A DNA stretch of 64,000 nt from the NCBI RefSeq assembly GCF_020985305.1, contig NZ_CP087588.1, forward strand, positions 2,282,501 to 2,346,500, given 5' to 3'. This document shows, in pieces, positions 1-64,000 of this stretch. Origin of the DNA: Croceicoccus sp. Ery15. GTDB taxonomy: Bacteria; Pseudomonadota; Alphaproteobacteria; Sphingomonadales; Sphingomonadaceae. The position numbers were made by a program, and so were the translations under genes. A model generated the notes under the pieces. The model made no database searches and was not told the DNA's origin. It saw only the letters and a program-made list of their open reading frames with translations. The first letter of the stretch is position 1. Each line of letters starts with the position of its first letter.

Positions 1-1
1 C

Positions 2-727
2 ACGGTGGGAGTGGCAAGACTGCTGCCGAGCTATATGGGCCGCGCCCTGGAAGACGAGATCGGGGCGTTGCAATCGGCGACCGGGCTCGGGCGGCGCCCT
101 TCCACCGCGATTATCGGCGGCGCCAAGATCTCGAGCAAGCTCAACGTCCTCGAGCAGCTCAGCACGAAGGTGGATAACCTCATCATCGGCGGAGCGATGG
201 CGAACACCTTTCTTGCCGCGCTGAACAAGCCAATCGGCAGATCGCTCGCCGAGCGGAACCTCGAGGATGCAGCGCTACGAATTCTGAAGAGTGCCAGTCA
301 GGGAAAGTGCCAGATCCATCTGCCCCAGGACGTCATGGTAGGCAGGGAACTGACGCCGCATCCCCTTTCGCTGCGCACGGCCCTGGTCGAAGATGTCGCC
401 GCCGATGAGATGATCCTTGATCTGGGGCCTCTCACTGTCGCGAAAACTCTGGACGTGCTGCGATCCTCGCAGCTGCTCATCTGGAATGGCCCGCTCGGTG
501 CATTCGAGACGCCTCCTTTCGAGACATCGACTTTTGCGATCGCCCAGGCGGCCGCCGAGCTGACACGAAAGGGATCGCTGACCTCGCTTGCCGGTGGCGG
601 TGACACAGTTGCGGCCCTCAACAACAGCGGTCTGACTGCGGACCTCACCCACGTGTCGACTGGAGGCGGCGCATTTCTCGAATGGGTAGCTGGCATCGCG
701 CTGCCCGGTCTGCAGGTCCTTACCTGA
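2..727 (+). CDS. pgk: Phosphoglycerate kinase, C-terminal part (cut by window edge)
   Basis: Phosphoglycerate kinase interconverts 3-phosphoglycerate and 1,3-bisphosphoglycerate with ATP/ADP in the cytosol. The reading frame is open to the left edge, so the real start and most of the N-terminal substrate domain lie outside; about 241 residues remain. Family marks seen: AIIGGAKISSKLNVLEQL, IIGGAMANTFL, the nucleotide-site loop WNGPLGAFE, and the glycine loops GGGDTVAAL and STGGGAFLEW near the C-terminus. The stop is TGA at 725-727. A Rieske gene follows after 105 nt on the same strand, an unusual neighbour. Placed next to mobile DNA, this is probably an accessory copy rather than the housekeeping one; that is inference. 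Confidence 0.93.
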   Translation, partial: TVGVARLLPSYMGRALEDEIGALQSATGLGRRPSTAIIGGAKISSKLNVLEQLSTKVDNLIIGGAMANTFLAALNKPIGRSLAERNLEDAALRILKSASQGKCQIHLPQDVMVGRELTPHPLSLRTALVEDVAADEMILDLGPLTVAKTLDVLRSSQLLIWNGPLGAFETPPFETSTFAIAQAAAELTRKGSLTSLAGGGDTVAALNNSGLTADLTHVSTGGGAFLEWVAGIALPGLQVLT

Positions 728-832
728 CTGGGCCTTGAGCGGTATCTGGGTTCGGCGATCTTCCAGCGGGATAGATGTCGAAACGGGACTGCGGCGAGCA
801 ACGGTGCTGACAAGGACGGCGGGACGGAAGGC

Positions 833-1345
833 GTGCGCCGGCGCGATTTTATCCATATCGCGCCCGTTGCGTTCGCGGGAACCGGTGCCGCAGCAGCCGT
901 CTGGCCGCTTATCGACAGCATGAACCCATCGGCCGACGTGGTTGCACAAGCTACGATCGAAGTCGATTTGCAACCGATTGAGCCAGGTCAACGTATCACT
1001 GTGAGCTGGCGCGAGCAGCCGGTATTCATCGTGCGGCGCACAGCTGAAGAGATCGCGCGAGCCAGAGCCGACGATGCCTCTTCAGGGCTGATCGATCCAG
1101 AGACGGACGCTGCGCGCGTGCAGCGACCAGAGTGGCTTGTGGTGGTGGGCGTCTGCACGCATCTTGGCTGCATTCCGTTGGGACAGGGAGTGGGTGAAAA
1201 TCGCGGAAGATATGGGGGATGGTTTTGTCCCTGCCACGGGTCAATATACGACAACTCCGGACGCGTGCGGAAAGGGCCGGCACCGAAGAACTTGGTCGTT
1301 CCGCAATACGTGATCAGCGACGATCTAAAGCTCTCGATCGGCTGA
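833..1345 (+). CDS. petA: Rieske [2Fe-2S] protein (ubiquinol-cytochrome c reductase iron-sulfur subunit type)
   Basis: 170 residues, the usual length for the bc1-complex Rieske subunit, which passes electrons from ubiquinol to cytochrome c1 at the periplasmic side of the membrane. The start is GTG at 833 with a GGAAG-like RBS just upstream; the N-terminus MRRRDF followed by a short hydrophobic stretch (about residues 11-25) fits the uncleaved Tat anchor of this family. Both cluster-binding boxes are intact: CTHLGC and CPCHGS, each supplying one Cys and one His plus the disulfide Cys. No cytochrome b or c1 gene follows, so it is an orphan here. It could serve as a spare bc1 subunit or belong to another electron-transfer chain. 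Confidence 0.88.
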
Positions 1346-1601
1346 TGAACTTGGGGGTGAGCCGGGCCGCCTCGAATGCGAGCAAGAAATGCACCGACGA
1401 CATCGGGGAACTTCGGAACTATGCAAAGTGCCCCGCATGCCAGGCAATGCACTTACACCTTTAGAGAATGCCCACCGTCCGTAGCCCCTTTTTCTCCAGT
1501 CTGCCTGCGCTGGTGCCGAGACGAGCGCGGACCAGGCTGAAAACCCTGAGCATCAATCCCCTTCGGTGAAACCATAGCAGCCAGCTCACCCTTCTTAAAA
1601 A

Positions 1602-2270
1602 CTAGCGCACCGGCTCGCCCATTGGGGGGGAGGGTGAGACGGCGGTGTCTCTACGCAGAAAGAACATCAGGACGATCACGCTCATCGCCGCGGCAAAGAA
1701 GCACCAGACCGATATGAACCAAGTGAGATAGAACGCGCCTGCCGCAAGAAAGGAGACGATTGCTCCGACCCCAAACCAGTTGACCCAGCGATGGCTGGAT
1801 AGCAGCGGGCTGACACAGGTGCCCAAGACATACAGTGTCATAACGATGCCAACGTAGAAGTGGGGGGATTCGTAGTCGATATGACCGTCGCCGGCTGTCG
1901 CGACGATTGGCAAGCGGATAAGGAAATAGAGCAAGTAGAGCCCAACCAGGGTTCCGCCAATCGCCGTCGCCATGAGGGCCTTTCGGCGCCAGGCTACCCT
2001 CTCGAGCATATAAACCGCCACCGGGACATAGATCGGCCACAGAACATGCGAAAAGATCGAATAGAGATAGGTCAGAACTGTCTTCAGCACCGGCGCCTTG
2101 TCAGGAAATGTCAGCCAAAGTGCGCCCTCGATCAATTGCTGGACGCCAAACAGAATCGGAATCAGCGCGTAGGGTCTCTCGCCGCTGTTGCGCGCCATTC
2201 GCATTGTGAAGGCACCGGTTGCCAACAGCACGGTGCCGGCGGCGAAACTCGCTGTGGCGGAAAAACACAT
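1602..2270 (-). CDS. DUF6629-like integral membrane protein
   Basis: 222-residue, strongly hydrophobic protein with about seven predicted membrane segments (for example around residues 5-22, 34-54, 67-87, 99-119, 137-157, 164-184 and 186-207). It starts with MCFSATASFAAG, which I recognise as the N-terminal signature of the DUF6629 family; function is unknown. The C-terminus ends in a charged cytoplasmic tail. It lies alone, convergent with the Rieske gene and divergent from the integrase region. No enzyme motif is visible. The family call rests on the N-terminus and topology only. Confidence 0.65.
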   Translation of the reverse strand: MCFSATASFAAGTVLLATGAFTMRMARNSGERPYALIPILFGVQQLIEGALWLTFPDKAPVLKTVLTYLYSIFSHVLWPIYVPVAVYMLERVAWRRKALMATAIGGTLVGLYLLYFLIRLPIVATAGDGHIDYESPHFYVGIVMTLYVLGTCVSPLLSSHRWVNWFGVGAIVSFLAAGAFYLTWFISVWCFFAAAMSVIVLMFFLRRDTAVSPSPPMGEPVR

Positions 2271-2617
2271 ACAATCTAACCTCGCTGATTGGACGCCCGA
2301 ATATTTCTTCGTGCACCCATATTACACACGGGCCAAGTACCAAGCTTGCCGTGCGCTGTAAGTATGATTTCAGCTCGACCATGGTCTCGCTCGCAAGTAC
2401 GGACGTTTGTGCACCGCGAGGTTTACAAGGCCCAGGGGAAAAAACGGCACACCGTACGCAGTAGCACTGCTGTGTTTTGGGAAAAAGTGCAATAAAATCA
2501 GTGCGCGAAACGCTCAAAGTGCTCGGCAGAGAGGGCGCTGTTGAATGCCGTGCGGTCCCCGCAAATGACAGTATTTCCAAGGGTTCTGGGGGCAGTTTGC
2601 ATGAGGGCGAATGCCAT
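2271..2617. other. Gene-free left border of the integrase island
   Basis: No convincing gene in this stretch. It holds the left copy of a 15-bp direct repeat (2447-2461) and two copies of GAATGC-N5-GGTCCCC (2543-2560 and 2609-2626). The layout, with repeats immediately upstream of a tyrosine recombinase, fits an attachment region; this is inference. Confidence 0.5.
2447..2461 (+). repeat. 15-bp direct repeat, candidate attL core
   Basis: GCACACCGTACGCAG occurs here, 157 nt upstream of the chosen start of the first integrase, and again in the same orientation at 13786-13800. The two copies bracket the integrase / restriction-modification island. No extension of the identity is visible on either side, and no tRNA gene is associated. 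Confidence 0.45.
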
Positions 2618-2627
2618 ATGGTCCCCA
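2597..2627 (+). repeat. 31-nt imperfect direct repeat, left copy
   Basis: Matches 13579-13609 at 25 of 31 positions in the same orientation. It begins TTGCATG and ends in GAATGC-N5-GGTCCCCA. The repeat runs across the likely integrase start codon at 2618. A third, shorter copy of GAATGC-N5-GGTCCCC lies at 2543-2560. Such repeats near recombinase genes are often arm-type binding sites. Confidence 0.5.
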
Positions 2628-3790
2628 AGCGTCGAATGTCTGCGCGCAGAGCGCTTCTCGATGGCAATTTTGCCCGCCGAGAACTGCCGCTGCGCGAACG
2701 CGAATACTGCATCTGGGACACTGAGCTTGCGGGCTTTGGATTGCGCGTAAGGCCGAGCGGCAACTACTTTTGGTTCGTTCGCTTACGCCATCGCGGGAAG
2801 CATCGCCGCATCACCCTTGGCCGGACCGACGAGCTTGAGGCGGGGCTGGCAAGGGCGCAGGCCCGCCGCATTCTTGCGGAAGCCGCGCTTGATGGTTTGC
2901 CCAAACGCGCAGTGGTCAAGGCCACCCCGACGATGACCGATTTCGTTGAGGCCTATTGGGATGATCTTTCGCGCGTCTGGAAGCCCTCGACCACCAAGCG
3001 GAACTGGGACGCTTGGCGGCTCACCATCAAGCCTACGTTTGGCGACACGCGCGTGGCGGACATCCTCCCACCAGACATCCACCGCTGGCGCGATGGATGC
3101 GCGGGAGAGAGCGAGGTGAAGTTCAACCGCGCCGTCCCCGTGCTCTCCGCGCTGTTCAAGTATGCCGAAGCGCTCAAGATGCGTCGGCCAGGTTCGAACC
3201 CCTGCCGAGGGATGCCACGATACAAGCGGCAAAGCGTCGAGCGCTATTTGACACCAGCCGAATATCGCCGGATCGGGGCAGCTTTGCGTGAGGCCGAGGC
3301 AGACCGACCGGCAGAGGTCGCAATCGCTCGCCTACTATTGTTTACCGGCGCACGCGTTGGTGAGATCAAGAATCTGCGCTGGGAGTGGGTGAAACCCCCA
3401 CGACTTGTGCTGCCAGATAGCAAGACCGGCCCCAAGGTGATTTGGCTCAACACGCAGGCCCAGGATGTCCTTGCCGGGATCGAGCGGCGCGATGACAGCG
3501 CTCTCGTTTTTCCGAACCGGACCGGAAAATGTCCGCTGAACTTCGATACCTGGTGGTACAACTTCCGGCGGCGCTGCGCTTTGCCCGACGTTCGCATCCA
3601 TGATCTGCGCCACAGCTTCGCCTCGACCGCGATCATGGACAACGTGCCGCTATCGACCATTGGCAAGCTGCTTGGCCACAAGCTGGTCGAGACGACCGCA
3701 AAATATGCTCACCTGTCCGATGACGTGATCGGCGAAGCCGCCGAGCGGGTTTCCGGCTCGCTGGCGCAAGCGATTGGCATCAGGCCATGA
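2618..3790 (+). CDS. Tyrosine recombinase / integrase (first of a tandem pair)
   Basis: Site-specific recombinase of the phage-integrase family. The frame opens at 2477, but ATG 2618 (MVPKRRM) or ATG 2636 fits better with the start of the arm-binding domain, giving about 390 residues. An N-terminal domain resembling DUF4102 (WDTELAGFGLRVRPSG) is followed by a SAM-like core-binding domain and the catalytic domain. Catalytic positions are present: Arg in GARVGEIKNLRW, Lys in DSKTGPKVIW, HDLRHSFAS, the GHK histidine, and Tyr in TAKYAHL. The stop overlaps the start of the second recombinase by ATGA, so the two are translationally coupled. It probably drives mobility of the 2.4-13.8 kb island. Confidence 0.9.
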   Translation: MVPKRRMSARRALLDGNFARRELPLREREYCIWDTELAGFGLRVRPSGNYFWFVRLRHRGKHRRITLGRTDELEAGLARAQARRILAEAALDGLPKRAVVKATPTMTDFVEAYWDDLSRVWKPSTTKRNWDAWRLTIKPTFGDTRVADILPPDIHRWRDGCAGESEVKFNRAVPVLSALFKYAEALKMRRPGSNPCRGMPRYKRQSVERYLTPAEYRRIGAALREAEADRPAEVAIARLLLFTGARVGEIKNLRWEWVKPPRLVLPDSKTGPKVIWLNTQAQDVLAGIERRDDSALVFPNRTGKCPLNFDTWWYNFRRRCALPDVRIHDLRHSFASTAIMDNVPLSTIGKLLGHKLVETTAKYAHLSDDVIGEAAERVSGSLAQAIGIRP

Positions 3791-4452
3791 CCGCCGCCAG
3801 TCTAAAGAAGATTGTCGAGGAGGCGCTTGCCGAGGTCGGGGCAACCGTAAACTTCAAGCTCGTTCCTAAAGGCAAGGCGCGGACCACGACCTGGCTTGGT
3901 GTCGAGCACGGCTTTGGCATCCGGCATTATCCGAGCGGTCGAAACGTCTACATTGTGCAGACCCGCATGGCAGGTCGTATGCGCACGGTGACAATCGGGC
4001 CTGCATCGGTCCTTACCCGCTACCAGGCGCAGATGGTTGCACGCCGCGTCATCGCATACGCGCAGGTCGGTCGCGATCCGGCGACCGAACGCCAGCGCAT
4101 CCGCTCCGCTCCTAGCTTCGCCGACTTCGTGACCGAGTATTGGGGTCGCTGGGCACCACGCTGGAAAGCATCGACCCTGGATACGCACACCGGCTACCGA
4201 CGCCGCTATATTGATGACGCCTTCGCTGGCGTCTACATTGACGAACTGAACGAGGGTTACGTCACCAGCTGGTTTGCGGACCTCAACAATCGGACCGGGC
4301 CGGGAGCATCGAACCGGACTTTCGAAATCCTCAAGCACATGCTGAACAAGGCAGAGGAATGGGGCTACCGGCTCGAAAATACCAATCCATGCCGTTCTGT
4401 TCGACCCAATCGCAAGCGCCAGTGCGAGCGCTTCCTTTCGAACGAAGAACTA
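3787..4452 (+). pseudogene. Second tyrosine recombinase, 5' part, interrupted by insertion sequences
   Basis: N-terminal 222 codons of a second integrase: a DUF4102-like domain (WLGVEHGFGIRHYPSG) and the core-binding domain up to FLSNEEL. Reading stops at the TA target of an IS5-family element at 4451-4452. Joining codon CTA (4450-4452) directly to GCC at 6732 restores a continuous frame, ...SNEEL-ARLGAELAK..., of 402 codons. The ATG overlaps the stop of the first recombinase. The break separates the DNA-binding part from the catalytic domain, so the gene is inactive as it stands. Confidence 0.9.
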
Positions 4453-5293
4453 GGCCGTAAACTCATAAACTGACTTGCGCGGCGCGGGCGCGGTTGATTC
4501 AAGGCTTCGGGAAGGAGCTTTGGATGACGCGTCGTAGATTTGAACTGACCGATGATGAGTGGCTGGTGATCGAGCCGTTGTTGCCGAACAAGCCTCGCGG
4601 GGTTCCGCGTGTGGATGACCGGCGGGTCATCGACGGGATATTGTGGCGCTTTCGCACGGGCAGTCCTTGGGCTGATATTCCCGAGCGCTATGGCCCACAT
4701 ACCACCTGCTACAACCGTTTCGTGCGCTGGCGCAAAGCCGGTGTGTGGGACCGCCTTCTCGAAGCGGTGAGCCAAGCCTTCGACGGCGAGTTGGTCATGA
4801 TCGACAGTTCTTCCATCCGGGTCCACCAGCACGGTGCGACCCTAAAAAGGGGGACCCAAATCGCTGCATGGGACGTTCCCGGGGCGGTTTGACAACCAAG
4901 ATCCATGCCCTGGTTGATGGTCGCGGCCTGCCGATCCAACTGCATCTGTCCGAAGGCCAGGCGAGCGATTGCCGTGAGGCCGAGAGGCTGCTGGCCGCCG
5001 TGCCGAACGCCACCACCTTTCTCGCCGATAAGGCTTATGACAGCGATGCCATTCGCAGTCAGATCACCGCGCAGGGTGGCTTCGCCAACATCCCAGTCAA
5101 GCGCAATCGTCGCAAAGGCTTCGCGTTCAGCAGCTTCCTGTATCGCTACCGTAATCTGGTCGAGCGTTTCTTCGGGAAACTCAAAAACGCCAGAGGCTTG
5201 GCCACCAGATACGACAAACGAAGCGATAACTTCCTCGCTGCCATCAAGCTCTTCTGCACACGCCTATGGATCGCCGCTAATGAGTCTACGCCC
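4453..5293 (+). mobile_element. IS5-family element (IS427-like group)
   Basis: 841 bp. The left end GGCCGTAAACTCATAA pairs with the reverse complement of the right end GGGCGTAGACTCATTA at 13 of 16 positions. Flanked by a TA target duplication at 4451-4452 and 5294-5295. It encodes one transposase in two frames. It lies inside the second integrase gene and is followed directly by an IS701-family element. Confidence 0.88.
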
Positions 5294-5296
5294 TAG
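4524..5296 (+). CDS. IS5-family DDE transposase made by -1 frameshift (orfA/orfB)
   Basis: OrfA runs from ATG 4524 (RBS AAGGAG, 6 nt upstream) to 4892 and carries the DUF4096-like N-terminus (ELTDDEWLVIEPLLP) and the first catalytic Asp (MIDSSSIRVHQ). OrfB continues in the -1 frame (GGLTTKIHALVDGRG; FLADKAYDSDAIR; YRNLVERFFGKLKNARG) to 5296 and supplies the remaining DDE residues. The frames meet at an A5G5 run at 4844-4853, a plausible slippage site as is common in this group; a simple frameshift mutation cannot be excluded. The stop TAG at 5294-5296 is built from the duplicated target TA plus the next base. Confidence 0.85.
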
Positions 5297-6728
5297 CACT
5301 ACTTTGGCAGATTTTTTGGTGTCGGGTCAGATATGCAGCGACCGCAGTGCGGGCATGGCCGATCCGGTGGCTTGGAGAAGCGGTCAATGATGGCCTGTCT
5401 GATCGCTGGTAAGCTCGGCTGTGGAGGCGGACCGGCAGTCCTTTTTTTCCCCCTTGGCCTGCTTGAGGCGCTGGGTCTGCAAGAAGGCCAGGGCGATCAT
5501 GGACATCAGCGCGTGTCGGTGCAGCCCCTTCCATGATCTACCCTCGAAGTGATCGAGGCCGAGTTCTTCCTTGAGTTGCTGATGCCCCTGCTCACAGACC
5601 CAGCGGGCCTTGATGGCGCCGGCAAGCTGCCTGATTGGCGTGCTGGCAGGCAGGTTGGAGAGGTAGTATTTGCGCTCGCCAGTCGAGCGATGCTCCCCGA
5701 CCAACCACACCTCCTCGCCGGGCAGATGTTGCGCACCCATGTCCCGGATGCGCTGGGGCGGACCATCGGCGACACGCACGCGAACGGCAGCGAACCGCGC
5801 CGAGAGTGGCCCTTTGGTACCGCGCCGCCAACTCACCTTGCGCCACCTTGCCATCTCCAGCATTGCCTTGGCGGATATCGATTTCGCGTCGGGGATGGCG
5901 TTCTTGCGAGGGCGACCTCTTCCAGCGATCGGGAAGATCATCCCAACATCGGCGGGGTAGACCTTCTGTCTGAAAGGTATGCCCACCGCCCATGCAAGCC
6001 CGCGCTCACTCAGCCCCTGTCGGAACGGTGCGGACATGCCATAGCCCGCATCCGCCAGGACACAGCCGAAACGAACACCCGCAGCGCCGACCCGATCGAT
6101 CTCAGCGAGCGCGATCTCGGGCTTGGTCCTGTAGGGGCAGCAATCGAGAGGAACTCCAGTCCGTTCCAGGCGGGCCACGTCTCCGGTCCAGCTCTCGGGC
6201 AGGAACAGGCGCAGGCCGACCATGATGGGGACTTCGCCAGATGCCAGCGTCACCGACACCAGCGTCTGGCAGTTGGCATTCTTGCCCAGTGCCGACGCAT
6301 ATTGCGGCGCCACGCCGACGGAATGGCGCCCCTTCTTGGGCAGCGCCGTGTCGTCGATGATCAGCCAGGCCTTCTCGCCGCCTACCTGCCGGTCGGCCTC
6401 GGCGAGCAGAGCTGCCTCCAGCGGTGCTTCGTCCCACACGCCGCTGGCGATGAAATGATGCAGCCGATCGTAGCTGACATCATCTGTCCGGGCGGCCATC
6501 GGCTGTATGCTTTTGCGATCCCCCGGGCCGATCAGTCCCGCGATATACGCCGGACACATCCGGCCACGCGTCTTGTGTCGCAACGCCGCTACAAACGGTG
6601 CCAACCACTCGTCCAGTTCGCCACGCCAATCCGTATCCATCGCCAGCCCCTTCGAAAAGCTGGCTCCCTATGAATCACTGGAATCCCACCTTGGGAATCC
6701 CAAAAATCAGATTTCTGCCAAAGTAGTG
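5297..6728 (-). mobile_element. IS701-family element
   Basis: 1432 bp bounded by a perfect 15-bp inverted repeat CACTACTTTGGCAGA and a 4-bp CTAG target duplication at 5293-5296 and 6729-6732. CTAG was created at the right junction of the IS5 element, so this insertion came second. Size, CTAG target and transposase type all fit IS701. Confidence 0.9.
5384..6640 (-). CDS. IS701-family transposase
   Basis: 418-residue DDE transposase that moves the surrounding element. Recognisable blocks are WLIIDDTALPKKG with the first catalytic Asp, GVRFGCVLADAGYG with the second, and the conserved C-terminal region RWVCEQGHQQLKEELGLDHF with the Glu. Length is normal for the family and no frameshift is seen. 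A large open frame on the opposite strand (5549-6673) is a shadow of this gene. Probably still functional, since ends and target duplications are intact. Confidence 0.88.
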   Translation of the reverse strand: MDTDWRGELDEWLAPFVAALRHKTRGRMCPAYIAGLIGPGDRKSIQPMAARTDDVSYDRLHHFIASGVWDEAPLEAALLAEADRQVGGEKAWLIIDDTALPKKGRHSVGVAPQYASALGKNANCQTLVSVTLASGEVPIMVGLRLFLPESWTGDVARLERTGVPLDCCPYRTKPEIALAEIDRVGAAGVRFGCVLADAGYGMSAPFRQGLSERGLAWAVGIPFRQKVYPADVGMIFPIAGRGRPRKNAIPDAKSISAKAMLEMARWRKVSWRRGTKGPLSARFAAVRVRVADGPPQRIRDMGAQHLPGEEVWLVGEHRSTGERKYYLSNLPASTPIRQLAGAIKARWVCEQGHQQLKEELGLDHFEGRSWKGLHRHALMSMIALAFLQTQRLKQAKGEKKDCRSASTAELTSDQTGHH

Positions 6729-6731
6729 CTA

Positions 6732-7274
6732 GCCCGTCTGGGTGCCGAGCTGGCGAAGCTGCGATCATCGGACGACCGCACTAAGCAGTGTGTGGGCGCG
6801 GCTATCACGCTCCTGCTGCTGACCGGCTGTCGGAAGAGCGAAATCCTCACGCTCGAATGGAGCGATATCAAGGGCAATCGCCTGCACCTGCGCGACAGCA
6901 AGACCGGCCCACGAACGGTCTGGCTCGGATCGGCAGCCCGCGAAGTGATCGCCGGGCTGCCACGCTTCGAGAGGGTTCCATACCCGTTCTGGAATTACAG
7001 CTACCGCAAGCCACTTCGCTGTGTGAACGGATTCTGGCGCAGGCTCAGAGACGAAGCAGGATTACCCGGCGTTCGCATCCACGACCTGCGCCACACCTTC
7101 GCGAGTCACGCGGCGATGAACAAAGAGACATTGCCGATGATCGGACGTCTCCTCGGGCACGCCAATGTTCAGACCACGGCCCGGTATGCGCACTTGGACG
7201 ACAGGCATTTGCTCGAAGCGGCACAGCAGATCGGGGATGCGGTGGGCGCCCTTATGGACACGCACAGGTGTTAG
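6732..7274 (+). pseudogene. Second tyrosine recombinase, 3' part (catalytic domain)
   Basis: Continuation of the integrase begun at 3787. It holds the full catalytic domain: GCRKSEILTLEW (Arg), DSKTGPRTVW (Lys), HDLRHTFAS (His-x-x-Arg), GHANVQTTARYAHL (His and the Tyr nucleophile). It cannot be translated properly from the native start because 2.3 kb of insertion-sequence DNA intervenes. An open frame reaches back into the IS701 end (from 6507), so a fusion product is possible but unlikely to bind the attachment site. Confidence 0.88.
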
Positions 7275-7394
7275 CGCGCTAGAATATGTGGATAGCGCAG
7301 CAAAGTGCAGCACTATGCTGTATTCCGCTCCACCTTGCCAAGCTATCACGAAGACGGTACTGGGCTGGAACGTAAAGAGAACAAAGGGGCTACG

Positions 7395-7586
7395 ATGGCT
7401 GACAAGATTCAAAGAATTTCGGTCAATCTGACTCCCAAGGAGGATGCTGAGCTTCGTCAATATGCTGACCGACTCCAAGTCTCTTGCTCTTGGGTGGCTC
7501 GGCAAGCGATCGTTCAATATCTCGAAGAACACGCTGGCCCACAAAGTGAGCTTCCGTTGGCCCGAACGACGGGAGGCGCGAAATGA
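7395..7586 (+). CDS. CopG-like ribbon-helix-helix protein next to the methyltransferase
   Basis: 63 residues. ATG 7395 is preceded by AAAGGGG, and residues 4-45 fit a ribbon-helix-helix fold: beta strand QRISVNLTP, then two helices (KEDAELRQYADRLQ and SWVARQAIVQYLEE). These proteins bind operators as dimers. Its stop overlaps the methyltransferase start by ATGA, so the pair is co-translated. By position it could control expression of the restriction-modification genes, the job done by C proteins elsewhere; that role is inference. Confidence 0.7.
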   Translation: MADKIQRISVNLTPKEDAELRQYADRLQVSCSWVARQAIVQYLEEHAGPQSELPLARTTGGAK

Positions 7587-8722
7587 CCTCTGAACTCACG
7601 GCGATCGACTTGTTTTGTGGTGCGGGGGGCCTTTCCGAAGGACTCCGCCAAGCTGGTTTCCATGTGCTTGCTGGCAACGATTTCGATGAAGCAGCCGGGG
7701 CGACTTATGCTCGAACGCACAAGGAAGCACGCTTCCTCAAAGGACCGATTCAGAACCTAACCGTGGAAGACTTCTTGCGCGCGGCTCGATTGAAGCCCGG
7801 TCAGTTGAGCGTGCTCGCCGGAGGCCCACCGTGTCAGGCTTACAGTGTCTACAACCATCAACGAGGAATGCACGACGAGAGGAGCTTCCTGTTCAAGGAA
7901 TACCTGCGCCTTGTTGATGGGTTGGCCCCCGAATGGGTAATCATGGAAAACGTCATGGGGCTGCTCTCGACCGGACAGGGTGCAGCAGTGCGAGCAATCA
8001 CCGAGGGCTTCAAGTCACTTGGCTATGACATTGCATTCAAAGTTCTCAAAGCCGAGGAATATGGTGTGCCGCAGGAGAGACGCCGCGTCGTCTTCATCGG
8101 CAATCGCATGGGAAAGCCTATCAACTTCCCGTCTGTGACGCACGGCCCTGAGTTGGAACCGCTAACAACCGTTTTCGATGCGATCTCCGATCTGCCAAGA
8201 TTGAAGAACGGTGAGGCATGGCTCAATTCTCATTATGCCTCTGAACCAAGGTCAAGCTACCAAACTGAAATGTGGCGTGGGACGCCTGGCGTTCTCAATC
8301 ATGCCGCCCCGCGCTTGGCGAAGGTCAATGAGCAGCGGATGCGTCATATTCCGCCGGGAGGGAGCTGGCGAGACATTCCAATAGAGTTGCTACCAGCAGG
8401 CATGAAGAAGGCACGGCGCTGCGATCACACCAAGCGATACGGACGGCTGGAATGGCATGGGTTGTCTTCGACAATCCTCACAAAGTGTGACATCCACTGG
8501 GGAGCATATATCCACCCAGACGATGATCGTTCTTTGACCGTGCGCGAGGCCGCCCGATTTCAGTCGTTCCCTGACTGGTTCGAGTTCGAAGGAAGTAGAA
8601 CTGAGCAGTTCGTCCAAGTTGGGAATGCAGTGCCCCCACTTCTTGGGCGCGCGTTGGGCGAAGAAATTAAGAAAAGTATCTTGGGGCAGGCTGCCAAGCG
8701 TCGGCTTCGGGTCGCGGCTTAG
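7583..8722 (+). CDS. C5-cytosine DNA methyltransferase (Dcm/M.HpaII type)
   Basis: 379 residues. It transfers a methyl group from SAM to C5 of cytosine in a specific DNA site. Ordered motifs: I DLFCGAGGLSEGL (SAM binding), IV GGPPCQAYS with the catalytic Cys, VI MENVMG, VIII RRRVVFIGNR, a variable target-recognition region (about 230-310), and X VQVGNAVPPLLGRALG. All key residues are present, so it should be active. Start overlaps the RHH protein. A NotI-like endonuclease gene on the opposite strand beyond the IS21 element is the likely cognate nuclease; an OLD-type ATPase gene lies between. Confidence 0.92.
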   Translation: MTSELTAIDLFCGAGGLSEGLRQAGFHVLAGNDFDEAAGATYARTHKEARFLKGPIQNLTVEDFLRAARLKPGQLSVLAGGPPCQAYSVYNHQRGMHDERSFLFKEYLRLVDGLAPEWVIMENVMGLLSTGQGAAVRAITEGFKSLGYDIAFKVLKAEEYGVPQERRRVVFIGNRMGKPINFPSVTHGPELEPLTTVFDAISDLPRLKNGEAWLNSHYASEPRSSYQTEMWRGTPGVLNHAAPRLAKVNEQRMRHIPPGGSWRDIPIELLPAGMKKARRCDHTKRYGRLEWHGLSSTILTKCDIHWGAYIHPDDDRSLTVREAARFQSFPDWFEFEGSRTEQFVQVGNAVPPLLGRALGEEIKKSILGQAAKRRLRVAA

Positions 8723-8809
8723 CCACCCGCCTCAGTTCGATCTCATAAGATTGCCAAAAGGAGCCAGGGGCCTAAGGTCTCTGGCTTCTGACTTTTGCAG
8801 TAAGATCCA

Positions 8810-10228
8810 ATGATTATTTCAAAGCTTAAAATTGATAATTTTCGCGGCATCACGGCGCTCGAAATCGATTTCGATCAGACGACGGTCGTTTTTGGTTCGA
8901 ATAACACCGGCAAGTCGACAGTTCTGGCAGCTATACAAATGGTCCTAGGCAGGGCCGTGGGGCGCCGGTCAGCTGCTTTCTCGGAATATGATTTTCATTT
9001 GGACCAAGATGGCCAACCGACAGACGCGGCGCCGATTAAGATCGAGCTGACTTTCAAGGAAACTGAACCTGATGATTGGTCTGACGCGATGGTTCAGCAA
9101 CTTGGACCAGTGGTGGGTATCGGAGGCGACGGTCTCCAAATTGTTACATTGCGCCTTAGTGGCCGGTACGACGAGGCAATCGGTTCGTTCGTCTCAGCAT
9201 TTGATTTCCTAAACCCGAACGGCGATCCCCTGCCAGCTAATGCCTCCGCCCTGCGGCGCATTCAGCAGATTGTCCCTGCTTTTTATCTTGCGGCGCTCAG
9301 AGATGCGGCTCGCGAGTTTCGATCAAACGGGGCTTTTTGGGGACCCTTCGTCAAATCGCTAAAGATTGATCCCGATATAAGGGAAGAGATTGAAGCTGAA
9401 ATTGCACAACTCAATCAGAGGGTTCTCGATGCACATACTGGCTTTGATGCCGTAAAGGCACGGCTTGGGCAATCTGCTCAGTTGGTGCCTCTTGGCGGAG
9501 CTGACGATCCTGTCAGCATCGATGCGTTACCCAGCCGAGTATTTGACATACTCGCGAGAACTCAAGTTTTGCTCTCAGGGGTATCAGGTGCGCGCCTTCC
9601 CCTCGCGCAGCACGGTGAGGGAACTCAGAGCTTGGCTGTAATTTGTCTTTTCGATGCATTTCTCGATGCTCGCCTGGTTGGTGAGTATGGCGAGGACGCT
9701 GTCCCCATCTTGACCCTAGAGGAGCCGGAAGCGCATCTGCACCCATCGGCGGTGCGTGCGGTCGGTCAGCTGATCTCCCGGTTGGGAGGGCAAAAAATCA
9801 TCACTACCCATTCCGGAGACTTGCTTGCTTCCGTTCCATTGAAAAGCTTGCGGCGTCTGCGACGGGTCGGAAATGAGATCGACGTCTTCAAGATTGAGGA
9901 CGGCATGATCGATGAGCCCACATTGAGTCGCTTGGACCATCAGATTCGACGTCTCCGTGGCTCCATACTTTTTGCACGGGTGTGGCTGTTGGTGGAGGGT
10001 GAAACCGATGAGGTCATTATCCAGGAGGCAGCACGTGTTGCAGGTATTGATCTCTTCGCCGCCGGCGTAGGTTGCTTCAAGTTTACCGAGCTCGGTATTG
10101 AACCGTATATTCGTTTGGCTGACGCCCTTGGAATTCACTGGATTTGCGTCTCAGACGGAGATCCAGCGGGTCATGTCAACGGCGGCGTAAAAGTCGTCCA
10201 TTGGGCGGAGCAAAACCAGGCCACTTGA
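8810..10228 (+). pseudogene. OLD-family ATPase/TOPRIM protein, truncated by IS21
   Basis: ABC-type ATPase of the overcoming-lysogenization-defect (OLD/RecF-like) kind, as found in phage-defence loci. Walker A is VVFGSNNTGKST (about residues 25-36); the signature/Walker B region is LPLAQHGEGTQSLA and PILTLEEPEAHLHP; IITTHSGDLLASVP is the H-loop. A TOPRIM domain begins at LLVEGETDEVIIQEA and reaches DGDPAGH. Native sequence ends at 10173 (about 454 codons), exactly where IS21 begins; the last 17 residues come from the element. The C-terminal end of TOPRIM and anything after it are missing, so nuclease function is probably lost. Confidence 0.85.
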
Positions 10229-10299
10229 TCCGGGTGTTGGCGAGCGCCGGGAGGGCGTAGCCCGAGCGGGGGTCGCCAACACCCGGATTGCCGTTTCTG

Positions 10300-11067
10300 T
10301 CAGGGGTTGGGACGTGCTTTGCGTGCCTGGCTCTGGGCCAGGCGATAGCTCTCGCCGTTCATCTCGAGGATGCTGACGTGGTGGGTGAGCCGGTCGAGGA
10401 GCGCGCCTGTCAGGCGCTCGGAACCGAACGTCTCGGTCCATTCGTCGAACGGCAGGTTGCTGGTGATCAGCGTCGAGCCGCGTTCGTAGCGCTGTGAGAT
10501 CAGCTCGAACAGCAGTTCCGCGCCGGTTTTGGAGAGGGGCACGAACCCCAGCTCATCGATGATGAGAAGCTTATAGCCGGTCATCTGCTTGTGTAAGCGC
10601 AGTAGGCGGCGTTCGTCGCGTGCCTCCATCATCTCGCTGACCAGCGCGGAAGCAGTGATGAACCCGACCGTCAGGCCCTTCTGGCAGGCCGCCAGGCCAA
10701 GACCGATCGCGACATGGGTCTTGCCGGTCCCCGACGGGCCAAGGGCGATGACGTTCTCGCGACGGGTAATCCAGTCACAACGCGCCAGTTCGAGCACCTG
10801 CATCTTGTTGAGCTTCGGAATGGCGGCAAAGTCGAAGCTGTCGAGGCTCTTGGCGGCCGGGAACCGCGCGGCCTTGATCCGGCGCTCGACCATCCGGCGT
10901 TCCCGGTCGATCAGTTCCAGTTCGACAAGCCGAGCAAGGTAGCGGACATGATCTACGCCCTCTGCTGCGCATTGCCGGGCCAGCTTGTCATGCTCGCGCA
11001 GGAAGGTTGGCAGCTTGAGCGTCTTGAGGTGGCTGGCGAGCAGCAGTTCGGGAGCTTGGCTGCTCAT
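10300..11067 (-). CDS. istB: IS21 helper ATPase IstB (copy 1)
   Basis: 255 residues from ATG 11067 (MSSQAPELLL); the frame is open further upstream but overlaps istA. IstB is the AAA+ ATPase that loads the IstA transposase on target DNA. Walker A is ALGPSGTGKTH, Walker B is LLIIDELGF, sensor region TLITSNLPFDEW. The ATG overlaps the istA stop by 4 nt, the usual coupled istAB arrangement. Confidence 0.93.
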   Translation of the reverse strand: MSSQAPELLLASHLKTLKLPTFLREHDKLARQCAAEGVDHVRYLARLVELELIDRERRMVERRIKAARFPAAKSLDSFDFAAIPKLNKMQVLELARCDWITRRENVIALGPSGTGKTHVAIGLGLAACQKGLTVGFITASALVSEMMEARDERRLLRLHKQMTGYKLLIIDELGFVPLSKTGAELLFELISQRYERGSTLITSNLPFDEWTETFGSERLTGALLDRLTHHVSILEMNGESYRLAQSQARKARPNP

Positions 11068-12554
11068 GCCGCTGCTCCGCCGGTCAACAGCCGCATGTAC
11101 GAGCGCGCCGATGTTGTCTCCACTCTGGCCCTGGGCAGGTAGGGATAGATCGCCATGTCCAGTCGGGGCGGGCGGCGCTCCACCCGGCATAACAGGAGAT
11201 GCTTCACCGCATCGAAGCCGATCGCGCCCATATCAAGGGCCTGCTTCACCGCGCCATGCAGATCGGCCAGAGCGAAGCTCTCCAGCAGGCGCAGTACCTG
11301 CACATATTCGCGCCGGCCATGCTTGCCCATGCGCGTCTCCATCAGCCGGCGCAGCGTTGTAAATACCTCGGGCAGGTCCCAGCCCTGCAATGGTGCGGCC
11401 TGATCGAGGGCATTGATCTTCTGTTCGATCAGGGGAAGGTAATGGATCGGATCGAAGATCACATCCTCGCGCTCGTAGCTGCGCACATGGCGGGCAATGA
11501 TCTCGCCCCGGCAACCGATCACCACCTCGTCGACATAGCCCCTGATCCACACCTCCTGGTGGCCGAAGCGCACCGGCACCGAGTAATCGTTGGTCCGGTA
11601 ACGCACCAGCGCCTGCGATGAGACCTGGCCGCTGGTCTGGTCACAGGCCTCGAAGGGGGAAGCCGGCAGTTCCTGCATCGCCGCCAGATCGCGCCGCAGC
11701 CTCTCGCCAATCGTCTCACTCTCGCCCCGCAGCCGGTCGTTCTGCCGTTTGCGGCATTGCTCCTCGAGCCACAGGTTGAACGCCTCCCATGTCGGGAACC
11801 GGGGGATCGGCACCATGAAGTTGCGCCGGCAATAGCCGACAAGGCCTTCAACGCCGCCCTTATCGTTACCCTTGCCGGGGCGGCCGTAACGATCACGGAT
11901 CAGGTAGTGCGACAGGAAGGCGCTGAACAGCCTCGCGCGCAGCCGCGTCCCGTCAGGCAGGATCTTCGAGACCAGGCAGCGGTCGTTGTCGTAGACGATC
12001 GACAGCGGCACCGCGCCGAAGAACGCAAAGGCGTGGACATGGCCGTCCATCCAGGCCTCGGCAACGGCAGCCGGATAGGCGCGTACGTAGCAGGCGTCGC
12101 TGTGCGGCAGATCGAGCACGAAGAAGTGCGCCTTCTGCTCCACCCCGCCGATCTCGACCAGAGCTTCTCCAAAATCTGCCTGCCCATGGCCGGGTGCGTG
12201 TGCCAGCGGCACGAACATCTCCCGGCTGCGCTGATCCCGATCCCGGATGTAATCCTTGATGATCGTGTAGCCTCCGGTGAAGCCATGCTCTTCGCGAAGG
12301 CGATCGAACACACGCTTCGCCGTATGGCGCTGCTTGCGCGGGACCGACCGGTCCCCATCCAGCCAGCCGTCGATGATCGGTATGAACGCTTCCAGCTTCG
12401 GTCGCCGCACCGGGGCGCTGCGACGGTAACCGGGCGGCTCGGAATACGACAGCATCTTGCGGACCGTGTCGCGCGATATGTTGAAATGCTTCGCTGCCGC
12501 CCGGGCGCTCATGCCGCCCGCGCAGGCAAGACGAACCTTCAGGTAAAGTTCCAC
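11064..12554 (-). CDS. istA: IS21 transposase IstA (copy 1)
   Basis: 496 residues. An N-terminal helix-turn-helix (GMSARAAAKHFNISRDTVRK, about residues 14-33) is followed by the rve-type DDE core: the first Asp in GQADFGEALVE, the second in IVYDNDRCLV, and the Glu in the GGVEGLVGYCRRNF region. A C-terminal Mu-type beta-barrel domain contains VRYRTNDYSVPVRFG. It acts with IstB to move the element. No disruption is seen. The 324-residue frame on the opposite strand is a shadow. Confidence 0.93.
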   Translation of the reverse strand: MELYLKVRLACAGGMSARAAAKHFNISRDTVRKMLSYSEPPGYRRSAPVRRPKLEAFIPIIDGWLDGDRSVPRKQRHTAKRVFDRLREEHGFTGGYTIIKDYIRDRDQRSREMFVPLAHAPGHGQADFGEALVEIGGVEQKAHFFVLDLPHSDACYVRAYPAAVAEAWMDGHVHAFAFFGAVPLSIVYDNDRCLVSKILPDGTRLRARLFSAFLSHYLIRDRYGRPGKGNDKGGVEGLVGYCRRNFMVPIPRFPTWEAFNLWLEEQCRKRQNDRLRGESETIGERLRRDLAAMQELPASPFEACDQTSGQVSSQALVRYRTNDYSVPVRFGHQEVWIRGYVDEVVIGCRGEIIARHVRSYEREDVIFDPIHYLPLIEQKINALDQAAPLQGWDLPEVFTTLRRLMETRMGKHGRREYVQVLRLLESFALADLHGAVKQALDMGAIGFDAVKHLLLCRVERRPPRLDMAIYPYLPRARVETTSARSYMRLLTGGAAA

Positions 12555-12654
12555 GGTGTAAATCCCTCATCCCTCCTCGCCAGCATCGCGAAAAGGGAAA
12601 AAGTGGACGACTTTTACGCCGCCCGCAGCAGCACTTCGCCGCCGCTACCGTGGT

Positions 12655-13458
12655 CTAATTTTGCACCGCCGTTCTCACCAATGGTCGTTGCATCGTTGAG
12701 GGATCTACATCGCCAAGTTGGTAGGACCTGAAAGAAAGGGTACCTGGACCTACTGGATACTCGTGCAGGTTATTGCCCAATCTGTCTCTGATCTTTTGAT
12801 AGACCTGCTCCGGGCAGACGAAAAACAGGCCTTTGGAGCACCGCGCCTCTCGACGCAGGACATGTCCCTTGTAGATCAGCTGAGGAAGAATGCGCTTGTT
12901 CACATTCTCCCAATTCATGCCAGACTTACTCCAGCCATCGAAGGTCTCTCCAGCGAAATAGGCGTCTGATTGATCCCTATAATTGCCCGTCGTGTCTATC
13001 GTTTGAACCTCCACGGCGGTAAATTCTTGGAGCTCGCCATCGGCATCGATGCGGGCCAATATCCAGTCAACGTAATATGCGCCACTCTTCGCCCCATCGG
13101 CTCGTTTAGGGCGAGGAAGGGGGAGTTCGCCTCCCCATCCTTTTCCAAAGGCAATGACCTCAGAACCGGTCAGCGACTCCGATCCTTTTCTTGCCCTTCC
13201 TTCAGCGGCGGTAATGAGTTCGATCTGCTGGCCGAAGACTTCGGCGGCTACTTCACGAAGCACGCGATAGTTCTCCGCATACAGACGATTTGGACAGCAG
13301 ATTATTGGTTCACTTGTCGTCTGCCGAACGGAGCAGGCGCCGTGGTTTGGCTTAATGCAGGGGCTAACCGTGTAGGGGCATTGCTTTCCGGAAATGTATC
13401 CTGACGCAAGTGGCGAGAGTGGTGGAAATCCAAAAAACTCAACAATCTTCAGTGCCAT
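12655..13458 (-). pseudogene. NotI-like restriction endonuclease, C-terminus cut by IS21
   Basis: About 260 native residues from ATG 13458; the last few codons and the stop come from IS21 (native sequence ends at 12678). The Cys-rich N-terminal region (KQCPYTVSPC, HGACSV, IICCPNR) resembles the iron-Cys4 fold of NotI. The stretch YYVDWILARID followed about 17 residues later by AVEVQTID matches the Asp...Glu-x-Gln nuclease site described for NotI (PD-(D/E)xK fold with Gln in place of Lys). It faces the methyltransferase and ATPase genes, as expected for a restriction-modification locus. NotI is 383 residues, so roughly a third is missing and activity is doubtful. The family call rests on motif memory. 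Confidence 0.65.
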
Positions 13459-13578
13459 CGCGCGGGTCCCCTCTGCAGACCCTTATCGCAAGATTTCGCG
13501 GCGCGAAAGGCGCGGGAATTTCGTTCGTCGCGTGTGGGTGAGGTCGCGGAGAAATTGCTCAACCACGGACCGAGTTGA

Positions 13579-13609
13579 TTGCATGCTCGTGAATGCTATT
13601 TGGTCCCCA
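13579..13609 (+). repeat. 31-nt imperfect direct repeat, right copy
   Basis: 25 of 31 bases match 2597-2627 in the same orientation, including GAATGC-N5-GGTCCCCA. It lies 121 nt upstream of the restriction endonuclease gene start, outside any gene. Confidence 0.5.
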
Positions 13610-13785
13610 TTCCGGAACAATGAGCAAAATCCAGGGCCAATCCGGAACAAAAGCTCTCTATAAGATGCGGCGCTCGGTTGTCGCGCGCCGCCGCCTATCC
13701 CACTTGAAATTCAACAATTTTCGGCGGGATTCTTTCAGGCAAATTTCCTGGTCACTAACGCGCACTTGAGAATGGGCTTGACCCA

Positions 13786-13800
13786 GCACACCGTACGCAG
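13786..13800 (+). repeat. 15-bp direct repeat, candidate attR core
   Basis: Second copy of GCACACCGTACGCAG, identical to 2447-2461. Together the two copies would define an 11.35-kb element that includes the integrases and the restriction-modification genes. Confidence 0.45.
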
Positions 13801-13964
13801 CGGTAGCTGCATAGGATGGCAAAAAAGCGCGAAGTAACAGAAGCATCGCTAGTCCGAAGGGGCGAGCAATCAGGTGGTAGCCAAGGCGCAGGAGTATCCC
13901 GTCGCTGGACCTGCGCATCCCACCATTGTGGGCACCGGGATGGAAGGCTATCGCTTAACCTACT

Positions 13965-14873
13965 ATGCCAGCGCGTCTTTCCGCAATCTTTGTGATGCTT
14001 CTTTGGGCGTCCTGCTATCCGCTCATAACGGTCGGTCTCGATAGCGCGCCCCATCTCACCTTCGCCGTGCTGCGCGCGGTTCTTGCAGGCACCACGTTAC
14101 TGGCGGTCGGTATCATTCTAAGAAAGCCCTTTCCGCGCGATGGAAGCATCTGGGGATGGATCATTCTTGCCGGTCTCGGCATGACGGGGCTGGGTTACTA
14201 CGGGATGTTCCATGCTGCGGAGTTCGTTTCGCCCGGCCTTGCAACCGTCATCGCCAACAGCCAACCCCTCATCGCGGCAGGCCTTGCCTTTCTTTTTCTC
14301 CGTGAGCGCCTGTCTTCCAAGGGCTGGATCGGGTTATGGCTCGGCTTTGCGGGAATCCTCATCATTGCTGGCCCGCGAATTCTCCAAGGTCCGCTGGCGC
14401 TCTCAACCGGCTTTGCATATGTGCTGCTTGCGGCCTTCGGCGTTGCCGTGGGCAACATCGCCATCAAGAAGCTCTCGGGGCGCGCCGACGCAGCGATCGC
14501 CATGGGCCTTCAACTCCTCATCGGCGCTGTCCCGCTCGCGTTTCTGGCTTTGCTTACCGAAGATCAGGGCCAAATCGACTGGTCGCCGGTTTTCATCGCG
14601 AGCCTGCTTGGGTTGGCGATCCCAGGTACAGCCCTCGCATTCTGGCTGTGGCAATATACGCTCGGCAAAATCGAACTCTCGAAGGCTAATGTATTCAGCT
14701 TCCTGGTGCCCGTTTTCGGTTTAACGATCGGCGCTGCCTTCTTCGGTGAAAGGCTTACACCCCTGATCATCATGGGCACAGCAATTGCAACCGCGGGCGT
14801 ATGGCTGACGACCATAAAGTCATCGAGTGACGTTCAGCCGAAAGCGAAAGGAGCGAGGGACGGGCGCGCATAA
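13965..14873 (+). CDS. EamA/DMT-superfamily transporter
   Basis: 302 residues with ten predicted membrane helices in two repeated EamA halves (about 5-140 and 148-288). Both halves carry the family motif of a helix ending in xFxFLxERL: FLFLRERLSSKGWIG and AAFFGERLTPLIIMG. Members export amino acids, metabolites or drugs; the substrate cannot be read from sequence. It is first on the right side of the restriction island and lies next to hipBA on the opposite strand. No metal-binding motif is present, so a link with the copper genes is not supported. Confidence 0.85.
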   Translation: MPARLSAIFVMLLWASCYPLITVGLDSAPHLTFAVLRAVLAGTTLLAVGIILRKPFPRDGSIWGWIILAGLGMTGLGYYGMFHAAEFVSPGLATVIANSQPLIAAGLAFLFLRERLSSKGWIGLWLGFAGILIIAGPRILQGPLALSTGFAYVLLAAFGVAVGNIAIKKLSGRADAAIAMGLQLLIGAVPLAFLALLTEDQGQIDWSPVFIASLLGLAIPGTALAFWLWQYTLGKIELSKANVFSFLVPVFGLTIGAAFFGERLTPLIIMGTAIATAGVWLTTIKSSSDVQPKAKGARDGRA

Positions 14874-14953
14874 GGGATGCTCTTCGTGAAAAAATCAGGT
14901 GGCGATGGGCTGCAGCAAAGGGCGGGCGATGACTTCGTTGGCGGATGCTAAAG

Positions 14954-16282
14954 CTAAAACTCCTCAAGCGCGCTCGAAAGCCTGGGCAAACGCGTCGCCA
15001 GGGCCGCAGCTATGCAGTCATGAACAGGTTCGGCGAAGTCCACCGGCATCGCTTCGCGCGCTACCGTCGGCGCATCACGTGCGCGGTCCATCAGTTCGTT
15101 GATGGCTGCACGCATGAGGCCTTTGCCAAGCCCCGCTGACTTGCCCGACTGGACAAAATGCCGACCGGTCACCTCGTTCAGCCGGTAGTGACGGTTGGTG
15201 CCTGCGGACATCGCGAGCCGGAACCTGTTCTGCGCAATCTGGTCGGAGTCGACGGCCGGTTGGGCCGAGAGCACATCGTAGAAGGGGGTCAGGCTGTAGC
15301 GTCCGCCGGGCTTCAGGAAGATACTGAAATTCTTGGCGTGCCAGTCCGTTGCACCAATGAGCCAGAAGAGGATCTGGCTCTTGAAAAAGGCGGCTGCGTC
15401 GGCTTGCGGATCGTCAGCACCGCGCAACAGGCCGAAGATATCCTTCATGTTCGGGCCGCCATCGCTCTGATATTTGTGCGTGGGCGGATAGCCGAGTGCT
15501 TGGCAGCAGTCCTCTTGCGGCAGACGCAGGATTTGCTTGGCGTTGCGCCAGTGCCTGTCGAACCGTTCGACGACGAGAACTCGGCGCTGGCCGACGGTCG
15601 CGATCTCTGTCGCTGCGACCGACAGGCCGAACGCCTTCATCAGCGTCATGCAATAGTGCTCGTTGTCGACGCTGTTCGACATGTCGATCATCCCGTCGGC
15701 GATGGGTATCTGTCCAAGTTGCGGCTTCAGGATGTGAGTTGTCGGGGTCACACCGGCCGGTCGGTGCCATTTCCCATCGATTCGAAGCAGGGCCGTCTTC
15801 TCCTGCGCGCCGGCAACCGAGATCCTGAATTCCTGTTTCCGATCGACGCCAAGTGGAGCCCGTGCGAGATCGGCGAGAAGGGCCTCGACTTCGGTGTCGC
15901 TGACCGGTTCGCTTTCGATGTCGGTACTCTGCGCCTGATCTGCGCCTTCGGGCAGGAACTGCATGGCACCGACGCAGTCGCGTCCGATGGCTTCGAGTAG
16001 GCTGTAGAAGTCGGTGCCCTGAGCGCCCATGCGCTCGGCTACGCGGCGGCGTACTGCATCCCTGTCCGGGAGAAGATTGTCGAACACGGCGATGACCGGA
16101 GCGCCACGATAGGCCGCCGGGGTCAGAGGCAGCGAGAGCGACGCTGCGAAGCGGTGCTCCCAGGCCAGCCACTCTTCGGAATACCGGAAACTGATTGCAC
16201 CGCTCGCCGCCTTTTCGAGGCGGCCGACCTGCCTGCCGTTGATAAGTACATCGAGGGGCGCATGGGTCTTTTTGCGCGCCAT
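14954..16282 (-). CDS. hipA: HipA-family serine/threonine kinase toxin
   Basis: 442 residues, the usual length. HipA toxins phosphorylate targets such as glutamyl-tRNA synthetase and slow growth. The N-terminal Couple_hipA domain (VLINGRQVGRLEK; FDNLLPDRDAVRRRV) is followed by the kinase domain with the ATP-binding loop SVAGAQEKTALL, the catalytic segment GATDWHAKNFSIFL and the metal-binding YDVLS. All core residues are present. It starts immediately after the hipB stop, so the two form one operon. Its location between a mobile island and metal genes suggests an addiction or persistence module. Confidence 0.9.
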   Translation of the reverse strand: MARKKTHAPLDVLINGRQVGRLEKAASGAISFRYSEEWLAWEHRFAASLSLPLTPAAYRGAPVIAVFDNLLPDRDAVRRRVAERMGAQGTDFYSLLEAIGRDCVGAMQFLPEGADQAQSTDIESEPVSDTEVEALLADLARAPLGVDRKQEFRISVAGAQEKTALLRIDGKWHRPAGVTPTTHILKPQLGQIPIADGMIDMSNSVDNEHYCMTLMKAFGLSVAATEIATVGQRRVLVVERFDRHWRNAKQILRLPQEDCCQALGYPPTHKYQSDGGPNMKDIFGLLRGADDPQADAAAFFKSQILFWLIGATDWHAKNFSIFLKPGGRYSLTPFYDVLSAQPAVDSDQIAQNRFRLAMSAGTNRHYRLNEVTGRHFVQSGKSAGLGKGLMRAAINELMDRARDAPTVAREAMPVDFAEPVHDCIAAALATRLPRLSSALEEF

Positions 16283-16531
16283 TTAGAAGACGTCCTCAAT
16301 TGAGGCGCCGTCCTGCTGACGCGGCACGATCTGAAGATCGAGGCCGAGGACTGCGATGACACTGATGAGCGTGTCGAGCTTTGTTCCTTCGCTTCCGTTC
16401 TCTATTGCCGAGATGGTTTTCTGCTGCGTCCCGGCGAGTCTGGCGAGCTCGGTTTGGGTCAGGCCCTTGCCGAGGCGATGGGTCTGGATCACGGCTCCGA
16501 GTTGACTGGGAAGCCTGACGATCTGGCGCAT
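16283..16531 (-). CDS. hipB: HipB-like antitoxin, XRE-type repressor
   Basis: 82 residues from ATG 16531, preceded by GGAGG. The helix-turn-helix LTQTELARLAGTQQKTISAI (about residues 24-43) is the classical XRE/Cro fold, and the C-terminal LDTLISVIAVLGLDLQIVPR matches HipB, where the C-terminus contacts HipA. The frame is open further upstream but passes through the operator region, so the downstream ATG was chosen. There is no gap between the hipB stop and the hipA start. Confidence 0.88.
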   Translation of the reverse strand: MRQIVRLPSQLGAVIQTHRLGKGLTQTELARLAGTQQKTISAIENGSEGTKLDTLISVIAVLGLDLQIVPRQQDGASIEDVF

Positions 16532-16551
16532 AGCATACCTCCACGCTCCAC

Positions 16552-16584
16552 TATACCGCCAAGGGTATAAAATGGCAATATACC
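16552..16584 (-). promoter_or_regulatory. HipB operator candidate: three TATACC/GGTATA half-sites
   Basis: TATACC (16552-16557), GGTATA (16564-16569) and TATACC (16579-16584) alternate, forming inverted repeats with spacers of 6 and 9 nt about 20-50 nt upstream of the hipB start. HipB proteins autorepress through short palindromes in this position. The -10/-35 boxes are not clear. Confidence 0.55.
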
Positions 16585-16726
16585 TTTTGGGGAATAAATC
16601 GCCCTTATTCCCTGGGGGGTATGCTGCATCCGATCGCCACGAGAGATCCATCAATGGTGCCGGCCAGGCGAACCTCGCGTAGGAGAGAGGCGTCTTGAAC
16701 AGGATGATCCGACCCGTGTCGGCGAG

Positions 16727-17461
16727 TCAGGAACCGGACTTTCGTTTCCCCCTAAGCCATCCGATCCTTGGTAGCCTGTTGGCCAGCAGAACAAATCCCG
16801 AAAGGGCAATGAACGTACCTGCGATACCAAACAGGAGAAGCCACCAGCTGTTGATGCGGTCGCGCTGTGTCCAGTCCATGATGTGAAGGCCCCAGATGAA
16901 ATCGAAGAGCCGCCAGGTATCGCTTCGCGCTGACAGGACCGTTCCGCTCGAGGCGTCGATATAGACGCGCGTCGCGTCGCGATCGTCATAGGTGATCTGC
17001 CAGGCCGGGAAGGGGCCCCTGAATTCGGTCCCGACGTCGCGTTCGACAAGCCGCGCGCCGGCGACCGAAGTCTCCGGGCCTATCCAGGCGCGGCGAGCGA
17101 TCGCGCGCGCTGTCGCGGCCGAAATGGGGGACAACAAGCGTCCGCTATGCGGATCATGCAGCGTGACGCCGCCATCCGCTCGCCGCACTTCGGTCACCAC
17201 CTTGCCGTCGAGAGCACGTGTGGCAACCGAAACCACATCATCTTGCCTTTCCAGCCATTCGGGTAACTCGGCCCCGGCAGGCAATATTTGCGCAGCGCGG
17301 GACACGATATGCTCCGAGCGTACCTCCTCCAGATCGAGAAAGGACATCAAGGCACCGGTGCCCATCCACAGCAGAACTTGCGCCCCGATCAGGAGCGCCA
17401 ACCACTTGTGGAGCTTGCTGCTAAAGACATGCAAGCGCAGTTTGAGGGACCGCGAGGCCAA
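16727..17461 (-). CDS. PepSY-domain inner-membrane protein
   Basis: 244 residues. An N-terminal helix (about 20-42) begins with KLHKWLALLIGAQVLLWMGTG, typical of PepSY-associated TM proteins; a periplasmic PepSY-like region follows with IDASSGTVLSARSDTWRLFDF, then a pair of helices (FIWGLHIMDW and WWLLLFGIAGTFIALSGFVLL). The short basic tail is cytoplasmic. Proteins of this type often sit in metal or siderophore loci and may help reduce or handle metal at the membrane. It is the last gene of the copA-copB-NTF2 series, 23 nt after the previous gene. Confidence 0.8.
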   Translation of the reverse strand: MASRSLKLRLHVFSSKLHKWLALLIGAQVLLWMGTGALMSFLDLEEVRSEHIVSRAAQILPAGAELPEWLERQDDVVSVATRALDGKVVTEVRRADGGVTLHDPHSGRLLSPISAATARAIARRAWIGPETSVAGARLVERDVGTEFRGPFPAWQITYDDRDATRVYIDASSGTVLSARSDTWRLFDFIWGLHIMDWTQRDRINSWWLLLFGIAGTFIALSGFVLLANRLPRIGWLRGKRKSGS

Positions 17462-17484
17462 CTGTCTCGCCGCTCCGTAGCGGG

Positions 17485-18006
17485 TCAGGGCCGCCGCGGC
17501 GCGCGCGAGGAGGAGTGGTACTGCACGATCTTCCAGCCCGATTCATCGTGCGAAAGGACCGAGGTCGCGACCCCGTCACGCTCGATCACGCGCCCGTCCT
17601 CGAGCTCGATCCGGTAGCCGTAGGTTTCGTAGCCATAGGCCATATGGCCCTTACGGGTCATCGTCAGCGTCGGGTCGGTGAAAGTAAAGCTCGTGATCGC
17701 ATCGAGCTCGGGTCCGAGATGGTGCTCCATGTAATTGGCGAAACTCCCCTCGGACTTGCCGTTCTCGAAGATCGCGGAGGCTTCCGCGAACAGGGCCGAC
17801 ATGCCTTCGGCATCGCGCGACACCAATGCGGCGCGATAAGCCTCGAGAATATCTTCAGCGCCCGACACATCTTCGCTGGCCGAACCTGTCTTGTCGGAAT
17901 GATGTGTCCCATGTCCGGAATGGTCCATGTCCTGCGCCGCAGCCGGCACTGGCGCCGCAGCAATAGCTAGCGCAACTACCGGCACTCGCAATAAAGTGTT
18001 CATCAT
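17485..18006 (-). CDS. Periplasmic NTF2/SnoaL-like protein (DUF4440 type)
   Basis: 173 residues. A cleavable signal peptide (about 1-24, ending AAA) is followed by a His-rich linker (MDHSGHGTHHSD) and an NTF2-like alpha+beta barrel: ILEAYRAALVSRDAEGMSALFAEASAIFENG ... GVATSVLSHDESGWKIVQYHSS (quoted in pieces under 20 residues in its family). The linker suggests metal contact. It follows copB by 21 nt in the copper operon. No catalytic residues are evident, so the exact role is unknown. Confidence 0.72.
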   Translation of the reverse strand: MMNTLLRVPVVALAIAAAPVPAAAQDMDHSGHGTHHSDKTGSASEDVSGAEDILEAYRAALVSRDAEGMSALFAEASAIFENGKSEGSFANYMEHHLGPELDAITSFTFTDPTLTMTRKGHMAYGYETYGYRIELEDGRVIERDGVATSVLSHDESGWKIVQYHSSSRAPRRP

Positions 18007-18027
18007 GTCAGTTTCTTCTCCCTTGAC

Positions 18028-19143
18028 CTAAAACCAGAACCTCACGCCGACGACGTAGTTCGTTACGCTGGGGTCCTCGCCGTCGGCCCTTGCGAAATCG
18101 CGGCTGTTGCCGATCTTCCATTCCTGGTCGATGCCGATATAGGGCGCGAATTCGCGCGCGAATTCGTAGCGCAGGCGAATGCCGACCTCGATCGTATCGA
18201 TCCCCGAGCCGATCCCGAGTTCGGGAATGTCCTGTGCTGACAGCGCGATTTCGGCGCGCGGCTGCACGATCAGACGCTGTGTGATGAACTGATCGATTTC
18301 ACCTTCAATTCGTGCGGTAAGATCGCCCTTGTTCGACAGAAATGCTGCTGCATCGACCTCGAACTCATAGGGAACGAGCCCTTGGATGCCCACAACCGCA
18401 TGGGTGCGTTCAGGCCCAGTAAAATCCTGACGCACGCCCGCCTGAAAATCGAAGAAAGGCGCAATGGCACGGCTCCAAAGCGCCTGCACTTCGGCGCTTT
18501 CAATGGTCTCGCCGAAGCTGCCTTCGCCTTCGGATTTGAACCAGAACTTGTTGTAGTCACCGCCATAATAACCCTGGACGTCCCACAAATAGCCGTCGTC
18601 GCCCTCGCGCAGGCGGTATTCGAGCCGGTCACCCTGAAACCAGAATACCGGCGTTCCGCTCACTTCCTTGGTGACGGCCGCCCGAGACGCAGCCATTTCC
18701 TCTGCGCCGACAAAGGCATCGGCGGCAAAGGCGGGGCCCTGTAGCGCTTCAGGCGGGGGAGGGCCTTCCGGGATCGCCATATGGTCGGCGGATGCTCCAT
18801 GGCCCATCGCGGAATGATCCATTTGCGACATGCCGCCCTCATCCTCCTTGCCGGTCATGGGCATCGCGCCATGCTGGGCTGCCCCATGATCCATGTTCGA
18901 ATGATCCATAACCTCCGGGTTCTCAACCTCCTCCTGAGGATGCTGCGTCCGGGAGTGATCCATCTGAGGTTGATCCGGCGCATGGTGATCGTGCGCCTCG
19001 CTCGCAGCCTCGTCGTCTTGAGCAGCTTGCCCGGCCTGGCTCTGCGGTTCGGCAGCCTGCGTGCCGTGATCATGCTGCTGTGCCCAGACTGCGCTCGGAA
19101 GTGCCAGCAGGGGGAGGGCGATCATCATGGTCGCGCGCTTCAT
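18028..19143 (-). CDS. copB: Copper resistance protein B (outer-membrane CopB)
   Basis: 371 residues. A signal peptide (1-21, ending WAQ) precedes a Met/His/Asp-rich region (about 22-125) with repeated MDHS-type motifs that can bind Cu. The C-terminal half is the CopB beta-barrel: RLEYRLREGDDGYLWDVQGY, IAPFFDFQAGVRQDF, and the final VVGVRFWF ending in Phe, as outer-membrane barrels do. CopB sequesters or transports copper across the outer membrane with CopA. Its ATG overlaps the copA stop (TAATG), so the two are coupled. Confidence 0.92.
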   Translation of the reverse strand: MKRATMMIALPLLALPSAVWAQQHDHGTQAAEPQSQAGQAAQDDEAASEAHDHHAPDQPQMDHSRTQHPQEEVENPEVMDHSNMDHGAAQHGAMPMTGKEDEGGMSQMDHSAMGHGASADHMAIPEGPPPPEALQGPAFAADAFVGAEEMAASRAAVTKEVSGTPVFWFQGDRLEYRLREGDDGYLWDVQGYYGGDYNKFWFKSEGEGSFGETIESAEVQALWSRAIAPFFDFQAGVRQDFTGPERTHAVVGIQGLVPYEFEVDAAAFLSNKGDLTARIEGEIDQFITQRLIVQPRAEIALSAQDIPELGIGSGIDTIEVGIRLRYEFAREFAPYIGIDQEWKIGNSRDFARADGEDPSVTNYVVGVRFWF

Positions 19144-20981
19144 TAGCCTTCTCCTCCCTCGAGCGGTCGGACAGTCACCACCTGAAACATTCCGTTATGC
19201 ATGTGGTAAAAGAGGTGACAGTGAAAGGCCCAGTCGCCCCGTTCATTGGCGGTGAGGTCAAATTGCGCGCTGCCGCCTGGCTGGACCGTCAGCGTATGTT
19301 TGAGCGGCTGACGGTCGGCCGGAGCCCCGTTCACGAGTTCGAAGAAGTGTCCGTGCAAATGGATCGGATGCGCCATCATGGTGTTGTTGATCAGCTTGAC
19401 GCGCACGCGCTCGTTATAAGCAAATTGAATCGGCTCGGTGATCTCGTCGAACTTCTTCCCATCGAACGACCACATATACCGCTCCATGTTGCCGGTAAGA
19501 TGGATCGTCTTGAGCCGGCTCGGACGCCGGTTGTCGGTATTGGGCTTTGCGGCGACGAGCTGGTTGTAGTTGAGCACGCGGTGGCTCACATCGTCGAGCC
19601 CGAGGCCAGGAAAATCCATCCGGTCGATAGGGTTCATGGCAACCGAGTCGATCCCTGGACCAACTTTCACATTGGGTGGAAGCAGTGATGTGTCGCGCAT
19701 GTTCATGCCCGACATTCCGGCCATCCCCGCCATGCCAGCCATTTCTGCGTCGCCGCTGGAACCATGATCCATTCCGGTCATGCTGGCCGCGCCTTGATCC
19801 ATGCCCGCCGCGGCACCGGCCGAAGCTGCACCGTGCCCCGCATGCCCCTCTCCAGCAGCGCCTGCGCTATCGCCGTGCCCGGCCATGCCCATATCGGTCA
19901 TGGTGAGAAGCGGCGGTTTGCGCAGAGGCGGGACGCTGGTCCGGGCGCCGGGGCGACTGGCAAGTGTCGCCACGCCCATGCCCGAGCGATCAATCGCCTC
20001 GGCGACGAGCGAATAGGCCTCGCCGCGCGGCTCGACGATCACGTCGTAGGTTTCAGCAACACCGATCTGGAACTCGTCGGTCTCGACCGGCTGTACGTTT
20101 TGGCCATCGGCCTGAACCACGGTCATCGGCAGGCCAGGGATGCGGATATTGAAATAGGTCATCGCGGCGCCGTTGATAAAGCGCAGGCGGACCCTCTCTC
20201 CCGGCTGGAAAAGGTATTCGAGATCGTCTTCCGGCCCGTGACCATTGATGAGGAAGGTGTAGGTCGCGCCGCTCACGTCGGAGATGTCGGTCGGCATCAT
20301 CCGCATGCGCGCCCACATTCGGCGCTCTTCGCCGCTCATGTCGTAGTCGTCGGTCCAGGTGGTTTTGCCATAGTTGAAGTAGCCCTCGGCGACCTTGAGT
20401 TTCTTCATGATCGAATAGGGACTCATGGTCGACCAGTCGGACAGCATGACAACATAGTCGCGGTCGTATTCATATGGTTCGGGCTCGATCGGGTCGACGA
20501 TCAGGGGGCCGTAATGGCCAAGCGGCTCCTGCAGCGTATGCGCGTGCCACCAATAGGTGCCCGACTGGCGGATGGGAAACTGGTAACGATAGGTATCGCC
20601 CGGCTCAACAGCCGCCATGCTCACCCCGGGTACACCGTCCATAAGGAAGGGTACGAGCAATCCGTGCCAGTGAATGGAAGTGCCATGCGAACTCCGATTG
20701 AGGAGGTCGACCGTCAGGTTCTGGCCTTCCTTGAGGCGCACCAAGGGACCTGGGATCGTGCCATTCACGGCAACACCCGGCCCGCGGCGCGAGCCAGTGG
20801 TGAAGGTCGTGTCGGCGACGCTCATTGTAAGATGTTCGCCGGACAGAACGTCGCTCCCGCGGCGCGCGATCGTGCCATCGAGACCTCCGCGTGCCCACGC
20901 GGGCATTGCACCGGCAAGGCCAAGCATTCCGACCCCGCTTGCGCTAGACCCCAGAAATTTACGGCGATTGATCGCGACCAT
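19143..20981 (-). CDS. copA: CopA-type multicopper oxidase, copper resistance
   Basis: 612 residues from ATG 20981 (RBS AGGAG); upstream in-frame starts overlap the promoter. A Tat signal (NRRKFLG) exports the folded protein to the periplasm. Copper ligands: HWHGLL, YWWHAHT, HPIHLHGHFFELV and AFHCHLFYHMHNGMF. Between the second and third cupredoxin domains (about residues 370-450) lies a Met/His-rich segment with repeated MAGM and MDHG motifs that can bind extra copper. The enzyme oxidises Cu(I) and sequesters copper. It is the first gene of a copA-copB-NTF2-PepSY operon, behind a sigma-type promoter at 21014-21039. Confidence 0.95.
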   Translation of the reverse strand: MVAINRRKFLGSSASGVGMLGLAGAMPAWARGGLDGTIARRGSDVLSGEHLTMSVADTTFTTGSRRGPGVAVNGTIPGPLVRLKEGQNLTVDLLNRSSHGTSIHWHGLLVPFLMDGVPGVSMAAVEPGDTYRYQFPIRQSGTYWWHAHTLQEPLGHYGPLIVDPIEPEPYEYDRDYVVMLSDWSTMSPYSIMKKLKVAEGYFNYGKTTWTDDYDMSGEERRMWARMRMMPTDISDVSGATYTFLINGHGPEDDLEYLFQPGERVRLRFINGAAMTYFNIRIPGLPMTVVQADGQNVQPVETDEFQIGVAETYDVIVEPRGEAYSLVAEAIDRSGMGVATLASRPGARTSVPPLRKPPLLTMTDMGMAGHGDSAGAAGEGHAGHGAASAGAAAGMDQGAASMTGMDHGSSGDAEMAGMAGMAGMSGMNMRDTSLLPPNVKVGPGIDSVAMNPIDRMDFPGLGLDDVSHRVLNYNQLVAAKPNTDNRRPSRLKTIHLTGNMERYMWSFDGKKFDEITEPIQFAYNERVRVKLINNTMMAHPIHLHGHFFELVNGAPADRQPLKHTLTVQPGGSAQFDLTANERGDWAFHCHLFYHMHNGMFQVVTVRPLEGGEG

Positions 20982-21013
20982 CGAAAGCTCCTGTATGAAC
21001 GATACACCCTCAA

Positions 21014-21039
21014 CTACGAAGGGCCCGGTTCTACCCCTC
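21014..21039 (-). promoter_or_regulatory. ECF-type promoter for copA
   Basis: On the minus strand: TTTTTGAGGGGTA, 13 nt, CGTAG, then about 32 nt to the copA ATG. It shares the box and spacing with sites at 22367-22392, 22405-22430 and 46160-46185. The TGA of the -35 box is the stop codon of the sigma-factor gene. No experimental data; inferred from the recurrence. Confidence 0.65.
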
Positions 21040-21598
21040 AAAAATTTTCCAGGCGGTCGCGCAATTTTTGCCGGGCACGATAGATGCGGGTCTCGATTGC
21101 CTTTTCCGACACGCCGAGAAGTTCGGCGGCTTCCGCCTGGCTGCGTCCGTCGATACTGACCAATATGAGCGCTTCGCGAAGACGGATCGGAAGACGCTCG
21201 ATTTGCTCCAGGAGCATTCGCAATTCCTGGCGCTGCATCGCGATCTCTTGCGGATCGGGGCTGTCGTCAACAATCGCCAGTGTTTCAGATTCCGCGCCCA
21301 ATCCGAAAAAGCGCGCCGTTTTGCGTTTGCGCAGCCTGTCGCGGCATTTGTTGAGCACGACTGTTGTCAAAAAAGGGCCAACAGGACGGTCCGGGTCGAG
21401 GCGGTGCCGGGCGACCCAGACCGAAGCAAGCCCGTCCTGAACAGCGTCTTCGGCCTGATGCGGAGACGCAAGCATGCGTGTCGCCAAAGCAATAAGCCGC
21501 GCTATATGGGGTTCGACCAGCGTCCCATATGCTGCCTTGCTGCCCCTGCGGGCATCTTCGACCAGGGCGGTCTCGGACCGGCTTTGCGCCTGCGTCAC
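21038..21598 (-). CDS. ECF RNA polymerase sigma factor, CnrH-like
   Basis: 186 residues. Sigma region 2 (LVEPHIARLIALATRMLA; AEDAVQDGLASVWVARHRLD) binds the -10 box and core polymerase; region 4 (LPIRLREALILVSIDGRSQA then EAAELLGVSEKAIETRIYRA) recognises the -35 box. No extra domains. It follows the CnrX-like sensor by 6 nt, in the order anti-sigma, sensor, sigma (Y-X-H as in the cobalt/nickel cnr system). Its stop codon forms part of the copA promoter. It probably drives the four similar promoters in this window. Confidence 0.88.
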   Translation of the reverse strand: MTQAQSRSETALVEDARRGSKAAYGTLVEPHIARLIALATRMLASPHQAEDAVQDGLASVWVARHRLDPDRPVGPFLTTVVLNKCRDRLRKRKTARFFGLGAESETLAIVDDSPDPQEIAMQRQELRMLLEQIERLPIRLREALILVSIDGRSQAEAAELLGVSEKAIETRIYRARQKLRDRLENF

Positions 21599-21604
21599 GG
21601 AAGC

Positions 21605-22039
21605 CTAATTACGCGAATTGCTGGTGAGCGCCTCGGAGACCTTCCGATCGAACAGGCGCTGCTGCTCGGGCTCGAGTGTCTCGCGCATGTCGAAGACGTG
21701 TTGGACCGTGGCTTTCTGCAATTCGCCCATCCGTCCATGCACATCGTCAATCGCCGCGCTCACTTCGGGGCCATATTCGTGCTCGTCGGCCATCGCCCGA
21801 GCGAGCCTCGCATTTGCCGCGCGCAGCGATGACTCAAGTTCAGCACGCTCGACGGCGAAGCGGGCTTCCAGGGTCTCGAGGCGCGCGTTCTGGTCTTCGG
21901 TCAAAACCAGTTCCTCGTGCACGAACTGGTGCAGGCTGCCATTGTCTTCGTGGCTGAGCCAGCGATCAGCCGCGATCGCCCCCAAACATCCCGCGAGCCC
22001 GGCAAGAAGAACGGCAAGCAGGAGGCGTCCGTTCGTCAA
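21605..22039 (-). CDS. CnrX-like membrane-anchored periplasmic metal sensor
   Basis: 144 residues. An N-terminal TM anchor (about 5-24) is followed by a helical periplasmic hairpin of the Metal_resist type. The ligand positions known for Cupriavidus CnrX (His42, His46, Glu63, His119, Met123) correspond at exact spacing to His37, His41, Glu58, His114 and Met118 here. In that family, metal binding releases the sigma factor from the anti-sigma protein. The start follows the anti-sigma stop by 3 nt. The metal sensed here may be copper, judging by the target genes; that is inference. Confidence 0.82.
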   Translation of the reverse strand: MTNGRLLLAVLLAGLAGCLGAIAADRWLSHEDNGSLHQFVHEELVLTEDQNARLETLEARFAVERAELESSLRAANARLARAMADEHEYGPEVSAAIDDVHGRMGELQKATVQHVFDMRETLEPEQQRLFDRKVSEALTSNSRN

Positions 22040-22042
22040 AGT

Positions 22043-22339
22043 CTAGCTCCCGACATGCAGGAGAGCGGCGGGAGAAAGGTGCTCGTTCGACGCAAAATCA
22101 TTATAGGCGGAACTCGCAGTTGAGCCCTGATTGTAGGGCATGATGGTCGTGCCGAAGCCTGCTCCAAGGCCGATGACGAACAGGCTGCAAAAGAGCGCGG
22201 CACGCCGGCGGCGATCGGCAACCTCGCCAAGCTGTCCGGCGCGCTGCCAGACACCATCCATGAAGTCTGACGGGTCATGCACAATATCATGCGCGGCCAG
22301 CTGTTTGAGCGAAGCATCGAGGGAAGGATAATCTGACAT
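22043..22339 (-). CDS. CnrY-like anti-sigma factor (single-span membrane protein)
   Basis: 98 residues from ATG 22339, preceded by GAGG. A cytoplasmic N-terminal half (about 1-41) rich in short helices would bind the sigma factor; then RRRR and one TM helix (about 44-62, ALFCSLFVIGLGAGFGTTI), and a short periplasmic tail. Sequence conservation in this group is low; the call rests on topology and on being first in a Y-X-H order. It is likely to hold the sigma factor inactive until the sensor binds metal. Confidence 0.68.
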   Translation of the reverse strand: MSDYPSLDASLKQLAAHDIVHDPSDFMDGVWQRAGQLGEVADRRRRAALFCSLFVIGLGAGFGTTIMPYNQGSTASSAYNDFASNEHLSPAALLHVGS

Positions 22340-22366
22340 AGGCAACCTCTAACTATTGTAACTCCT

Positions 22367-22392
22367 TTACGCCACAGCCCGCCGAAGCCCTC
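22367..22392 (-). promoter_or_regulatory. ECF-type promoter for the sigma operon
   Basis: Minus strand: TTTTTGAGGGCTT, 13 nt, CGTAA, followed by about 27 nt to the anti-sigma ATG. It differs from the other three sites by a C in the fifth G position. Suggests positive autoregulation. Confidence 0.58.
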
Positions 22393-22404
22393 AAAAAAAT
22401 ATTT

Positions 22405-22430
22405 GAGGGGTATGATATTCTCGCGCGTAT
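22405..22430 (+). promoter_or_regulatory. ECF-type promoter for the DUF2231 operon
   Basis: Plus strand: TATTTGAGGGGTA, 13 nt, CGTAT. The -10 box ends 8 nt before ATG 22439, so the mRNA would be almost leaderless. It is back to back with the sigma-operon promoter; the two -35 regions form CTCAAAAAAATATTTGAG. Confidence 0.62.
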
Positions 22431-22438
22431 CAAGGCAT

Positions 22439-23113
22439 ATGAGCATATTCACCCGCCTTGGCCTCGCCGCCCTCTTCGCAGCCTTTCTGCTTTCGGCACC
22501 CTTGCACGCGCATGAAGGGCATCAGGACAATATGTCCGACGCTGAAATGCTGGCGATGGAGGAGGGTATGGCCATGCCGGACGACGCCCATGCCGGCGAG
22601 CTTGCGCCGCCCGGGGAAGAGATGGACAGGCCGAACGCGCAGCAGTCCATGTCGCCTGAAGACATGATGCAGCAGAAAATCACGGAAAACCGCCTGACCT
22701 CGGCAGAGGACCTTCTGTCGCGCCTTCATCCGGTCGCGGCGCATTTCCCGATTGCGCTTCTCCTCGTCGCCGCACTCGCCGAACTCGCCTTGATGGTGCG
22801 CCCGACCTTGGGGCTTGAGACGACGATCCGGTTTCTCGTAGCCGGCGGCGCGATCGGGGCGGTCGTTGCGGCTTTGCTCGGATGGTTTGCGGGTGGATGG
22901 CGACTGCTGGACCGGTCGGAAAATCTCGCCATTCACCGCTGGAACGGCACGACGATTGCCATATTGAGCCTCCTCGCCTGGTGGGTTGCTGCGCGCGGAA
23001 AGGGGAGAGGCGCGCTGCGCCTGCTTCTGGCGCTGATCGCTGCGGCGCTCATCGTACAAGGCTATTTCGGCGGGGAGATGGTGCACGGGCCCAATCATAT
23101 GGGCATCATGTAG
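22439..23113 (+). CDS. DUF2231 membrane protein with metal-rich periplasmic N-terminus
   Basis: 224 residues from ATG 22439; the earlier ATG at 22403 lies upstream of the promoter and is rejected. A signal-like helix (about 5-22, ending LHAHEGH) precedes an acidic, Met-rich stretch (about 30-80: MSDAEMLAMEEGMAM). The DUF2231 domain follows with four helices, starting LHPVAAHFPIALLL, a motif seen in haem- or copper-linked membrane proteins, and ending in GYFGGEMVHGPNHMG. The function of DUF2231 is unknown. It leads a run with a methyltransferase and DUF411. Confidence 0.8.
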   Translation: MSIFTRLGLAALFAAFLLSAPLHAHEGHQDNMSDAEMLAMEEGMAMPDDAHAGELAPPGEEMDRPNAQQSMSPEDMMQQKITENRLTSAEDLLSRLHPVAAHFPIALLLVAALAELALMVRPTLGLETTIRFLVAGGAIGAVVAALLGWFAGGWRLLDRSENLAIHRWNGTTIAILSLLAWWVAARGKGRGALRLLLALIAAALIVQGYFGGEMVHGPNHMGIM

Positions 23114-23800
23114 GTGGGACGGGTAGCCGCTCCTCAAGGCGACCGAGCCTTCACGCCAGCCCTTGCCAAAGCCTGGCTGACCCCGGTCTATGACCTCACC
23201 AACGCCTTGTTTACGCGTGAGCGGACATGGCGGCGCGCGGTTGTCCGCGCCGCCAATCTTGCGCCCGGCGATCATCTTATCGATGTTGGGTGCGGAACCG
23301 GCACCTTGCTTCGCGATCTCATGATCAGCTGTCCGCAGGCGGGTCTCGCCGGCGTTGAGCCCGATCCGGCAGCACTGGCCATCGCGCGTCGCAAGTTTGG
23401 CGCCGGGGCGGATCTGATCCGTTGGCACAATGGCTTTCTCGATACCCTCGACCTGACCGCGCGATGGCAGCCGAACAAGATCGTCAGCAGCCTCGTCTTT
23501 CATCAGGTTCCGCTGGGTGAAAAGCGGGCAATCCTGGAGCAGATGCACGATCTGCTCCAGCCCGGAGGCATGGTGCTGATTGCCGACTATATGGCTCAGG
23601 ACTCCGCCCTTATGCGCAAGCTTTTCCGCGCCACGGTGCAGCAGCTCGACGGTGTCGAAGACACGCAGCCCAATGCCGACGGTATCCTGGAGCGGCAGCT
23701 TGCCGAAATTTTCACCGACGCCGAAAGGCTTCACGTCTTCCCGACCGCCACCGGAGCGATATCGCTCTGGCACGGCTACAAGAAAGGTCCCCATACATGA
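23114..23800 (+). CDS. SAM-dependent methyltransferase (class I)
   Basis: 228 residues. The start GTG follows the DUF2231 stop with no gap. SAM-binding motif I is HLIDVGCGTGTLL, the acidic end of strand 2 is GVEPDPAALAIARR, and FHQVPLGEKRAILEQMHDLL then PGGMVLIADY are the later strand motifs of the UbiE/Methyltransf_25 type. The conserved C-terminal block RKLFRATVQQLDGVEDTQPN recurs in a second, broken gene at 49924. The substrate is unknown. Its stop overlaps the DUF411 start by ATGA, so it belongs with the metal genes. Confidence 0.85.
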   Translation: MGRVAAPQGDRAFTPALAKAWLTPVYDLTNALFTRERTWRRAVVRAANLAPGDHLIDVGCGTGTLLRDLMISCPQAGLAGVEPDPAALAIARRKFGAGADLIRWHNGFLDTLDLTARWQPNKIVSSLVFHQVPLGEKRAILEQMHDLLQPGGMVLIADYMAQDSALMRKLFRATVQQLDGVEDTQPNADGILERQLAEIFTDAERLHVFPTATGAISLWHGYKKGPHT

Positions 23801-24264
23801 CCCGCACGTTTGCGCGAAAGCGCTTTCGCAACTCGTTCGCCGCAACAGCCCTCCTGGTAATTGCCGCCTGTTCGAACGTTGCCCAGGCGGCCACCTACAC
23901 GATGTATCGCGATCCCGGCTGCGGCTGCTGCCTCAAATGGGCCAACCATTTCGAGAACGGCATGGACGCCGAGGTTGCGACTGTCGACACCACTGACATG
24001 GGTTCGGTGAAAGCCGACAAGGGCGTACCTTCCGATCTGTGGTCGTGCCATACGATGGTGATCGAGGGATATGTCATCGAAGGTCACGTCCCGGCAGAAG
24101 CAATCTCAAAATTGCTGCGCGAGCGCCCGGCAGGCGTTTCCGGACTTGCCGTTCCCGGCATGCCGCTGGGCTCACCTGGCATGGAATACGAGAACCGTGT
24201 GCAACCCTATGACGTCATCGCCTTTGGGCCCGGCGGCCGTACGGTTTTCGCAAGTTACCCCTGA
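23797..24264 (+). CDS. DUF411 periplasmic metal-binding protein
   Basis: 155 residues. A signal sequence with a possible lipobox-like VIAAC (about 22-26) precedes the DUF411 domain: MYRDPGCGCCLKW with three closely spaced Cys, then WSCHTMVIEGYVIEGHVP with Cys and His. These are likely copper ligands; the family is common in copper and silver resistance loci. Length is normal. It is co-translated with the methyltransferase. Confidence 0.87.
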   Translation: MTRTFARKRFRNSFAATALLVIAACSNVAQAATYTMYRDPGCGCCLKWANHFENGMDAEVATVDTTDMGSVKADKGVPSDLWSCHTMVIEGYVIEGHVPAEAISKLLRERPAGVSGLAVPGMPLGSPGMEYENRVQPYDVIAFGPGGRTVFASYP

Positions 24265-24302
24265 ACGGGCAAGAAAACGCCCCCAACTTTTGGAGAATAA
24301 TG

Positions 24303-24581
24303 ATGAAAATGATCCTCACCGTCGCTGGCGCGCTTGCTTTCTCGGCAAGCCCGGTCCTTGCTCAGGAGGCCCCTTCTGAAAAGCCCAAAATGTGCGAGAT
24401 GATGCACGACGGAAAGAAGATGCAGGGCATGATGATGAAGGATAAGGACGGAAAAATGTCATGCCAGATGATGGACCACTCCAAGATGGACCATTCTAAA
24501 ATGGAACATGGCCAGTCCGGCCATGGCGAGAAGAAGGCCGCCGAGGCTGAAAAGCCGCAGACCGAACACAAGCACGACTGA
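24303..24581 (+). CDS. Small secreted Met/His-rich metal-binding protein
   Basis: 92 residues from ATG 24303 (24300 also possible); GGAG lies about 10 nt upstream. A signal peptide (about 1-21, ending LAQ) is followed by a low-complexity chain with many Met, His and Lys: MCEMMHDGKKMQGMMM, MDHSKMDHSKMEHG, ending in HKHD. It contains two Cys. No fold is predicted; it is probably a periplasmic copper sponge. It follows DUF411 by 38 nt and is closed by a strong hairpin. Confidence 0.75.
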   Translation: MKMILTVAGALAFSASPVLAQEAPSEKPKMCEMMHDGKKMQGMMMKDKDGKMSCQMMDHSKMDHSKMEHGQSGHGEKKAAEAEKPQTEHKHD

Positions 24582-24590
24582 CTTGATCTT

Positions 24591-24629
24591 GGCGTCTGGT
24601 GCCGACAACCCCATCCGGGGCCAGACGCC
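24591..24629. terminator. Hairpin between convergent genes
   Basis: GGCGTCTGG pairs with CCAGACGCC (9-bp perfect stem, 21-nt loop). It lies between the Met/His-rich gene and csoR, which converge here. No T-run on the plus strand, so termination strength is uncertain. Confidence 0.5.
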
Positions 24630-24913
24630 TAACGAGCCATGCGTTCGATAAGAGCGAGAAGCTCTGCGACTTTCTCTGATTGATCGGTCTTGTTGTTCGA
24701 GGCGAGCGCCTGTTCGATGCAGTGCTTGGTATGGATGTCGAGTACTTTGGTCCTGGCGGCGCGCGCGGCGGCTTCGAGCGCGAGGATCTGCTGCAGGATA
24801 TCGACGCAATAGCGCTCTTCTTCCATCATTCTCGATATTCCTCGCGCCTGCCCCTCGATCTTGCGCATTCGGGTCAAGACATCACGGAACTTGGGGTTTT
24901 GATCATCGCTCAT
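24629..24913 (-). CDS. csoR: CsoR-family copper-sensing repressor
   Basis: 94 residues from ATG 24913; longer frames run into the operator. The DUF156 four-helix fold is evident (RMRKIEGQARGISRMMEEERYC). The Cu(I) ligands known for Mycobacterium CsoR, Cys36, His61 and Cys65, fall at identical numbers here (RYCVD; DIHTKHC). This Cys-His-Cys set separates it from FrmR and RcnR. Apo-CsoR represses and Cu(I) releases it from DNA. It is divergent from the DUF5676 / AlbA_2 / P-type ATPase genes, which it probably controls. Confidence 0.9.
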   Translation of the reverse strand: MSDDQNPKFRDVLTRMRKIEGQARGISRMMEEERYCVDILQQILALEAAARAARTKVLDIHTKHCIEQALASNNKTDQSEKVAELLALIERMAR

Positions 24914-24983
24914 GCCGTTCTCTCCAGACGCCGAGTTCATTCCTGACTGCTTTTGACACAGTTGCAAAGCAGTTCGCAATACA

Positions 24984-25004
24984 CTATACCCCCCTATAGT
25001 ATAC
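24984..25004. promoter_or_regulatory. CsoR operator candidate
   Basis: A G/C tract flanked by AT-rich half-sites: CTATACCCCCCTATAGTATA (24984-25003). This resembles the TATACCCC...GGGGTATA-type operators reported for CsoR but is asymmetric. It lies between csoR and the DUF5676 gene, 14 nt from the latter's ATG. Confidence 0.55.
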
Positions 25005-25017
25005 GACGGAGACAAAG

Positions 25018-25290
25018 ATGACCGGTTCGACGACGAAAGGCTCGATACTTGCCTGGGGCTGGGCTCTCAGCTTCTTCCTCCTAATTTCCTATCTGCTCTG
25101 CGTGGCCTTCGGCCTCATTGCCCCTGAGACCTTCCATATGCACGAAGCATGGGCACCGTTGTTGCCGGGCTTCGATTGGTTGTCTTGGCCAGGCTTCTTC
25201 GCCGGGGCTATCGGCAGCTTCCTTTATGGCTGGTATATTGCGATCCTCGGGGTCCCGCTCGTCCGCTATTTCAGGAAAAGGATCGGGTGA
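25018..25290 (+). CDS. DUF5676 small membrane protein
   Basis: 90 residues with two long hydrophobic helices (about 10-33 and 57-80) and a basic tail RYFRKRIG. The stretch WAPLLPGFDWLSWPGFFAG and the overall pattern match DUF5676 proteins found in copper and silver clusters; function unknown. The start has GGAG 8 nt upstream. Placed directly after the CsoR operator, it is probably first in the copper-export transcript. Confidence 0.78.
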   Translation: MTGSTTKGSILAWGWALSFFLLISYLLCVAFGLIAPETFHMHEAWAPLLPGFDWLSWPGFFAGAIGSFLYGWYIAILGVPLVRYFRKRIG

Positions 25291-25347
25291 AGAACCGGCG
25301 GTGTGATTTTATCTCCTGCCGCGAACTTCGCACAGGCCGTATAGCTC

Positions 25348-26187
25348 ATGACAAAGTACAGCTTTCCCTCTTCCGGTTCGTCTTTCAGCAAGAAAAGCGA
25401 TCCGGCCCTGCATACGGTTATCGGGGCAGTGCTGGGCGTCTTAATCCTTCATCCGCTCACGGCGCTCGTTTACGGGTCCGGAGGGGCAGGAGCGGCGAGC
25501 GTGCCATTTGCTGAGCAGTTGGGCCTGGCGGTCGATCGACTGGGCGCGGCATTTGAAATCGAAATGCTGCCCATGAGCCTGGTTTTCGCGGTGATCGGCG
25601 GCGCAATCGGCCTGGCTTTTGGTCTTTATCATCTGCGGCTGATGGCCGATCGCCAGACAATCCGCACTTTGGAGCACCAACTGGCCGAAGAGTTGCCGCT
25701 GCTTATCGCTCGCGGCGAGGGTGCGCAGCTGGAATTCAAATCATCGCTGCGCTGGGATACGCGCCAGCAGCGCGCAAATCGCAGCCTTCAGCAGGTCGTG
25801 GTCAGGACGATTGCCGGATTTCTCAACAATGATGGCGGTACGCTGCTCATCGGCATCGACGATAACGGACAGATCTTGGGAATCGAAGCGGATCTGAAGA
25901 CTCTCAAACACCCCAATAGGGACGGGTTCGAGCGCGTGCTGATGGACGCGATACGATCAGGCCTGGGCGGTAATGCCTGCGCCTTGGTTCATTGCTATTT
26001 TCATGATCTCGATGGCCGAACCATTTGCCGGGTCATCGCTGAAAAGAGCTTCGAGCCGATCTATTTTCTCGACAATGGTGTGGCACGCTTCATGCTCCGC
26101 GCCGGCAACAGCACACGAGAGTTGGATGTGCGCGAAGCGCACGCTCACCTGTCACAGCGCGGGAAACAGCATGCGCGGCAGGCTTGA
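25348..26187 (+). CDS. Membrane protein with AlbA_2 (Schlafen-type) domain
   Basis: 279 residues. Two predicted helices (about 22-42 and 75-95) anchor the N-terminus, with the intervening loop outside. The C-terminal half is an AlbA_2 domain: GEGAQLEFKSSLRWD, then GFLNNDGGTLLIGIDDNG and ICRVIAEKSFEPIYF. AlbA_2 domains bind nucleic acid in soluble regulators and Schlafen-like proteins; here the domain is membrane-tethered. It lies between DUF5676 and the copper ATPase on the same strand. The role is unknown. Confidence 0.75.
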   Translation: MTKYSFPSSGSSFSKKSDPALHTVIGAVLGVLILHPLTALVYGSGGAGAASVPFAEQLGLAVDRLGAAFEIEMLPMSLVFAVIGGAIGLAFGLYHLRLMADRQTIRTLEHQLAEELPLLIARGEGAQLEFKSSLRWDTRQQRANRSLQQVVVRTIAGFLNNDGGTLLIGIDDNGQILGIEADLKTLKHPNRDGFERVLMDAIRSGLGGNACALVHCYFHDLDGRTICRVIAEKSFEPIYFLDNGVARFMLRAGNSTRELDVREAHAHLSQRGKQHARQA

Positions 26188-26333
26188 AATGATCCTCTGC
26201 CATAAATCGGCAGGTCGGGTTGACCTCGTTCCCCGTTTCACGCTGTCACTTTCAGTGGCGCACGCCGCCTGTCAGCTCGGTTCGGCCTTGTCGGCGGAAC
26301 GTTGGCACACCTTTGGCCAGATCCAGGGAGACT

Positions 26334-28547
26334 ATGATGGACCATTCTAATTGCAGCCATAGCGGCCACGGCGAGGCCGTTGCTGGCGATGATGGGCGCT
26401 ACGATCTCGTTCCCGCTGGTTATGACGGACCGGTTTATACGTGCCCCATGCACCCGCAGGTCCGGCAGCCGAAGATGGGGTCGTGCCCGATCTGCGGCAT
26501 GGGACTCGAACTCGAATCCGCGGCCATGGTCGATGACGGACCGAACCCGGAGCTCGTCGACTTCACGAGGCGTTTCTGGGTCGGCGCCATCCTCACCTTG
26601 CCGCTGCTTGTTCTCACGATGGGCCCCTATGTGGGCTGGCCGGGCGTGCGCGAAATATTCGGCGAGCGGACCACCTTGTGGATTGAACTGGTGCTCGGCA
26701 CCCCGGTCGTGTTGTGGAGCGGATGGCCATTTCTCGAACGAGGCTGGAATTCGTTCCGCACCTGGAACCTCAACATGTTCTCGCTCATCGGCATGGGCGT
26801 TCTCGCCGCATGGATATTCAGTGTCGTCGCCGTCCTGGCACCGGACATCTTCCCCGACGGCTTTCGCGATCCGGAGGGGCATGTCGGCGTCTATTTCGAA
26901 GCTGCGGCCGTAATCGTCACGCTTGTGCTCCTCGGCCAAGTCATGGAGCTGCGCGCGCGTGAAGGCACCGGTAAGGCCATTCGCGCTCTCCTTGATCTTG
27001 CAGCCAAAACCGCGCGCGTCATCAGGGCAGACGGCACTGAAGAAGAAATCCCCCTTGAGCACGTGGCTGTTGGCGACCAATTGCGGGTCCGCCCAGGCGA
27101 CAAGGTGCCCGTTGACGGTGTAGTGCTCAAAGGCCGCTCGTCGATCGACGAAAGCATGATCACCGGTGAACCAGTCCCGGTCGAAAAGGTCGAGGGCGAC
27201 GCCGTGACCGGGGCAACGATCAACGGAACAGGCAGCCTGGTGATCGAAGCGAAACGTGTCGGATCAGACACCATGCTCGCGCAGATCGTGGAAATGGTTG
27301 CGGCCGCACAGCGCTCGCGCGCGCCGATCCAGAAGTACGCCGACAAGGTGGCCGGCATGTTCGTCCCCGCGGTTATCGGCATAGCCGTGCTCGCCTTCAT
27401 CGCCTGGGCGATCTGGGGCCCCGCACCAGCGCTTGCCTATGCCCTCATTGCTGCAGTTGCGGTACTGATCATCGCCTGCCCCTGCGCTCTCGGTCTGGCG
27501 ACGCCGATGTCGATCATGACCGCGACAGGAAGAGGGGCTCAAGCGGGCGTTTTGATCAAGAATGCCGAAGCGCTCGAGCGGTTCGAGAAAATCGACACGC
27601 TGATCGTCGACAAGACGGGTACGCTGACCGAGGGGCGCCCACGGCTCGTCGCGGTCATGCCCGAGGAGGGTCACGATGAAATCGAGGTGCTGAGCCTGGC
27701 GGCGTCGCTCGAACGCGGCTCTGAGCACCCGCTCGCAGAAGCGATCGTCCGCGGCGCCGAAGAACGCGGCGTCGCGATGGAAACCGCCAGCGAGTTCGAG
27801 GCCGTAACCGGCAAAGGCGTCATGGGCACGGTCTCCGGTAAACGCGTCGCGCTTGGCAACCTCGCGCTCCTGACAGACCTTGGTTTGGAAGGTGCCGCGC
27901 TCAGCGAAAAGGCGAATGCGCGCCGCGACGAAGGCGAAACCGTCATGTTCGTGATCGTTGCGGGCAAAATTGCCGGCCTCATCAGCGTTGCCGACCCGGT
28001 CAAGGAAACCACTCCAGCGGCCATCGCGGACCTCCACAAGCTCGGCCTTACAATCATCATGGCGACGGGCGACAATGAACGGACTGCGCAGGCGGTTGCC
28101 GCCCGGCTCGGTATCGACGACATCCGCGCGGGCGTGCTTCCCGAGGACAAGGCGCGGCTCATCCGCGAATTGCAGGAAGGCGGTGCAAAGGTGGCGATGG
28201 CCGGCGACGGGGTCAATGACGCTCCGGCGCTGGCCCAAGCCGATGTCGGCATTGCGATGGGAACCGGCGCGGACGTCGCGATCGAAAGTGCGGGGATCAC
28301 GCTCGTCAAAGGCAATCTCGACGGGATCGTCCGGGCCCGCAAGCTTGCCCGGGCTACGATGCGCAATATTCGGCAAAATCTGTTTTTCGCACTGATCTAC
28401 AACGCGTCGGGCGTGCCCGTCGCGGCCGGTGTCCTGTATCCTTTCTTCGGCATCCTGATTGGGCCGATGTTCGCCGCCTTCGCGATGAGTGCGTCCTCCA
28501 TATCGGTGGTCCTGAACTCGCTCAGGCTTCGTAGCGCGAAGCTGTGA
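26334..28547 (+). CDS. Copper-exporting P1B-type ATPase
   Basis: 737 residues from ATG 26334 (RBS AGGGAG). A His-rich N-terminus leads to a heavy-metal-binding domain of the YHS-like kind ([25 protein letters not shown]) instead of the usual CxxC HMA. Eight membrane helices carry the CPC motif at Cys382-Pro-Cys384 ([13 protein letters not shown]). Other marks: TGE in [11 protein letters not shown], phosphorylated Asp426 in [16 protein letters not shown], and [14 protein letters not shown]. It pumps Cu(I) from the cytoplasm. It lies third in the putative CsoR-controlled run. Confidence 0.94.
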
Positions 28548-28589
28548 ACATCCAGCAATCGACAGACACCATCCCTAAATTCTGCCCGA

Positions 28590-28613
28590 GCGCCTGCACG
28601 CTACGGCAGGCGC
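28590..28613. terminator. Hairpin after the copper ATPase
   Basis: GCGCCTGC pairs with GCAGGCGC across an 8-nt loop, 42 nt after the ATPase stop. No T-tract follows, so it could equally be a stability element. Confidence 0.4.
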
Positions 28614-28665
28614 GGTCGCGGGCGGAAGATGTATCTGCGATGCAAGCCAAAGAAAGGATAACCGC

Positions 28666-30039
28666 ATGGATACCCATTCGGCGCACGAAGACAGCCTGAA
28701 CAAGGGCAGCATCACCCTGCTTGGCGGCGTTGCCATGGGGACCGGAGTCATGATCGGAGCCGGCATTTTTGCGCTCACCGGTCAGATCGCGGAGCTTGCC
28801 GGCCCTCTCTTCCCCCTCTCCTTCGTCGCAGGCGCGCTCATCACCGCGCTCGCATCATACAGCTACATCAAGATGTCGAATGCCTGGCCATCGTCGGGTG
28901 GCATCGCGATGATCCTGCAAAAGGCCTATGGTCCGGGTGTCGTCGCGGCCTCCGCATCAGTGCTGATGGCCATGTCGATGGTTATCAATGAGAGCCTGGT
29001 GGCGCGAACCTTCGCGACCTATGCGCTGCGTCCGTTTGGGCTCGAAGAAAACGCATTGCTGATATCGGGCTTGGCGCTGGGACTCATCGTTTTCGCCTAT
29101 CTGGTCAACGCCGCGGGCAATAGATCGGTAAGCGGGTTTTCGCTCGTTATGTCGGCGATAAAGGTTGGCGGGATAGCGGTGTTCGCAGTTGCGGCGATCT
29201 GGGCCAGCGGACTGTTCGCAGGCGCCTTTACCGAGCCTGCTTCCTTGTCGAACGGCGAAGCATTGCTCGCTTCGGTGGCCTTCTCGATCCTTGCATTCAA
29301 GGGGTTTACAACCATCACCAACAGTGGCGGAGAAATCGTCGATCCGCACAAGAATGTCGGTCGCACAATCATGATCTCGATTGCCGTGTGCATCGTGGTT
29401 TATCTGCTCGTCGCCTTGGCCGTTGGCTCCAGTCTCAGCATCGGCGAGATCGTTCAGGCGCGTGACTATTCCCTGGCCGCGGCAGCGCGCCCCGCATTGG
29501 GAGATCTCGGGTTCTATTTCACCGTAGCGATTGCCATCTCGGCGACTACGTCGGGGGTCATTGCGAGCGTGTTCGCCGTCTCGCGGATGCTGACAATGCT
29601 GACCGAGATGAAGATGATCCCCCACAGCCATTTCGGAATGAAGGGCGGCATCCGTAGCCACATGCTGGTCTATACGGTCGTCATAGCCGGCACACTGGCG
29701 GTCCTGTTCGACCTTTCCCGCATCGCCTCGCTCGGCGCCTTCTTCTACCTTGTCATGGACATGCTCGTCCATTGGGGCGTGTTTCGCAGTCTTCGCAAAA
29801 AGATCGGCGCCCGCGCTTCCGTCCTGCTCACCGCGCTGGCGGCCGACGCCGTTGTGCTCGCCGCATTTACGGCCGCCAAACTCAAGAGCGATCCGGCCGT
29901 GGTTGCCTATGCGGTGATCGGAATCGCGGCCGTGTTCGTGGCGGAATGGATATTTCTGTCCGGCCAGCGCAGGGAGACGAACACAGATTCTATTGAAAAC
30001 AAGGTCGAGAGCGGGAGCGGCGATCACGACCGTCCTTGA
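28666..30039 (+). CDS. APC-superfamily permease
   Basis: 457 residues with about twelve membrane helices. The first carries the APC signature GTGVMIGAGIFALTGQIAEL; helix 6 region has SVAFSILAFKGFTTITNSGG followed by EIVDPHKNVGRT, the usual amino-acid/polyamine permease pattern. The substrate is not readable. It lies between the copper ATPase and the glutaredoxin operon, on the same strand but separated by hairpins on both sides. Homologues sit in metal-resistance islands of sphingomonads as far as I recall, but a direct metal role is unsupported. Confidence 0.83.
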   Translation: MDTHSAHEDSLNKGSITLLGGVAMGTGVMIGAGIFALTGQIAELAGPLFPLSFVAGALITALASYSYIKMSNAWPSSGGIAMILQKAYGPGVVAASASVLMAMSMVINESLVARTFATYALRPFGLEENALLISGLALGLIVFAYLVNAAGNRSVSGFSLVMSAIKVGGIAVFAVAAIWASGLFAGAFTEPASLSNGEALLASVAFSILAFKGFTTITNSGGEIVDPHKNVGRTIMISIAVCIVVYLLVALAVGSSLSIGEIVQARDYSLAAAARPALGDLGFYFTVAIAISATTSGVIASVFAVSRMLTMLTEMKMIPHSHFGMKGGIRSHMLVYTVVIAGTLAVLFDLSRIASLGAFFYLVMDMLVHWGVFRSLRKKIGARASVLLTALAADAVVLAAFTAAKLKSDPAVVAYAVIGIAAVFVAEWIFLSGQRRETNTDSIENKVESGSGDHDRP

Positions 30040-30081
30040 GCGCAACATTGGCTGTTTGGCAGCTCAGATAAATATTTTTGA

Positions 30082-30106
30082 GGCGGCGCCGTAATTTCGC
30101 GCCGCC
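30082..30106 (+). terminator. Hairpin after the APC permease
   Basis: GGCGGCGC pairs with GCGCCGCC across a 9-nt loop, 42 nt after the permease stop. A short T-rich stretch (CTTTATT) follows about 8 nt later. The rest of 30040-30334 holds no gene I can support. Confidence 0.5.
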
Positions 30107-30334
30107 CCGCCCGTCTTTATTCATTCGGCTGCAATCGGAATACCGGAAGTTTGTCCATCTTGTCCGTACCAGGCCGCGCGATCGACCGGCAGAAAGAGAT
30201 TCGCGGGAGGAATGTCGGCGATTGCGACAAACATCGTTTCTCTTTCGAAGAACGATGAAACGAAAACGCGAAACGAACATTGGAATTGAACAAGCAGCCC
30301 CAGGCTGTGCGTGTGAACAAGGGGCTGTAAAGGC

Positions 30335-31078
30335 ATGAAAACTGCGAGTGTTTACCGGATGGTGATGGAGGATCATGTCTGTCCCTATGGCATCAAAACG
30401 GTCGATCTTCTCAAGCGGCAAGGCTTCGAGGTCGACGATCATCACCTGACCAGCAGGGAGGAAACCGACGCGTTCAAGGACAAGCACGACGTCGAGACCA
30501 CGCCGCAGACCTTTATGGAAGGCAAGCGCATTGGCGGCTATGACGATGTCCGCGAGTTCTTCGGCAAAAGCCGCTCGCAGCCCGAGGAAGGCGAAACCAG
30601 CTATCAGCCTGTCATTGCGATTTTCGCGGTCGCGCTGCTGCTCGCGCTCGGGCTGAGCTGGGCGTTTTTTGACGACCTCTTCACCGTTCGGGCCGCGGAG
30701 TGGTTCGTCAGCCTCTCGATGACCTTGCTCGCCGTCCAGAAGCTTCAGGACGTGCGCAGTTTCTCGACCATGTTCCTCAACTACGATCTACTCGCACGGC
30801 GCTGGGTGCCCTATGGCTTCGTCTATCCGTTCGGCGAAGCCGCTGCCGGCATTCTCATGACCGCGGGCGCACTGACCTGGCTTTCTGCCCCGCTGGCATT
30901 ATTCATCGGCACCGTCGGCGCTGTCAGCGTCTTCAAGGCTGTCTACATCGACAAGCGTGAGCTCAAATGCGCTTGCGTCGGAGGTAGCAGCAACGTCCCG
31001 CTCGGTTTCGTCTCGCTGACAGAGAACCTGTTCATGATGGGGATGGGGCTCTGGATGGGTCTCAAGGTCTTTACATGA
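30335..31078 (+). CDS. Glutaredoxin fused to MauE/DoxX-like membrane domain
   Basis: 247 residues. The N-terminal glutaredoxin (about 1-80) has the active site CPYG at residues 16-19 and the cis-proline loop TTPQTFMEGKRIGGYDD. The C-terminal part (about 90-247) has four membrane helices of the MauE/DoxX type and a conserved KCACVGGSS pair of Cys before the last helix. Such fusions may pass thiol redox equivalents across the membrane to periplasmic or secreted metal-binding proteins. It is first in a four-gene set joined by ATGA overlaps. Confidence 0.85.
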   Translation: MKTASVYRMVMEDHVCPYGIKTVDLLKRQGFEVDDHHLTSREETDAFKDKHDVETTPQTFMEGKRIGGYDDVREFFGKSRSQPEEGETSYQPVIAIFAVALLLALGLSWAFFDDLFTVRAAEWFVSLSMTLLAVQKLQDVRSFSTMFLNYDLLARRWVPYGFVYPFGEAAAGILMTAGALTWLSAPLALFIGTVGAVSVFKAVYIDKRELKCACVGGSSNVPLGFVSLTENLFMMGMGLWMGLKVFT

Positions 31079-31488
31079 TCCTCGGTTTAATCCTGGCGAC
31101 CTCGCTGTTCCTGATATCGGTGGGCTCGCACCTCGTCATACTGAATGCGGGCCATACGCTGCTCGAGCAAAACTGCAGCCTTCTGCACAAGCTGGGCATC
31201 GCGCTGCTCGTTCTTTTCTCGCATCTGACCGTAGCGGCGTTCTTCGCCGCCGGCTTCTGGATCGGCGAGGAGCTGGGTCTGGGCGGCTTCCGGCAGGCCG
31301 GCGCGATGACCGCGATGGACTATTTCTATTTTTCTCTGATCAACGTGACGACGCTTGGTTTGGCGGACATTTTCCCAACCGAGCACCTGCGGGTTCTCGC
31401 CGGCGTCGAGGCCCTCACCGGCTTCGCTCTCATCAGCTGCTCGGCGCAGCTATTCTGGACCATGATGCACAAAGGAGAAGAAGCATGA
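31075..31488 (+). CDS. Two-helix ion-channel-like membrane protein
   Basis: 137 residues. Three or four hydrophobic segments; the second half has the layout of Ion_trans_2 pores: an outer helix, a pore loop with NVTTLGLADIFPTEHLRV, and an inner helix (GVEALTGFALISCSAQLFW). Potassium channels have TTLGYGD here; the filter Tyr-Gly is replaced by Leu-Ala, so ion choice may differ. Start and stop both overlap neighbours by 4 nt. Its place with a glutaredoxin fusion and DUF305 is unusual. Confidence 0.75.
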   Translation: MILGLILATSLFLISVGSHLVILNAGHTLLEQNCSLLHKLGIALLVLFSHLTVAAFFAAGFWIGEELGLGGFRQAGAMTAMDYFYFSLINVTTLGLADIFPTEHLRVLAGVEALTGFALISCSAQLFWTMMHKGEEA

Positions 31489-32012
31489 CCGAAAAGACGA
31501 CCCACTCGGACAAGGGAGGGGGCGGCAACTACTGGCGGTTCATGGCCATGGTATCGACTTCGACCGTCATCATGTTCTTCCTGATGTATGCCAACACCTT
31601 CACCATTGACGATGTCTTCTGGAGTGAAACGCGCTTCTGGATGATGTTTGTCATGGGCGCGATGATGATGGTCGTCATGCTCCTCTTCATGTGGGGCATG
31701 TACAAGGACCGGACCAAGAATTTTATCATTCTGGGCGTCGGCGCCTTTGTGTTCGCGCTCGCACTTTGGCTGGTACGCAGCCAGACCACCGTCGACGACA
31801 CCGAATATATGGCAGCGATGATCCCGCACCACTCGATCGCGATCATGACCAGCGAACGGGCGAGCCTGAAAGATCCGCGCGTTCGCGAACTCGCCAAGGC
31901 AATCATCGTCGCCCAGCGCCGCGAGATCGCCGAGATGAAATATCTCATAGACGATATCGAGCAGAACGGTCCTCGGACCGAAGAACGCCTGCCCGAGGAG
32001 ATGCAGCCATGA
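31485..32012 (+). CDS. DUF305 membrane protein
   Basis: 175 residues. Three N-terminal helices (about 17-40, 49-70 and 77-97), rich in Met on the membrane side (FWMMFVMGAMMMVVMLLFMW), are followed by a DUF305 ferritin-like helical domain: EYMAAMIPHHSIAIMTSERA and IIVAQRREIAEMKYLIDDI. The His-His and Met positions are likely copper ligands. The family is common in copper and silver loci. Start overlaps the channel gene, and the stop overlaps the lipoprotein gene. Confidence 0.85.
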   Translation: MTEKTTHSDKGGGGNYWRFMAMVSTSTVIMFFLMYANTFTIDDVFWSETRFWMMFVMGAMMMVVMLLFMWGMYKDRTKNFIILGVGAFVFALALWLVRSQTTVDDTEYMAAMIPHHSIAIMTSERASLKDPRVRELAKAIIVAQRREIAEMKYLIDDIEQNGPRTEERLPEEMQP

Positions 32013-32497
32013 ACAAGATAGCTTTAACGGCGCTCATCGCGCTGCCGCTCGCCGCCTGCAATTCGAACACCGCTCCGGGCAACGACCGCGAAGCCCAGCT
32101 CGACCCGCCTGCCACTGCCGCGCCGATCGAGGACGCGGCCAGTGCACTGGCAAATGTTGACCCGGGCCTCATGCTTCCCGGGACTATGAATGACGCGGAC
32201 CTTGCTGCTCTGGGCGCAGGACAGGCCTGCCAGTTTCGTCTGACCGAAGTAGCCTTTCCCTCGTTTGTATATGACGGCGACGGGGGCGGTGCGATCAAGA
32301 TCAATGGCAAATTGATCCCCGTCACCGCCGATGGCCCCGGCAGCTATTCGAATGGCGAGCTTCGGATCAGGACCCGTGTACTGGATGATGAAGGCGATGC
32401 GGGTCTGCAAATGCAGGAGATGATCGTCGTCGGACCCCGGATGAAGGACGAGTTCGGGTTCTGGGGATATACCACCTGTCCGGCAGGCGGAGCCTGA
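32009..32497 (+). CDS. Predicted lipoprotein of unknown function
   Basis: 162 residues. The start ATG overlaps the DUF305 stop. The signal ends in the lipobox LPLAAC (Cys18), so it should be lipid-anchored. The mature part is acidic and proline-rich at first, then forms a compact domain with CQFRLTEVAFPSFVYDGDGG and the closing GFWGYTTCPAGG; two Cys (about 77 and 158) could form a disulfide. I do not recognise a named family with confidence. Operon position ties it to the redox/DUF305 set. Confidence 0.72.
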   Translation: MNKIALTALIALPLAACNSNTAPGNDREAQLDPPATAAPIEDAASALANVDPGLMLPGTMNDADLAALGAGQACQFRLTEVAFPSFVYDGDGGGAIKINGKLIPVTADGPGSYSNGELRIRTRVLDDEGDAGLQMQEMIVVGPRMKDEFGFWGYTTCPAGGA

Positions 32498-32590
32498 TAC
32501 TGGCAGGGCGCATGGGCGGGCCGTTGGCTACCCCGTGCGCCCGCAGCTCCTCCGTTCGTCGCCCTCACCAGTCTTAACAGGAACAAGCAG

Positions 32591-33295
32591 ATGACCGATA
32601 CGAGGCCCATCGCTGTCTTCGGTGCAGGCGGGAAGACCGGCACCGAGCTATTGCGGCGTGCCCTTGCGCGGGACATACCGATCCGCGCCTTCGAACACAC
32701 CGTGCCCGGGCCAGACGAGCGGGTGGGCGACTTCGAATATATCGAATGCGATGTGCTGTCGGATGATTTCGCGGGCGATCTCGATGGCTGCCGCGCGGTT
32801 ATCTCGACGCTCGGTGTCGCTTTCGGTCCGGGCAATGCGATCGATCCACCGCCGCTCTATTCCGATGGCACGCGCAACCTGCTCGGGGCGATGGCACAAG
32901 CGAAGATCGACCGCATTGCCGTGATCTCCGCTGCCTTCGTCGAACATCAGTCGAGCGTTCCGGCGTGGTTTGAGCTCACCGCCAAGCCTGCATTGTTCAA
33001 TATACTCGAGCAGATGCGCGCCATGGAAGCGATGCTCAGCGACGCCCAAGGCATCAAATGGACGGCCGCACGACCGGGCTGGCTCCTGGATGAGCCTTAC
33101 ACCGGCGATGCCGTCATTTCGGACGAACGCTTGGCAGAAGGCTGTTTCCGATGCCGTCATGCAGATCTCGCGGCAAGCCTCCTCGACTTCGTGTGCGAAG
33201 ACATCTGGATCAACGCAAAACCTGCCATCGGCAGGCCCGAAGCCGAACAGTTCGAAAGTCCTGCCGCCATCAAGGCCGAACTCGGTATCGATTAA
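32591..33295 (+). CDS. NAD(P)-binding Rossmann protein (NmrA/SDR-a type)
   Basis: 234 residues. N-terminal FGAGGKTGTELLRRAL is the glycine-rich dinucleotide loop (GxGGxTG), followed by the second-strand region ECDVLSDDFAGDLDGC and AVISTLGVAFGPG. The catalytic Tyr-x3-Lys of classical SDRs is absent, as in atypical NmrA-like members that sense or use NAD(P). It lies 93 nt after the lipoprotein and 71 nt before the MBL-rhodanese gene. Possibly a redox sensor or a quinone reductase; the substrate is unknown. Confidence 0.78.
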   Translation: MTDTRPIAVFGAGGKTGTELLRRALARDIPIRAFEHTVPGPDERVGDFEYIECDVLSDDFAGDLDGCRAVISTLGVAFGPGNAIDPPPLYSDGTRNLLGAMAQAKIDRIAVISAAFVEHQSSVPAWFELTAKPALFNILEQMRAMEAMLSDAQGIKWTAARPGWLLDEPYTGDAVISDERLAEGCFRCRHADLAASLLDFVCEDIWINAKPAIGRPEAEQFESPAAIKAELGID

Positions 33296-33366
33296 ACGGC
33301 GTATCATTTTTCGACTTGTGACGGGCCCGCACGTTACAAGTTTTGAGCAACAGACAAGGAAGTCGT

Positions 33367-34719
33367 ATGTTTCTGGAGAAGATCAAAACCCCCGGTCTCT
33401 CGCACCTCTCGTATATCATCGGCTCGGGCGGGCAGGCGGCGGTCATCGATCCGCGCCGGGACTGCGAGGTCTATGTCGAAAAGGCCCGGGCCGAAGGGCT
33501 GGAGATCACGCATATCTTCGAAACCCATCGCAATGAGGATCTGCTCAGCGGCTCGCCGATTTTGGCCGATTTGACAGGAGCCACGGTCTATCACGGGCCC
33601 AACGCGGCAGGCGAGATCGTTTTTGCCAATACCGCACGCGAGGGCGATTGTTTCGAGCTGGGTCAATTGCGGATCGAGGTGCTTGAAACACCTGGACACA
33701 CCGACGATCATCTCGCTTTCGTCATCCATGACAGCGAATATTGCGAGGGACCGGTCGGCGTCTTTACCGGCGATGCGCTGTTCGTCGGCGATGTCGGGCG
33801 CACCGACTTCTATCCCGAGCGCAAGGAAGAAGTCGCGGGCCTTTTGTTCGATTCCCTGCAGAAACTTTGCGGCCTCGGCGATCAGGCGATTATCTACCCG
33901 GCGCATGGTGCGGGCTCGGTCTGCGGGTCGGGAATGGCGGACCGGGAATTCTCGACAATCGGCCACGAGCGATGCAACAACCCGCGACTGCGCATCTCCG
34001 ACCGCGACGAGTTCATCAAGGCGAAGGTGGCAGAACACCACTACCAGCCGCCCTATTTCCGGCTGATGGAGCGGCTCAACCTCGAAGGGTCCGATGCCGC
34101 GCCGCGGATTATGCGGCCAAGGCGTCTGGGGCTGGAAGACCTTAGCAAGAGCGGCGCTGATCACCTGGTCGATGTGCGCGAGCCGCTCGCCTACGCTGCC
34201 GGCCATCTGCCGGGTGCCATGTGCCTTCCGGTGGGAATGATACCGGCCTTTGCCGGATGGTTCCTCGGTGAAGGCGACAGGATCGCGCTCGTCGCTTCCC
34301 AGGAAGACCAGCTAGCCCACGTCACGGCCCATCTGGTGCGCATCGGTCTCGATAATGTTGTCGGCGGCTATGTCGGCGTGGTTCCGGCCGCTGCTCAGGG
34401 CAAAGCGATGCGCAACATTCCCATGATCGGCACCGAGGAAATCGCGCGCAGGCTCAATCAGGACAGCCGTGAATGGACTTTGCTCGACGTGCGCGACGCG
34501 GACGAACGACAGGAAGCAAGCATCGACGGCTCAGAACATATCTATGTTGGCGAGCTCAACACGCGATGGAAAGAGCTCGACCGCAACCGACACTACACGC
34601 TGATGTGCGCGAGCGGCATGCGGGCGAGCGTTGCCGCAGGCTGGCTGGCGAGCCAGGGCTTCAAGCGCCTCGACATCTATCTCGGCTCCATGGGCGCTTG
34701 GAAGCAGCAAAGCTCGTAG
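33367..34719 (+). CDS. MBL-fold hydrolase fused to two rhodanese domains
   Basis: 450 residues from ATG 33367 (MFLEKIK, with AAGGAAG upstream). The metallo-beta-lactamase domain (about 1-250) has ETHRNEDLLSGS, ETPGHTDDHLAF, FTGDALFVGDVGRTD and YPAHGAGSVCG, a pattern of persulfide-dioxygenase/glyoxalase-II relatives. The first rhodanese domain (about 265-345) lacks the active Cys (VASQEDQ). The second (about 360-450) keeps it in LMCASGMRAS. Expected role is sulfane-sulfur or persulfide handling, useful where copper attacks thiols. Not clearly in an operon. Confidence 0.85.
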   Translation: MFLEKIKTPGLSHLSYIIGSGGQAAVIDPRRDCEVYVEKARAEGLEITHIFETHRNEDLLSGSPILADLTGATVYHGPNAAGEIVFANTAREGDCFELGQLRIEVLETPGHTDDHLAFVIHDSEYCEGPVGVFTGDALFVGDVGRTDFYPERKEEVAGLLFDSLQKLCGLGDQAIIYPAHGAGSVCGSGMADREFSTIGHERCNNPRLRISDRDEFIKAKVAEHHYQPPYFRLMERLNLEGSDAAPRIMRPRRLGLEDLSKSGADHLVDVREPLAYAAGHLPGAMCLPVGMIPAFAGWFLGEGDRIALVASQEDQLAHVTAHLVRIGLDNVVGGYVGVVPAAAQGKAMRNIPMIGTEEIARRLNQDSREWTLLDVRDADERQEASIDGSEHIYVGELNTRWKELDRNRHYTLMCASGMRASVAAGWLASQGFKRLDIYLGSMGAWKQQSS

Positions 34720-35059
34720 ACGATCACCGCGTTCATGTTTCTTTCAATCCCATATTTCCCCGAAGCTCCGCTGCCGGCGAGCCGTGATCTTCCAAAGTCT
34801 CAGGCTTGGCACGCACAGGGTGCATTGGTCGTAATACAGTCGATTGTCGGCCGAGACCGGCTCAGGCTAGAAAATCGCATATCACCAAGGCAATGGTTGC
34901 GCCTCTGTCCGCAGGTACATGCATCCTTGTCGATAAGCCGCAAAGTCTCTAGCCCGTCTTATTCACGGGGTTGGCTACGAAGGGTTGGCGGGAGTGGCAT
35001 AAGCCTCTGATCTGAATTAGGAACTGGGTGTCTACACCGGCCCTGCTGCAGGGCAGAAA
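34720..35059. other. Non-coding stretch leading into the IS1380 element
   Basis: 34720-34948 holds no gene, hairpin or repeat I can support. From 34949 it is the left end of the IS1380-family element up to its transposase start. Confidence 0.5.
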
Positions 35060-36602
35060 ATGCCACAGGCCACACCCGCCATGAACGACGATATCGCAAG
35101 CCCCTTCCGATTCCCAGCGGTCGACCGCAAGAAAGTCACAGCCGCGTTCGACGGTGGTCGGCTCACTTCGGACGGCGGCGTTCTGTTGCTGTCGCAGGCC
35201 GAGCGCGCGATGGGTATCTGCCAGCGGCTTGCGACTTGCATTGCCGATCCGCGCGATCCTGCCCGGGTGATCCATCGCCTCGACGACATCCTGCGTGCCC
35301 GCGTGTTCGCGATCGCCTGCGGCTATGAGGATGCCGACGATCTCGATGCCCTGCGCGACGATCCGGGCTTCCGCCTGGCCCTGGGCAAGCTGCCGGGATC
35401 GGGCGCGGGGCTGGCCAGCCAACCGACGATGAGCCGGTGGGAGAATGCACCGATCACGCGCGAGTTGGCGAAGATGCTGGCCGCGATGATCGACATCTAC
35501 TGCGCCAGCTATCCGGCCCCGCCGGCGGCGGTGACGCTGGATATCGATGATACCTGCGATGTCGTCCATGGCTATCAGCAGTTGTCGTTCTGGAATGGTC
35601 ATCATGGCGAGCGTTGCTTCCTGCCGATCCATGTCTACGACACCGCCACTGGCCGGCCGGTGGCGATGCTGCTGCGCACCGGCAAGACACCGTCTGGTGT
35701 TGAAGCTGCCGGTCACATCCGGCGCCTCGTGCGCCACATCCGCCGGCAATGGCCCGAAACGCACATCACCATCCGCGGCGACGGGCACTATGGGCGGCCC
35801 GAGGTCATGGCCGTCTGCGAGGGTTGCGGCGTCGACTACGTGTTCGGCCTGCCGACCAACGCCGTGCTACGCGCCGATCCCGAAATCGTCGTTGCCGCCG
35901 ATGCCTGTGCGGTCAAACGCGCTCAGCGCCAGTACCCGGTCCTGCGCACCTATGCCGAGACCCGCTACGGGGCCAAAAGCTGGAAGTGCCAGCGCCGCGT
36001 CGTCGCCCGGATCGAGGCCAGTACGATGGGCATGGACATCCGCTATGTCGTCACTTCGCTGACCGAAGGCTCGGCCGAGCACATCTATGATACGCTCTAC
36101 TGCGCGCGCGGTCAGGCCGAAAACCTGATCAAGCTGCACAAGACCCAGCTGGCCAGCGATCGCACCTCGTGCCGCTCTCCCAACGCCAATCAGATGCGCC
36201 TCATCCTGCACACCGCCGCATACTGGCTCCTGTGGCGCATTCAGCAGGAAATCCCCAAGGCAGCCTCGCTCGCGACCGCCGAGTTCGCAACGTTGCGCCT
36301 CAGGCTGCTCAAGGTCGCTGCCCGCGTCATTGAGAGCGCCACTCGCATCCGTGTCGCCTTCGCGTCAGCCTGTCCCGATGCCTCCGTTTTGAAAGCCATC
36401 GCCACCAATCTCAGGCCTGCACCTACTTAGGCGGTGCGGCTGTGCCGCCGAACTCCGAGCTCCATTCCATCAACCTCGAAAAGCCCATTGATCCTGACGC
36501 GGTGAAAAATGCCGTCGAAGACGCTCGCCCGGACTACGCCGCCAACGTCAGATCAAGGCCCATCCACTTCGCTGCTGCGGCCTCATGAATAAACCGGGCT
36601 AG
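34949..36602 (+). mobile_element. IS1380-family element
   Basis: About 1654 bp. The left end CTAGCCCGTCTTATTCA pairs with the reverse complement of the right end, CTAGCCCGGTTTATTCA (15 of 17). The exact outer base is uncertain by 1-2 nt and no clear target duplication is seen. The right end lies 10 nt upstream of the next gene's ATG, so the insertion has replaced that gene's upstream region. Confidence 0.85.
35060..36430 (+). CDS. IS1380-family transposase
   Basis: 456 residues (ATG 35060; ATG 35084 is also possible). DDE transposase with typical blocks: FDGGRLTSDGGVLLLSQAER, LDIDDTCDVVHGYQQLSFWN with the first Asp, ITIRGDGHYGRPEVM with the second, and RGQAENLIKLHKTQLASDRTSC region with Glu (quoted in part: RGQAENLIKLHKTQ). 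Full length and uninterrupted. It mobilises the surrounding element. Confidence 0.92.
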   Translation: MPQATPAMNDDIASPFRFPAVDRKKVTAAFDGGRLTSDGGVLLLSQAERAMGICQRLATCIADPRDPARVIHRLDDILRARVFAIACGYEDADDLDALRDDPGFRLALGKLPGSGAGLASQPTMSRWENAPITRELAKMLAAMIDIYCASYPAPPAAVTLDIDDTCDVVHGYQQLSFWNGHHGERCFLPIHVYDTATGRPVAMLLRTGKTPSGVEAAGHIRRLVRHIRRQWPETHITIRGDGHYGRPEVMAVCEGCGVDYVFGLPTNAVLRADPEIVVAADACAVKRAQRQYPVLRTYAETRYGAKSWKCQRRVVARIEASTMGMDIRYVVTSLTEGSAEHIYDTLYCARGQAENLIKLHKTQLASDRTSCRSPNANQMRLILHTAAYWLLWRIQQEIPKAASLATAEFATLRLRLLKVAARVIESATRIRVAFASACPDASVLKAIATNLRPAPT

Positions 36603-36612
36603 GCTCTCGACG

Positions 36613-36978
36613 ATGGCTCGATTGCGTTCCTTTTTGCTGACAATGCTTTGCATTGGTTTCGTGATCCAATCACCCGTGCAGGCCATGCCAACGCCTCAAT
36701 CGGAGAATATGCTCGCTTCCGATTGTGCTGAAATGATGCACCACTCTGAGGGCGATGAACCAATGCACAGCCATAACGGCAATACTGACGCACCGTGTGA
36801 AGGCATGTCGGCTGATTGTTTGCTTGCAACCAACGCGGTTTCTCCCGTTTGGGTGGGGAGCGATGCGCCTTCGCATGTTGTTAAGCCGTTTTCCGACGGC
36901 CCTGTGTATTTGTCGAACATTACTTCACCTCTGCTCAGTCGCGCTTCTGCGCCCGATTACCCCCCTCCACGAATCTGA
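36613..36978 (+). CDS. Small secreted protein ahead of the cus operon
   Basis: 121 residues. A signal peptide (about 1-24, ending VQA) is followed by a short chain with Cys, Met and His: DCAEMMHHSEGDEPMHSHNG, APCEGMSADCLL. It resembles the DUF2946-like small proteins found upstream of copper RND pumps, but I am not sure of the family. The ATG is 10 nt after the IS1380 end, so no native promoter or normal RBS remains (CTCTCGACG only). 112 nt separate it from cusC. Confidence 0.62.
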   Translation: MARLRSFLLTMLCIGFVIQSPVQAMPTPQSENMLASDCAEMMHHSEGDEPMHSHNGNTDAPCEGMSADCLLATNAVSPVWVGSDAPSHVVKPFSDGPVYLSNITSPLLSRASAPDYPPPRI

Positions 36979-37090
36979 CTTGATTGCATAACCTGAAGGC
37001 GAATTGCGCCTTCTGAATGCGTGGTCTTGACGCTGCAATGCACCGCCATTGCCGCCGGACCTCGGCACGCAAATCGAGTGAGAAATTCCC

Positions 37091-38326
37091 ATGAAATGGT
37101 CCATAGGCGGTATCCTTGCCGCCGCGCTGATGCAGGCGCAGGTCGTACTCGCGCAGCCGGTTGGCTATGAAGAAGCCTTGCGGGCAGCGCGCGAGGATCA
37201 GCCGCTGCTCCAGGCCGCGCAATTGCGTATCGATGGGACGCGAGATGTCTCGGATGCCGCAGATGAGCTGCCCGATCCTATCTTGCGTGGCGGGATTGCA
37301 AACCTGCCAATTACCGGGCCTGTGGCGATCGAGTTTGATCGCCAGCTTCCAACGCAGATTGCTGTTGGCATTGAGCAACCAATCCCAAACCTTGCAAAGC
37401 GCCGAGCGCGTCGAGGTGTGGCGAACTCAGATGTAGCCATCGCGCAAATGCGATTTGGGGTTGCGCAGCAACGGATCGACATCGCCACATCAGCGGCTTG
37501 GATCGACTTGTACTATGCCGAACAGAAGCTCGCCTTCGCCCATACGGCTCTCAGCGATCTGCGCAGGCTACAGCCGGTGGCAAACAGCGCTGTTGCATCC
37601 GGATCGGCCCGTCCTGCTGAAAGCCTCGCCATTCGCCGCGAGCTTCTGGTCATCGAAGATGCGATCACGCGAATAGAAGCCGAACGCGACGCTGCACGCG
37701 CTATGCTGGCCAGCTACGTTCGAACAGACAGTCCTACCATCGCGGGTGATGCGCCAGCAGCCAATGTCGACAGCGGCAGCCTCGAGCAAGCTCTGGACCT
37801 TAACCCCGTCATCCGTCTTGCCGATGCGGCCACCGGACGCGCAGAAGCGAACGCCGACCTCGCGCGCGCCGACTTGCGCCCCGACTTCGGAGTGAGCGTA
37901 AACTATGGCCGACGCGACCCTGCCTTCGGAGACGCATTCTCTGTCATGGGATCGGTTACCCTGCCCATCTTCACCGATCAACGTCAAAGGCCGCGCATTC
38001 GCGCCGCCGAGGCAGAAGCTGCTGCGGCGCAGGCAGAGCGCGATGATCGCTTGCGCGCGCTGCGTGTGCAATTCGAATCCGATCTCGCCTCATGGCGCAG
38101 TGCGAAGCGCCAATGGGAACGCGCCCGCGATGAATTGCTGCCGCTGGCCCGGCAAAGGGTTGAACTGGAAACGGCGAGCTTTGCTGCCGGAAACGCAGAC
38201 CTGATCGATGTGATTGCAGCAAAGGCGGATCTGGCCTTGCTCGATCTTGAAATCTTTGAACGCGAAGCCGCGACCGTGGAATGGGCCGAGATGCTTCGCT
38301 TGACCTACGGGGAGCAGCAGCCATGA
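37091..38326 (+). CDS. cusC: CusC-like outer-membrane efflux protein (TolC family)
   Basis: 411 residues. A signal peptide (about 1-21, ending LAQ) precedes two OEP repeats of long coiled-coil helices with beta-barrel segments. Typical stretches are GIEQPIPNLAKRRARR in the first half and GSVTLPIFTDQRQRPRIRAA in the second. It forms the outer-membrane tunnel of a tripartite efflux pump. Stop overlaps the cusB start by 4 nt. It is somewhat short against E. coli CusC and has no lipobox. Confidence 0.88.
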   Translation: MKWSIGGILAAALMQAQVVLAQPVGYEEALRAAREDQPLLQAAQLRIDGTRDVSDAADELPDPILRGGIANLPITGPVAIEFDRQLPTQIAVGIEQPIPNLAKRRARRGVANSDVAIAQMRFGVAQQRIDIATSAAWIDLYYAEQKLAFAHTALSDLRRLQPVANSAVASGSARPAESLAIRRELLVIEDAITRIEAERDAARAMLASYVRTDSPTIAGDAPAANVDSGSLEQALDLNPVIRLADAATGRAEANADLARADLRPDFGVSVNYGRRDPAFGDAFSVMGSVTLPIFTDQRQRPRIRAAEAEAAAAQAERDDRLRALRVQFESDLASWRSAKRQWERARDELLPLARQRVELETASFAAGNADLIDVIAAKADLALLDLEIFEREAATVEWAEMLRLTYGEQQP

Positions 38327-39816
38327 GCGATACAGTCGACAGCTCCGGCCCTTCAAAGCGAACCTATGCAATCATCGCGGCCGTCGCGCTTGTCAGCCTC
38401 GGCGCTGGATACGCGCTCTCGCTCGTAGGAGATGAGGGCGAGGGTGGGATGTCGGGCTCCTCCGAGACGGAGTGCGAAGAGGTGCTCTACTGGTACGATC
38501 CGATGGTTCCCGGACAGCGCTTTGACGAGCCTGGCAAGTCGCCCTTCATGGACATGATGCTGGTACCCAAATGCGCGGGAGAAGCCGCCGAAGCGGGCGT
38601 CCGGATTGATCCGGGCCTTGTCCAGAATTTCGGCATTCGCACCGCAGCGGCCGAGTTCGGAGTTCTCGAGCCGGAAATCACCGTGACGGGTGTCCTGGCA
38701 TACAACAGCCGGGATGTTGCCATCGTCCAGCCAAGAGCGGGCGGTTATGTCCAACGCACCTATGGCCTTGCGCAGGACGATGTCGTGCGTCGCGGCGCTC
38801 CGATCGTCGATATCTTGGTCCCTGATTGGGGCGGCGCGCAGCGCGAGTACATTGCCGTGCTCGATACCGGCGATCAGGCACTTGCAGACGCGATGCGGCA
38901 GCGCATGCGCCTGCTCGGCATGACCGATGCGATGATCGCGTCGGTCGAACGCACCCGCCGCGTCCAGAACACGTTTACAGTCACCGCACCGGTGGGCGGC
39001 GCTGTAACAGTGCTGGGGGTGCGTCCAGGCATGACCGTGACGGAAGGCCAGACACTCGCGGAGATTACAGGCTTCTCGCCGATATGGCTGGAAGCTTCGG
39101 TTCCTGAAGTCCAGGCCGTAAATATCCGGCAGGGCCAACCCATCAGTGCGACCCTGGCAGCGTATCCTGATGAGCGATTTGCGGGACGAATTGTTGCCAT
39201 CCTTCCTAGCGCCGATGCCGCGAGCCGAACCATCACCGTCCGGGCTGAGCTGCCGAACCCACGCGGCAGGTTGAAGCCAGGGATGTTTGCGCAGGTGTCG
39301 CTTTCACCCGACACACGGCGAGCCTTGCTGGTACCGTCGGAGGCGGTCATTCGAACCGGCCGCCGCAATCTTGTGATGCTCAAGCAGGATGAAGGCGCCT
39401 TTCTTCCAGCCGAGGTCGAAATCGGACGCGAGGCGAATGGCAGGACTGAGATCCTGGCAGGCCTTGCCGAAGGCGAAGAGGTCGTCACTTCCGGGCAGTT
39501 CCTGATCGACTCCGAGGCGAGTTTGGCCGGGATCGATATCAGGTCGATCGACGGAACCATGAGCATGGCATCCGATGGCTCAGCAAAGATGAGGACGTAC
39601 ACCGCCACGGGAAGAGTGACGAAAATCGCTGGTGCTTCGATCACTCTCAATCACGCGCCGGTTCCCGCCCTCGAATGGCCAAGCATGGTCATGCCCTTCG
39701 CCCTCGCCGACGCCGCTCTAGTTGACGGTATTGAACCGGGCGATACTGTCGAGTTCACCTTCTCGCAGCACGACACCGGTCCGCGCATCGAGTCTATCAG
39801 GAAGACCGAGCGATGA
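38323..39816 (+). CDS. cusB: CusB-like periplasmic adaptor with metal-binding ends
   Basis: 497 residues from ATG 38323. An N-terminal membrane anchor (about 14-34) is followed by a heavy-metal-binding domain (about 51-84: [20 protein letters not shown] and [10 protein letters not shown]). The membrane-fusion core has lipoyl/barrel motifs ([28 protein letters not shown]). A CusF-like domain (about 425-497) with [15 protein letters not shown] closes the protein; its His, Trp and two Met are the Cu(I) ligands of CusF. It links CusA and CusC and passes metal on. It overlaps both neighbours by 4 nt. Confidence 0.9.
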
Positions 39817-42800
39817 TAGCGCGCATAATCGATGCATCGATCGCCAATCGGTTTTTCATCATTCTGGCGGCCATCGCGGTTACGCTCGCTGGCTTCTGGG
39901 CGGTGCGCGCAACGCCTGTCGATGCGATCCCCGATCTGTCTGATGTGCAGGTCGTGGTGCGGTCGAACTATCCTGGGCAAGCTCCGCGCATCGTTGAGGA
40001 TCAGGTCACATACCCGCTTGCAACGACGATGCTCTCGGTGCCGGGCGCGGAAACTGTGCGCGGCTATTCGATGTTCGGCGACAGCTTCGTCTATGTGATC
40101 TTCGAGGATGGGACCGACCTCTACTGGGCGCGCTCGCGCGTGCTTGAATATCTCAACCAGGTGCAAAACGAATTGCCCGACGGAGTGACCAGCTCGCTCG
40201 GGCCGGACGCGACGGGCGTTGGCTGGATTTACGAATATGCGCTGGTTGACCGAACGGGGAACAGCGATCTCGCTGACCTTCGGAGCCTTCAGGACTGGTT
40301 CCTGCGTTTTGAGCTCCAGACTATTCCGGGCATAGCCGAGGTCGCCAGCGTCGGCGGCATGGTCAAGCAGTACCAGGTCGTGCTGGAACCCTACCGGATG
40401 GCTTCGCTTGGCGTCACTTACAGCGATGTCGTGCGTGCCATCCAGGCCTCCAATCAGGAAGCTGGAGGATCGGTTGTCGAAATGGGCGAGGCCGAGTTTA
40501 TGGTCCGCGCATCAGGCTATCTCACGTCTCTCGACGACTTCAGGCAGATTCCGCTGAAATCGGTCGGTAACGGTATCCCCGTCACCTTGTCCGATGTCGC
40601 CACGATCCAGCTTGGGCCCGAAATGAGGCGCGGTATCGCCGAGCTCAATGGGGAAGGCGAGGTCGCGGGAGGTATTGTCGTGCTTAGACAGGGCGAGGAT
40701 GCGCGGGCAACCATCGCGGCTGTCGAAGAGAAGCTCGACGTGCTCCAAGCTAGTCTTCCCGAAGGGGTCGAGATTGTCACGACCTATGATCGTTCGAAGC
40801 TGATCGACGCATCGATCGAAAACCTGACCGGCAAACTCATCGCCGAATTCATCATCGTTGCGATCGTATGCGCGTTATTCCTGTGGCACGTGAGATCGGC
40901 TTTCGTGGCCATCGTCACGCTCCCGCTAGGGGTTCTGGCCGCCTTTATCGTGATGCGTTTTCAGGGAGTCGATGCCAACATCATGTCCTTGGGCGGCATC
41001 GCCATCGCAATCGGCGCGATGGTCGACGCCGCCATCGTTATGATCGAGAACGCCCACAAGCATATCGAGCATTGGGAAGCGGATCATCCCGACGAGGAGA
41101 TGTCCAGCGGCGAGCGCTGGAAGCTGATTGCGGAGGCGTCGAAAGAGGTGGGGCCAGCGCTCTTCTTCAGCCTTCTCATCATCACGCTCTCGTTCCTCCC
41201 GGTTTTTACTTTGCAGGCCCAGGAAGGGCGGCTCTTTTCGCCGCTGGCCTTTACCAAGACCTATGCGATGGCGGCGGCAGCGATACTGTCGGTGACACTG
41301 GTTCCTGTACTCATGGGCTGGCTGATCCGCGGCAAGATACCCAAGGAGGATACCAACCTCCTCAATCGTGTCCTGACCAAGGCCTACCGGCCCGGTCTCG
41401 ATTGGGTGCTCAGCCGACCCAAGACCACTCTCGTCGTGGCAGGCCTCGTATTCCTGACAACGCTGGTCCCGTTCACCCGTCTGGGAGGGGAATTCCTGCC
41501 GCCGCTCGACGAAGGCGATCTCCTCTACATGCCGAGCGCTCTGCCTGGCCTGTCTCCTGGTGAAGCGTCCGCATTGCTTCAGCGGACCGACCGCCTGATC
41601 AAATCCGTGCCCGAAGTCGATACCGTGTTCGGGAAAGCGGGGCGGGCTGATACAGCGACCGACCCTGCGCCGCTCACGATGTTCGAAACAACGATCCGCT
41701 TCAAGCCGCGCGAGGAGTGGCGGCCGGGAATGACGCCAGAGAAGCTCGTCGAGGAGCTTGATCGTGCAGTGCAGGTGCCGGGACTCGCCAATGTCTGGGT
41801 GCCACCGATCCGCAACCGCATCGACATGCTCGCGACCGGTATCAAGAGCCCGATCGGCGTGAAAGTATCCGGCGAGGACCTTGCTGAGATCGAGCGCGTG
41901 GCGTTGCAGGTCGAGAACGTTGCCAAGCAGGTTCCCGGAGTCAGTTCCGCTTTGGCAGAGCGTCTTTCGGGAGGCCGCTATGTCGACGTGGACATCGACC
42001 GGGTCGCTGCGGCGCGTTTCGGATTGAACATCGCCGATGTTCAGCAGATTGTGTCAGGCGCGATCGGCGGGGCAAATATCGGCAGAACGGTCGAAGGACT
42101 GGCGCGATATCCCATCAATGGGCGCTATCCGCGCGAGATCCGCGACAGCCTCGCAGAACTGCGCGCGCTGCCTTTGCTAACCCCCTCTGGCCAGCAAATC
42201 ACGCTTGGGACCGTAGCGCAGGTGAGCATCAGCGACGGTCCGCCGATGCTCAAGAATGAGCAAGGCCGTCTCATCAGCGTGGTCTATGTCGATACGCGCG
42301 GGCGCGATCTTACTTCGGTCGTAAGTGATCTTCAGGCGGCAGTGTCAGACGGCGTCGATCTGCCTGCCGGTGTGAGCATCTCTTACGCGGGCCAGTTTGA
42401 ATATCTCACCCGCGCCAATGAGCGGTTGCAGGTCGTCGTTCCCGCGACGCTCGGCATCATTTTCGTTTTGCTCTATCTGATCTTCCGCCGCTTCGACGAA
42501 GCGCTACTTGTTATGGGCACGCTGCCCTTCGCCCTGACCGGCGGCTTCTGGCTGCTTTATCTGATGGGCTACAACCAGTCTGTTGCGACATCGGTGGGTT
42601 TTATTGCGCTTGCCGGTGTGTCTGCCGAGTTCGGCGTCATCATGCTGATCTACCTCAAGTCTGCGCTGGCCCGGCGCAGTGGTGCCCTCGATGCGGACGG
42701 TGTGGGCGAAGCCATCAGGGAGGGCGCACTCCTACGCGTCCGGCCCAAGGCGATGACCGTGGCCGTTATTCTGGCCGGTCTCTTCCCGATCCTGATTGGA

Positions 42801-42980
42801 ACCGGCGCAGGTTCGGAAGTCATGAGCCGCATCGCCGCACCGATGGTGGGCGGCATGATCACCGCCCCGCTGCTTTCCATGTTCGTTATCCCCGCCGCAT
42901 ATTTGTTGATGCGGCGCCCCCGGCCCGAACGGCCAACCCAACCCCAAGGAGAAGAAGAATGCGAACCACAACCCTCATAA
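39813..42980 (+). CDS. cusA: CusA-like heavy-metal RND efflux pump
   Basis: 1055 residues, full length for HME-RND pumps. Twelve membrane helices and two large periplasmic loops. Signatures include [20 protein letters not shown], the helix-4 proton-relay stretch [20 protein letters not shown] with its acidic residues, [20 protein letters not shown], and [18 protein letters not shown]. It exports Cu(I)/Ag(I) from periplasm or cytoplasm by proton antiport. Start overlaps cusB; the cusF gene begins inside its last 22 nt. Confidence 0.95.
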
Positions 42981-43342
42981 CCCTATTGGCCGCGCCGCTG
43001 GCGCTGGCGGCCTGCGATTCTGGCCAGGACACTGCCGAGATGGAGGACATGCCGATGGCTGAAGATGCAATGATGATGGACGGCCAGGATATGCCAATGA
43101 CGGACACTGGCAACGCAATGCAGTCCGCGAGTGCGCAAGGCACCGTCACCGCCATCGACGCCGAAGCGGGTACGATCACCGTCGACCACGGCCCGGTCCC
43201 CGCAATCGAATGGCCGGCGATGACCATGGCGTTCGAAGCCGATGAGCAACTGCGCAGCGAAGTAAGCGTCGGTGAGGGCATTGCCTTTGAATTTCGTACT
43301 GGTTCTGAAGGCAGTGTGATCACGTCGATCACGAAGGAATAA
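42959..43342 (+). CDS. cusF: CusF-like periplasmic copper chaperone, lipoprotein
   Basis: 127 residues. The signal ends in LALAAC (lipobox, Cys19). A Met/Asp-rich linker follows ([20 protein letters not shown]), then the CusF domain with [17 protein letters not shown]: the His, Trp and two Met Cu(I) ligands are present. CusF hands copper to CusB/CusA. It starts 22 nt before the cusA stop. The lipid anchor differs from the soluble E. coli protein. A second CusF domain sits on CusB. Confidence 0.9.
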
Positions 43343-43398
43343 ATCGGTCGGGTGGTGCCAGGCAAATCTGGCGCCGCCCATCGCGAAACAGGAGGAGC

Positions 43399-44928
43399 AT
43401 GATCCGGACACCCCGCATCACCCATGCATTATCCGTAGACCGCCGAGGACTGATCAAAAGCGCAGGCTTTGCTGCTGCAGGCTTTGCCGCGTTCCCGCTT
43501 GCAGGATGCAAAGCGCAAGACGCATCGATGCTGGACAGCACTCCAGGGTCCAATCCGCTCGCTATACCGCCCTTGCAGAGTGGCGAGATAGAGCAGGGCA
43601 CGCGGGTTTTCCGCCTGTCTTTGACACCAGGCCAGAAGGAATTCGTCCCCGGTGTTGCTTCGTCCACCATCGGCATCGACGCACCCTATCTGGGACCGAC
43701 GCTGGAAATGCGCCGGGGCGAGCGGGTGCAGTTCCATATCGACAACAATCTGGCCGAAGGCGCTACGGTCCATTGGCATGGTTTCGAACTTCCTGCCGCA
43801 GCCGATGGCGGACCGCATCAGTTGATCCGTCCCGGTGAACGCTGGAGCCCCTCTTTCGAAGTTCGCCAGCGGGCCTCGCTCTACTGGTATCATTCGCACT
43901 TGGAGCGCAAAGCCGGGCCGCAGGTCTATGCCGGGCTCGCCGCGCCGATCTATGTTCGCGATGACGAGGAAGAGCGCCTCGACTTGCCGAGCGACTATGG
44001 CGTCGACGACATTCCGCTGATCGTGCAGGACCGCGTGATCGATGGGTTCGGCCGGTTGGTGTACCCGCTGAGCATGCACACGCGGATGATGGGCATGCGC
44101 GGGAACCGGATATTCGTCAACGGCACTGAGAATGCCGTGTTCGACGCACAGACAGGCCAATTACGGCTGCGCATCCTCAACGGATCGAACGCCCGCTTCT
44201 ACGATTTCTCGCTCGAAGGTGATCGTTCGATGCAACTGATCGCGAGCGATGGCGGCTTGCTCGATCGTCCGCACATCGTCCGCTCGGTCAGGCTCGCACC
44301 GGGGGAGCGCGCGCAGGTAATTATCGATCTCTCGGAAGGACGCCCGCTTCGCCTTCTTGCCAGCAGTCCCGAAATCGCCATGGGCATGATGGGCGGACGC
44401 GGAATGATGGGTCGCGGCAATAGCGACGATGCTTCCGGAGACGTGTTTCAAATCCTCGATATCAGGCCGGCAAGTTCGGCCCAGCGCATCAGGGTGCCGA
44501 CACAACTGGCATCGCTTGCGCCAACCGACCCGTCGTCAGCCGTCCGAACCCGGCGTTTCGTTCTCGACATGGGCATGATGGGCGGCGGAATGTCCATTAA
44601 CGGTGCTGCGATGGACATGAATGTGATCAACGAACGTGTGCCGGTCGGCCAATGGGAAATCTGGGAGATCGCCAACCCTTCGATGATGACCCATCCGTTT
44701 CATATCCATAATGTCCAGTTTCGTGTGATCGACCGCGATGGCCGAGCGCCCCCACCACTGGAAACCGGTTTGAAGGATACCGTTATCGTCAACCCGCGCG
44801 AGCAGGTTCGCCTTCTCCTGCGTTTTGAAGAACACACTGACCCAGGGCTGCCCTACATGTATCACTGCCACATTCTCGAACACGAGGATGCTGGCATGAT
44901 GGGGCAGTTCGTAGTCGTGCAGAGCTAG
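43399..44928 (+). CDS. Multicopper oxidase, CueO/laccase type
   Basis: 509 residues. The Tat-type signal (DRRGLIKSAGFAAAGFAAF) ends in a lipobox-like PLAGC (about 29-33). Copper ligands: VHWHGFELP, YWYHSHLE, MTHPFHIHNVQF and YHCHILEHEDAGMM, so type 1, 2 and 3 sites are complete. A Met-rich loop (MGMMGGRGMMGRG, about 330-342) resembles the Cu(I) substrate site of CueO. It oxidises Cu(I) in the periplasm. It follows cusF by 56 nt and is distinct from the CopA-type oxidase at 19143. Confidence 0.92.
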   Translation: MIRTPRITHALSVDRRGLIKSAGFAAAGFAAFPLAGCKAQDASMLDSTPGSNPLAIPPLQSGEIEQGTRVFRLSLTPGQKEFVPGVASSTIGIDAPYLGPTLEMRRGERVQFHIDNNLAEGATVHWHGFELPAAADGGPHQLIRPGERWSPSFEVRQRASLYWYHSHLERKAGPQVYAGLAAPIYVRDDEEERLDLPSDYGVDDIPLIVQDRVIDGFGRLVYPLSMHTRMMGMRGNRIFVNGTENAVFDAQTGQLRLRILNGSNARFYDFSLEGDRSMQLIASDGGLLDRPHIVRSVRLAPGERAQVIIDLSEGRPLRLLASSPEIAMGMMGGRGMMGRGNSDDASGDVFQILDIRPASSAQRIRVPTQLASLAPTDPSSAVRTRRFVLDMGMMGGGMSINGAAMDMNVINERVPVGQWEIWEIANPSMMTHPFHIHNVQFRVIDRDGRAPPPLETGLKDTVIVNPREQVRLLLRFEEHTDPGLPYMYHCHILEHEDAGMMGQFVVVQS

Positions 44929-44940
44929 GAAGGACAGGCG

Positions 44941-45159
44941 ATGAGCAAGGGCGAGAGCGTGATCGAGGGTACTGCGATCAACCCGGTATGCGGCATGAGC
45001 GTCGCGATCGAAGGAGCCGAGCACATCGCGACGCGTGAGGGCGCGAAACATTATTTCTGTTCGTCGCGCTGCCACGACCAGTTCATCAGCGATCCCGAGC
45101 TATATCTGTCGGGCGCGCATCCAGACGCCGTGGAGGATGTGCCCGAAGGCACAAACTAG
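44941..45159 (+). CDS. YHS-domain metal-binding protein
   Basis: 72 residues. The YHS/TRASH-like core is NPVCGMSVAIEGAEH, HYFCSSRCHDQFISDPELYL, with three Cys that would bind a metal ion. No signal peptide, so it is cytoplasmic. It starts 12 nt after the multicopper oxidase with GGAAGGA upstream, so it is likely last in the cus transcript. Small YHS proteins are thought to carry or buffer copper. Confidence 0.85.
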   Translation: MSKGESVIEGTAINPVCGMSVAIEGAEHIATREGAKHYFCSSRCHDQFISDPELYLSGAHPDAVEDVPEGTN

Positions 45160-45192
45160 ACCTGTCCCACGCATCCTGAACGCGTTACTAAG

Positions 45193-45699
45193 TCAATCAG
45201 GCTCGACGTGCGCGAAGCGGACGAGAAGGATGGTTAGCGCGGGCACGATCGTCCACATCGCGATTGGTATCAGCGCCAGGCCCGTCACTGGCTCGTGCGG
45301 CATCAACTCGCTGTAGCGCCAGCTCAGGAAACTGTTTGCCGGAAGCGATGTGGCGATCATTTCGACGGCGATTGCGACGACGAGCCCGAAGCCGAAATAG
45401 ATCGCATAGGGTAGTTTGTCTGACTGCCAGGGCCACGCATGCCCGCCGCGCAGTGCAGCAAGGCTATAAGCTGTGAGCAGGATCACGCCATCGCCCAGGC
45501 TTGCGATGCCGCAGCGAATGGTCTGCTCATAAGTCTCGAGATTGCCCGGCTTGAAAAACGGCATCTGGAAGATCTCCCAGACGAACGCGATCAGGCTCCC
45601 GCAAAAAAAGATCAGCCAATGGGTTCTGGTCATTCTGCAGGCACGCCCGAATAGTCTGCGCCAGCAAATAGCAAGCGGCCGGATTTCCATTTCCTGCAT
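45193..45699 (-). CDS. Integral membrane protein of unknown function
   Basis: 168 residues (ATG 45699; ATG 45633 would remove 22 residues and start MTRTHW just before the first helix). Four hydrophobic helices (about 26-46, 66-86, 97-117 and 138-160). No metal-ligand cluster or enzyme motif. Convergent with the YHS gene and 27 nt after the gene at 45727 on the same strand, with which it may be co-transcribed. I do not recognise a named family. Confidence 0.6.
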   Translation of the reverse strand: MQEMEIRPLAICWRRLFGRACRMTRTHWLIFFCGSLIAFVWEIFQMPFFKPGNLETYEQTIRCGIASLGDGVILLTAYSLAALRGGHAWPWQSDKLPYAIYFGFGLVVAIAVEMIATSLPANSFLSWRYSELMPHEPVTGLALIPIAMWTIVPALTILLVRFAHVEPD

Positions 45700-45726
45700 A
45701 GCGCCTTCGCTGCCCCAAAGCCTGGA

Positions 45727-46014
45727 TCAGTCATGGTTTTCGCGGCCCTCCGCCTTGGCCATGCGAGCAGCGCGTTCGAGAAACTTCCGCATGTCACCTG
45801 CTGCCAGTTCGGTAAGCGGATGCCGGCTCGCCTCGGGGCGCGGTTCGATCATGTCCGCACGCTTTCTGATCTGGTCGATCTGTTCATCGCTGGCCCCGGA
45901 CAAAAGGCCAAGAACTATGTTCTCGAGAGTAATGAGGCGAATGCGCATTTGCACCAGCTCGGCATGATCGGGCTCCGGAATATCCCAGCTGCCGTCCTCA
46001 TTGACCGTGCTCAT
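45727..46014 (-). CDS. Small acidic protein, paralogue A of an unknown pair
   Basis: 95 residues, no signal peptide, helical. The core QMRIRLITLENIVLGLLSGA followed by ASDEQIDQIRKRADMI and PRPEASRHPLT matches the protein at 47703-48041 almost line for line. No known domain recognised. It lies just upstream of the membrane protein gene at 45193. The heptad-like LITLENIVLGLL suggests a short coiled coil or dimer helix. Function unknown. Confidence 0.65.
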   Translation of the reverse strand: MSTVNEDGSWDIPEPDHAELVQMRIRLITLENIVLGLLSGASDEQIDQIRKRADMIEPRPEASRHPLTELAAGDMRKFLERAARMAKAEGRENHD

Positions 46015-46159
46015 GACTGCTTCTCCGACGGCTCTATTGGCACCATGATATTCCCCATTCGACTTTATCGACCTCTCTCAAAAAGGGTGGCCGAAAAACA
46101 GCATCGCTGCAACCGGCCGTGCTACGGCCTACCCGCCCCACCGCTTCTGCGAATTGTTT

Positions 46160-46185
46160 GAGGGGAAGGGCCGTCTGCTGCGTAT
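46160..46185 (+). promoter_or_regulatory. ECF-type promoter for the secreted protein at 46239
   Basis: TTTGAGGGGAA, 13 nt, CGTAT; the -10 box ends 53 nt before ATG 46239. Same boxes and spacing as the three sites around the CnrYXH-like genes 24 kb away. Confidence 0.6.
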
Positions 46186-46238
46186 AGACAATGAATGCAC
46201 ATGGCATTCACCGCAAAACCGACTAAGGGAATTCGACA

Positions 46239-46628
46239 ATGAGACGCACAGTTCTTGCTTTCGCGCTCGCCACCGGCCTGACAGCCACTCCGGCATTGGC
46301 CCAGCAACAGCACGACCACGGAGCGAAAGCTACTGCACAGCAGCAGGGTCAGGCGGGCCACATGATGCAGGATTCGGAGGCCATGACGGCCCATCGCGCG
46401 AAGATGGATGAAATGCGCGCGCTTATGCAGCAGGCGCGCGCGACAAGCGATCCTGCCGAACGCCAGAGGCTGATGGCCGAACATCGTGCAAAAATGCAGG
46501 AGCACATGTCGGGCATGATGCAGGGCGGCAATGCCGATATGATGGCGGCCTGTCACCAGCGCATGATGATGATGCACGATATGATGGAGCAGATGGCTGC
46601 CCGTCAGGACTTGGCGCAAGACGACTAG
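46239..46628 (+). CDS. Secreted Met/His-rich protein
   Basis: 129 residues. A signal peptide (about 1-21, ending LAQ) is followed by a helical, charged chain rich in Met, His and Gln: GHMMQDSEAMTAHRAKMDEM, EHMSGMMQGGNADMMAACHQ, MMMMHDMMEQM. It looks like a periplasmic copper-binding or Spy-like chaperone with no firm family. The ATG is preceded by GGGAATTCGACA, a modest RBS. It has its own sigma-type promoter. Confidence 0.72.
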   Translation: MRRTVLAFALATGLTATPALAQQQHDHGAKATAQQQGQAGHMMQDSEAMTAHRAKMDEMRALMQQARATSDPAERQRLMAEHRAKMQEHMSGMMQGGNADMMAACHQRMMMMHDMMEQMAARQDLAQDD

Positions 46629-46729
46629 CAAGTGGTGGTCCGGGCGAACGTTGCGATCATATTCGGTTCAAACCGTATCGGTCTCTGATTTGGCGGGGAT
46701 AGCGCACGCAGGTTCATCGCTGGAATGGA

Positions 46730-46921
46730 ATGCTGTTCGCCGGGCTCGGTCTGGCGATGGCCTATCTGGCGAGCCGGGCCTCCGATAGCCGGACTCCGCT
46801 TCGTACCGCAATCTTGATCATGGCGGCTCTCGACTTGTTCAGGAAGTTCTGGGCCGCGAACTTGAGCCTGGCCCAGACCACCTTGGTATCTCTTGGCTTT
46901 GAAGGATTGAATGATGCGTAG
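46730..46921 (+). CDS. Small membrane protein (uncertain)
   Basis: 63 residues, one or two hydrophobic stretches (about 1-14 and 24-36). The RBS is weak. Its end overlaps the start of the lipoprotein at 46911 by 11 nt, which mildly supports translation. No family recognised; this may not be a gene. Confidence 0.35.
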   Translation: MLFAGLGLAMAYLASRASDSRTPLRTAILIMAALDLFRKFWAANLSLAQTTLVSLGFEGLNDA

Positions 46922-47300
46922 ATCGAACTGGAGCGCGGTTGTCGCCCCTCTTGCTGCGGCGACACTGGCGATGGGGCTCGCCGCCTGTGATCAGACGCAG
47001 GATACAACAACTGAAGCGGATGCCTTGCCGCTGTATACAGCTCCACCGACCAAGAGCACGGTCCCGGGCGAAGGCGAGAAAGACAACGCTGCTTCTGCCG
47101 CTAGAGAGGCCAATTCGAACCGGTCGGCTCAAGCTTCTCCTGCCGGGAGGCAACCAGACCGACCGGCAACCGCTCCGATGGGAGCGCCATCGCCTGCGAC
47201 CGCACGCGCGCCGACGGATGCCCAGCCAACACAGGCACCCGATCCGCATGAGGGTCACGATATGCCATCGATGTCGGACCACGACATGGACGGGATGTGA
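46911..47300 (+). CDS. Small Pro/Ala-rich lipoprotein with His/Met tail
   Basis: 129 residues. The signal ends in MGLAAC (lipobox, about Cys26). The mature chain is low complexity, rich in Thr, Pro and Ala, and ends in PHEGHDMPSMSDHDMDGM, a likely metal-binding tail. Such a flexible tether with a metal-binding end could pick up copper in the periplasm. ATG 46911 or 46914. No folded domain is seen. Confidence 0.6.
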   Translation: MMRRSNWSAVVAPLAAATLAMGLAACDQTQDTTTEADALPLYTAPPTKSTVPGEGEKDNAASAAREANSNRSAQASPAGRQPDRPATAPMGAPSPATARAPTDAQPTQAPDPHEGHDMPSMSDHDMDGM

Positions 47301-47702
47301 GCGAGCATGGTCCCGTTTCAGAGAGTATGGACCGTCACAGGGGTCTCGTGATGCCCATAATCCGCCTCGAAGCTTTCATCACACGTTCCGGCATGCCGAT
47401 GCCCGCTCGATGTATCGATTTTCAAGAAAGGCGAGCGTTCAGGTGAAGGGAACAACCGAGCCCGTTTCCCGGCCGGTTGTCGTCTCTTCACCAATAGAAT
47501 GGCGGCCCCGTCTCCCCCCGAGCCCTGCGGGTCGCAGGTATCCCGGGGCCGTTCAGGAACCCCGCGCTTGACCCAACCCTAGGCGCGGGGTTCCGCTTTT
47601 CTGGTACACTGGGTCTCGAGCGCTGGTTTCGACTCGTTTTGGCGAAAAGGCTGCAGTGCCTTGCGGGCTTGGACACCACTGTCTCTGGAAGGAGGACTTG
47701 TT
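47301..47702. other. Gene-free stretch with a strong hairpin
   Basis: 402 nt without a supportable gene. It contains the terminator-like hairpin at 47556-47600 and, at the end, the RBS AAGGAGG for the gene starting at 47703. Confidence 0.5.
47556..47600 (+). terminator. Rho-independent terminator
   Basis: GGAACCCCGCGC pairs perfectly with GCGCGGGGTTCC (12-bp stem, 15-nt loop), followed by GCTTTT. It lies 256 nt after the lipoprotein gene and upstream of the gene at 47703. Confidence 0.72.
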
Positions 47703-48041
47703 GTGACTAGAAGAATGAAGGACACAGCGCTGTCCCGCTGGGAAGACGAAGGCGGAGCATTGCCATGCGGCCCCCAGGAAGCGCTCGCCGCTGCTTGCGA
47801 GGAAGAGGATATTCCCGCACTTTCGGATACCGAGCTGACCCAGCTGCGTATTCGGGTGATCGCTCTTGAAAACATTGTGCTCAGTCTGCTGTCGAAGGCA
47901 AGCGATGCGCAGCTTGAGCAGGTCGCTGCCATGGCCGACCTTATCACGCCGCGACCGGACGCCACGCAGCATCCCCTGACGATCCACGCAGCAACCCAGA
48001 TGAACCAGCTGGTGGAGCGCGCTGGGCATTTTCGTTCCTGA
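47703..48041 (+). CDS. Small acidic protein, paralogue B of an unknown pair
   Basis: 112 residues from GTG 47703, chosen because AGGAGG lies 7 nt upstream; earlier starts lack an RBS. The core QLRIRVIALENIVLSLLSKA, ASDAQLEQVAAMADLI, PRPDATQHPLTIHAATQM parallels paralogue A (45727-46014), with an extra acidic N-terminus of about 40 residues. No signal peptide or known domain. Two copies about 1.7 kb apart in the same metal region imply a conserved role, not yet known to me. Confidence 0.65.
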   Translation: MTRRMKDTALSRWEDEGGALPCGPQEALAAACEEEDIPALSDTELTQLRIRVIALENIVLSLLSKASDAQLEQVAAMADLITPRPDATQHPLTIHAATQMNQLVERAGHFRS

Positions 48042-48242
48042 GCCAAACTGGAACTCTCTGCGTCGAATAATTTCTCGGCAGGTCATGGCTAGATGTGTTG
48101 GTATGCCAGACCATACACTTGGCGCATTCGAATGCTGGAACGGCACTGAGTTCTGCGTTCGAGCGAATTTGGCGACCCGAAGCCTGCGCAGACCGAGGAT
48201 ACTGCCTAAATTGCCAAGCCGTTCGAGAGGAGTATTCCCGCT

Positions 48243-48968
48243 TTGAAGAAAACCGAGACCGAATGGACCGGCGAGATAATGCTTGGTGTAGGCTGGGCTC
48301 TGCTGGATGCACAGGTTGGCGACAACCGGCCCCACAGGCACGTGGCGCATCAAGTGAGTCTGGCGCTTGCAGGGACAGTCAGCGTCATTGGCACTGCTAC
48401 GATGGATCTCGCAGAAGGTGCCGCAGTACTGGTGCCGGCGGGATTCGAGCATAGCCTACAGCCATCGGGGGCCGCCCTCCGCTCGCTGTATGTCGATCCA
48501 ACCTTCCGCGGGGTACGCGACCTCGACCGGCTTACCGGCTTAATGACGCTGACGGCGGTTGAATCGAACTCTTTGGCAGTCATCCGATCTAGTCAGGATG
48601 CTCAACTTTGGATTGAAACCTTTCTGCGCAAAGGAGCCGTAACGCGGATTGATCACCGGCTTGGGCCAATTCTCGATAATCTGGACCCTGGTACTTCCCC
48701 GGCCGAGTTGGCGCGCATCTTGGGAATTTCGACAACCCGTTTGCGCGAAATCTCTGTTCGTGATTTTGGAGTGCCGACGACCAAGCTTTTGCAGTGGCTC
48801 CAAGTCCAAAAAGCGATCGAGGCCTTCGATCTCTCGCACAATCTGGCCGAAGCAGCGGCGGCCGGAGGGTTTTCCGACCAGGCGCATTTTACGCGCCGCC
48901 TTGTTGAGTGGTTTGGTGTGACACCGTCGCGCGGCCTCGCAAGGCTCAAGATAACGACATTTCGCTGA
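48243..48968 (+). CDS. AraC-family regulator with cupin sensor domain
   Basis: 241 residues from TTG 48243 (GAGAGGAG upstream). The N-terminal cupin (about 10-90) has RPHRHVAHQVSLALAGTVSV and GAAVLVPAGFEHSLQP, the His-rich barrel of AraC ligand domains. The C-terminus has two helix-turn-helix units: SPAELARILGISTTRLREIS and NLAEAAAAGGFSDQAHFTRR, ending FGVTPSRGLAR. The inducer is unknown. It probably regulates the desaturase-family gene that follows. Confidence 0.83.
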   Translation: MKKTETEWTGEIMLGVGWALLDAQVGDNRPHRHVAHQVSLALAGTVSVIGTATMDLAEGAAVLVPAGFEHSLQPSGAALRSLYVDPTFRGVRDLDRLTGLMTLTAVESNSLAVIRSSQDAQLWIETFLRKGAVTRIDHRLGPILDNLDPGTSPAELARILGISTTRLREISVRDFGVPTTKLLQWLQVQKAIEAFDLSHNLAEAAAAGGFSDQAHFTRRLVEWFGVTPSRGLARLKITTFR

Positions 48969-49042
48969 TGATCTCAGCGAAACATTCAATACTGCGCACG
49001 CTTAGCCAGCGTAACTCACCATCAGACCTGATGGAGTTCTGC

Positions 49043-49927
49043 ATGGCAATTTTTCGATCCCTGTACGCACCTTTGTATTTCCTGGTTTTTCTAGGCAGCG
49101 CCACATTGATCATATCGAATGGTGTGTCACGGGGCTGGTTGATCCCTCTGTTTTTCGGTTCGGTTGCAGTGTCCCTGCTCGCAGAGCGTATCGCGCCGTT
49201 CGATGATCGCTGGAACTCGAGCCATGGCGACTCGCGGCGAGATATAGCTCATGCGTTCGTGAACGAAGGGTCGATCCTCATCTTGGTTCTCTTGTTGCCC
49301 ATTATCGCGAGCTTCGTTCCGTGGCCTTCGGTTTGGCCGGATGCATGGCCGTTCTGGACGCAGGTTGTGCTCGCTATCATCATTCTCGATGTTGGCATTA
49401 CGCTCACGCATTATGCCAGTCATCGAAACGCGCTGTTGTGGCGGTTCCACGCGGTCCACCATTCCGTCCGCCGGATGTACGGTTTCAATGGTCTTCTGAA
49501 ACACCCCGTCCACCAGTTGATCGAGATTTCAGTCGGCGCTCTGCCATGGTTGCTTTTGGGTATCCCCACCGACGTCGCCGTTGTCGGGACGTTTGCGGTC
49601 GTGATCCAGCTGCAACTTCAGCACTCCAATGTCGATATGCGGATCGGGCTGCTCAGATATCTCTGGGCCGTTGCACCGGTGCACCGCCACCATCACCTCG
49701 CCTCCGAAACCGAGGGCAATGTCAATTTCGGCCTCTTTTTCACCATTTGGGACCTGCTTCTTGGCACGGGCAAGTTTGTCTCGAGCGCGCATATAAGATC
49801 CGGAACCGTCGGCCTCGCTGGTGTGGAATCTTATCCCGAGACGTATCTGGCTCAGCTAACCGAACCGTTTAGAACGCGGCAGCCCTCACCCGAGACTGGC
49901 CCGGTACGAAACGAAGGGCAAGCGTGA
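49043..49927 (+). CDS. Fatty-acid hydroxylase / sterol-desaturase family membrane protein
   Basis: 294 residues from ATG 49043 (GGAG 6 nt upstream); longer starts reach into the regulator gene. Four or five membrane helices carry the di-iron His boxes of the family: HYASHR, HAVHHS, and VHRHHHLASE. The enzyme would use O2 to hydroxylate or desaturate a lipid. Stop overlaps the following methyltransferase start by ATGA. The substrate is not readable; carotenoid or sterol-like lipids are possible. Confidence 0.83.
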   Translation: MAIFRSLYAPLYFLVFLGSATLIISNGVSRGWLIPLFFGSVAVSLLAERIAPFDDRWNSSHGDSRRDIAHAFVNEGSILILVLLLPIIASFVPWPSVWPDAWPFWTQVVLAIIILDVGITLTHYASHRNALLWRFHAVHHSVRRMYGFNGLLKHPVHQLIEISVGALPWLLLGIPTDVAVVGTFAVVIQLQLQHSNVDMRIGLLRYLWAVAPVHRHHHLASETEGNVNFGLFFTIWDLLLGTGKFVSSAHIRSGTVGLAGVESYPETYLAQLTEPFRTRQPSPETGPVRNEGQA

Positions 49928-50528
49928 TGGCCGAGCAGACAAACTACACGCCGCCTGCGGGTTACAGCTTCCTGACGCCACTTTACGACATTGGTGTCCG
50001 GCTCACGACCCGCGAGGCCAAATGGCGCAAGACACTTGTCGGGCTCATCGCGCCGAACGACAACGATGTTCTACTCGATGTCGGAGCCGGAACGGGCAGT
50101 CTCTCGCTGCTCATAGCGCCGGCGATGCGGCGATCACCTATTTGGGGATCGATCCGGACGGCGATGCTATCGAGATCGCTCGCGCGAAAGCGCGGCGCGC
50201 GGGCATAGACGTCGAATTCAGGCGCGCGATGATGTCCGCAGATGCGGTCGCGGCCTGGCCTACACCGAGTATCGCAACGCTTTGCCTTGTTCTCCATCAG
50301 GTGCGCCTCGACGAGAAGATGCGGCTTCTAAGCGAGATCCATTCCGTGCTCGAACCGGGCGGTCGCCTGTTCGTTGCGGACTATGGAGAGCAAACCTCGT
50401 GGATCATGCGTAAGCTTTTCAGGGCAACGATTCAGCAGCTGGATGGAATTGCAGATACGCAGCCGAATGCGGATGTCAACGGCGGCGTAAAAGTCGTCCA
50501 TTGGGCGGAGCAAAACCAGGCCACTTGA
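49924..50528 (+). pseudogene. SAM-dependent methyltransferase, frameshifted and cut by IS21
   Basis: Paralogue of the methyltransferase at 23114. The first frame gives LTPLYDIGVRLTTREAKWRK and VLLDVGAGTGSLSLLIA (motif I), then shifts near 50115-50125 to another frame that continues AGDAAITYLGIDPDGDAIEI, PSIATLCLVLHQVRLDEK and MRKLFRATIQQLDG, IADTQPNAD. Native sequence ends at 50473 where IS21 begins. Two independent lesions make it inactive. Start overlaps the desaturase-family gene. Confidence 0.87.
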
Positions 50529-50599
50529 TCCGGGTGTTGGCGAGCGCCGGGAGGGCGTAGCCCGAGCGGGGGTCGCCAACACCCGGATTGCCGTTTCTG

Positions 50600-51367
50600 T
50601 CAGGGGTTGGGACGTGCTTTGCGTGCCTGGCTCTGGGCCAGGCGATAGCTCTCGCCGTTCATCTCGAGGATGCTGACGTGGTGGGTGAGCCGGTCGAGGA
50701 GCGCGCCTGTCAGGCGCTCGGAACCGAACGTCTCGGTCCATTCGTCGAACGGCAGGTTGCTGGTGATCAGCGTCGAGCCGCGTTCGTAGCGCTGTGAGAT
50801 CAGCTCGAACAGCAGTTCCGCGCCGGTTTTGGAGAGGGGCACGAACCCCAGCTCATCGATGATGAGAAGCTTATAGCCGGTCATCTGCTTGTGTAAGCGC
50901 AGTAGGCGGCGTTCGTCGCGTGCCTCCATCATCTCGCTGACCAGCGCGGAAGCAGTGATGAACCCGACCGTCAGGCCCTTCTGGCAGGCCGCCAGGCCAA
51001 GACCGATCGCGACATGGGTCTTGCCGGTCCCCGACGGGCCAAGGGCGATGACGTTCTCGCGACGGGTAATCCAGTCACAACGCGCCAGTTCGAGCACCTG
51101 CATCTTGTTGAGCTTCGGAATGGCGGCAAAGTCGAAGCTGTCGAGGCTCTTGGCGGCCGGGAACCGCGCGGCCTTGATCCGGCGCTCGACCATCCGGCGT
51201 TCCCGGTCGATCAGTTCCAGTTCGACAAGCCGAGCAAGGTAGCGGACATGATCTACGCCCTCTGCTGCGCATTGCCGGGCCAGCTTGTCATGCTCGCGCA
51301 GGAAGGTTGGCAGCTTGAGCGTCTTGAGGTGGCTGGCGAGCAGCAGTTCGGGAGCTTGGCTGCTCAT
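50600..51367 (-). CDS. istB: IS21 helper ATPase IstB (copy 2)
   Basis: 255 residues, same sequence as the copy at 10300-11067. Walker A GPSGTGKTH and Walker B LLIIDELGF are present. Start overlaps the istA stop. Intact. Confidence 0.93.
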   Translation of the reverse strand: MSSQAPELLLASHLKTLKLPTFLREHDKLARQCAAEGVDHVRYLARLVELELIDRERRMVERRIKAARFPAAKSLDSFDFAAIPKLNKMQVLELARCDWITRRENVIALGPSGTGKTHVAIGLGLAACQKGLTVGFITASALVSEMMEARDERRLLRLHKQMTGYKLLIIDELGFVPLSKTGAELLFELISQRYERGSTLITSNLPFDEWTETFGSERLTGALLDRLTHHVSILEMNGESYRLAQSQARKARPNP

Positions 51368-52854
51368 GCCGCTGCTCCGCCGGTCAACAGCCGCATGTAC
51401 GAGCGCGCCGATGTTGTCTCCACTCTGGCCCTGGGCAGGTAGGGATAGATCGCCATGTCCAGTCGGGGCGGGCGGCGCTCCACCCGGCATAACAGGAGAT
51501 GCTTCACCGCATCGAAGCCGATCGCGCCCATATCAAGGGCCTGCTTCACCGCGCCATGCAGATCGGCCAGAGCGAAGCTCTCCAGCAGGCGCAGTACCTG
51601 CACATATTCGCGCCGGCCATGCTTGCCCATGCGCGTCTCCATCAGCCGGCGCAGCGTTGTAAATACCTCGGGCAGGTCCCAGCCCTGCAATGGTGCGGCC
51701 TGATCGAGGGCATTGATCTTCTGTTCGATCAGGGGAAGGTAATGGATCGGATCGAAGATCACATCCTCGCGCTCGTAGCTGCGCACATGGCGGGCAATGA
51801 TCTCGCCCCGGCAACCGATCACCACCTCGTCGACATAGCCCCTGATCCACACCTCCTGGTGGCCGAAGCGCACCGGCACCGAGTAATCGTTGGTCCGGTA
51901 ACGCACCAGCGCCTGCGATGAGACCTGGCCGCTGGTCTGGTCACAGGCCTCGAAGGGGGAAGCCGGCAGTTCCTGCATCGCCGCCAGATCGCGCCGCAGC
52001 CTCTCGCCAATCGTCTCACTCTCGCCCCGCAGCCGGTCGTTCTGCCGTTTGCGGCATTGCTCCTCGAGCCACAGGTTGAACGCCTCCCATGTCGGGAACC
52101 GGGGGATCGGCACCATGAAGTTGCGCCGGCAATAGCCGACAAGGCCTTCAACGCCGCCCTTATCGTTACCCTTGCCGGGGCGGCCGTAACGATCACGGAT
52201 CAGGTAGTGCGACAGGAAGGCGCTGAACAGCCTCGCGCGCAGCCGCGTCCCGTCAGGCAGGATCTTCGAGACCAGGCAGCGGTCGTTGTCGTAGACGATC
52301 GACAGCGGCACCGCGCCGAAGAACGCAAAGGCGTGGACATGGCCGTCCATCCAGGCCTCGGCAACGGCAGCCGGATAGGCGCGTACGTAGCAGGCGTCGC
52401 TGTGCGGCAGATCGAGCACGAAGAAGTGCGCCTTCTGCTCCACCCCGCCGATCTCGACCAGAGCTTCTCCAAAATCTGCCTGCCCATGGCCGGGTGCGTG
52501 TGCCAGCGGCACGAACATCTCCCGGCTGCGCTGATCCCGATCCCGGATGTAATCCTTGATGATCGTGTAGCCTCCGGTGAAGCCATGCTCTTCGCGAAGG
52601 CGATCGAACACACGCTTCGCCGTATGGCGCTGCTTGCGCGGGACCGACCGGTCCCCATCCAGCCAGCCGTCGATGATCGGTATGAACGCTTCCAGCTTCG
52701 GTCGCCGCACCGGGGCGCTGCGACGGTAACCGGGCGGCTCGGAATACGACAGCATCTTGCGGACCGTGTCGCGCGATATGTTGAAATGCTTCGCTGCCGC
52801 CCGGGCGCTCATGCCGCCCGCGCAGGCAAGACGAACCTTCAGGTAAAGTTCCAC
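51364..52854 (-). CDS. istA: IS21 transposase IstA (copy 2)
   Basis: 496 residues, same sequence as the copy at 11064-12554, with the N-terminal helix-turn-helix and complete DDE core. Intact, so the element may still be active and the two copies can recombine with each other. Confidence 0.93.
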   Translation of the reverse strand: MELYLKVRLACAGGMSARAAAKHFNISRDTVRKMLSYSEPPGYRRSAPVRRPKLEAFIPIIDGWLDGDRSVPRKQRHTAKRVFDRLREEHGFTGGYTIIKDYIRDRDQRSREMFVPLAHAPGHGQADFGEALVEIGGVEQKAHFFVLDLPHSDACYVRAYPAAVAEAWMDGHVHAFAFFGAVPLSIVYDNDRCLVSKILPDGTRLRARLFSAFLSHYLIRDRYGRPGKGNDKGGVEGLVGYCRRNFMVPIPRFPTWEAFNLWLEEQCRKRQNDRLRGESETIGERLRRDLAAMQELPASPFEACDQTSGQVSSQALVRYRTNDYSVPVRFGHQEVWIRGYVDEVVIGCRGEIIARHVRSYEREDVIFDPIHYLPLIEQKINALDQAAPLQGWDLPEVFTTLRRLMETRMGKHGRREYVQVLRLLESFALADLHGAVKQALDMGAIGFDAVKHLLLCRVERRPPRLDMAIYPYLPRARVETTSARSYMRLLTGGAAA

Positions 52855-52913
52855 GGTGTAAATCCCTCATCCCTCCTCGCCAGCATCGCGAAAAGGGAAA
52901 AAGTGGACGACTT

Positions 52914-54167
52914 TTACGCCGCCCGCAGCAGCACTTCGCCGCCGCTACCGTGGTCTAATTTTGCACCGCCGTTCTCAATTATGACCTTGGTTGCAGCGCA
53001 GCTTTCGCCAACGCGAAGGTTGGAATACCAGTCGCCGGTGTCATTTTCGACGACGCGGATATCATGTCTGGCCTCTCGTGCTTCCTCTTCGAGCATGCCA
53101 ACACGGCTGAGCTCTGGTACCGTAAATACAGCGCTCGGTACGCCTGCATAATCCGGCTTTGTCCGATTGCCGTTGAGCATATTGGACGCAGCTACCTTGC
53201 CCTCGAAAACTGCGACAGGCGTAAGCGGCGCGCCTTGCGTGTCGGCCGCGTCGCCGGCAGCATAGATCTTGGGGTTGGAGGTGCTTTGCAGGTAGGCGTT
53301 GACCTCAACGCCCTTGTCACCTGCCTCGACATTGGCTGCGGCCAGGTCAAGCCGGCCAATTGCCGGGACGCGGCCCGCGCCGTGGACGACGAGATCGGCG
53401 CGCAAATCTTTCGTGCCGCTGTCAGTTTCTACCGTGACAAGAAAACCCGTCCCGTCCTTCTCGATCGCTTTGAGTGACGTGCGTCGTCGCAGTTGGACGC
53501 CGACTTCCTCGCCCCGCGCAACGAGTCTTTCGACAAGATCGGCATCGAAACCCTTGAGCGGTCTCTCGCCACGGTCGATGATGCACACCTTGCTGCCCGC
53601 GCGTGCTGCGATATGGCCAAACTCGAACGAGATGAAGCCGCCGCCGATGAACAGGATGCGTTCGGGCAGCGCATCGAGCCGCATGAACTCGGTGCTGTCG
53701 GTAAGGTGTTCGGAGCCGGGAACATCTATCGTCCGCGGCTTGGCACCCGTTGCGATCAGGAAATGGTTTGCCTGAAACTGCCCCTCGCCGTCGATTTCGA
53801 CGGTATCTTCGCCGACGAAGCGCGCTTTCCCGTGAAGGGTAGTGACGCCGTTGCTCTCCAGACCGTTTTCGATCCGACCGGGCATTTTGTCGGTGAACGT
53901 CTGCGTGAAGGCGACCAGATCGGGCCAGTTGATGGCGATGTCGTTCGGTTCGATGCCCTTGCCGTGCATGAGCCGCGCTGCGTCGATGATTTCCGCCCCG
54001 CGGCGGAGCATTTTCTTCGGATCGCAGCCGCGCAGGGCGCAGGTGCCGCCATAAGGCAGTTCGTCGACCACCGCGACCGACCAACCGGCTGAGGCGCATT
54101 TGTTGGCGGCATTTACGGCCGCCATACCAACACCCAGCACTATAAGATCGAAGTTTCGCGTACTCAT
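52914..54167 (-). pseudogene. Mer-region flavin disulfide reductase, C-terminus replaced by IS21
   Basis: From ATG 54167 (MSTRNFD). FAD-binding GVGMAAVNAANKCASAG, redox-active disulfide GGTCALRGCDPKK, NAD(P)-binding ILFIGGGFISFEFGHIAARA and second FAD motif KIYAAGDAAD are present. Native sequence stops at 52978 (about 396 residues); the last residues come from IS21. The dimerisation end, with the His-Glu pair and any C-terminal Cys pair, is lost. By place it takes the merA slot, but the CALRGCDPKK box differs from classical MerA (CVNVGC), so it may be a glutathione-reductase-like relative. Probably inactive. Confidence 0.82.
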
Positions 54168-54168
54168 C

Positions 54169-54399
54169 TCACCGCCCTCCGCAACATGTGGCGCCCTTGC
54201 GATCGGCACGCGTTTCCTGGATCGGCGGGCAGGGGATGGTGCCGAATGAGCAGAAGACACAGCAATCGCCCGCATTGGGGCGGAGTTTCACACCGCAACC
54301 ATTGCAATCGTAGAAAAACCAGCAGGCATCCGTCGGCATTCTTTCGAGCTTTTTGTACCCGCAAGTAGGGCATGTGATCTCGGACTTCAGTTTGATCAT
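54169..54399 (-). CDS. GDCCxxC zinc-ribbon-like protein of mer operons
   Basis: 76 residues. Cys pairs CPTCGYKK and CNGCG are followed by the signature GDCCVFCSFGTIPCPP and the end CCGG. I recognise this as the GDCCVxC-type protein that accompanies mer genes in Alphaproteobacteria; its role may be mercury binding or transfer. No signal peptide. It overlaps the merP stop by 4 nt and ends 1 nt before the reductase start. Confidence 0.83.
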   Translation of the reverse strand: MIKLKSEITCPTCGYKKLERMPTDACWFFYDCNGCGVKLRPNAGDCCVFCSFGTIPCPPIQETRADRKGATCCGGR

Positions 54400-54737
54400 A
54401 GCGCGCTCTCTGAAAGGATCGCCGGATATCCGGCCTCGGTCGACGCCGCGGCGATCGCGCTTGTGGTTGTTCGCTCAGGATCGAACTGCGCAGTCGCCGT
54501 CCTGGTCTCGTAATCGATAGTCACCTCGTGCACGCCTGCCACGCCTTCCATCGCGCGCCGAACCGTTATCGGGCAGGTCGCGCAGGTCATATTCTCGACC
54601 GCAAAACTTGCCGATTGCAGATGCGCGGAATTTTGTTGAACCCGTTCGTCGGAGTTTGGCGGAAACAAGGTCGCTGCCCAGATACCCGCTCCGGCCAGTC
54701 CCAGTATCGCAACTGCGACGATCATCGTCTTCTTCAT
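54396..54737 (-). CDS. merP: Periplasmic mercury-binding protein MerP
   Basis: 113 residues from ATG 54737 (RBS AGGAG). A signal peptide (about 1-22) precedes the HMA domain with ENMTCATCPITVRRAME (the two Hg-binding Cys) and VTIDYETRTATAQFDPERTT. It captures Hg(II) in the periplasm and delivers it to MerT. Length exceeds the usual 91 because of a longer linker after the signal. It lies 11 nt after merT. Confidence 0.92.
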   Translation of the reverse strand: MKKTMIVAVAILGLAGAGIWAATLFPPNSDERVQQNSAHLQSASFAVENMTCATCPITVRRAMEGVAGVHEVTIDYETRTATAQFDPERTTTSAIAAASTEAGYPAILSESAL

Positions 54738-54748
54738 CTTTCGAACTC

Positions 54749-55111
54749 CTAGTAGAATTGCGGCGCCCACCACTCGACCGTGGACGAGGCAGCGACCAAT
54801 ACGGTCGCCAGCCACAGGGAGCTTTTGACGAGCAGGTTTGCTCCGGGCCGCGCGCAATATGTTCCGTATTCGCAAGGTTCGGCTTGCCGAAAATAGACGT
54901 GCCGGAATCCAAGGGCCAAAAAGACAACCGCAATGGCGATAAATACCCATTTGTACGGTTCGAGCGCAGTGAGATTGCCGATCCACGCGCCGCTGATGCC
55001 AAGGCTCAGCAATAACAGCGGGGCAATACAGCAGGACGAGGCGAGTATCGCGCCGAGCGTCCCGCCGCTCGCCCATAAGCGCTGCGCGTTCTTGTGCATT
55101 TGATCGACCAT
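54749..55111 (-). CDS. merT: Mercuric transporter MerT
   Basis: 120 residues from ATG 55111, which lies just after the promoter -10 box; the longer start at 55153 is upstream of the promoter and is rejected. Three helices; the first has the vicinal Cys pair ASSCCIAPLLLLSLG, and the cytoplasmic loop has PCEYGTYCARPG with a second pair, as in MerT. It moves Hg(II) into the cytoplasm for MerA. First gene of the mer operon, divergent from merR. Confidence 0.92.
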   Translation of the reverse strand: MVDQMHKNAQRLWASGGTLGAILASSCCIAPLLLLSLGISGAWIGNLTALEPYKWVFIAIAVVFLALGFRHVYFRQAEPCEYGTYCARPGANLLVKSSLWLATVLVAASSTVEWWAPQFY

Positions 55112-55118
55112 GGAAACC

Positions 55119-55149
55119 AATGTACTCCCTGTAGTAACTACAGGTTCAA
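55119..55149 (-). promoter_or_regulatory. MerR-type promoter-operator with 19-bp spacer
   Basis: Minus strand: -35 TTGAAC, 19-nt spacer, -10 TACATT. The spacer contains the inverted repeat CCTGTAG-TTA-CTACAGG. A long 19-bp spacer needing DNA untwisting is the hallmark of MerR-controlled promoters. Confidence 0.85.
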
Positions 55150-55170
55150 GCACTAATTGGCATATGGCTC

Positions 55171-55593
55171 ATGACAGCATCGCAAGTGATCAAACGGGGA
55201 GAACTGGCCAGACGGTCGGGCTGCAACCTTGAGACAATCCGCTACTACGAGAACATCGGTCTGCTTCAGCCTCCCGAGCGTACGGCAAGCGGGCACAGGC
55301 TCTATCCACCCGGCGACCAGGCGCGGCTCGGCTTTATCTTGCGCGGCCGCGATCTGGGTTTTTCGATCGAGGAGCTCAAAAGCCTGCTCAGCCTCGTTGA
55401 TTCGCACCCCTACAGCTGCGGCGAGGTTCGGGATCTGACCAATAACCATCTGGCCAGCGTGCGAGCTAAAATTGCTGATTTGACTAGGTTGGAGCGCACG
55501 CTAGCCGATGTATCAGCCCGCTGCGAAGGCGGTGATGTTCCGGAATGCCCCATCATAGATACGCTCTTTGGTCGTGGTCCTGGCGCCCGATAG
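55171..55593 (+). CDS. merR: Mercury-responsive regulator MerR
   Basis: 140 residues. An N-terminal winged helix (RGELARRSGCNLETIRYYEN) leads to a dimerisation helix and the metal loop. The Hg(II) ligands of Tn501 MerR (Cys82, Cys117, Cys126) correspond to Cys83 (YSCGEV), Cys118 (SARCEGG) and Cys126 (PECPIID). Hence it should sense mercury, not copper or zinc. Divergent from merT across the operator. Confidence 0.93.
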   Translation: MTASQVIKRGELARRSGCNLETIRYYENIGLLQPPERTASGHRLYPPGDQARLGFILRGRDLGFSIEELKSLLSLVDSHPYSCGEVRDLTNNHLASVRAKIADLTRLERTLADVSARCEGGDVPECPIIDTLFGRGPGAR

Positions 55594-55732
55594 TGACGCA
55601 ATGCCGTCGGAACGGGTGCGCGTCTTGAAGCTATTTCGATCGAAGCCGGATGCGACGAGGCGAGGGAACGAATATGCGCCCTGTCCGTCCCCTCACTACA
55701 GAGCCTTGTCATTTAACTTTTGATAGCCTTCC

Positions 55733-56137
55733 ATGCCGACCACCATTCTGATTGTCGAAGACGAATTCCTCATAGCTGTCGAAATGGAGGCGGTGGTTCA
55801 CGATCTCGGTCATGAATCCGCAGGCATAGCCGACGACATGCAATCGGCATTGGCAAAGGCTTCAGACGCGATCGATGTGGCGCTCGTCGATGTCAATCTG
55901 GCCGATGGAGCCACTGGTCCGAGGATCGGCGAGAAGCTTGCTGCGGATTTCGGGATCGAGGTTATTTTCGTAACCGCCAATCCCGCACAACTCGGCGAAG
56001 GGGTGAGCGGAACGCTGGGCGCGCTGGAAAAACCGGTCGATCTTAGCATTCTCAAGCAGGTTCTCGACTATGTCATTGCGGTCCGGAAGGGCGAAAAAAT
56101 CGATCCGCCAGCCCGTCTTAGGCTCTTCTTTAACTAG
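55733..56137 (+). CDS. Single-domain response regulator
   Basis: 134 residues, a stand-alone receiver: acidic pair ILIVEDEFLIAVEME, phosphoacceptor Asp in VALVDVNLADG, Thr in VIFVTANPAQ and Lys in GALEKPVDLS. No output domain, so it would act by protein contact or phosphorelay. Convergent with the HWE kinase gene, overlapping its 3' end by 8 nt; the pair probably works together. GGAAC-N16-CGTC upstream (55660-55700) is only a weak match to a general-stress promoter. Confidence 0.88.
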   Translation: MPTTILIVEDEFLIAVEMEAVVHDLGHESAGIADDMQSALAKASDAIDVALVDVNLADGATGPRIGEKLAADFGIEVIFVTANPAQLGEGVSGTLGALEKPVDLSILKQVLDYVIAVRKGEKIDPPARLRLFFN

Positions 56138-57209
56138 GCTCCTGCAACCTGCTTTTTCGGACATCCATGACGAGTTCAACGCCATCGTCATGCCAGGTTC
56201 TCTCGTAATTGCCTCCTAGCTGTTGCTTCACGGCCAACTCGATGAGGCGACTTCCGAAACCCGTTTGAGGCTCACTCGCCTTGTCGATGTGAGCTCCGTG
56301 TTCCCTCCAGCGGAAGCGGACCATCTCGTCCTCGGTTGAAAGGTCCAGCGAAATCCTTCCCTCGGGATTGGACAGAGCTCCGTACTTCATCGCGTTGGTA
56401 GCCAGCTCGTGGAACACCAATGCAACCGGCGTGGCGGCGCGGCTTTCGACCGCGATATCGGGGCCGGAAATAGCAATCCTTCTTTCGGAAAAGGCAGGAT
56501 AGGTCTCGAAGATCGTCGCAAGCAGCGTGGCGAGGGTCACTTCCTTGCCCTCGGGCTGGGACTTTTCGCTGTGGGGCCGGACGAATTCGTGCGCGCGCCC
56601 CAGCGCGGAAATCCGGCCCAGCAGGTCGCGCGACGCTTCACCGAACGCTTCATTTGCGCGCGCTGTCAGGCTGATCAAACCGGAAACAATCGCGAAGATG
56701 TTCTTGATGCGATGGCTGAGCTCTTGACTCAGGATTTCGTTTTGGAGGGCGGTGCGCTTCTGCTCGTCGATATCCGTACAAGTGCCGATCCAGCGCTGGA
56801 TCTCACCCTCCTCGTTGAGGATCGGCAGCGCACGACCGATCATCCAGCGATAATCGCCGCTGTGATGCCTCAGGCGATATTCAACCTCGTACGGTTCGCC
56901 GGTAGCGAGGCTGTGGTTCCATTTCTTCCATGTGTCGGCCTGGTCATCCTCATGGAACATCCCGGCCCATCCTTCGCCGTCGGTTGATCCGACAGGGACA
57001 CCCGTGAATTCATACCAGCGCGCATTGTAATAATCGTGGGAGCCGTCGGGAAGAGTCGACCATACCATCTGCGGCATGGTGTCGGCGAGCGCATGGAAAG
57101 CAGCTCCGGCGGATTGCAGCGCATGCTCTGTAGCGAGGGGCAAGACATCAGGCGCCGAAGAGGATTCGCGGCTGCCAAGCTGGAAGTTCGTGATGACTTT
57201 TGCATTCAT
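56130..57209 (-). CDS. PAS-domain HWE-family sensor histidine kinase
   Basis: 359 residues, no membrane segment, so cytosolic. The PAS domain (about 35-155: MPQMVWSTLPDGSHDYYNAR, RWIGTCTDIDEQK with the PAC end) senses a small ligand, light or redox. The H-box is SQELSHRIKNIFAIVSGLIS, the N-box FHELATNAMKYGAL, and FRWREHG supplies the Trp-x-Glu that names the HWE family; GFGSRLIELAV is a late glycine box. It would phosphorylate the receiver encoded opposite. Signal unknown. Confidence 0.9.
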   Translation of the reverse strand: MNAKVITNFQLGSRESSSAPDVLPLATEHALQSAGAAFHALADTMPQMVWSTLPDGSHDYYNARWYEFTGVPVGSTDGEGWAGMFHEDDQADTWKKWNHSLATGEPYEVEYRLRHHSGDYRWMIGRALPILNEEGEIQRWIGTCTDIDEQKRTALQNEILSQELSHRIKNIFAIVSGLISLTARANEAFGEASRDLLGRISALGRAHEFVRPHSEKSQPEGKEVTLATLLATIFETYPAFSERRIAISGPDIAVESRAATPVALVFHELATNAMKYGALSNPEGRISLDLSTEDEMVRFRWREHGAHIDKASEPQTGFGSRLIELAVKQQLGGNYERTWHDDGVELVMDVRKSRLQEPS

Positions 57210-57252
57210 AGCCAGCTTGTGACCTTCCCAGGATGAACAGAATCGGACCGAT

Positions 57253-57271
57253 AAGATACCTGTCGTATCTT
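57253..57271. promoter_or_regulatory. Palindrome between the kinase and the LuxI-type gene
   Basis: AAGATAC-CTGTC-GTATCTT, two perfect 7-bp arms. It lies 44 nt upstream of the kinase start and 158 nt upstream of the synthase start. It could be an operator; it does not match a classical lux box. Confidence 0.35.
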
Positions 57272-57428
57272 GATGATTTTCAAACGCTGACGCTCATCGC
57301 AAAGGTGGGATGGCCAGTAAACTCTCCCCTGTAGAGCGCCAGATGTGGCCCTCCCCAGTTCTTGGTATGTCGCTGCCTATCCGGATTTGATGAGATGCGA
57401 GCAGTCATCAAGTTCACAGGTAATCTTC

Positions 57429-58055
57429 ATGCAGCAAAGCAGCGGTATAAATGGTGCAAACTTGGTCGATCCGGCACTTCGCGCCATGTTCGAGGCGCGC
57501 AAGCGCGTGTTCGTGGATCTTCTTGGGTGGGACGTTCCGGTGCTCGACGGGACCTTTGAAATCGACCAGTTCGATACGCCCTCGGCCGCCTATCTCGTCC
57601 TCACCGGCGAAAAGTGCGAGCATCGCGCATCGGCCCGGCTCCTGCGTTCTGATGGACCTCATATCTTACGCGATCTCTTTCCGCAGCTGTGCACCGGACC
57701 TGTTCCGCAGGATGAGGCATTTCGCGAGATTACCCGATTCTGTATCGATCCCACGTTGCCGCGCGCTGATCGCCGGAGTGTCCGCAACCAGCTCGTCTCC
57801 GCACTCGCCGATTTTGCAATATCGGAAGGGATCTCTGGTTATTCGGCGGTCGCCCCAGTGCCCTGGTTCCGTCAGATCGCCCAGTTCGGCTGGCGCTGCC
57901 AGCAGCTTGGACCGTGCGTTTCTATCGATGGGCAGCAGCTTGTCGCTCTTCGGATCGACATCGACCAAGATACACGCGCGCAACTCGCCAACGCAGGGAT
58001 CTACTGCCGCAATCCTAAGCCGGAAGCCTATGGCGGCATGGAGCTGGCAGCATGA
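57429..58055 (+). CDS. LuxI-type acyl-homoserine-lactone synthase
   Basis: 208 residues from ATG 57429. Core features of autoinducer synthases: ARKRVFVDLLGWDVP, FEIDQFDTPSAAYLVL, RASARLLRSDGPHILRDLFP and FREITRFCIDP, giving the Arg, Phe, Trp, Asp, Arg and Glu positions that bind SAM and the acyl carrier. The product would be an acyl-homoserine lactone; chain length is unknown. No LuxR gene is adjacent. Stop overlaps the PhyH-type dioxygenase start by ATGA. Confidence 0.85.
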   Translation: MQQSSGINGANLVDPALRAMFEARKRVFVDLLGWDVPVLDGTFEIDQFDTPSAAYLVLTGEKCEHRASARLLRSDGPHILRDLFPQLCTGPVPQDEAFREITRFCIDPTLPRADRRSVRNQLVSALADFAISEGISGYSAVAPVPWFRQIAQFGWRCQQLGPCVSIDGQQLVALRIDIDQDTRAQLANAGIYCRNPKPEAYGGMELAA

Positions 58056-58918
58056 CTGGGCCGAGGGAGGCGCATTGGCTCGATCAGCTGCAAGAGGATG
58101 GCTATTGCATCATTCCGCAGCTTGTCGCCGAGCAACAGATCGCCGCACTCGATGCCGACCTGGAAGGTGCATTTGCGCAGGCGCCCCTCGGCAAGGGAGA
58201 CTTCTATGGCCATCGGACCAAACGGTTTGGAAGCCTGCTTCGCCGGTCGCAGGTCGCAGGCGATCTAGTCCTGCAGCCGCTAGTCCTATCGCTCGCCCGC
58301 GCAATTCTCGGCAGCGCCTGCGACCGGATACAGCTCAATGTCGCCCAGGCGATCGCGATCCATCCCGGCGAGATAGAACAGTTTCCGCATTGCGATCAGG
58401 ATATGTGGGCAGGCCGCAAGGGCGATCACGAATATCTTCTCAACGTCATCTGGCCGCTGACCGAATTTACTCGCCTCAATGGCGCGACACGCATCTACCC
58501 CGGGACGCACAGGAAGCCTGTCGACAATCTCGAAAGTCTCGACGATCCCATAGTAGCTGTTTGCAAGCCCGGCGATGCGATCTGCTTTCTCGGCTCCACC
58601 GTCCATGGAGCGGGACCAAACCAGACCGAGGATGTCCGCCGCGGTGTCGTAATCGGCTACAGTCTCGGCTGGCTCAAACCCTACGAGAATCTCTGGCTGG
58701 CCTATCCACCAGCAGTAGCAAAAGAGTTCTCTCCCGAACTCGCCGAGCTCGCCGGATATGTGCAGCACCGTCCGAACCTGGGTAATTTCGAAGGGCAATG
58801 CCCGTCGGTTTTGCTGAGCGACAAGGTGCCCGAATTCCCTCAGGCAACCGATAGTCTGCGCCCCGACCAGAAAGAAGCGGTTCGTGAGTTCGCCAAGACG
58901 CGCCGCGGCGGACGATGA
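58052..58918 (+). CDS. PhyH-type Fe(II)/2-oxoglutarate dioxygenase
   Basis: 288 residues, phytanoyl-CoA dioxygenase family. Iron ligands are HCDQDMW (His-x-Asp) and the distal His in GSTVHGAGPNQT; the 2-oxoglutarate-binding Arg is probably in DVRRGVVIGYS. N-terminal QEDGYCIIPQLVA is a common family start. It hydroxylates a fatty acyl or similar substrate. Its translational coupling to the AHL synthase suggests it may modify an acyl chain or precursor; that is inference. It is coupled to the GntR gene by ATGA. Confidence 0.83.
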   Translation: MTGPREAHWLDQLQEDGYCIIPQLVAEQQIAALDADLEGAFAQAPLGKGDFYGHRTKRFGSLLRRSQVAGDLVLQPLVLSLARAILGSACDRIQLNVAQAIAIHPGEIEQFPHCDQDMWAGRKGDHEYLLNVIWPLTEFTRLNGATRIYPGTHRKPVDNLESLDDPIVAVCKPGDAICFLGSTVHGAGPNQTEDVRRGVVIGYSLGWLKPYENLWLAYPPAVAKEFSPELAELAGYVQHRPNLGNFEGQCPSVLLSDKVPEFPQATDSLRPDQKEAVREFAKTRRGGR

Positions 58919-59520
58919 GTCCCGCTCACGTCCTCGAGCCTACGTACAGGCGGTTGAAAGATGCATTGCTGGAAGGGCGCTTCCGGGCCGGTACGAAGCT
59001 TGAGGCGATGCGACTCGCTGACGATTTCGGAGTGAGCATGACGCCGGTAAGAGACAGCCTGAACCAGCTTGTCGGTGAAGGGCTGGTCGACCTCACGCCC
59101 GGCGAAGGATTTCGCGTACCGCTGCTTACCGAACAGGCCTTGCGCGACATTCTGCAAGTCAACGCCCTGCTTTTGGAGCAGGCTCCCGACAACGATCACA
59201 AATCACTGACAATCAACGAAGGATCAAACGACACGCGAGGTGCTTATGCCGACCGATTGGCGCGCGCCTTCAGAGACATCGCGGCAAGCTCAGGCAATCG
59301 GTTTCGCGTACATTTGGTCGAACGCATTAGCGACAGACTCCATCCGCTACGTGAACTCGAGCCGGTGATTTGGCCTGGCGCGCCGCATGCCCTTGAGCAA
59401 ATTGAGCGAAAAGCGCAGCAAGGGTTCGATGGCTCAAACCGAGCGGTACGCGCATATCATCAACACATTGAGGATCTGGTACCCGCTCTTGTCGGACGTT
59501 TGAACCAGCAGACGCCCTAG
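58915..59520 (+). CDS. GntR-family transcriptional regulator
   Basis: 201 residues. The winged helix (about 8-70) has YRRLKDALLEGRFRAGTKLE and SMTPVRDSLNQLVGEGLVDL, the GntR signature. The C-terminal domain is helical and FCD-like but short and divergent, without a clear metal-binding His set. It is the last gene of the luxI-phyH-gntR set and may control it in place of a LuxR. The effector is unknown. Confidence 0.82.
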   Translation: MSPAHVLEPTYRRLKDALLEGRFRAGTKLEAMRLADDFGVSMTPVRDSLNQLVGEGLVDLTPGEGFRVPLLTEQALRDILQVNALLLEQAPDNDHKSLTINEGSNDTRGAYADRLARAFRDIAASSGNRFRVHLVERISDRLHPLRELEPVIWPGAPHALEQIERKAQQGFDGSNRAVRAYHQHIEDLVPALVGRLNQQTP

Positions 59521-59534
59521 CCCTCGCCAATATT

Positions 59535-60749
59535 TTAGGTCGTCTCCCCACTCTCGGACAGAACCGTCGCGAGGTGGTCATTCCAGGCATCGAGCGCCTG
59601 GCGCTTTTCGTCCTTCCAGTCGTGGCGCTGGTAGATGCCGGCGACTCCGGCGCGAGATCCGCCCACATGGTTGAGAACGGCTTCGGTGACTTCAAACCGA
59701 ACGCCAAGCCGCTGGAAGTTCGTTGCGAGGGTTCGTCGTAGATCATGAAGGCGCCAGGCTTCGAGCGGCTCTTCGCGACGTTCCTCGATCAGGCCATCGA
59801 GTTTCGCCTTCCCCTTGGCGTATCCCGTAAAGCCCGCCCCACTAGCTGTCGCAAAGACGCGGCCTTTGCGTGGCCACTTCTCGCCGCGAGCCTCCCGGTC
59901 GAGCTCGGCGATTGCAAGATCGTTGAGCGGAATGGAGTTTGGTTCTCCGTTCTTGGTCCGAGATCCGGGCAGGGTCCACAATCTTTCGCTGCGACTGAGC
60001 TCCTGCCATTGCATCCCGGAGACTTCTTCACGGCGCTGTCCGGTCACGATCAGAAGTCTGACAATTGGACCAAAGCATCGATGACATTCCGGTGCCGCGT
60101 CCCAGATATGGCGGAGTTCGCCATCCTTGAGCCAGCGCTCTCGTGGCTTGACCGGAGGCGGCGTTTCCATGCCCTCCATCGGACTGCGATCGATATCTCC
60201 GCGACTCACGGCCCAGCGAAACAGGCGCCGCATAACGGCAAAGACATTTCGCCGGTTTGCCACCTGCTTGGGCGGCATCTGATCGAGAACCGATACGACG
60301 TCGATCTTCGTAATCGCTGGCAGCGCCTTCATTCCGAATGTGGGCTTGAGGTAGAGGCGAATGGATCGTTCCACGAGGCGACGCCATCCCTCGCGTTTGC
60401 AGGAGCGGGTGAAGAGGTCAGCGTAATTCGAGAAGGCGAGGTCGACAGCTTCCCGTCGGCGCTGCTTTTCCGCATCAACCGGATCAATGCCCTGCGCAAC
60501 AATCACCAACAATCGCTCAGCCTCCAAGCGTGCAGTAGTCGGTGTCCAGGGCGATCCATGTGATCCGATCGTGAAACGACGGGTCTTCGCTTCTCGTCCG
60601 CCCATTCGGAACTGGATTATGTAACTGATTGATCCAGCAGCTGTAATCTTGACGCCAAAGCCCTTGAGATCGGTGTCCCAAAGATAGTTTTCCTTTGGTC
60701 CAACCGGGAGCGAATCGACCGTGCGCTTGCTGATTTTTCCTGTTGCCAT
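59535..60749 (-). CDS. Tyrosine integrase near the island's right end
   Basis: 404 residues. A DUF4102 arm-binding domain (WDTDLKGFGVKITAAGSISY) is followed by the core-binding region and the catalytic domain: Arg in TGQRREEVSGMQW, Lys in GSRTKNGEPNSIPL, RLHDLRRTLATN (His-x-x-Arg), NHVGGSRAGVAGIYQRHDW with the Tyr. This is the P4/CP4-type integrase of genomic islands. It differs from the pair at 2618-7274. It reads away from trmB and sits 128 nt from it, so the right attachment site is probably between 60750 and 60880. Confidence 0.9.
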   Translation of the reverse strand: MATGKISKRTVDSLPVGPKENYLWDTDLKGFGVKITAAGSISYIIQFRMGGREAKTRRFTIGSHGSPWTPTTARLEAERLLVIVAQGIDPVDAEKQRRREAVDLAFSNYADLFTRSCKREGWRRLVERSIRLYLKPTFGMKALPAITKIDVVSVLDQMPPKQVANRRNVFAVMRRLFRWAVSRGDIDRSPMEGMETPPPVKPRERWLKDGELRHIWDAAPECHRCFGPIVRLLIVTGQRREEVSGMQWQELSRSERLWTLPGSRTKNGEPNSIPLNDLAIAELDREARGEKWPRKGRVFATASGAGFTGYAKGKAKLDGLIEERREEPLEAWRLHDLRRTLATNFQRLGVRFEVTEAVLNHVGGSRAGVAGIYQRHDWKDEKRQALDAWNDHLATVLSESGETT

Positions 60750-60876
60750 GCGATACCTCGTGGCCTTTTTCTGGCAATCACCGGGTAATCACGCAAGCGG
60801 AAAAAGGGGCGAATTGGAGGCAATCCTGGCGTAGATATTTTTGGCTAAGTCGTTGTTTTTACAACATCAGCGTAGT

Positions 60877-61587
60877 CTAGCGTCGCCTGAATCGAAAGTA
60901 CCAGACTTCGTGGCCCAGCCGCCGTGCCTTTGCCTCATACCGCGTTTCGGGCCAGCCGCCGGGGCGGGTCAGGAAATCGGCGGGCGTTTCGGCCAACCAT
61001 TCGAACTTGTCCGTATGGCGCTGCATCACCATCAGCGCGTGGCGCAGATAGATCGGGTGGTCGGTGCCGAAACGGAACTCGCCGCCCGGTTTCAGCTTGG
61101 CGGCGATCATCTCGACCGGGCCGTCGTTCATCATGCGCCGCTTGGCATGGCGCGCCTTGGGCCATGGATCGGGATGGAGCAGATAGGCGAAGGACAGCGC
61201 GCCATCGGGCACGCGCGACAACACTTGCAGCGCATCGCCCATATGCAGGCGCACATTGCCCAGCGCATCGTCGCGTATATGGGTCAGCGCCTGCGCCACA
61301 CCGTTAACAAAGGGCTCGCACCCCACGAAGCCGTGATCGGGCAGCATATCGGCGCGATAGGCCATATGCTCGCCCCCGCCGAAGCCGATTTCGAAATGCA
61401 GCGGGCGCCCCTGGCCGGGTGCATCGCCGAACAGCGTGGCAGAATCGATCGGCCCATCTTCGGGCACGGCGATTTGCGGCAACAGCCGATCGACCAGATC
61501 CTGCTGCGACGCGCGCAGCGCCTTGCCTTTCGACCGGCCATACAGCCGGCTGAGCGTGGTGGGATCGCCTTCCTTATGCGCAGTCAT
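60877..61587 (-). CDS. trmB: tRNA (guanine-N7-)-methyltransferase TrmB
   Basis: 236 residues from ATG 61587 (MTAHKEGD). It methylates G46 of tRNAs with SAM. SAM motif FEIGFGGGEHM, then VGCEPFVNGVAQAL, the conserved LHPDPWPKARHAKRRM, and FGTDHPIYLRHAL near the end. The position next to a tyrosine integrase suggests its 3' flank was used as the insertion locus. Its own coding sequence looks complete. The frame is open upstream, but the extra 44 residues are not like the family. Confidence 0.93.
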   Translation of the reverse strand: MTAHKEGDPTTLSRLYGRSKGKALRASQQDLVDRLLPQIAVPEDGPIDSATLFGDAPGQGRPLHFEIGFGGGEHMAYRADMLPDHGFVGCEPFVNGVAQALTHIRDDALGNVRLHMGDALQVLSRVPDGALSFAYLLHPDPWPKARHAKRRMMNDGPVEMIAAKLKPGGEFRFGTDHPIYLRHALMVMQRHTDKFEWLAETPADFLTRPGGWPETRYEAKARRLGHEVWYFRFRRR

Positions 61588-61650
61588 GGCCGCAGCCGTT
61601 AGCGTCCGTTTCCTGCTGCGTCGAGAGCGCGATTGCGCTAATCGCGGAAC

Positions 61651-61926
61651 ATGACCCCGCCAGACGACGCGCCCCTCTATCACCCTCCCGTCAAGCGTTC
61701 GGTGGAAATCGCGGGCCACAAGACCTCAATCAGCCTCGAACCTTTATTCTGGGCGATGTTGAGGGAAGCGGCGGAACAGGAAGAAGCGCCGATCAACGCG
61801 CTGGTGGCGCGGATCGACGCACAGCGGATCGCCAGCGACACCCCGCCGGGCCTCGCCAGTGCGATCCGCGTCTGGCTGGTCGACCGTCAGGCGAAGCGTG
61901 TGGCCCCGCCTGACGATACGGTTTAA
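61651..61926 (+). CDS. RHH_4-type ribbon-helix-helix protein
   Basis: 91 residues. VKRSVEIAGHKTSISLEPLF then WAMLREAAEQEEAPINALVA is the pattern of the alphaproteobacterial RHH_4 family: beta strand plus two helices for DNA binding. A second part, SDTPPGLASAIRVWLVD, ends the domain. The target is unknown. Divergent from trmB across about 60 nt, and its stop overlaps that of the opposite gene at 61923. Confidence 0.82.
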   Translation: MTPPDDAPLYHPPVKRSVEIAGHKTSISLEPLFWAMLREAAEQEEAPINALVARIDAQRIASDTPPGLASAIRVWLVDRQAKRVAPPDDTV

Positions 61927-62174
61927 TAGGTCGCGGGCGCGTCGCTGGCCGGAAAGCTCTGGTCGCTGGCCTCGTCCACATTGGTCCACTGCCGGCGCGG
62001 CTTGTCGCGCATTGCGGCAGGGCCCGAATCGCGGATCGGGGTCACTTCATCCGAAGCATCGGCATCACGCGGCTGGCCACCGGCAAAGGCGGCAGGCGCA
62101 TCGTGTTTCGACTGGTAATAGCGGTAGCCGGCATAGCCCAGCGCACCCAGAGCGGCGAGTTTCAGCAAAGCCAT
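61923..62174 (-). CDS. Small single-span membrane protein, hypothetical
   Basis: 83 residues from ATG 62174 (RBS AAGGAGA). One N-terminal hydrophobic stretch (about 2-20, LLKLAALGALGYAGYRYYQS) and an acidic soluble tail with DEVTPIRDSGPAAMRDK and SFPASDAPATY. The end DQSFPASDAP recurs in small sphingomonad proteins as far as I remember. Function unknown. Longer frames upstream run into the lipoprotein gene. Confidence 0.68.
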   Translation of the reverse strand: MALLKLAALGALGYAGYRYYQSKHDAPAAFAGGQPRDADASDEVTPIRDSGPAAMRDKPRRQWTNVDEASDQSFPASDAPATY

Positions 62175-62224
62175 AAAGCGTATCTCCTTCTTTGCCGGAT
62201 CAACGCTTGGCGCGGCGGTTCGTT

Positions 62225-62434
62225 TCAATCGGTCCGGGCAAAGGTTTCGCGGGCGGGCGCAGCATCGGCACGCTCCGGCGCGGCAAGGCCGGCTGGCGGC
62301 AGCATTTCGGCAGCATCGTCTAGAACCTGTCGTTCCTGCGCATCGGCGGGGGCAGGATCGTCGATTGCCCCGCCGCAACCGGCCAGCAGCCCCCAAGGGA
62401 ACAGCACAACCAGCGCAGCGGGGCGAAAGCGCAT
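62225..62434 (-). CDS. Small lipoprotein, hypothetical
   Basis: 69 residues. Signal with lipobox GLLAGC (Cys20), followed by an Ala/Pro/Asp-rich tail without a fold. Its start touches the stop of the lipoprotein at 62434, so the two are co-transcribed. Function unknown. Confidence 0.55.
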   Translation of the reverse strand: MRFRPAALVVLFPWGLLAGCGGAIDDPAPADAQERQVLDDAAEMLPPAGLAAPERADAAPARETFARTD

Positions 62435-62745
62435 TATTCGCCTTCCATCGCGGCCGACAGATCGGCAGCGGCATCGTCGGCCGCATCGGCAGCGGCTTCG
62501 GCAGTGGGGTCGACCACCGGAGCGGCAGGTGTTACCGCGGCGGGTGCGGTTTCGTCGGCCACATCGGCAGCGGCGGGATCGACGGCGGCGTCTTCTTCCA
62601 TGCCGGGCTGCGCCATCACTTCGGCAGCGGGCATTTCGACATTATCCGCCTCTGCCGGTGCGTCGGCATCGTCGGTCGAACCGCAAGCCGCAAGCAGCAG
62701 GGCAGGCGCGGCGACAAAAGCGGCGCGGGCAATGATCTTCTTCAT
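62434..62745 (-). CDS. Ala/Asp-rich lipoprotein, hypothetical
   Basis: 103 residues. Signal ending LLLAAC (lipobox, Cys21), then a low-complexity acidic chain made mostly of Ala, Asp, Pro and Glu. Probably an unstructured envelope lipoprotein. No family recognised. First of a two-gene set. Confidence 0.6.
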   Translation of the reverse strand: MKKIIARAAFVAAPALLLAACGSTDDADAPAEADNVEMPAAEVMAQPGMEEDAAVDPAAADVADETAPAAVTPAAPVVDPTAEAAADAADDAAADLSAAMEGE

Positions 62746-62845
62746 AACGGTGAAACTCCCTCATACGGGCGCCATCCGGCGCGGGCATTTATGCACCATC
62801 GGGCGCGGACGGGAAGTTAGGGTGCATCGGCGCGGCAGGCAATCG

Positions 62846-62875
62846 TTGCAAACATATAAAGCTTTCTTTATATGT
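62846..62875 (+). promoter_or_regulatory. Promoter with perfect ArsR-type palindrome
   Basis: ACATATAAAG-CTTT-CTTTATATGT (62852-62875), two perfect 10-bp arms. It overlaps a likely promoter: -35 TTGCAA (62846-62851), 17-nt spacer, -10 TATATG (62869-62874). Binding there would block polymerase. A transcript start near 62881 would make the mRNA leaderless. Confidence 0.72.
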
Positions 62876-62880
62876 ACCCC

Positions 62881-63921
62881 ATGACCTCCGCCCCGTCCTT
62901 GATAGAGCTGCTGCGCGCGATCGACGATCCATCGCGCCTGCGCCTGTTGCGGCTGTTGTCGCGCATGGAGCTGGCCGTGGGCGAACTGGCGGAAGTGCTG
63001 GACCAGAGCCAGCCGCGCATATCGCGCCATATCCGCATATTGACCGAAGCGGGGCTGGTTGAAAAGCGCAAGGAAGGCAGCTGGGTCTTTCTGAAAACGC
63101 GGCTGGCGGGCAGCGCTTCGCCCATGCTGGCCGCGGCAGACCGGATGCTGGCTGCGGCGGAAGGAGAAGACGCCGGTTTCGCCGCGCTCTGCGCCGAAGA
63201 CATGCGCCGCCTTTCCGCGATTCGCACCGCGCGCGAGGCCAGCGCCGAATTTTATTTCGCGCGCCACGCCGACGAGTGGGACCGGTTGCGCTCGCTTCAC
63301 AGCGACGATTCGGTGGTAGAGGCGAAGCTGGCGGACCTGCTGGGACTGGACGCCGGCGACGGCGACGGCGCGCCGCTGGGCCGCTTGCTCGACATCGGCA
63401 CCGGCACGGGGCGCATCGCCGAACTTTTCGCACCCTTTGCCAGCCATGTCAGCGCCATCGACAAAAGCAACGACATGCTGCGCGTCGCCCGCGCCCGGCT
63501 TCAGGATCTGCCCCCCGAACGGTTGACGCTGCTGCAGGGCGATTTCACCGAATTGCCCTTTGGCGATGCGGATTTCGATACGGTGCTGTTCCATCAGGTG
63601 CTGCATTATGCGCAATTGCCCGAACTGGCACTGGCAGAGGCGGCGCGCGTCACCCGTAGCGGCGGGCGTGTCGCCATCGTCGATTTCGAAGCCCATGCGT
63701 ATGAGGAATTGCGCGAACGCGATGCCCATGCGCGGCTGGGCTTTACCGATGCGCAGATGGACAAGCTGCTGGCCGACGCAGGCTTTGCGCTGGACGATAC
63801 CGCGTCCTTGCAGGGCGAGGAGCTGACCGTCCGCATCTGGACCGGCACGCGCCAACCCCCGATTTCCCACATCGCGGCCCCGCGCCGCAATTCCCACGCG
63901 AAAGTGCGACCCAACCCATGA
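62881..63921 (+). CDS. ArsR-type regulator fused to SAM methyltransferase
   Basis: 346 residues from ATG 62881; ATG 62872 lies inside the operator and is less likely. The N-terminal winged helix (about 1-90: LLRAIDDPSRLRLLRLLSRM, LAEVLDQSQPRISRHIRILT) is ArsR-like. The C-terminal class I methyltransferase (about 130-345) has LLDIGTGTGRIAELF and VLFHQVLHYAQLPELALAEA. This fusion usually sits beside methionine-cycle genes and may sense SAM or SAH. Its stop overlaps the metF start by ATGA. Confidence 0.87.
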   Translation: MTSAPSLIELLRAIDDPSRLRLLRLLSRMELAVGELAEVLDQSQPRISRHIRILTEAGLVEKRKEGSWVFLKTRLAGSASPMLAAADRMLAAAEGEDAGFAALCAEDMRRLSAIRTAREASAEFYFARHADEWDRLRSLHSDDSVVEAKLADLLGLDAGDGDGAPLGRLLDIGTGTGRIAELFAPFASHVSAIDKSNDMLRVARARLQDLPPERLTLLQGDFTELPFGDADFDTVLFHQVLHYAQLPELALAEAARVTRSGGRVAIVDFEAHAYEELRERDAHARLGFTDAQMDKLLADAGFALDDTASLQGEELTVRIWTGTRQPPISHIAAPRRNSHAKVRPNP

Positions 63922-64000
63922 CCGACACTGCTTCCCCTATCGGCAGGCCCCTTTTCGCCTCGCTTCCCGGCGATATCGACGTTTCGTTCGAATTCTTCCC
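63918..64000 (+). CDS. metF: Methylenetetrahydrofolate reductase, N-terminal start (cut by window edge)
   Basis: Only the first 27 codons are in the window. LFASLPGDIDVSFEFFP matches the family's N-terminal strand with the catalytic Glu of the SFEFFPP motif. The enzyme makes 5-methyl-THF for methionine synthesis with NADH and FAD. Co-translated with the ArsR-methyltransferase, which supports methionine-cycle control. Confidence 0.8.
   Translation, partial: MTDTASPIGRPLFASLPGDIDVSFEFF

Follow-up and report, generated by a model that had tools for sequence, protein, structure and literature searches.

Our analysis indicates that a recurrent sequence box in Croceicoccus sp. Ery15 is likely to be the promoter of CnrH-type ECF sigma factors, which would be released through a sensor by metal, most likely copper, and would drive copper-resistance genes together with the sigma factors' own operon. 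The stretch of DNA that was analysed, which we call the window, is 64,000 nucleotides long, and the pattern TTTGAGGGNWW-N13-CGTA has exactly four matches on its two strands, compared with a mean of 0.00 matches in 100 dinucleotide-shuffled versions. An earlier sequence-only reading had named four boxes, each facing the right gene, and our re-scan confirmed both their number and their directions. The boxes and the surrounding genes, with the evidence for each in parentheses, are:

18028..19143, minus strand: copB (PF05275, 1.3e-85)
19143..20981, minus strand: copA, multicopper oxidase of copper resistance (TIGR01480, 717.9 bits; cut-off 478.95)
21015..21042, minus strand: putative ECF promoter box of copA, overlapping the sigma gene at its 3' end (pattern match); predicted start 21006
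21038..21598, minus strand: CnrH-type ECF sigma factor (sigma regions 2 and 4 in Pfam; best PDB match CnrH 4cxf, E 9.9e-25; tree)
21605..22039, minus strand: CnrX-type periplasmic metal sensor (Metal_resist, PF13801, 5e-16; CnrX ligand positions kept), start codon uncertain
22043..22339, minus strand: small anti-sigma candidate in the CnrY position (position and operon only)
22368..22395, minus strand: putative ECF promoter box of the anti-sigma/sensor/sigma operon, implying autoregulation (pattern match); predicted start 22359
22402..22429, plus strand: putative ECF promoter box of the DUF2231/methyltransferase/DUF411 genes, in back-to-back arrangement with the anti-sigma operon box (pattern match); predicted start 22438
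22439..23113, plus strand: DUF2231 membrane protein (PF09990)
23114..23800, plus strand: methyltransferase (Pfam search)
23797..24264, plus strand: DUF411 protein (PF04214)
46157..46184, plus strand: putative ECF promoter box of the Met/His-rich secreted protein (pattern match); predicted start 46193
46239..46628, plus strand: Met/His-rich secreted protein (sequence composition; no Pfam family)

Starts were predicted 12 nt past the C of CGTA, a spacing taken from cnrYp and cnrCp, and the resulting leaders, counted by hand, would measure 25 nt for copA, 20 nt for the anti-sigma gene, 1 nt for the DUF2231 gene, which would be nearly leaderless, and 46 nt for the Met/His-rich protein. The intervals given in the sequence-only reading begin at GAGGG and extend one base beyond CGTA, which is immaterial. 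A further GAGGG-N16-CGTA, absent from that reading's list, lies within a cusF-like gene of the window (43274-43298).

The order of the operon, with a small protein followed by a Metal_resist sensor and an ECF sigma factor, is that of CnrYXH on pMOL28 and of NccYXH, the regulators of nickel/cobalt resistance in Cupriavidus, to which the sigma factor and the sensor are also homologous. The best solved matches of the sensor are NccX/CnrX, at about 1e-25 with a profile of three paralogues, and CnrH belongs to the published group ECF20. Searches of Pfam and PDB gave no match for the anti-sigma candidate, and proteins in this position align with CnrY at 10-20% identity (20% for the window protein). 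In a sigma factor tree of 62 rows, the sensor-linked rows cluster at 100/100, apart from six sensor-less ones, and the nickel-type sigma factors nest among the others with moderate support. Given the matches of the sigma factor and the sensor, it is very probable that the boxes serve the neighbouring CnrYXH-like system as ECF promoters.

The earlier statement that the boxes differ from the published cnr promoters is incorrect, since pMOL28 has an AGGG-N17-CGTA core at the starts mapped for cnrY and cnrC. Upstream of cnrY the sequence is AAGGG...CGTATA and upstream of cnrC it is GAGGG...CGTATA; AGGG and CGTA are 17 nt apart in both, whereas this spacer is 16 nt here and 15 nt at nccY. According to PMC9045368, both starts map 12 nt beyond the C of CGTA, 24 and 25 nt upstream of their genes, and both promoters are termed non-RpoD and CnrH-dependent. 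A table in PMC11647585 labels the cnrYp start at 53286 as RpoD, which conflicts with PMC9045368 and counts against our explanation. Judged by their sequence, the boxes belong to the CnrH promoter type, with one base less in the spacer.

In the mechanism that we propose, CnrH-type ECF sigma factors would recognise GAGGG as the -35 element and CGTA as the -10 element. In the resting state the sigma factor would be held by the small membrane anti-sigma protein, and excess metal, most likely copper, would bind the periplasmic CnrX-type sensor and cause the release of the sigma factor. RNA polymerase would then start at copA-copB, at the DUF2231/methyltransferase/DUF411 genes and at the Met/His-rich protein gene, and also at the operon's own promoter, which would close a feedback loop.

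The form of the box was examined in other islands, where the NWW of the earlier motif reads GAGGGGTGC, GAGGGTTCG or GAGGGAATG; it was an overfit and was dropped because it is not kept there. With AGGG and CGT fixed beforehand, so that only the remaining columns are informative, the preferred bases are T-G ahead of AGGG, T at the second position past AGGG, G ahead of CGT and A following CGT, and these preferences persist in 120 boxes with less than 70% identity. The spacing was tested at loci identified through the sensor only: 14 of them have 30 sites at 16 nt, 9 at 17 nt and 0-4 at each other spacing, and 60 further ones gave 169 sites at 16 nt and at most 24 at any other. The two divergent boxes of the window, like those of island A, form an inverted repeat, the palindrome CCCTCAAA-N6-TTTGAGGG, which would fit GAGGG being the operator of a DNA-binding copper regulator, with the palindrome as a dimer site, instead of a sigma element. 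We consider this very improbable and reject it because of the fixed distance of 16 (17) nt to CGTA, the direction of the boxes and the agreement with the mapped, CnrH-dependent cnr starts; moreover, copA and the Met/His gene are served by single boxes without a palindrome.

A scan of the whole genome (3,633,189 bp), which the sequence-only reading had suggested along with one of related copper islands, found TTTGAGGG-N16-CGTA at 8 sites, compared with 0.34 expected from the base composition of the window and with 0 for the reversed control. All 8 sites lie within a set of three paralogous cop islands, every one of which has an anti-sigma/sensor/sigma operon of its own, and looser matching extends the set to 12 promoters over three islands with three sigma paralogues and one promoter code. 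The earlier proposal of four promoters for one CnrYXH-like sigma factor was right about the four sites and very probably about the kind of system, as the protein matches and the recurrence of the boxes at orthologous operons indicate, but incomplete in counting a single sigma factor. Since the three paralogous systems share one code, their regulons probably overlap, with cross-talk between them. Allowing one mismatch gives 14 genomic sites against 4 for the reversed pattern, so their number by itself does not make the six additional sites significant. Of these six, three are in the third island (island C), in front of fitting genes. A fourth, at 2256797, is a candidate regulon promoter and precedes another sigma-like gene with a leader of 27 nt (counted by hand), the box being missing at its paralogues. 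The sites at 1632167 and 2195418, beside or inside unrelated ORFs, look like chance matches.

The boxes recur in related organisms. A CnrX-type sensor is present in at least 101 of 296 sampled Sphingomonadales genomes, counts from the genome samples being lower bounds because the scoring covered a part of the initial candidates, and the exact box was found in 11 of 12 genomes with a close sigma factor as opposed to 4 of 28 without one; in one of these four (G036), a distant sigma factor adjoins the box. Absence of the boxes before orthologous operons had been named as grounds for refutation, and they are present there: on the copA side at 71/73 named loci, on the anti-sigma side at 68/71 and on the divergent side at 69/71. 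Among the boxes with a downstream ORF, 322 of 328 lead into seven protein families, with the Met/His-rich secreted protein behind a box in 23 loci, window included. These counts cover 73 of 80 loci (L064-L136), leaving aside L137, which has boxes, and L138-L143, with distant sigma factors, and they are not independent because many islands are near copies of each other. The 60 further loci, hand-picked from mostly lower-scoring sensor-bearing places in the genome sample, are not fully independent of the named set because some genomes coincide (e.g. L237 and L083); the box before the sensor operon is missing at 10 of these 60, and two Caulobacterales plasmid loci have no box on the anti-sigma side.

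The near-identical islands of many relatives could suggest that the boxes are alike by chance or by recent duplication of one sequence. The likelihood of this is negligible in our estimation, and the shuffles, the genome count, the flank preferences that remain in dissimilar boxes and the boxes beside sigma factors only 33-44% identical to that of the window rule it out; spacers also differ among the boxes of one genome. Boxes read by CnrH-type sigma factors may not be confined to sensor-linked systems. The sensor-less sigma relatives are only partly usable as a clean negative control, given that three of the four named have sites: L061 has none, one AAGGG-N16-CGTA precedes the sigma match in each of L054 and L055, and in L056 a single GAGGG-N17-CGTA lies inside the match on the opposite strand. 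As a consequence, the promoter code may reach into the sister group.

Copper genes form the context at 17/19 genome loci, 51/60 further loci and 14/15 annotated alphaproteobacterial plasmid loci (20 examined of 116 plasmid records with a match). In Alphaproteobacteria, the CnrYXH-like system mostly faces copper genes and not nickel efflux, which is new here. The boxes lead to copper genes and not to nickel/cobalt efflux control, which makes it less likely that this is a nickel Cnr system and leaves the likeness in operation to CnrYXH as it was. On the strength of the gene context, the metal regulon of the sequence-only reading may be narrowed to a copper regulon. As with CnrX, what truly induces the same promoters and sigma factor might instead be nickel, cobalt or more than one metal, with copper genes responding too; we regard this as rather unlikely. 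Residues H42, H46, E63 and H119 of CnrX, at what we take to be its ligand positions, and M123 are kept in 114-116 of 116 sensors. M123 is named as a CnrX ligand in PMC7689651. The ligand residues are those of the nickel/cobalt sensor, which counts against the copper reading. Moreover, PMC5557971 reports that the RNA of copA, copB and copC, genes that may lie behind such boxes, increased with nickel in Sphingobium sp. ba1. Against nickel or cobalt stand the gene context and the pair H106 and M109, present in 112/112 non-nickel-type sensors of the 116 and missing from the four nickel-type ones. The pair is also found in 59/60 further sensors, but its presence goes along with ancestry, and at two of the 60 loci none of the copper probes gave a match, so that it is not established as a strict copper mark.

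Copper as the most likely signal leads to a broader and more tentative idea, which we find conceivable but somewhat less than probable: the CnrYXH family would be mainly, perhaps ancestrally, copper-sensing in sphingomonads and their relatives, and CnrX a derived branch that lost H106/M109 and kept the primary site, a change there having helped to re-tune the metal. AGGG-N16/17-CGTA would serve both branches, and the back-to-back -35 elements would make transcription of the sensor and effector operons compete for one polymerase-binding patch. The textbook nickel system would become one branch of a wider family, with H106 and M109 as the residues that set copper-linked and nickel-type sensors apart. 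The control of copAB and copCD in many sphingomonads would have a testable answer, through a released sigma factor, which may also be a reason for the nickel-raised cop genes of the Sphingobium transcriptome (PMC5557971), and the promoter code could be used to find regulon members by sequence.

We found no description of this regulon in the literature searched, a search lying outside most subscription papers and the published ECF promoter logos. The nearest system, CnrYXH, shares the AGGG...CGTA promoter before the operon and before effector genes, and differs in its targets (cnrCBA there; copA/copB, DUF2231, methyltransferase and DUF411 here), in the H106/M109 of the sensors, in the three paralogues in one genome and in the back-to-back -35 elements found here. 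CorE of Myxococcus xanthus is likewise an ECF sigma factor tied to copper; according to PMC8999054 it detects the metal directly, through a CxC motif in the linker and a C-terminal domain rich in Cys, whereas the window sigma factor has 186 aa, one Cys, no extension and a separate sensor. SigAb/AabA/AabB of Acinetobacter combines a copper-responsive ECF sigma factor with operon-encoded anti-sigma proteins, of which AabA has been compared with CnrY; in PMC12153292, its promoters are given as -35 GTCAAC and -10 CGTT, unlike GAGGG/CGTA, the anti-sigma genes lie downstream and copAB are in the indirect regulon only. SigF/NrsF of Caulobacter crescentus is also an alphaproteobacterial, copper-induced ECF regulon, but it has other targets, and the 11-gene copper core listed in PMC8224329 lacks pcoAB.

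The window contains exactly the four sites matching TTTGAGGGNWW-N13-CGTA that the sequence-only reading had claimed, and 100 shuffles contain none. Its gene assignments (sigma factor, sensor and small protein, copA, the DUF2231 group and the Met/His-rich protein) were also borne out. The two middle boxes lie back to back and read CCCTCAAA-N6-TTTGAGGG. Further genes of this set in the window are those for copA, copB, DUF2231, a methyltransferase and DUF411.

Boxes and genes of the system in the window
21042-21015, minus strand, box (pattern match)
22395-22368, minus strand, box (pattern match)
22402-22429, plus strand, box (pattern match)
46157-46184, plus strand, box (pattern match)
21038-21598, ECF sigma factor
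21605-22039, Metal_resist sensor
22043-22339, small protein without a family, anti-sigma candidate
46239-46628, Met/His-rich secreted protein

For DUF2231, the predicted start lies one base 5' of the ATG (22438-22441), which would give a nearly leaderless message. A fifth GAGGG-N16-CGTA, at 43274-43298 on the plus strand, falls within a cusF-like gene about 100 nt 5' of the second multicopper oxidase gene (43399-44928), and may be a further promoter or a chance match. The copper island also holds a DDE transposase gene (PF13701, 35060-36430), with a HipA-like gene on its left flank (14954-16282).

A scan of the 3.63-Mb genome, which that reading had suggested, found TTTGAGGG-N16-CGTA eight times, compared to 0.34 expected from the window composition and none for the reversed pattern; with one mismatch allowed, there were 14 sites versus 4 reversed. 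All eight lie within three paralogous islands (island A, the window and island C), each with an anti-sigma/sensor/sigma operon, copA and copB. The other two islands encode proteins 55 and 60% (sigma), 58 and 73% (sensor) and 45 and 57% (anti-sigma) identical to those of the window. Allowing A or G before AGGG, boxes precede genes three times in island A, four in the window and five in island C; the targets are copA and the anti-sigma operon (three times each), DUF2231 (twice), and DUF411, the methyltransferase, an amino-acid-type permease and the Met/His protein (once each). Window positions 28666-32012 resemble 11504-14666 of the island C locus (L010) in a gene run of permease, MauE-like protein, ion channel and DUF305; the island C permease has a box, and none was seen before the corresponding permease in the window. 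At 2256797-2256824, 26 kb left of the window (1501-1528 of locus L156), a box TCTGAGGGG...CGTATT precedes another sigma-like gene with a predicted 27-nt leader, a possible sigma cascade; it is common to one other genome only (G003) and was not found before paralogues of that gene.

The proposed scan of related loci gave 276 GAGGG-N16-CGT sites against 14 reversed in 80 named loci. Placement was examined in 73 of them: 71 have a box on the copA side, behind the sigma gene; the misses are L074, where TGAGGG is not followed by CGTA at the right distance, and L102, whose G-run is altered. The anti-sigma gene is preceded by a box in 68 of the 71 loci with enough sequence (L120 and L121 read GAGTG, and L097 has no recognisable box), and the divergent side carries one in 69/71. 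From 76 sources (the window, L009, L010 and the 73 loci) we collected 333 boxes, 328 with a downstream ORF, and 322 of these lead into seven protein families: copA/multicopper oxidase (75), anti-sigma (71), permease (53), DUF2231 (47), methyltransferase (46), Met/His protein (23) and DUF411 (7). It is important to note that these locus counts are not independent events, because many islands are near copies. Sigma factors of Qipengyuania citrea, Pacificimonas aurantium and Tsuneonella suprasediminis share 99% identity with that of the window; in L064, L065 and L066, from these genera, the box cores are identical too, which suggests recent transfer of the island among them.

Loci found by the sensor alone give less circular support for the spacing. 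In 14 of these, AGGG-Nd-CGTA (d from 6 to 30) occurs 30 times at d=16, 9 times at 17 and 0 to 4 times elsewhere. Fifteen plasmid or relative loci gave 32 sites at 16, 9 at 17 and at most 5 elsewhere (reversed control, 7 at 16), and 60 further loci gave 169 at 16, at most 24 at other spacings and at most 36 in the control. The 73 named loci have 325 sites at 16, with up to 55 at other spacings and up to 73 in the control because near copies repeat chance sites. In the 60 further loci, a box lies 5' of the sensor on its strand in 50 and was not found there in 10; in two Caulobacterales plasmid loci, boxes precede other genes and none the anti-sigma gene. Boxes adjoin sensor-linked sigma factors only 33-44% identical to that of the window. 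In a 40-genome sample (46 box matches versus 10 reversed), 12 genomes have a close sigma factor, scoring 230 bits or more, and 11 of these carry the exact box, versus 4 of the 28 others; the one exception among the 12, G006, has AGTGAGGGG boxes. Genome G020, in which no close sigma factor was found, has a divergent pair at 1528 (minus) and 1561 (plus) of L023.

The strongest evidence that the boxes are promoters of the CnrH sigma type comes from pMOL28, where the regions upstream of cnrY (AAGGGGGAGTCCTTCGCGCAGCCGTATAA) and cnrC (GAGGGGAAGCATCGACCTGGTCCGTATAG) both contain AGGG-N17-CGTA, one nucleotide longer than the N16 found here. PMC9045368 maps the starts 24 and 25 nt 5' of the genes, which places the C of CGTA 12 nt before the start in both cases; therefore, the earlier statement that the boxes do not resemble the published cnr promoters was wrong. 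PMC11647585 lists this cnrY start too, at record position 53286, with signal up about tenfold with metals, and labels it RpoD, whereas according to PMC9045368 both cnrYp and cnrCp depend on CnrH and are non-RpoD promoters. The ncc locus differs in having spacers of 17 nt on the nccC side and 15 nt on the nccY side.

The proteins point to the same family. The best PDB match of the window sigma factor is CnrH (4cxf, E 9.9e-25), whose group is presumably ECF20, and the sensor profile matches NccX and CnrX at about 1e-25; structure search and alignment gave no match of the anti-sigma protein to CnrY. In a midpoint-rooted tree of 62 sigma factors, a 100/100 branch separates 56 sensor-linked ones, including CnrH and NccH, from six that lack a sensor gene. 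The nickel-type factors, four in number, form a 100/100 group nested, at moderate support values (81/82 and 91/85), within the remaining sensor-linked factors. Single AAGGG-N16-CGTA sites lie 5' of sensor-less sigma relatives in L054 (1354, plus) and L055 (1428, plus), so that the promoter code may extend to this sister group.

Most likely, a metal would bind the periplasmic sensor, the anti-sigma protein would then free the sigma factor, and polymerase would start at all boxes, that of the sensor operon among them. In 74 of 87 divergent pairs, 9-15 nt separate the GAGGG elements. Two polymerases could hardly fit together on back-to-back -35 elements this close, and therefore the two directions may compete. 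The results themselves concern sequence, placement, conservation and homology; binding, release, competition and the metal are inferences.

Gene neighborhoods point to copper. Cop-set genes adjoin the system in 17 of 19 genome loci; of the other two, G516 has cnrC, cnrB and RND homologues with 17-nt spacers, and in G036 none of the gene probes matched beside the system. The same genes adjoin it in 51 of the 60 further loci, seven of the remaining nine having a DUF411 or copper-ATPase-like gene and two matching none of the probes. Among the annotated alphaproteobacterial plasmid loci with a sensor gene, 15 in all, 14 have annotated cop genes, and that of Caulobacter henricii has genes for CueR, RND efflux and a copper-binding protein; the three Cupriavidus loci differ in carrying nickel-type efflux genes. 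Among 116 sensors, H42, H46 and E63 are kept in 114 each and H119 in 116, positions which we take to be the CnrX ligand numbers, and M123 is kept in 115. The last is named as a ligand in PMC7689651. H106 and M109 are present in all 112 non-nickel-type sensors, the four nickel-type ones having E and A at these positions, and 59 of the 60 further sensors have the pair, which is a candidate for metal tuning, confounded with ancestry. In Sphingobium sp. ba1, copA, copB and copC RNA is raised by nickel, according to PMC5557971, and therefore nickel is a possible inducer.

In the literature searched, whose coverage was partial, we found no account of a CnrYXH-type system governing a copper regulon in sphingomonads; the motif itself may already be in print. 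New, in our view, are the copper-wide use of the family, a promoter code common to both branches with a spacer difference, and the sensor signature. The sensor occurs in at least 101 of 296 Sphingomonadales genomes; samples of the class and of the phylum gave at least 5 of 240 and at least 12 of 299, with the present genome counted in each of the three. Among 369 genomes from the class of G516, at least one has it, namely G516 itself.
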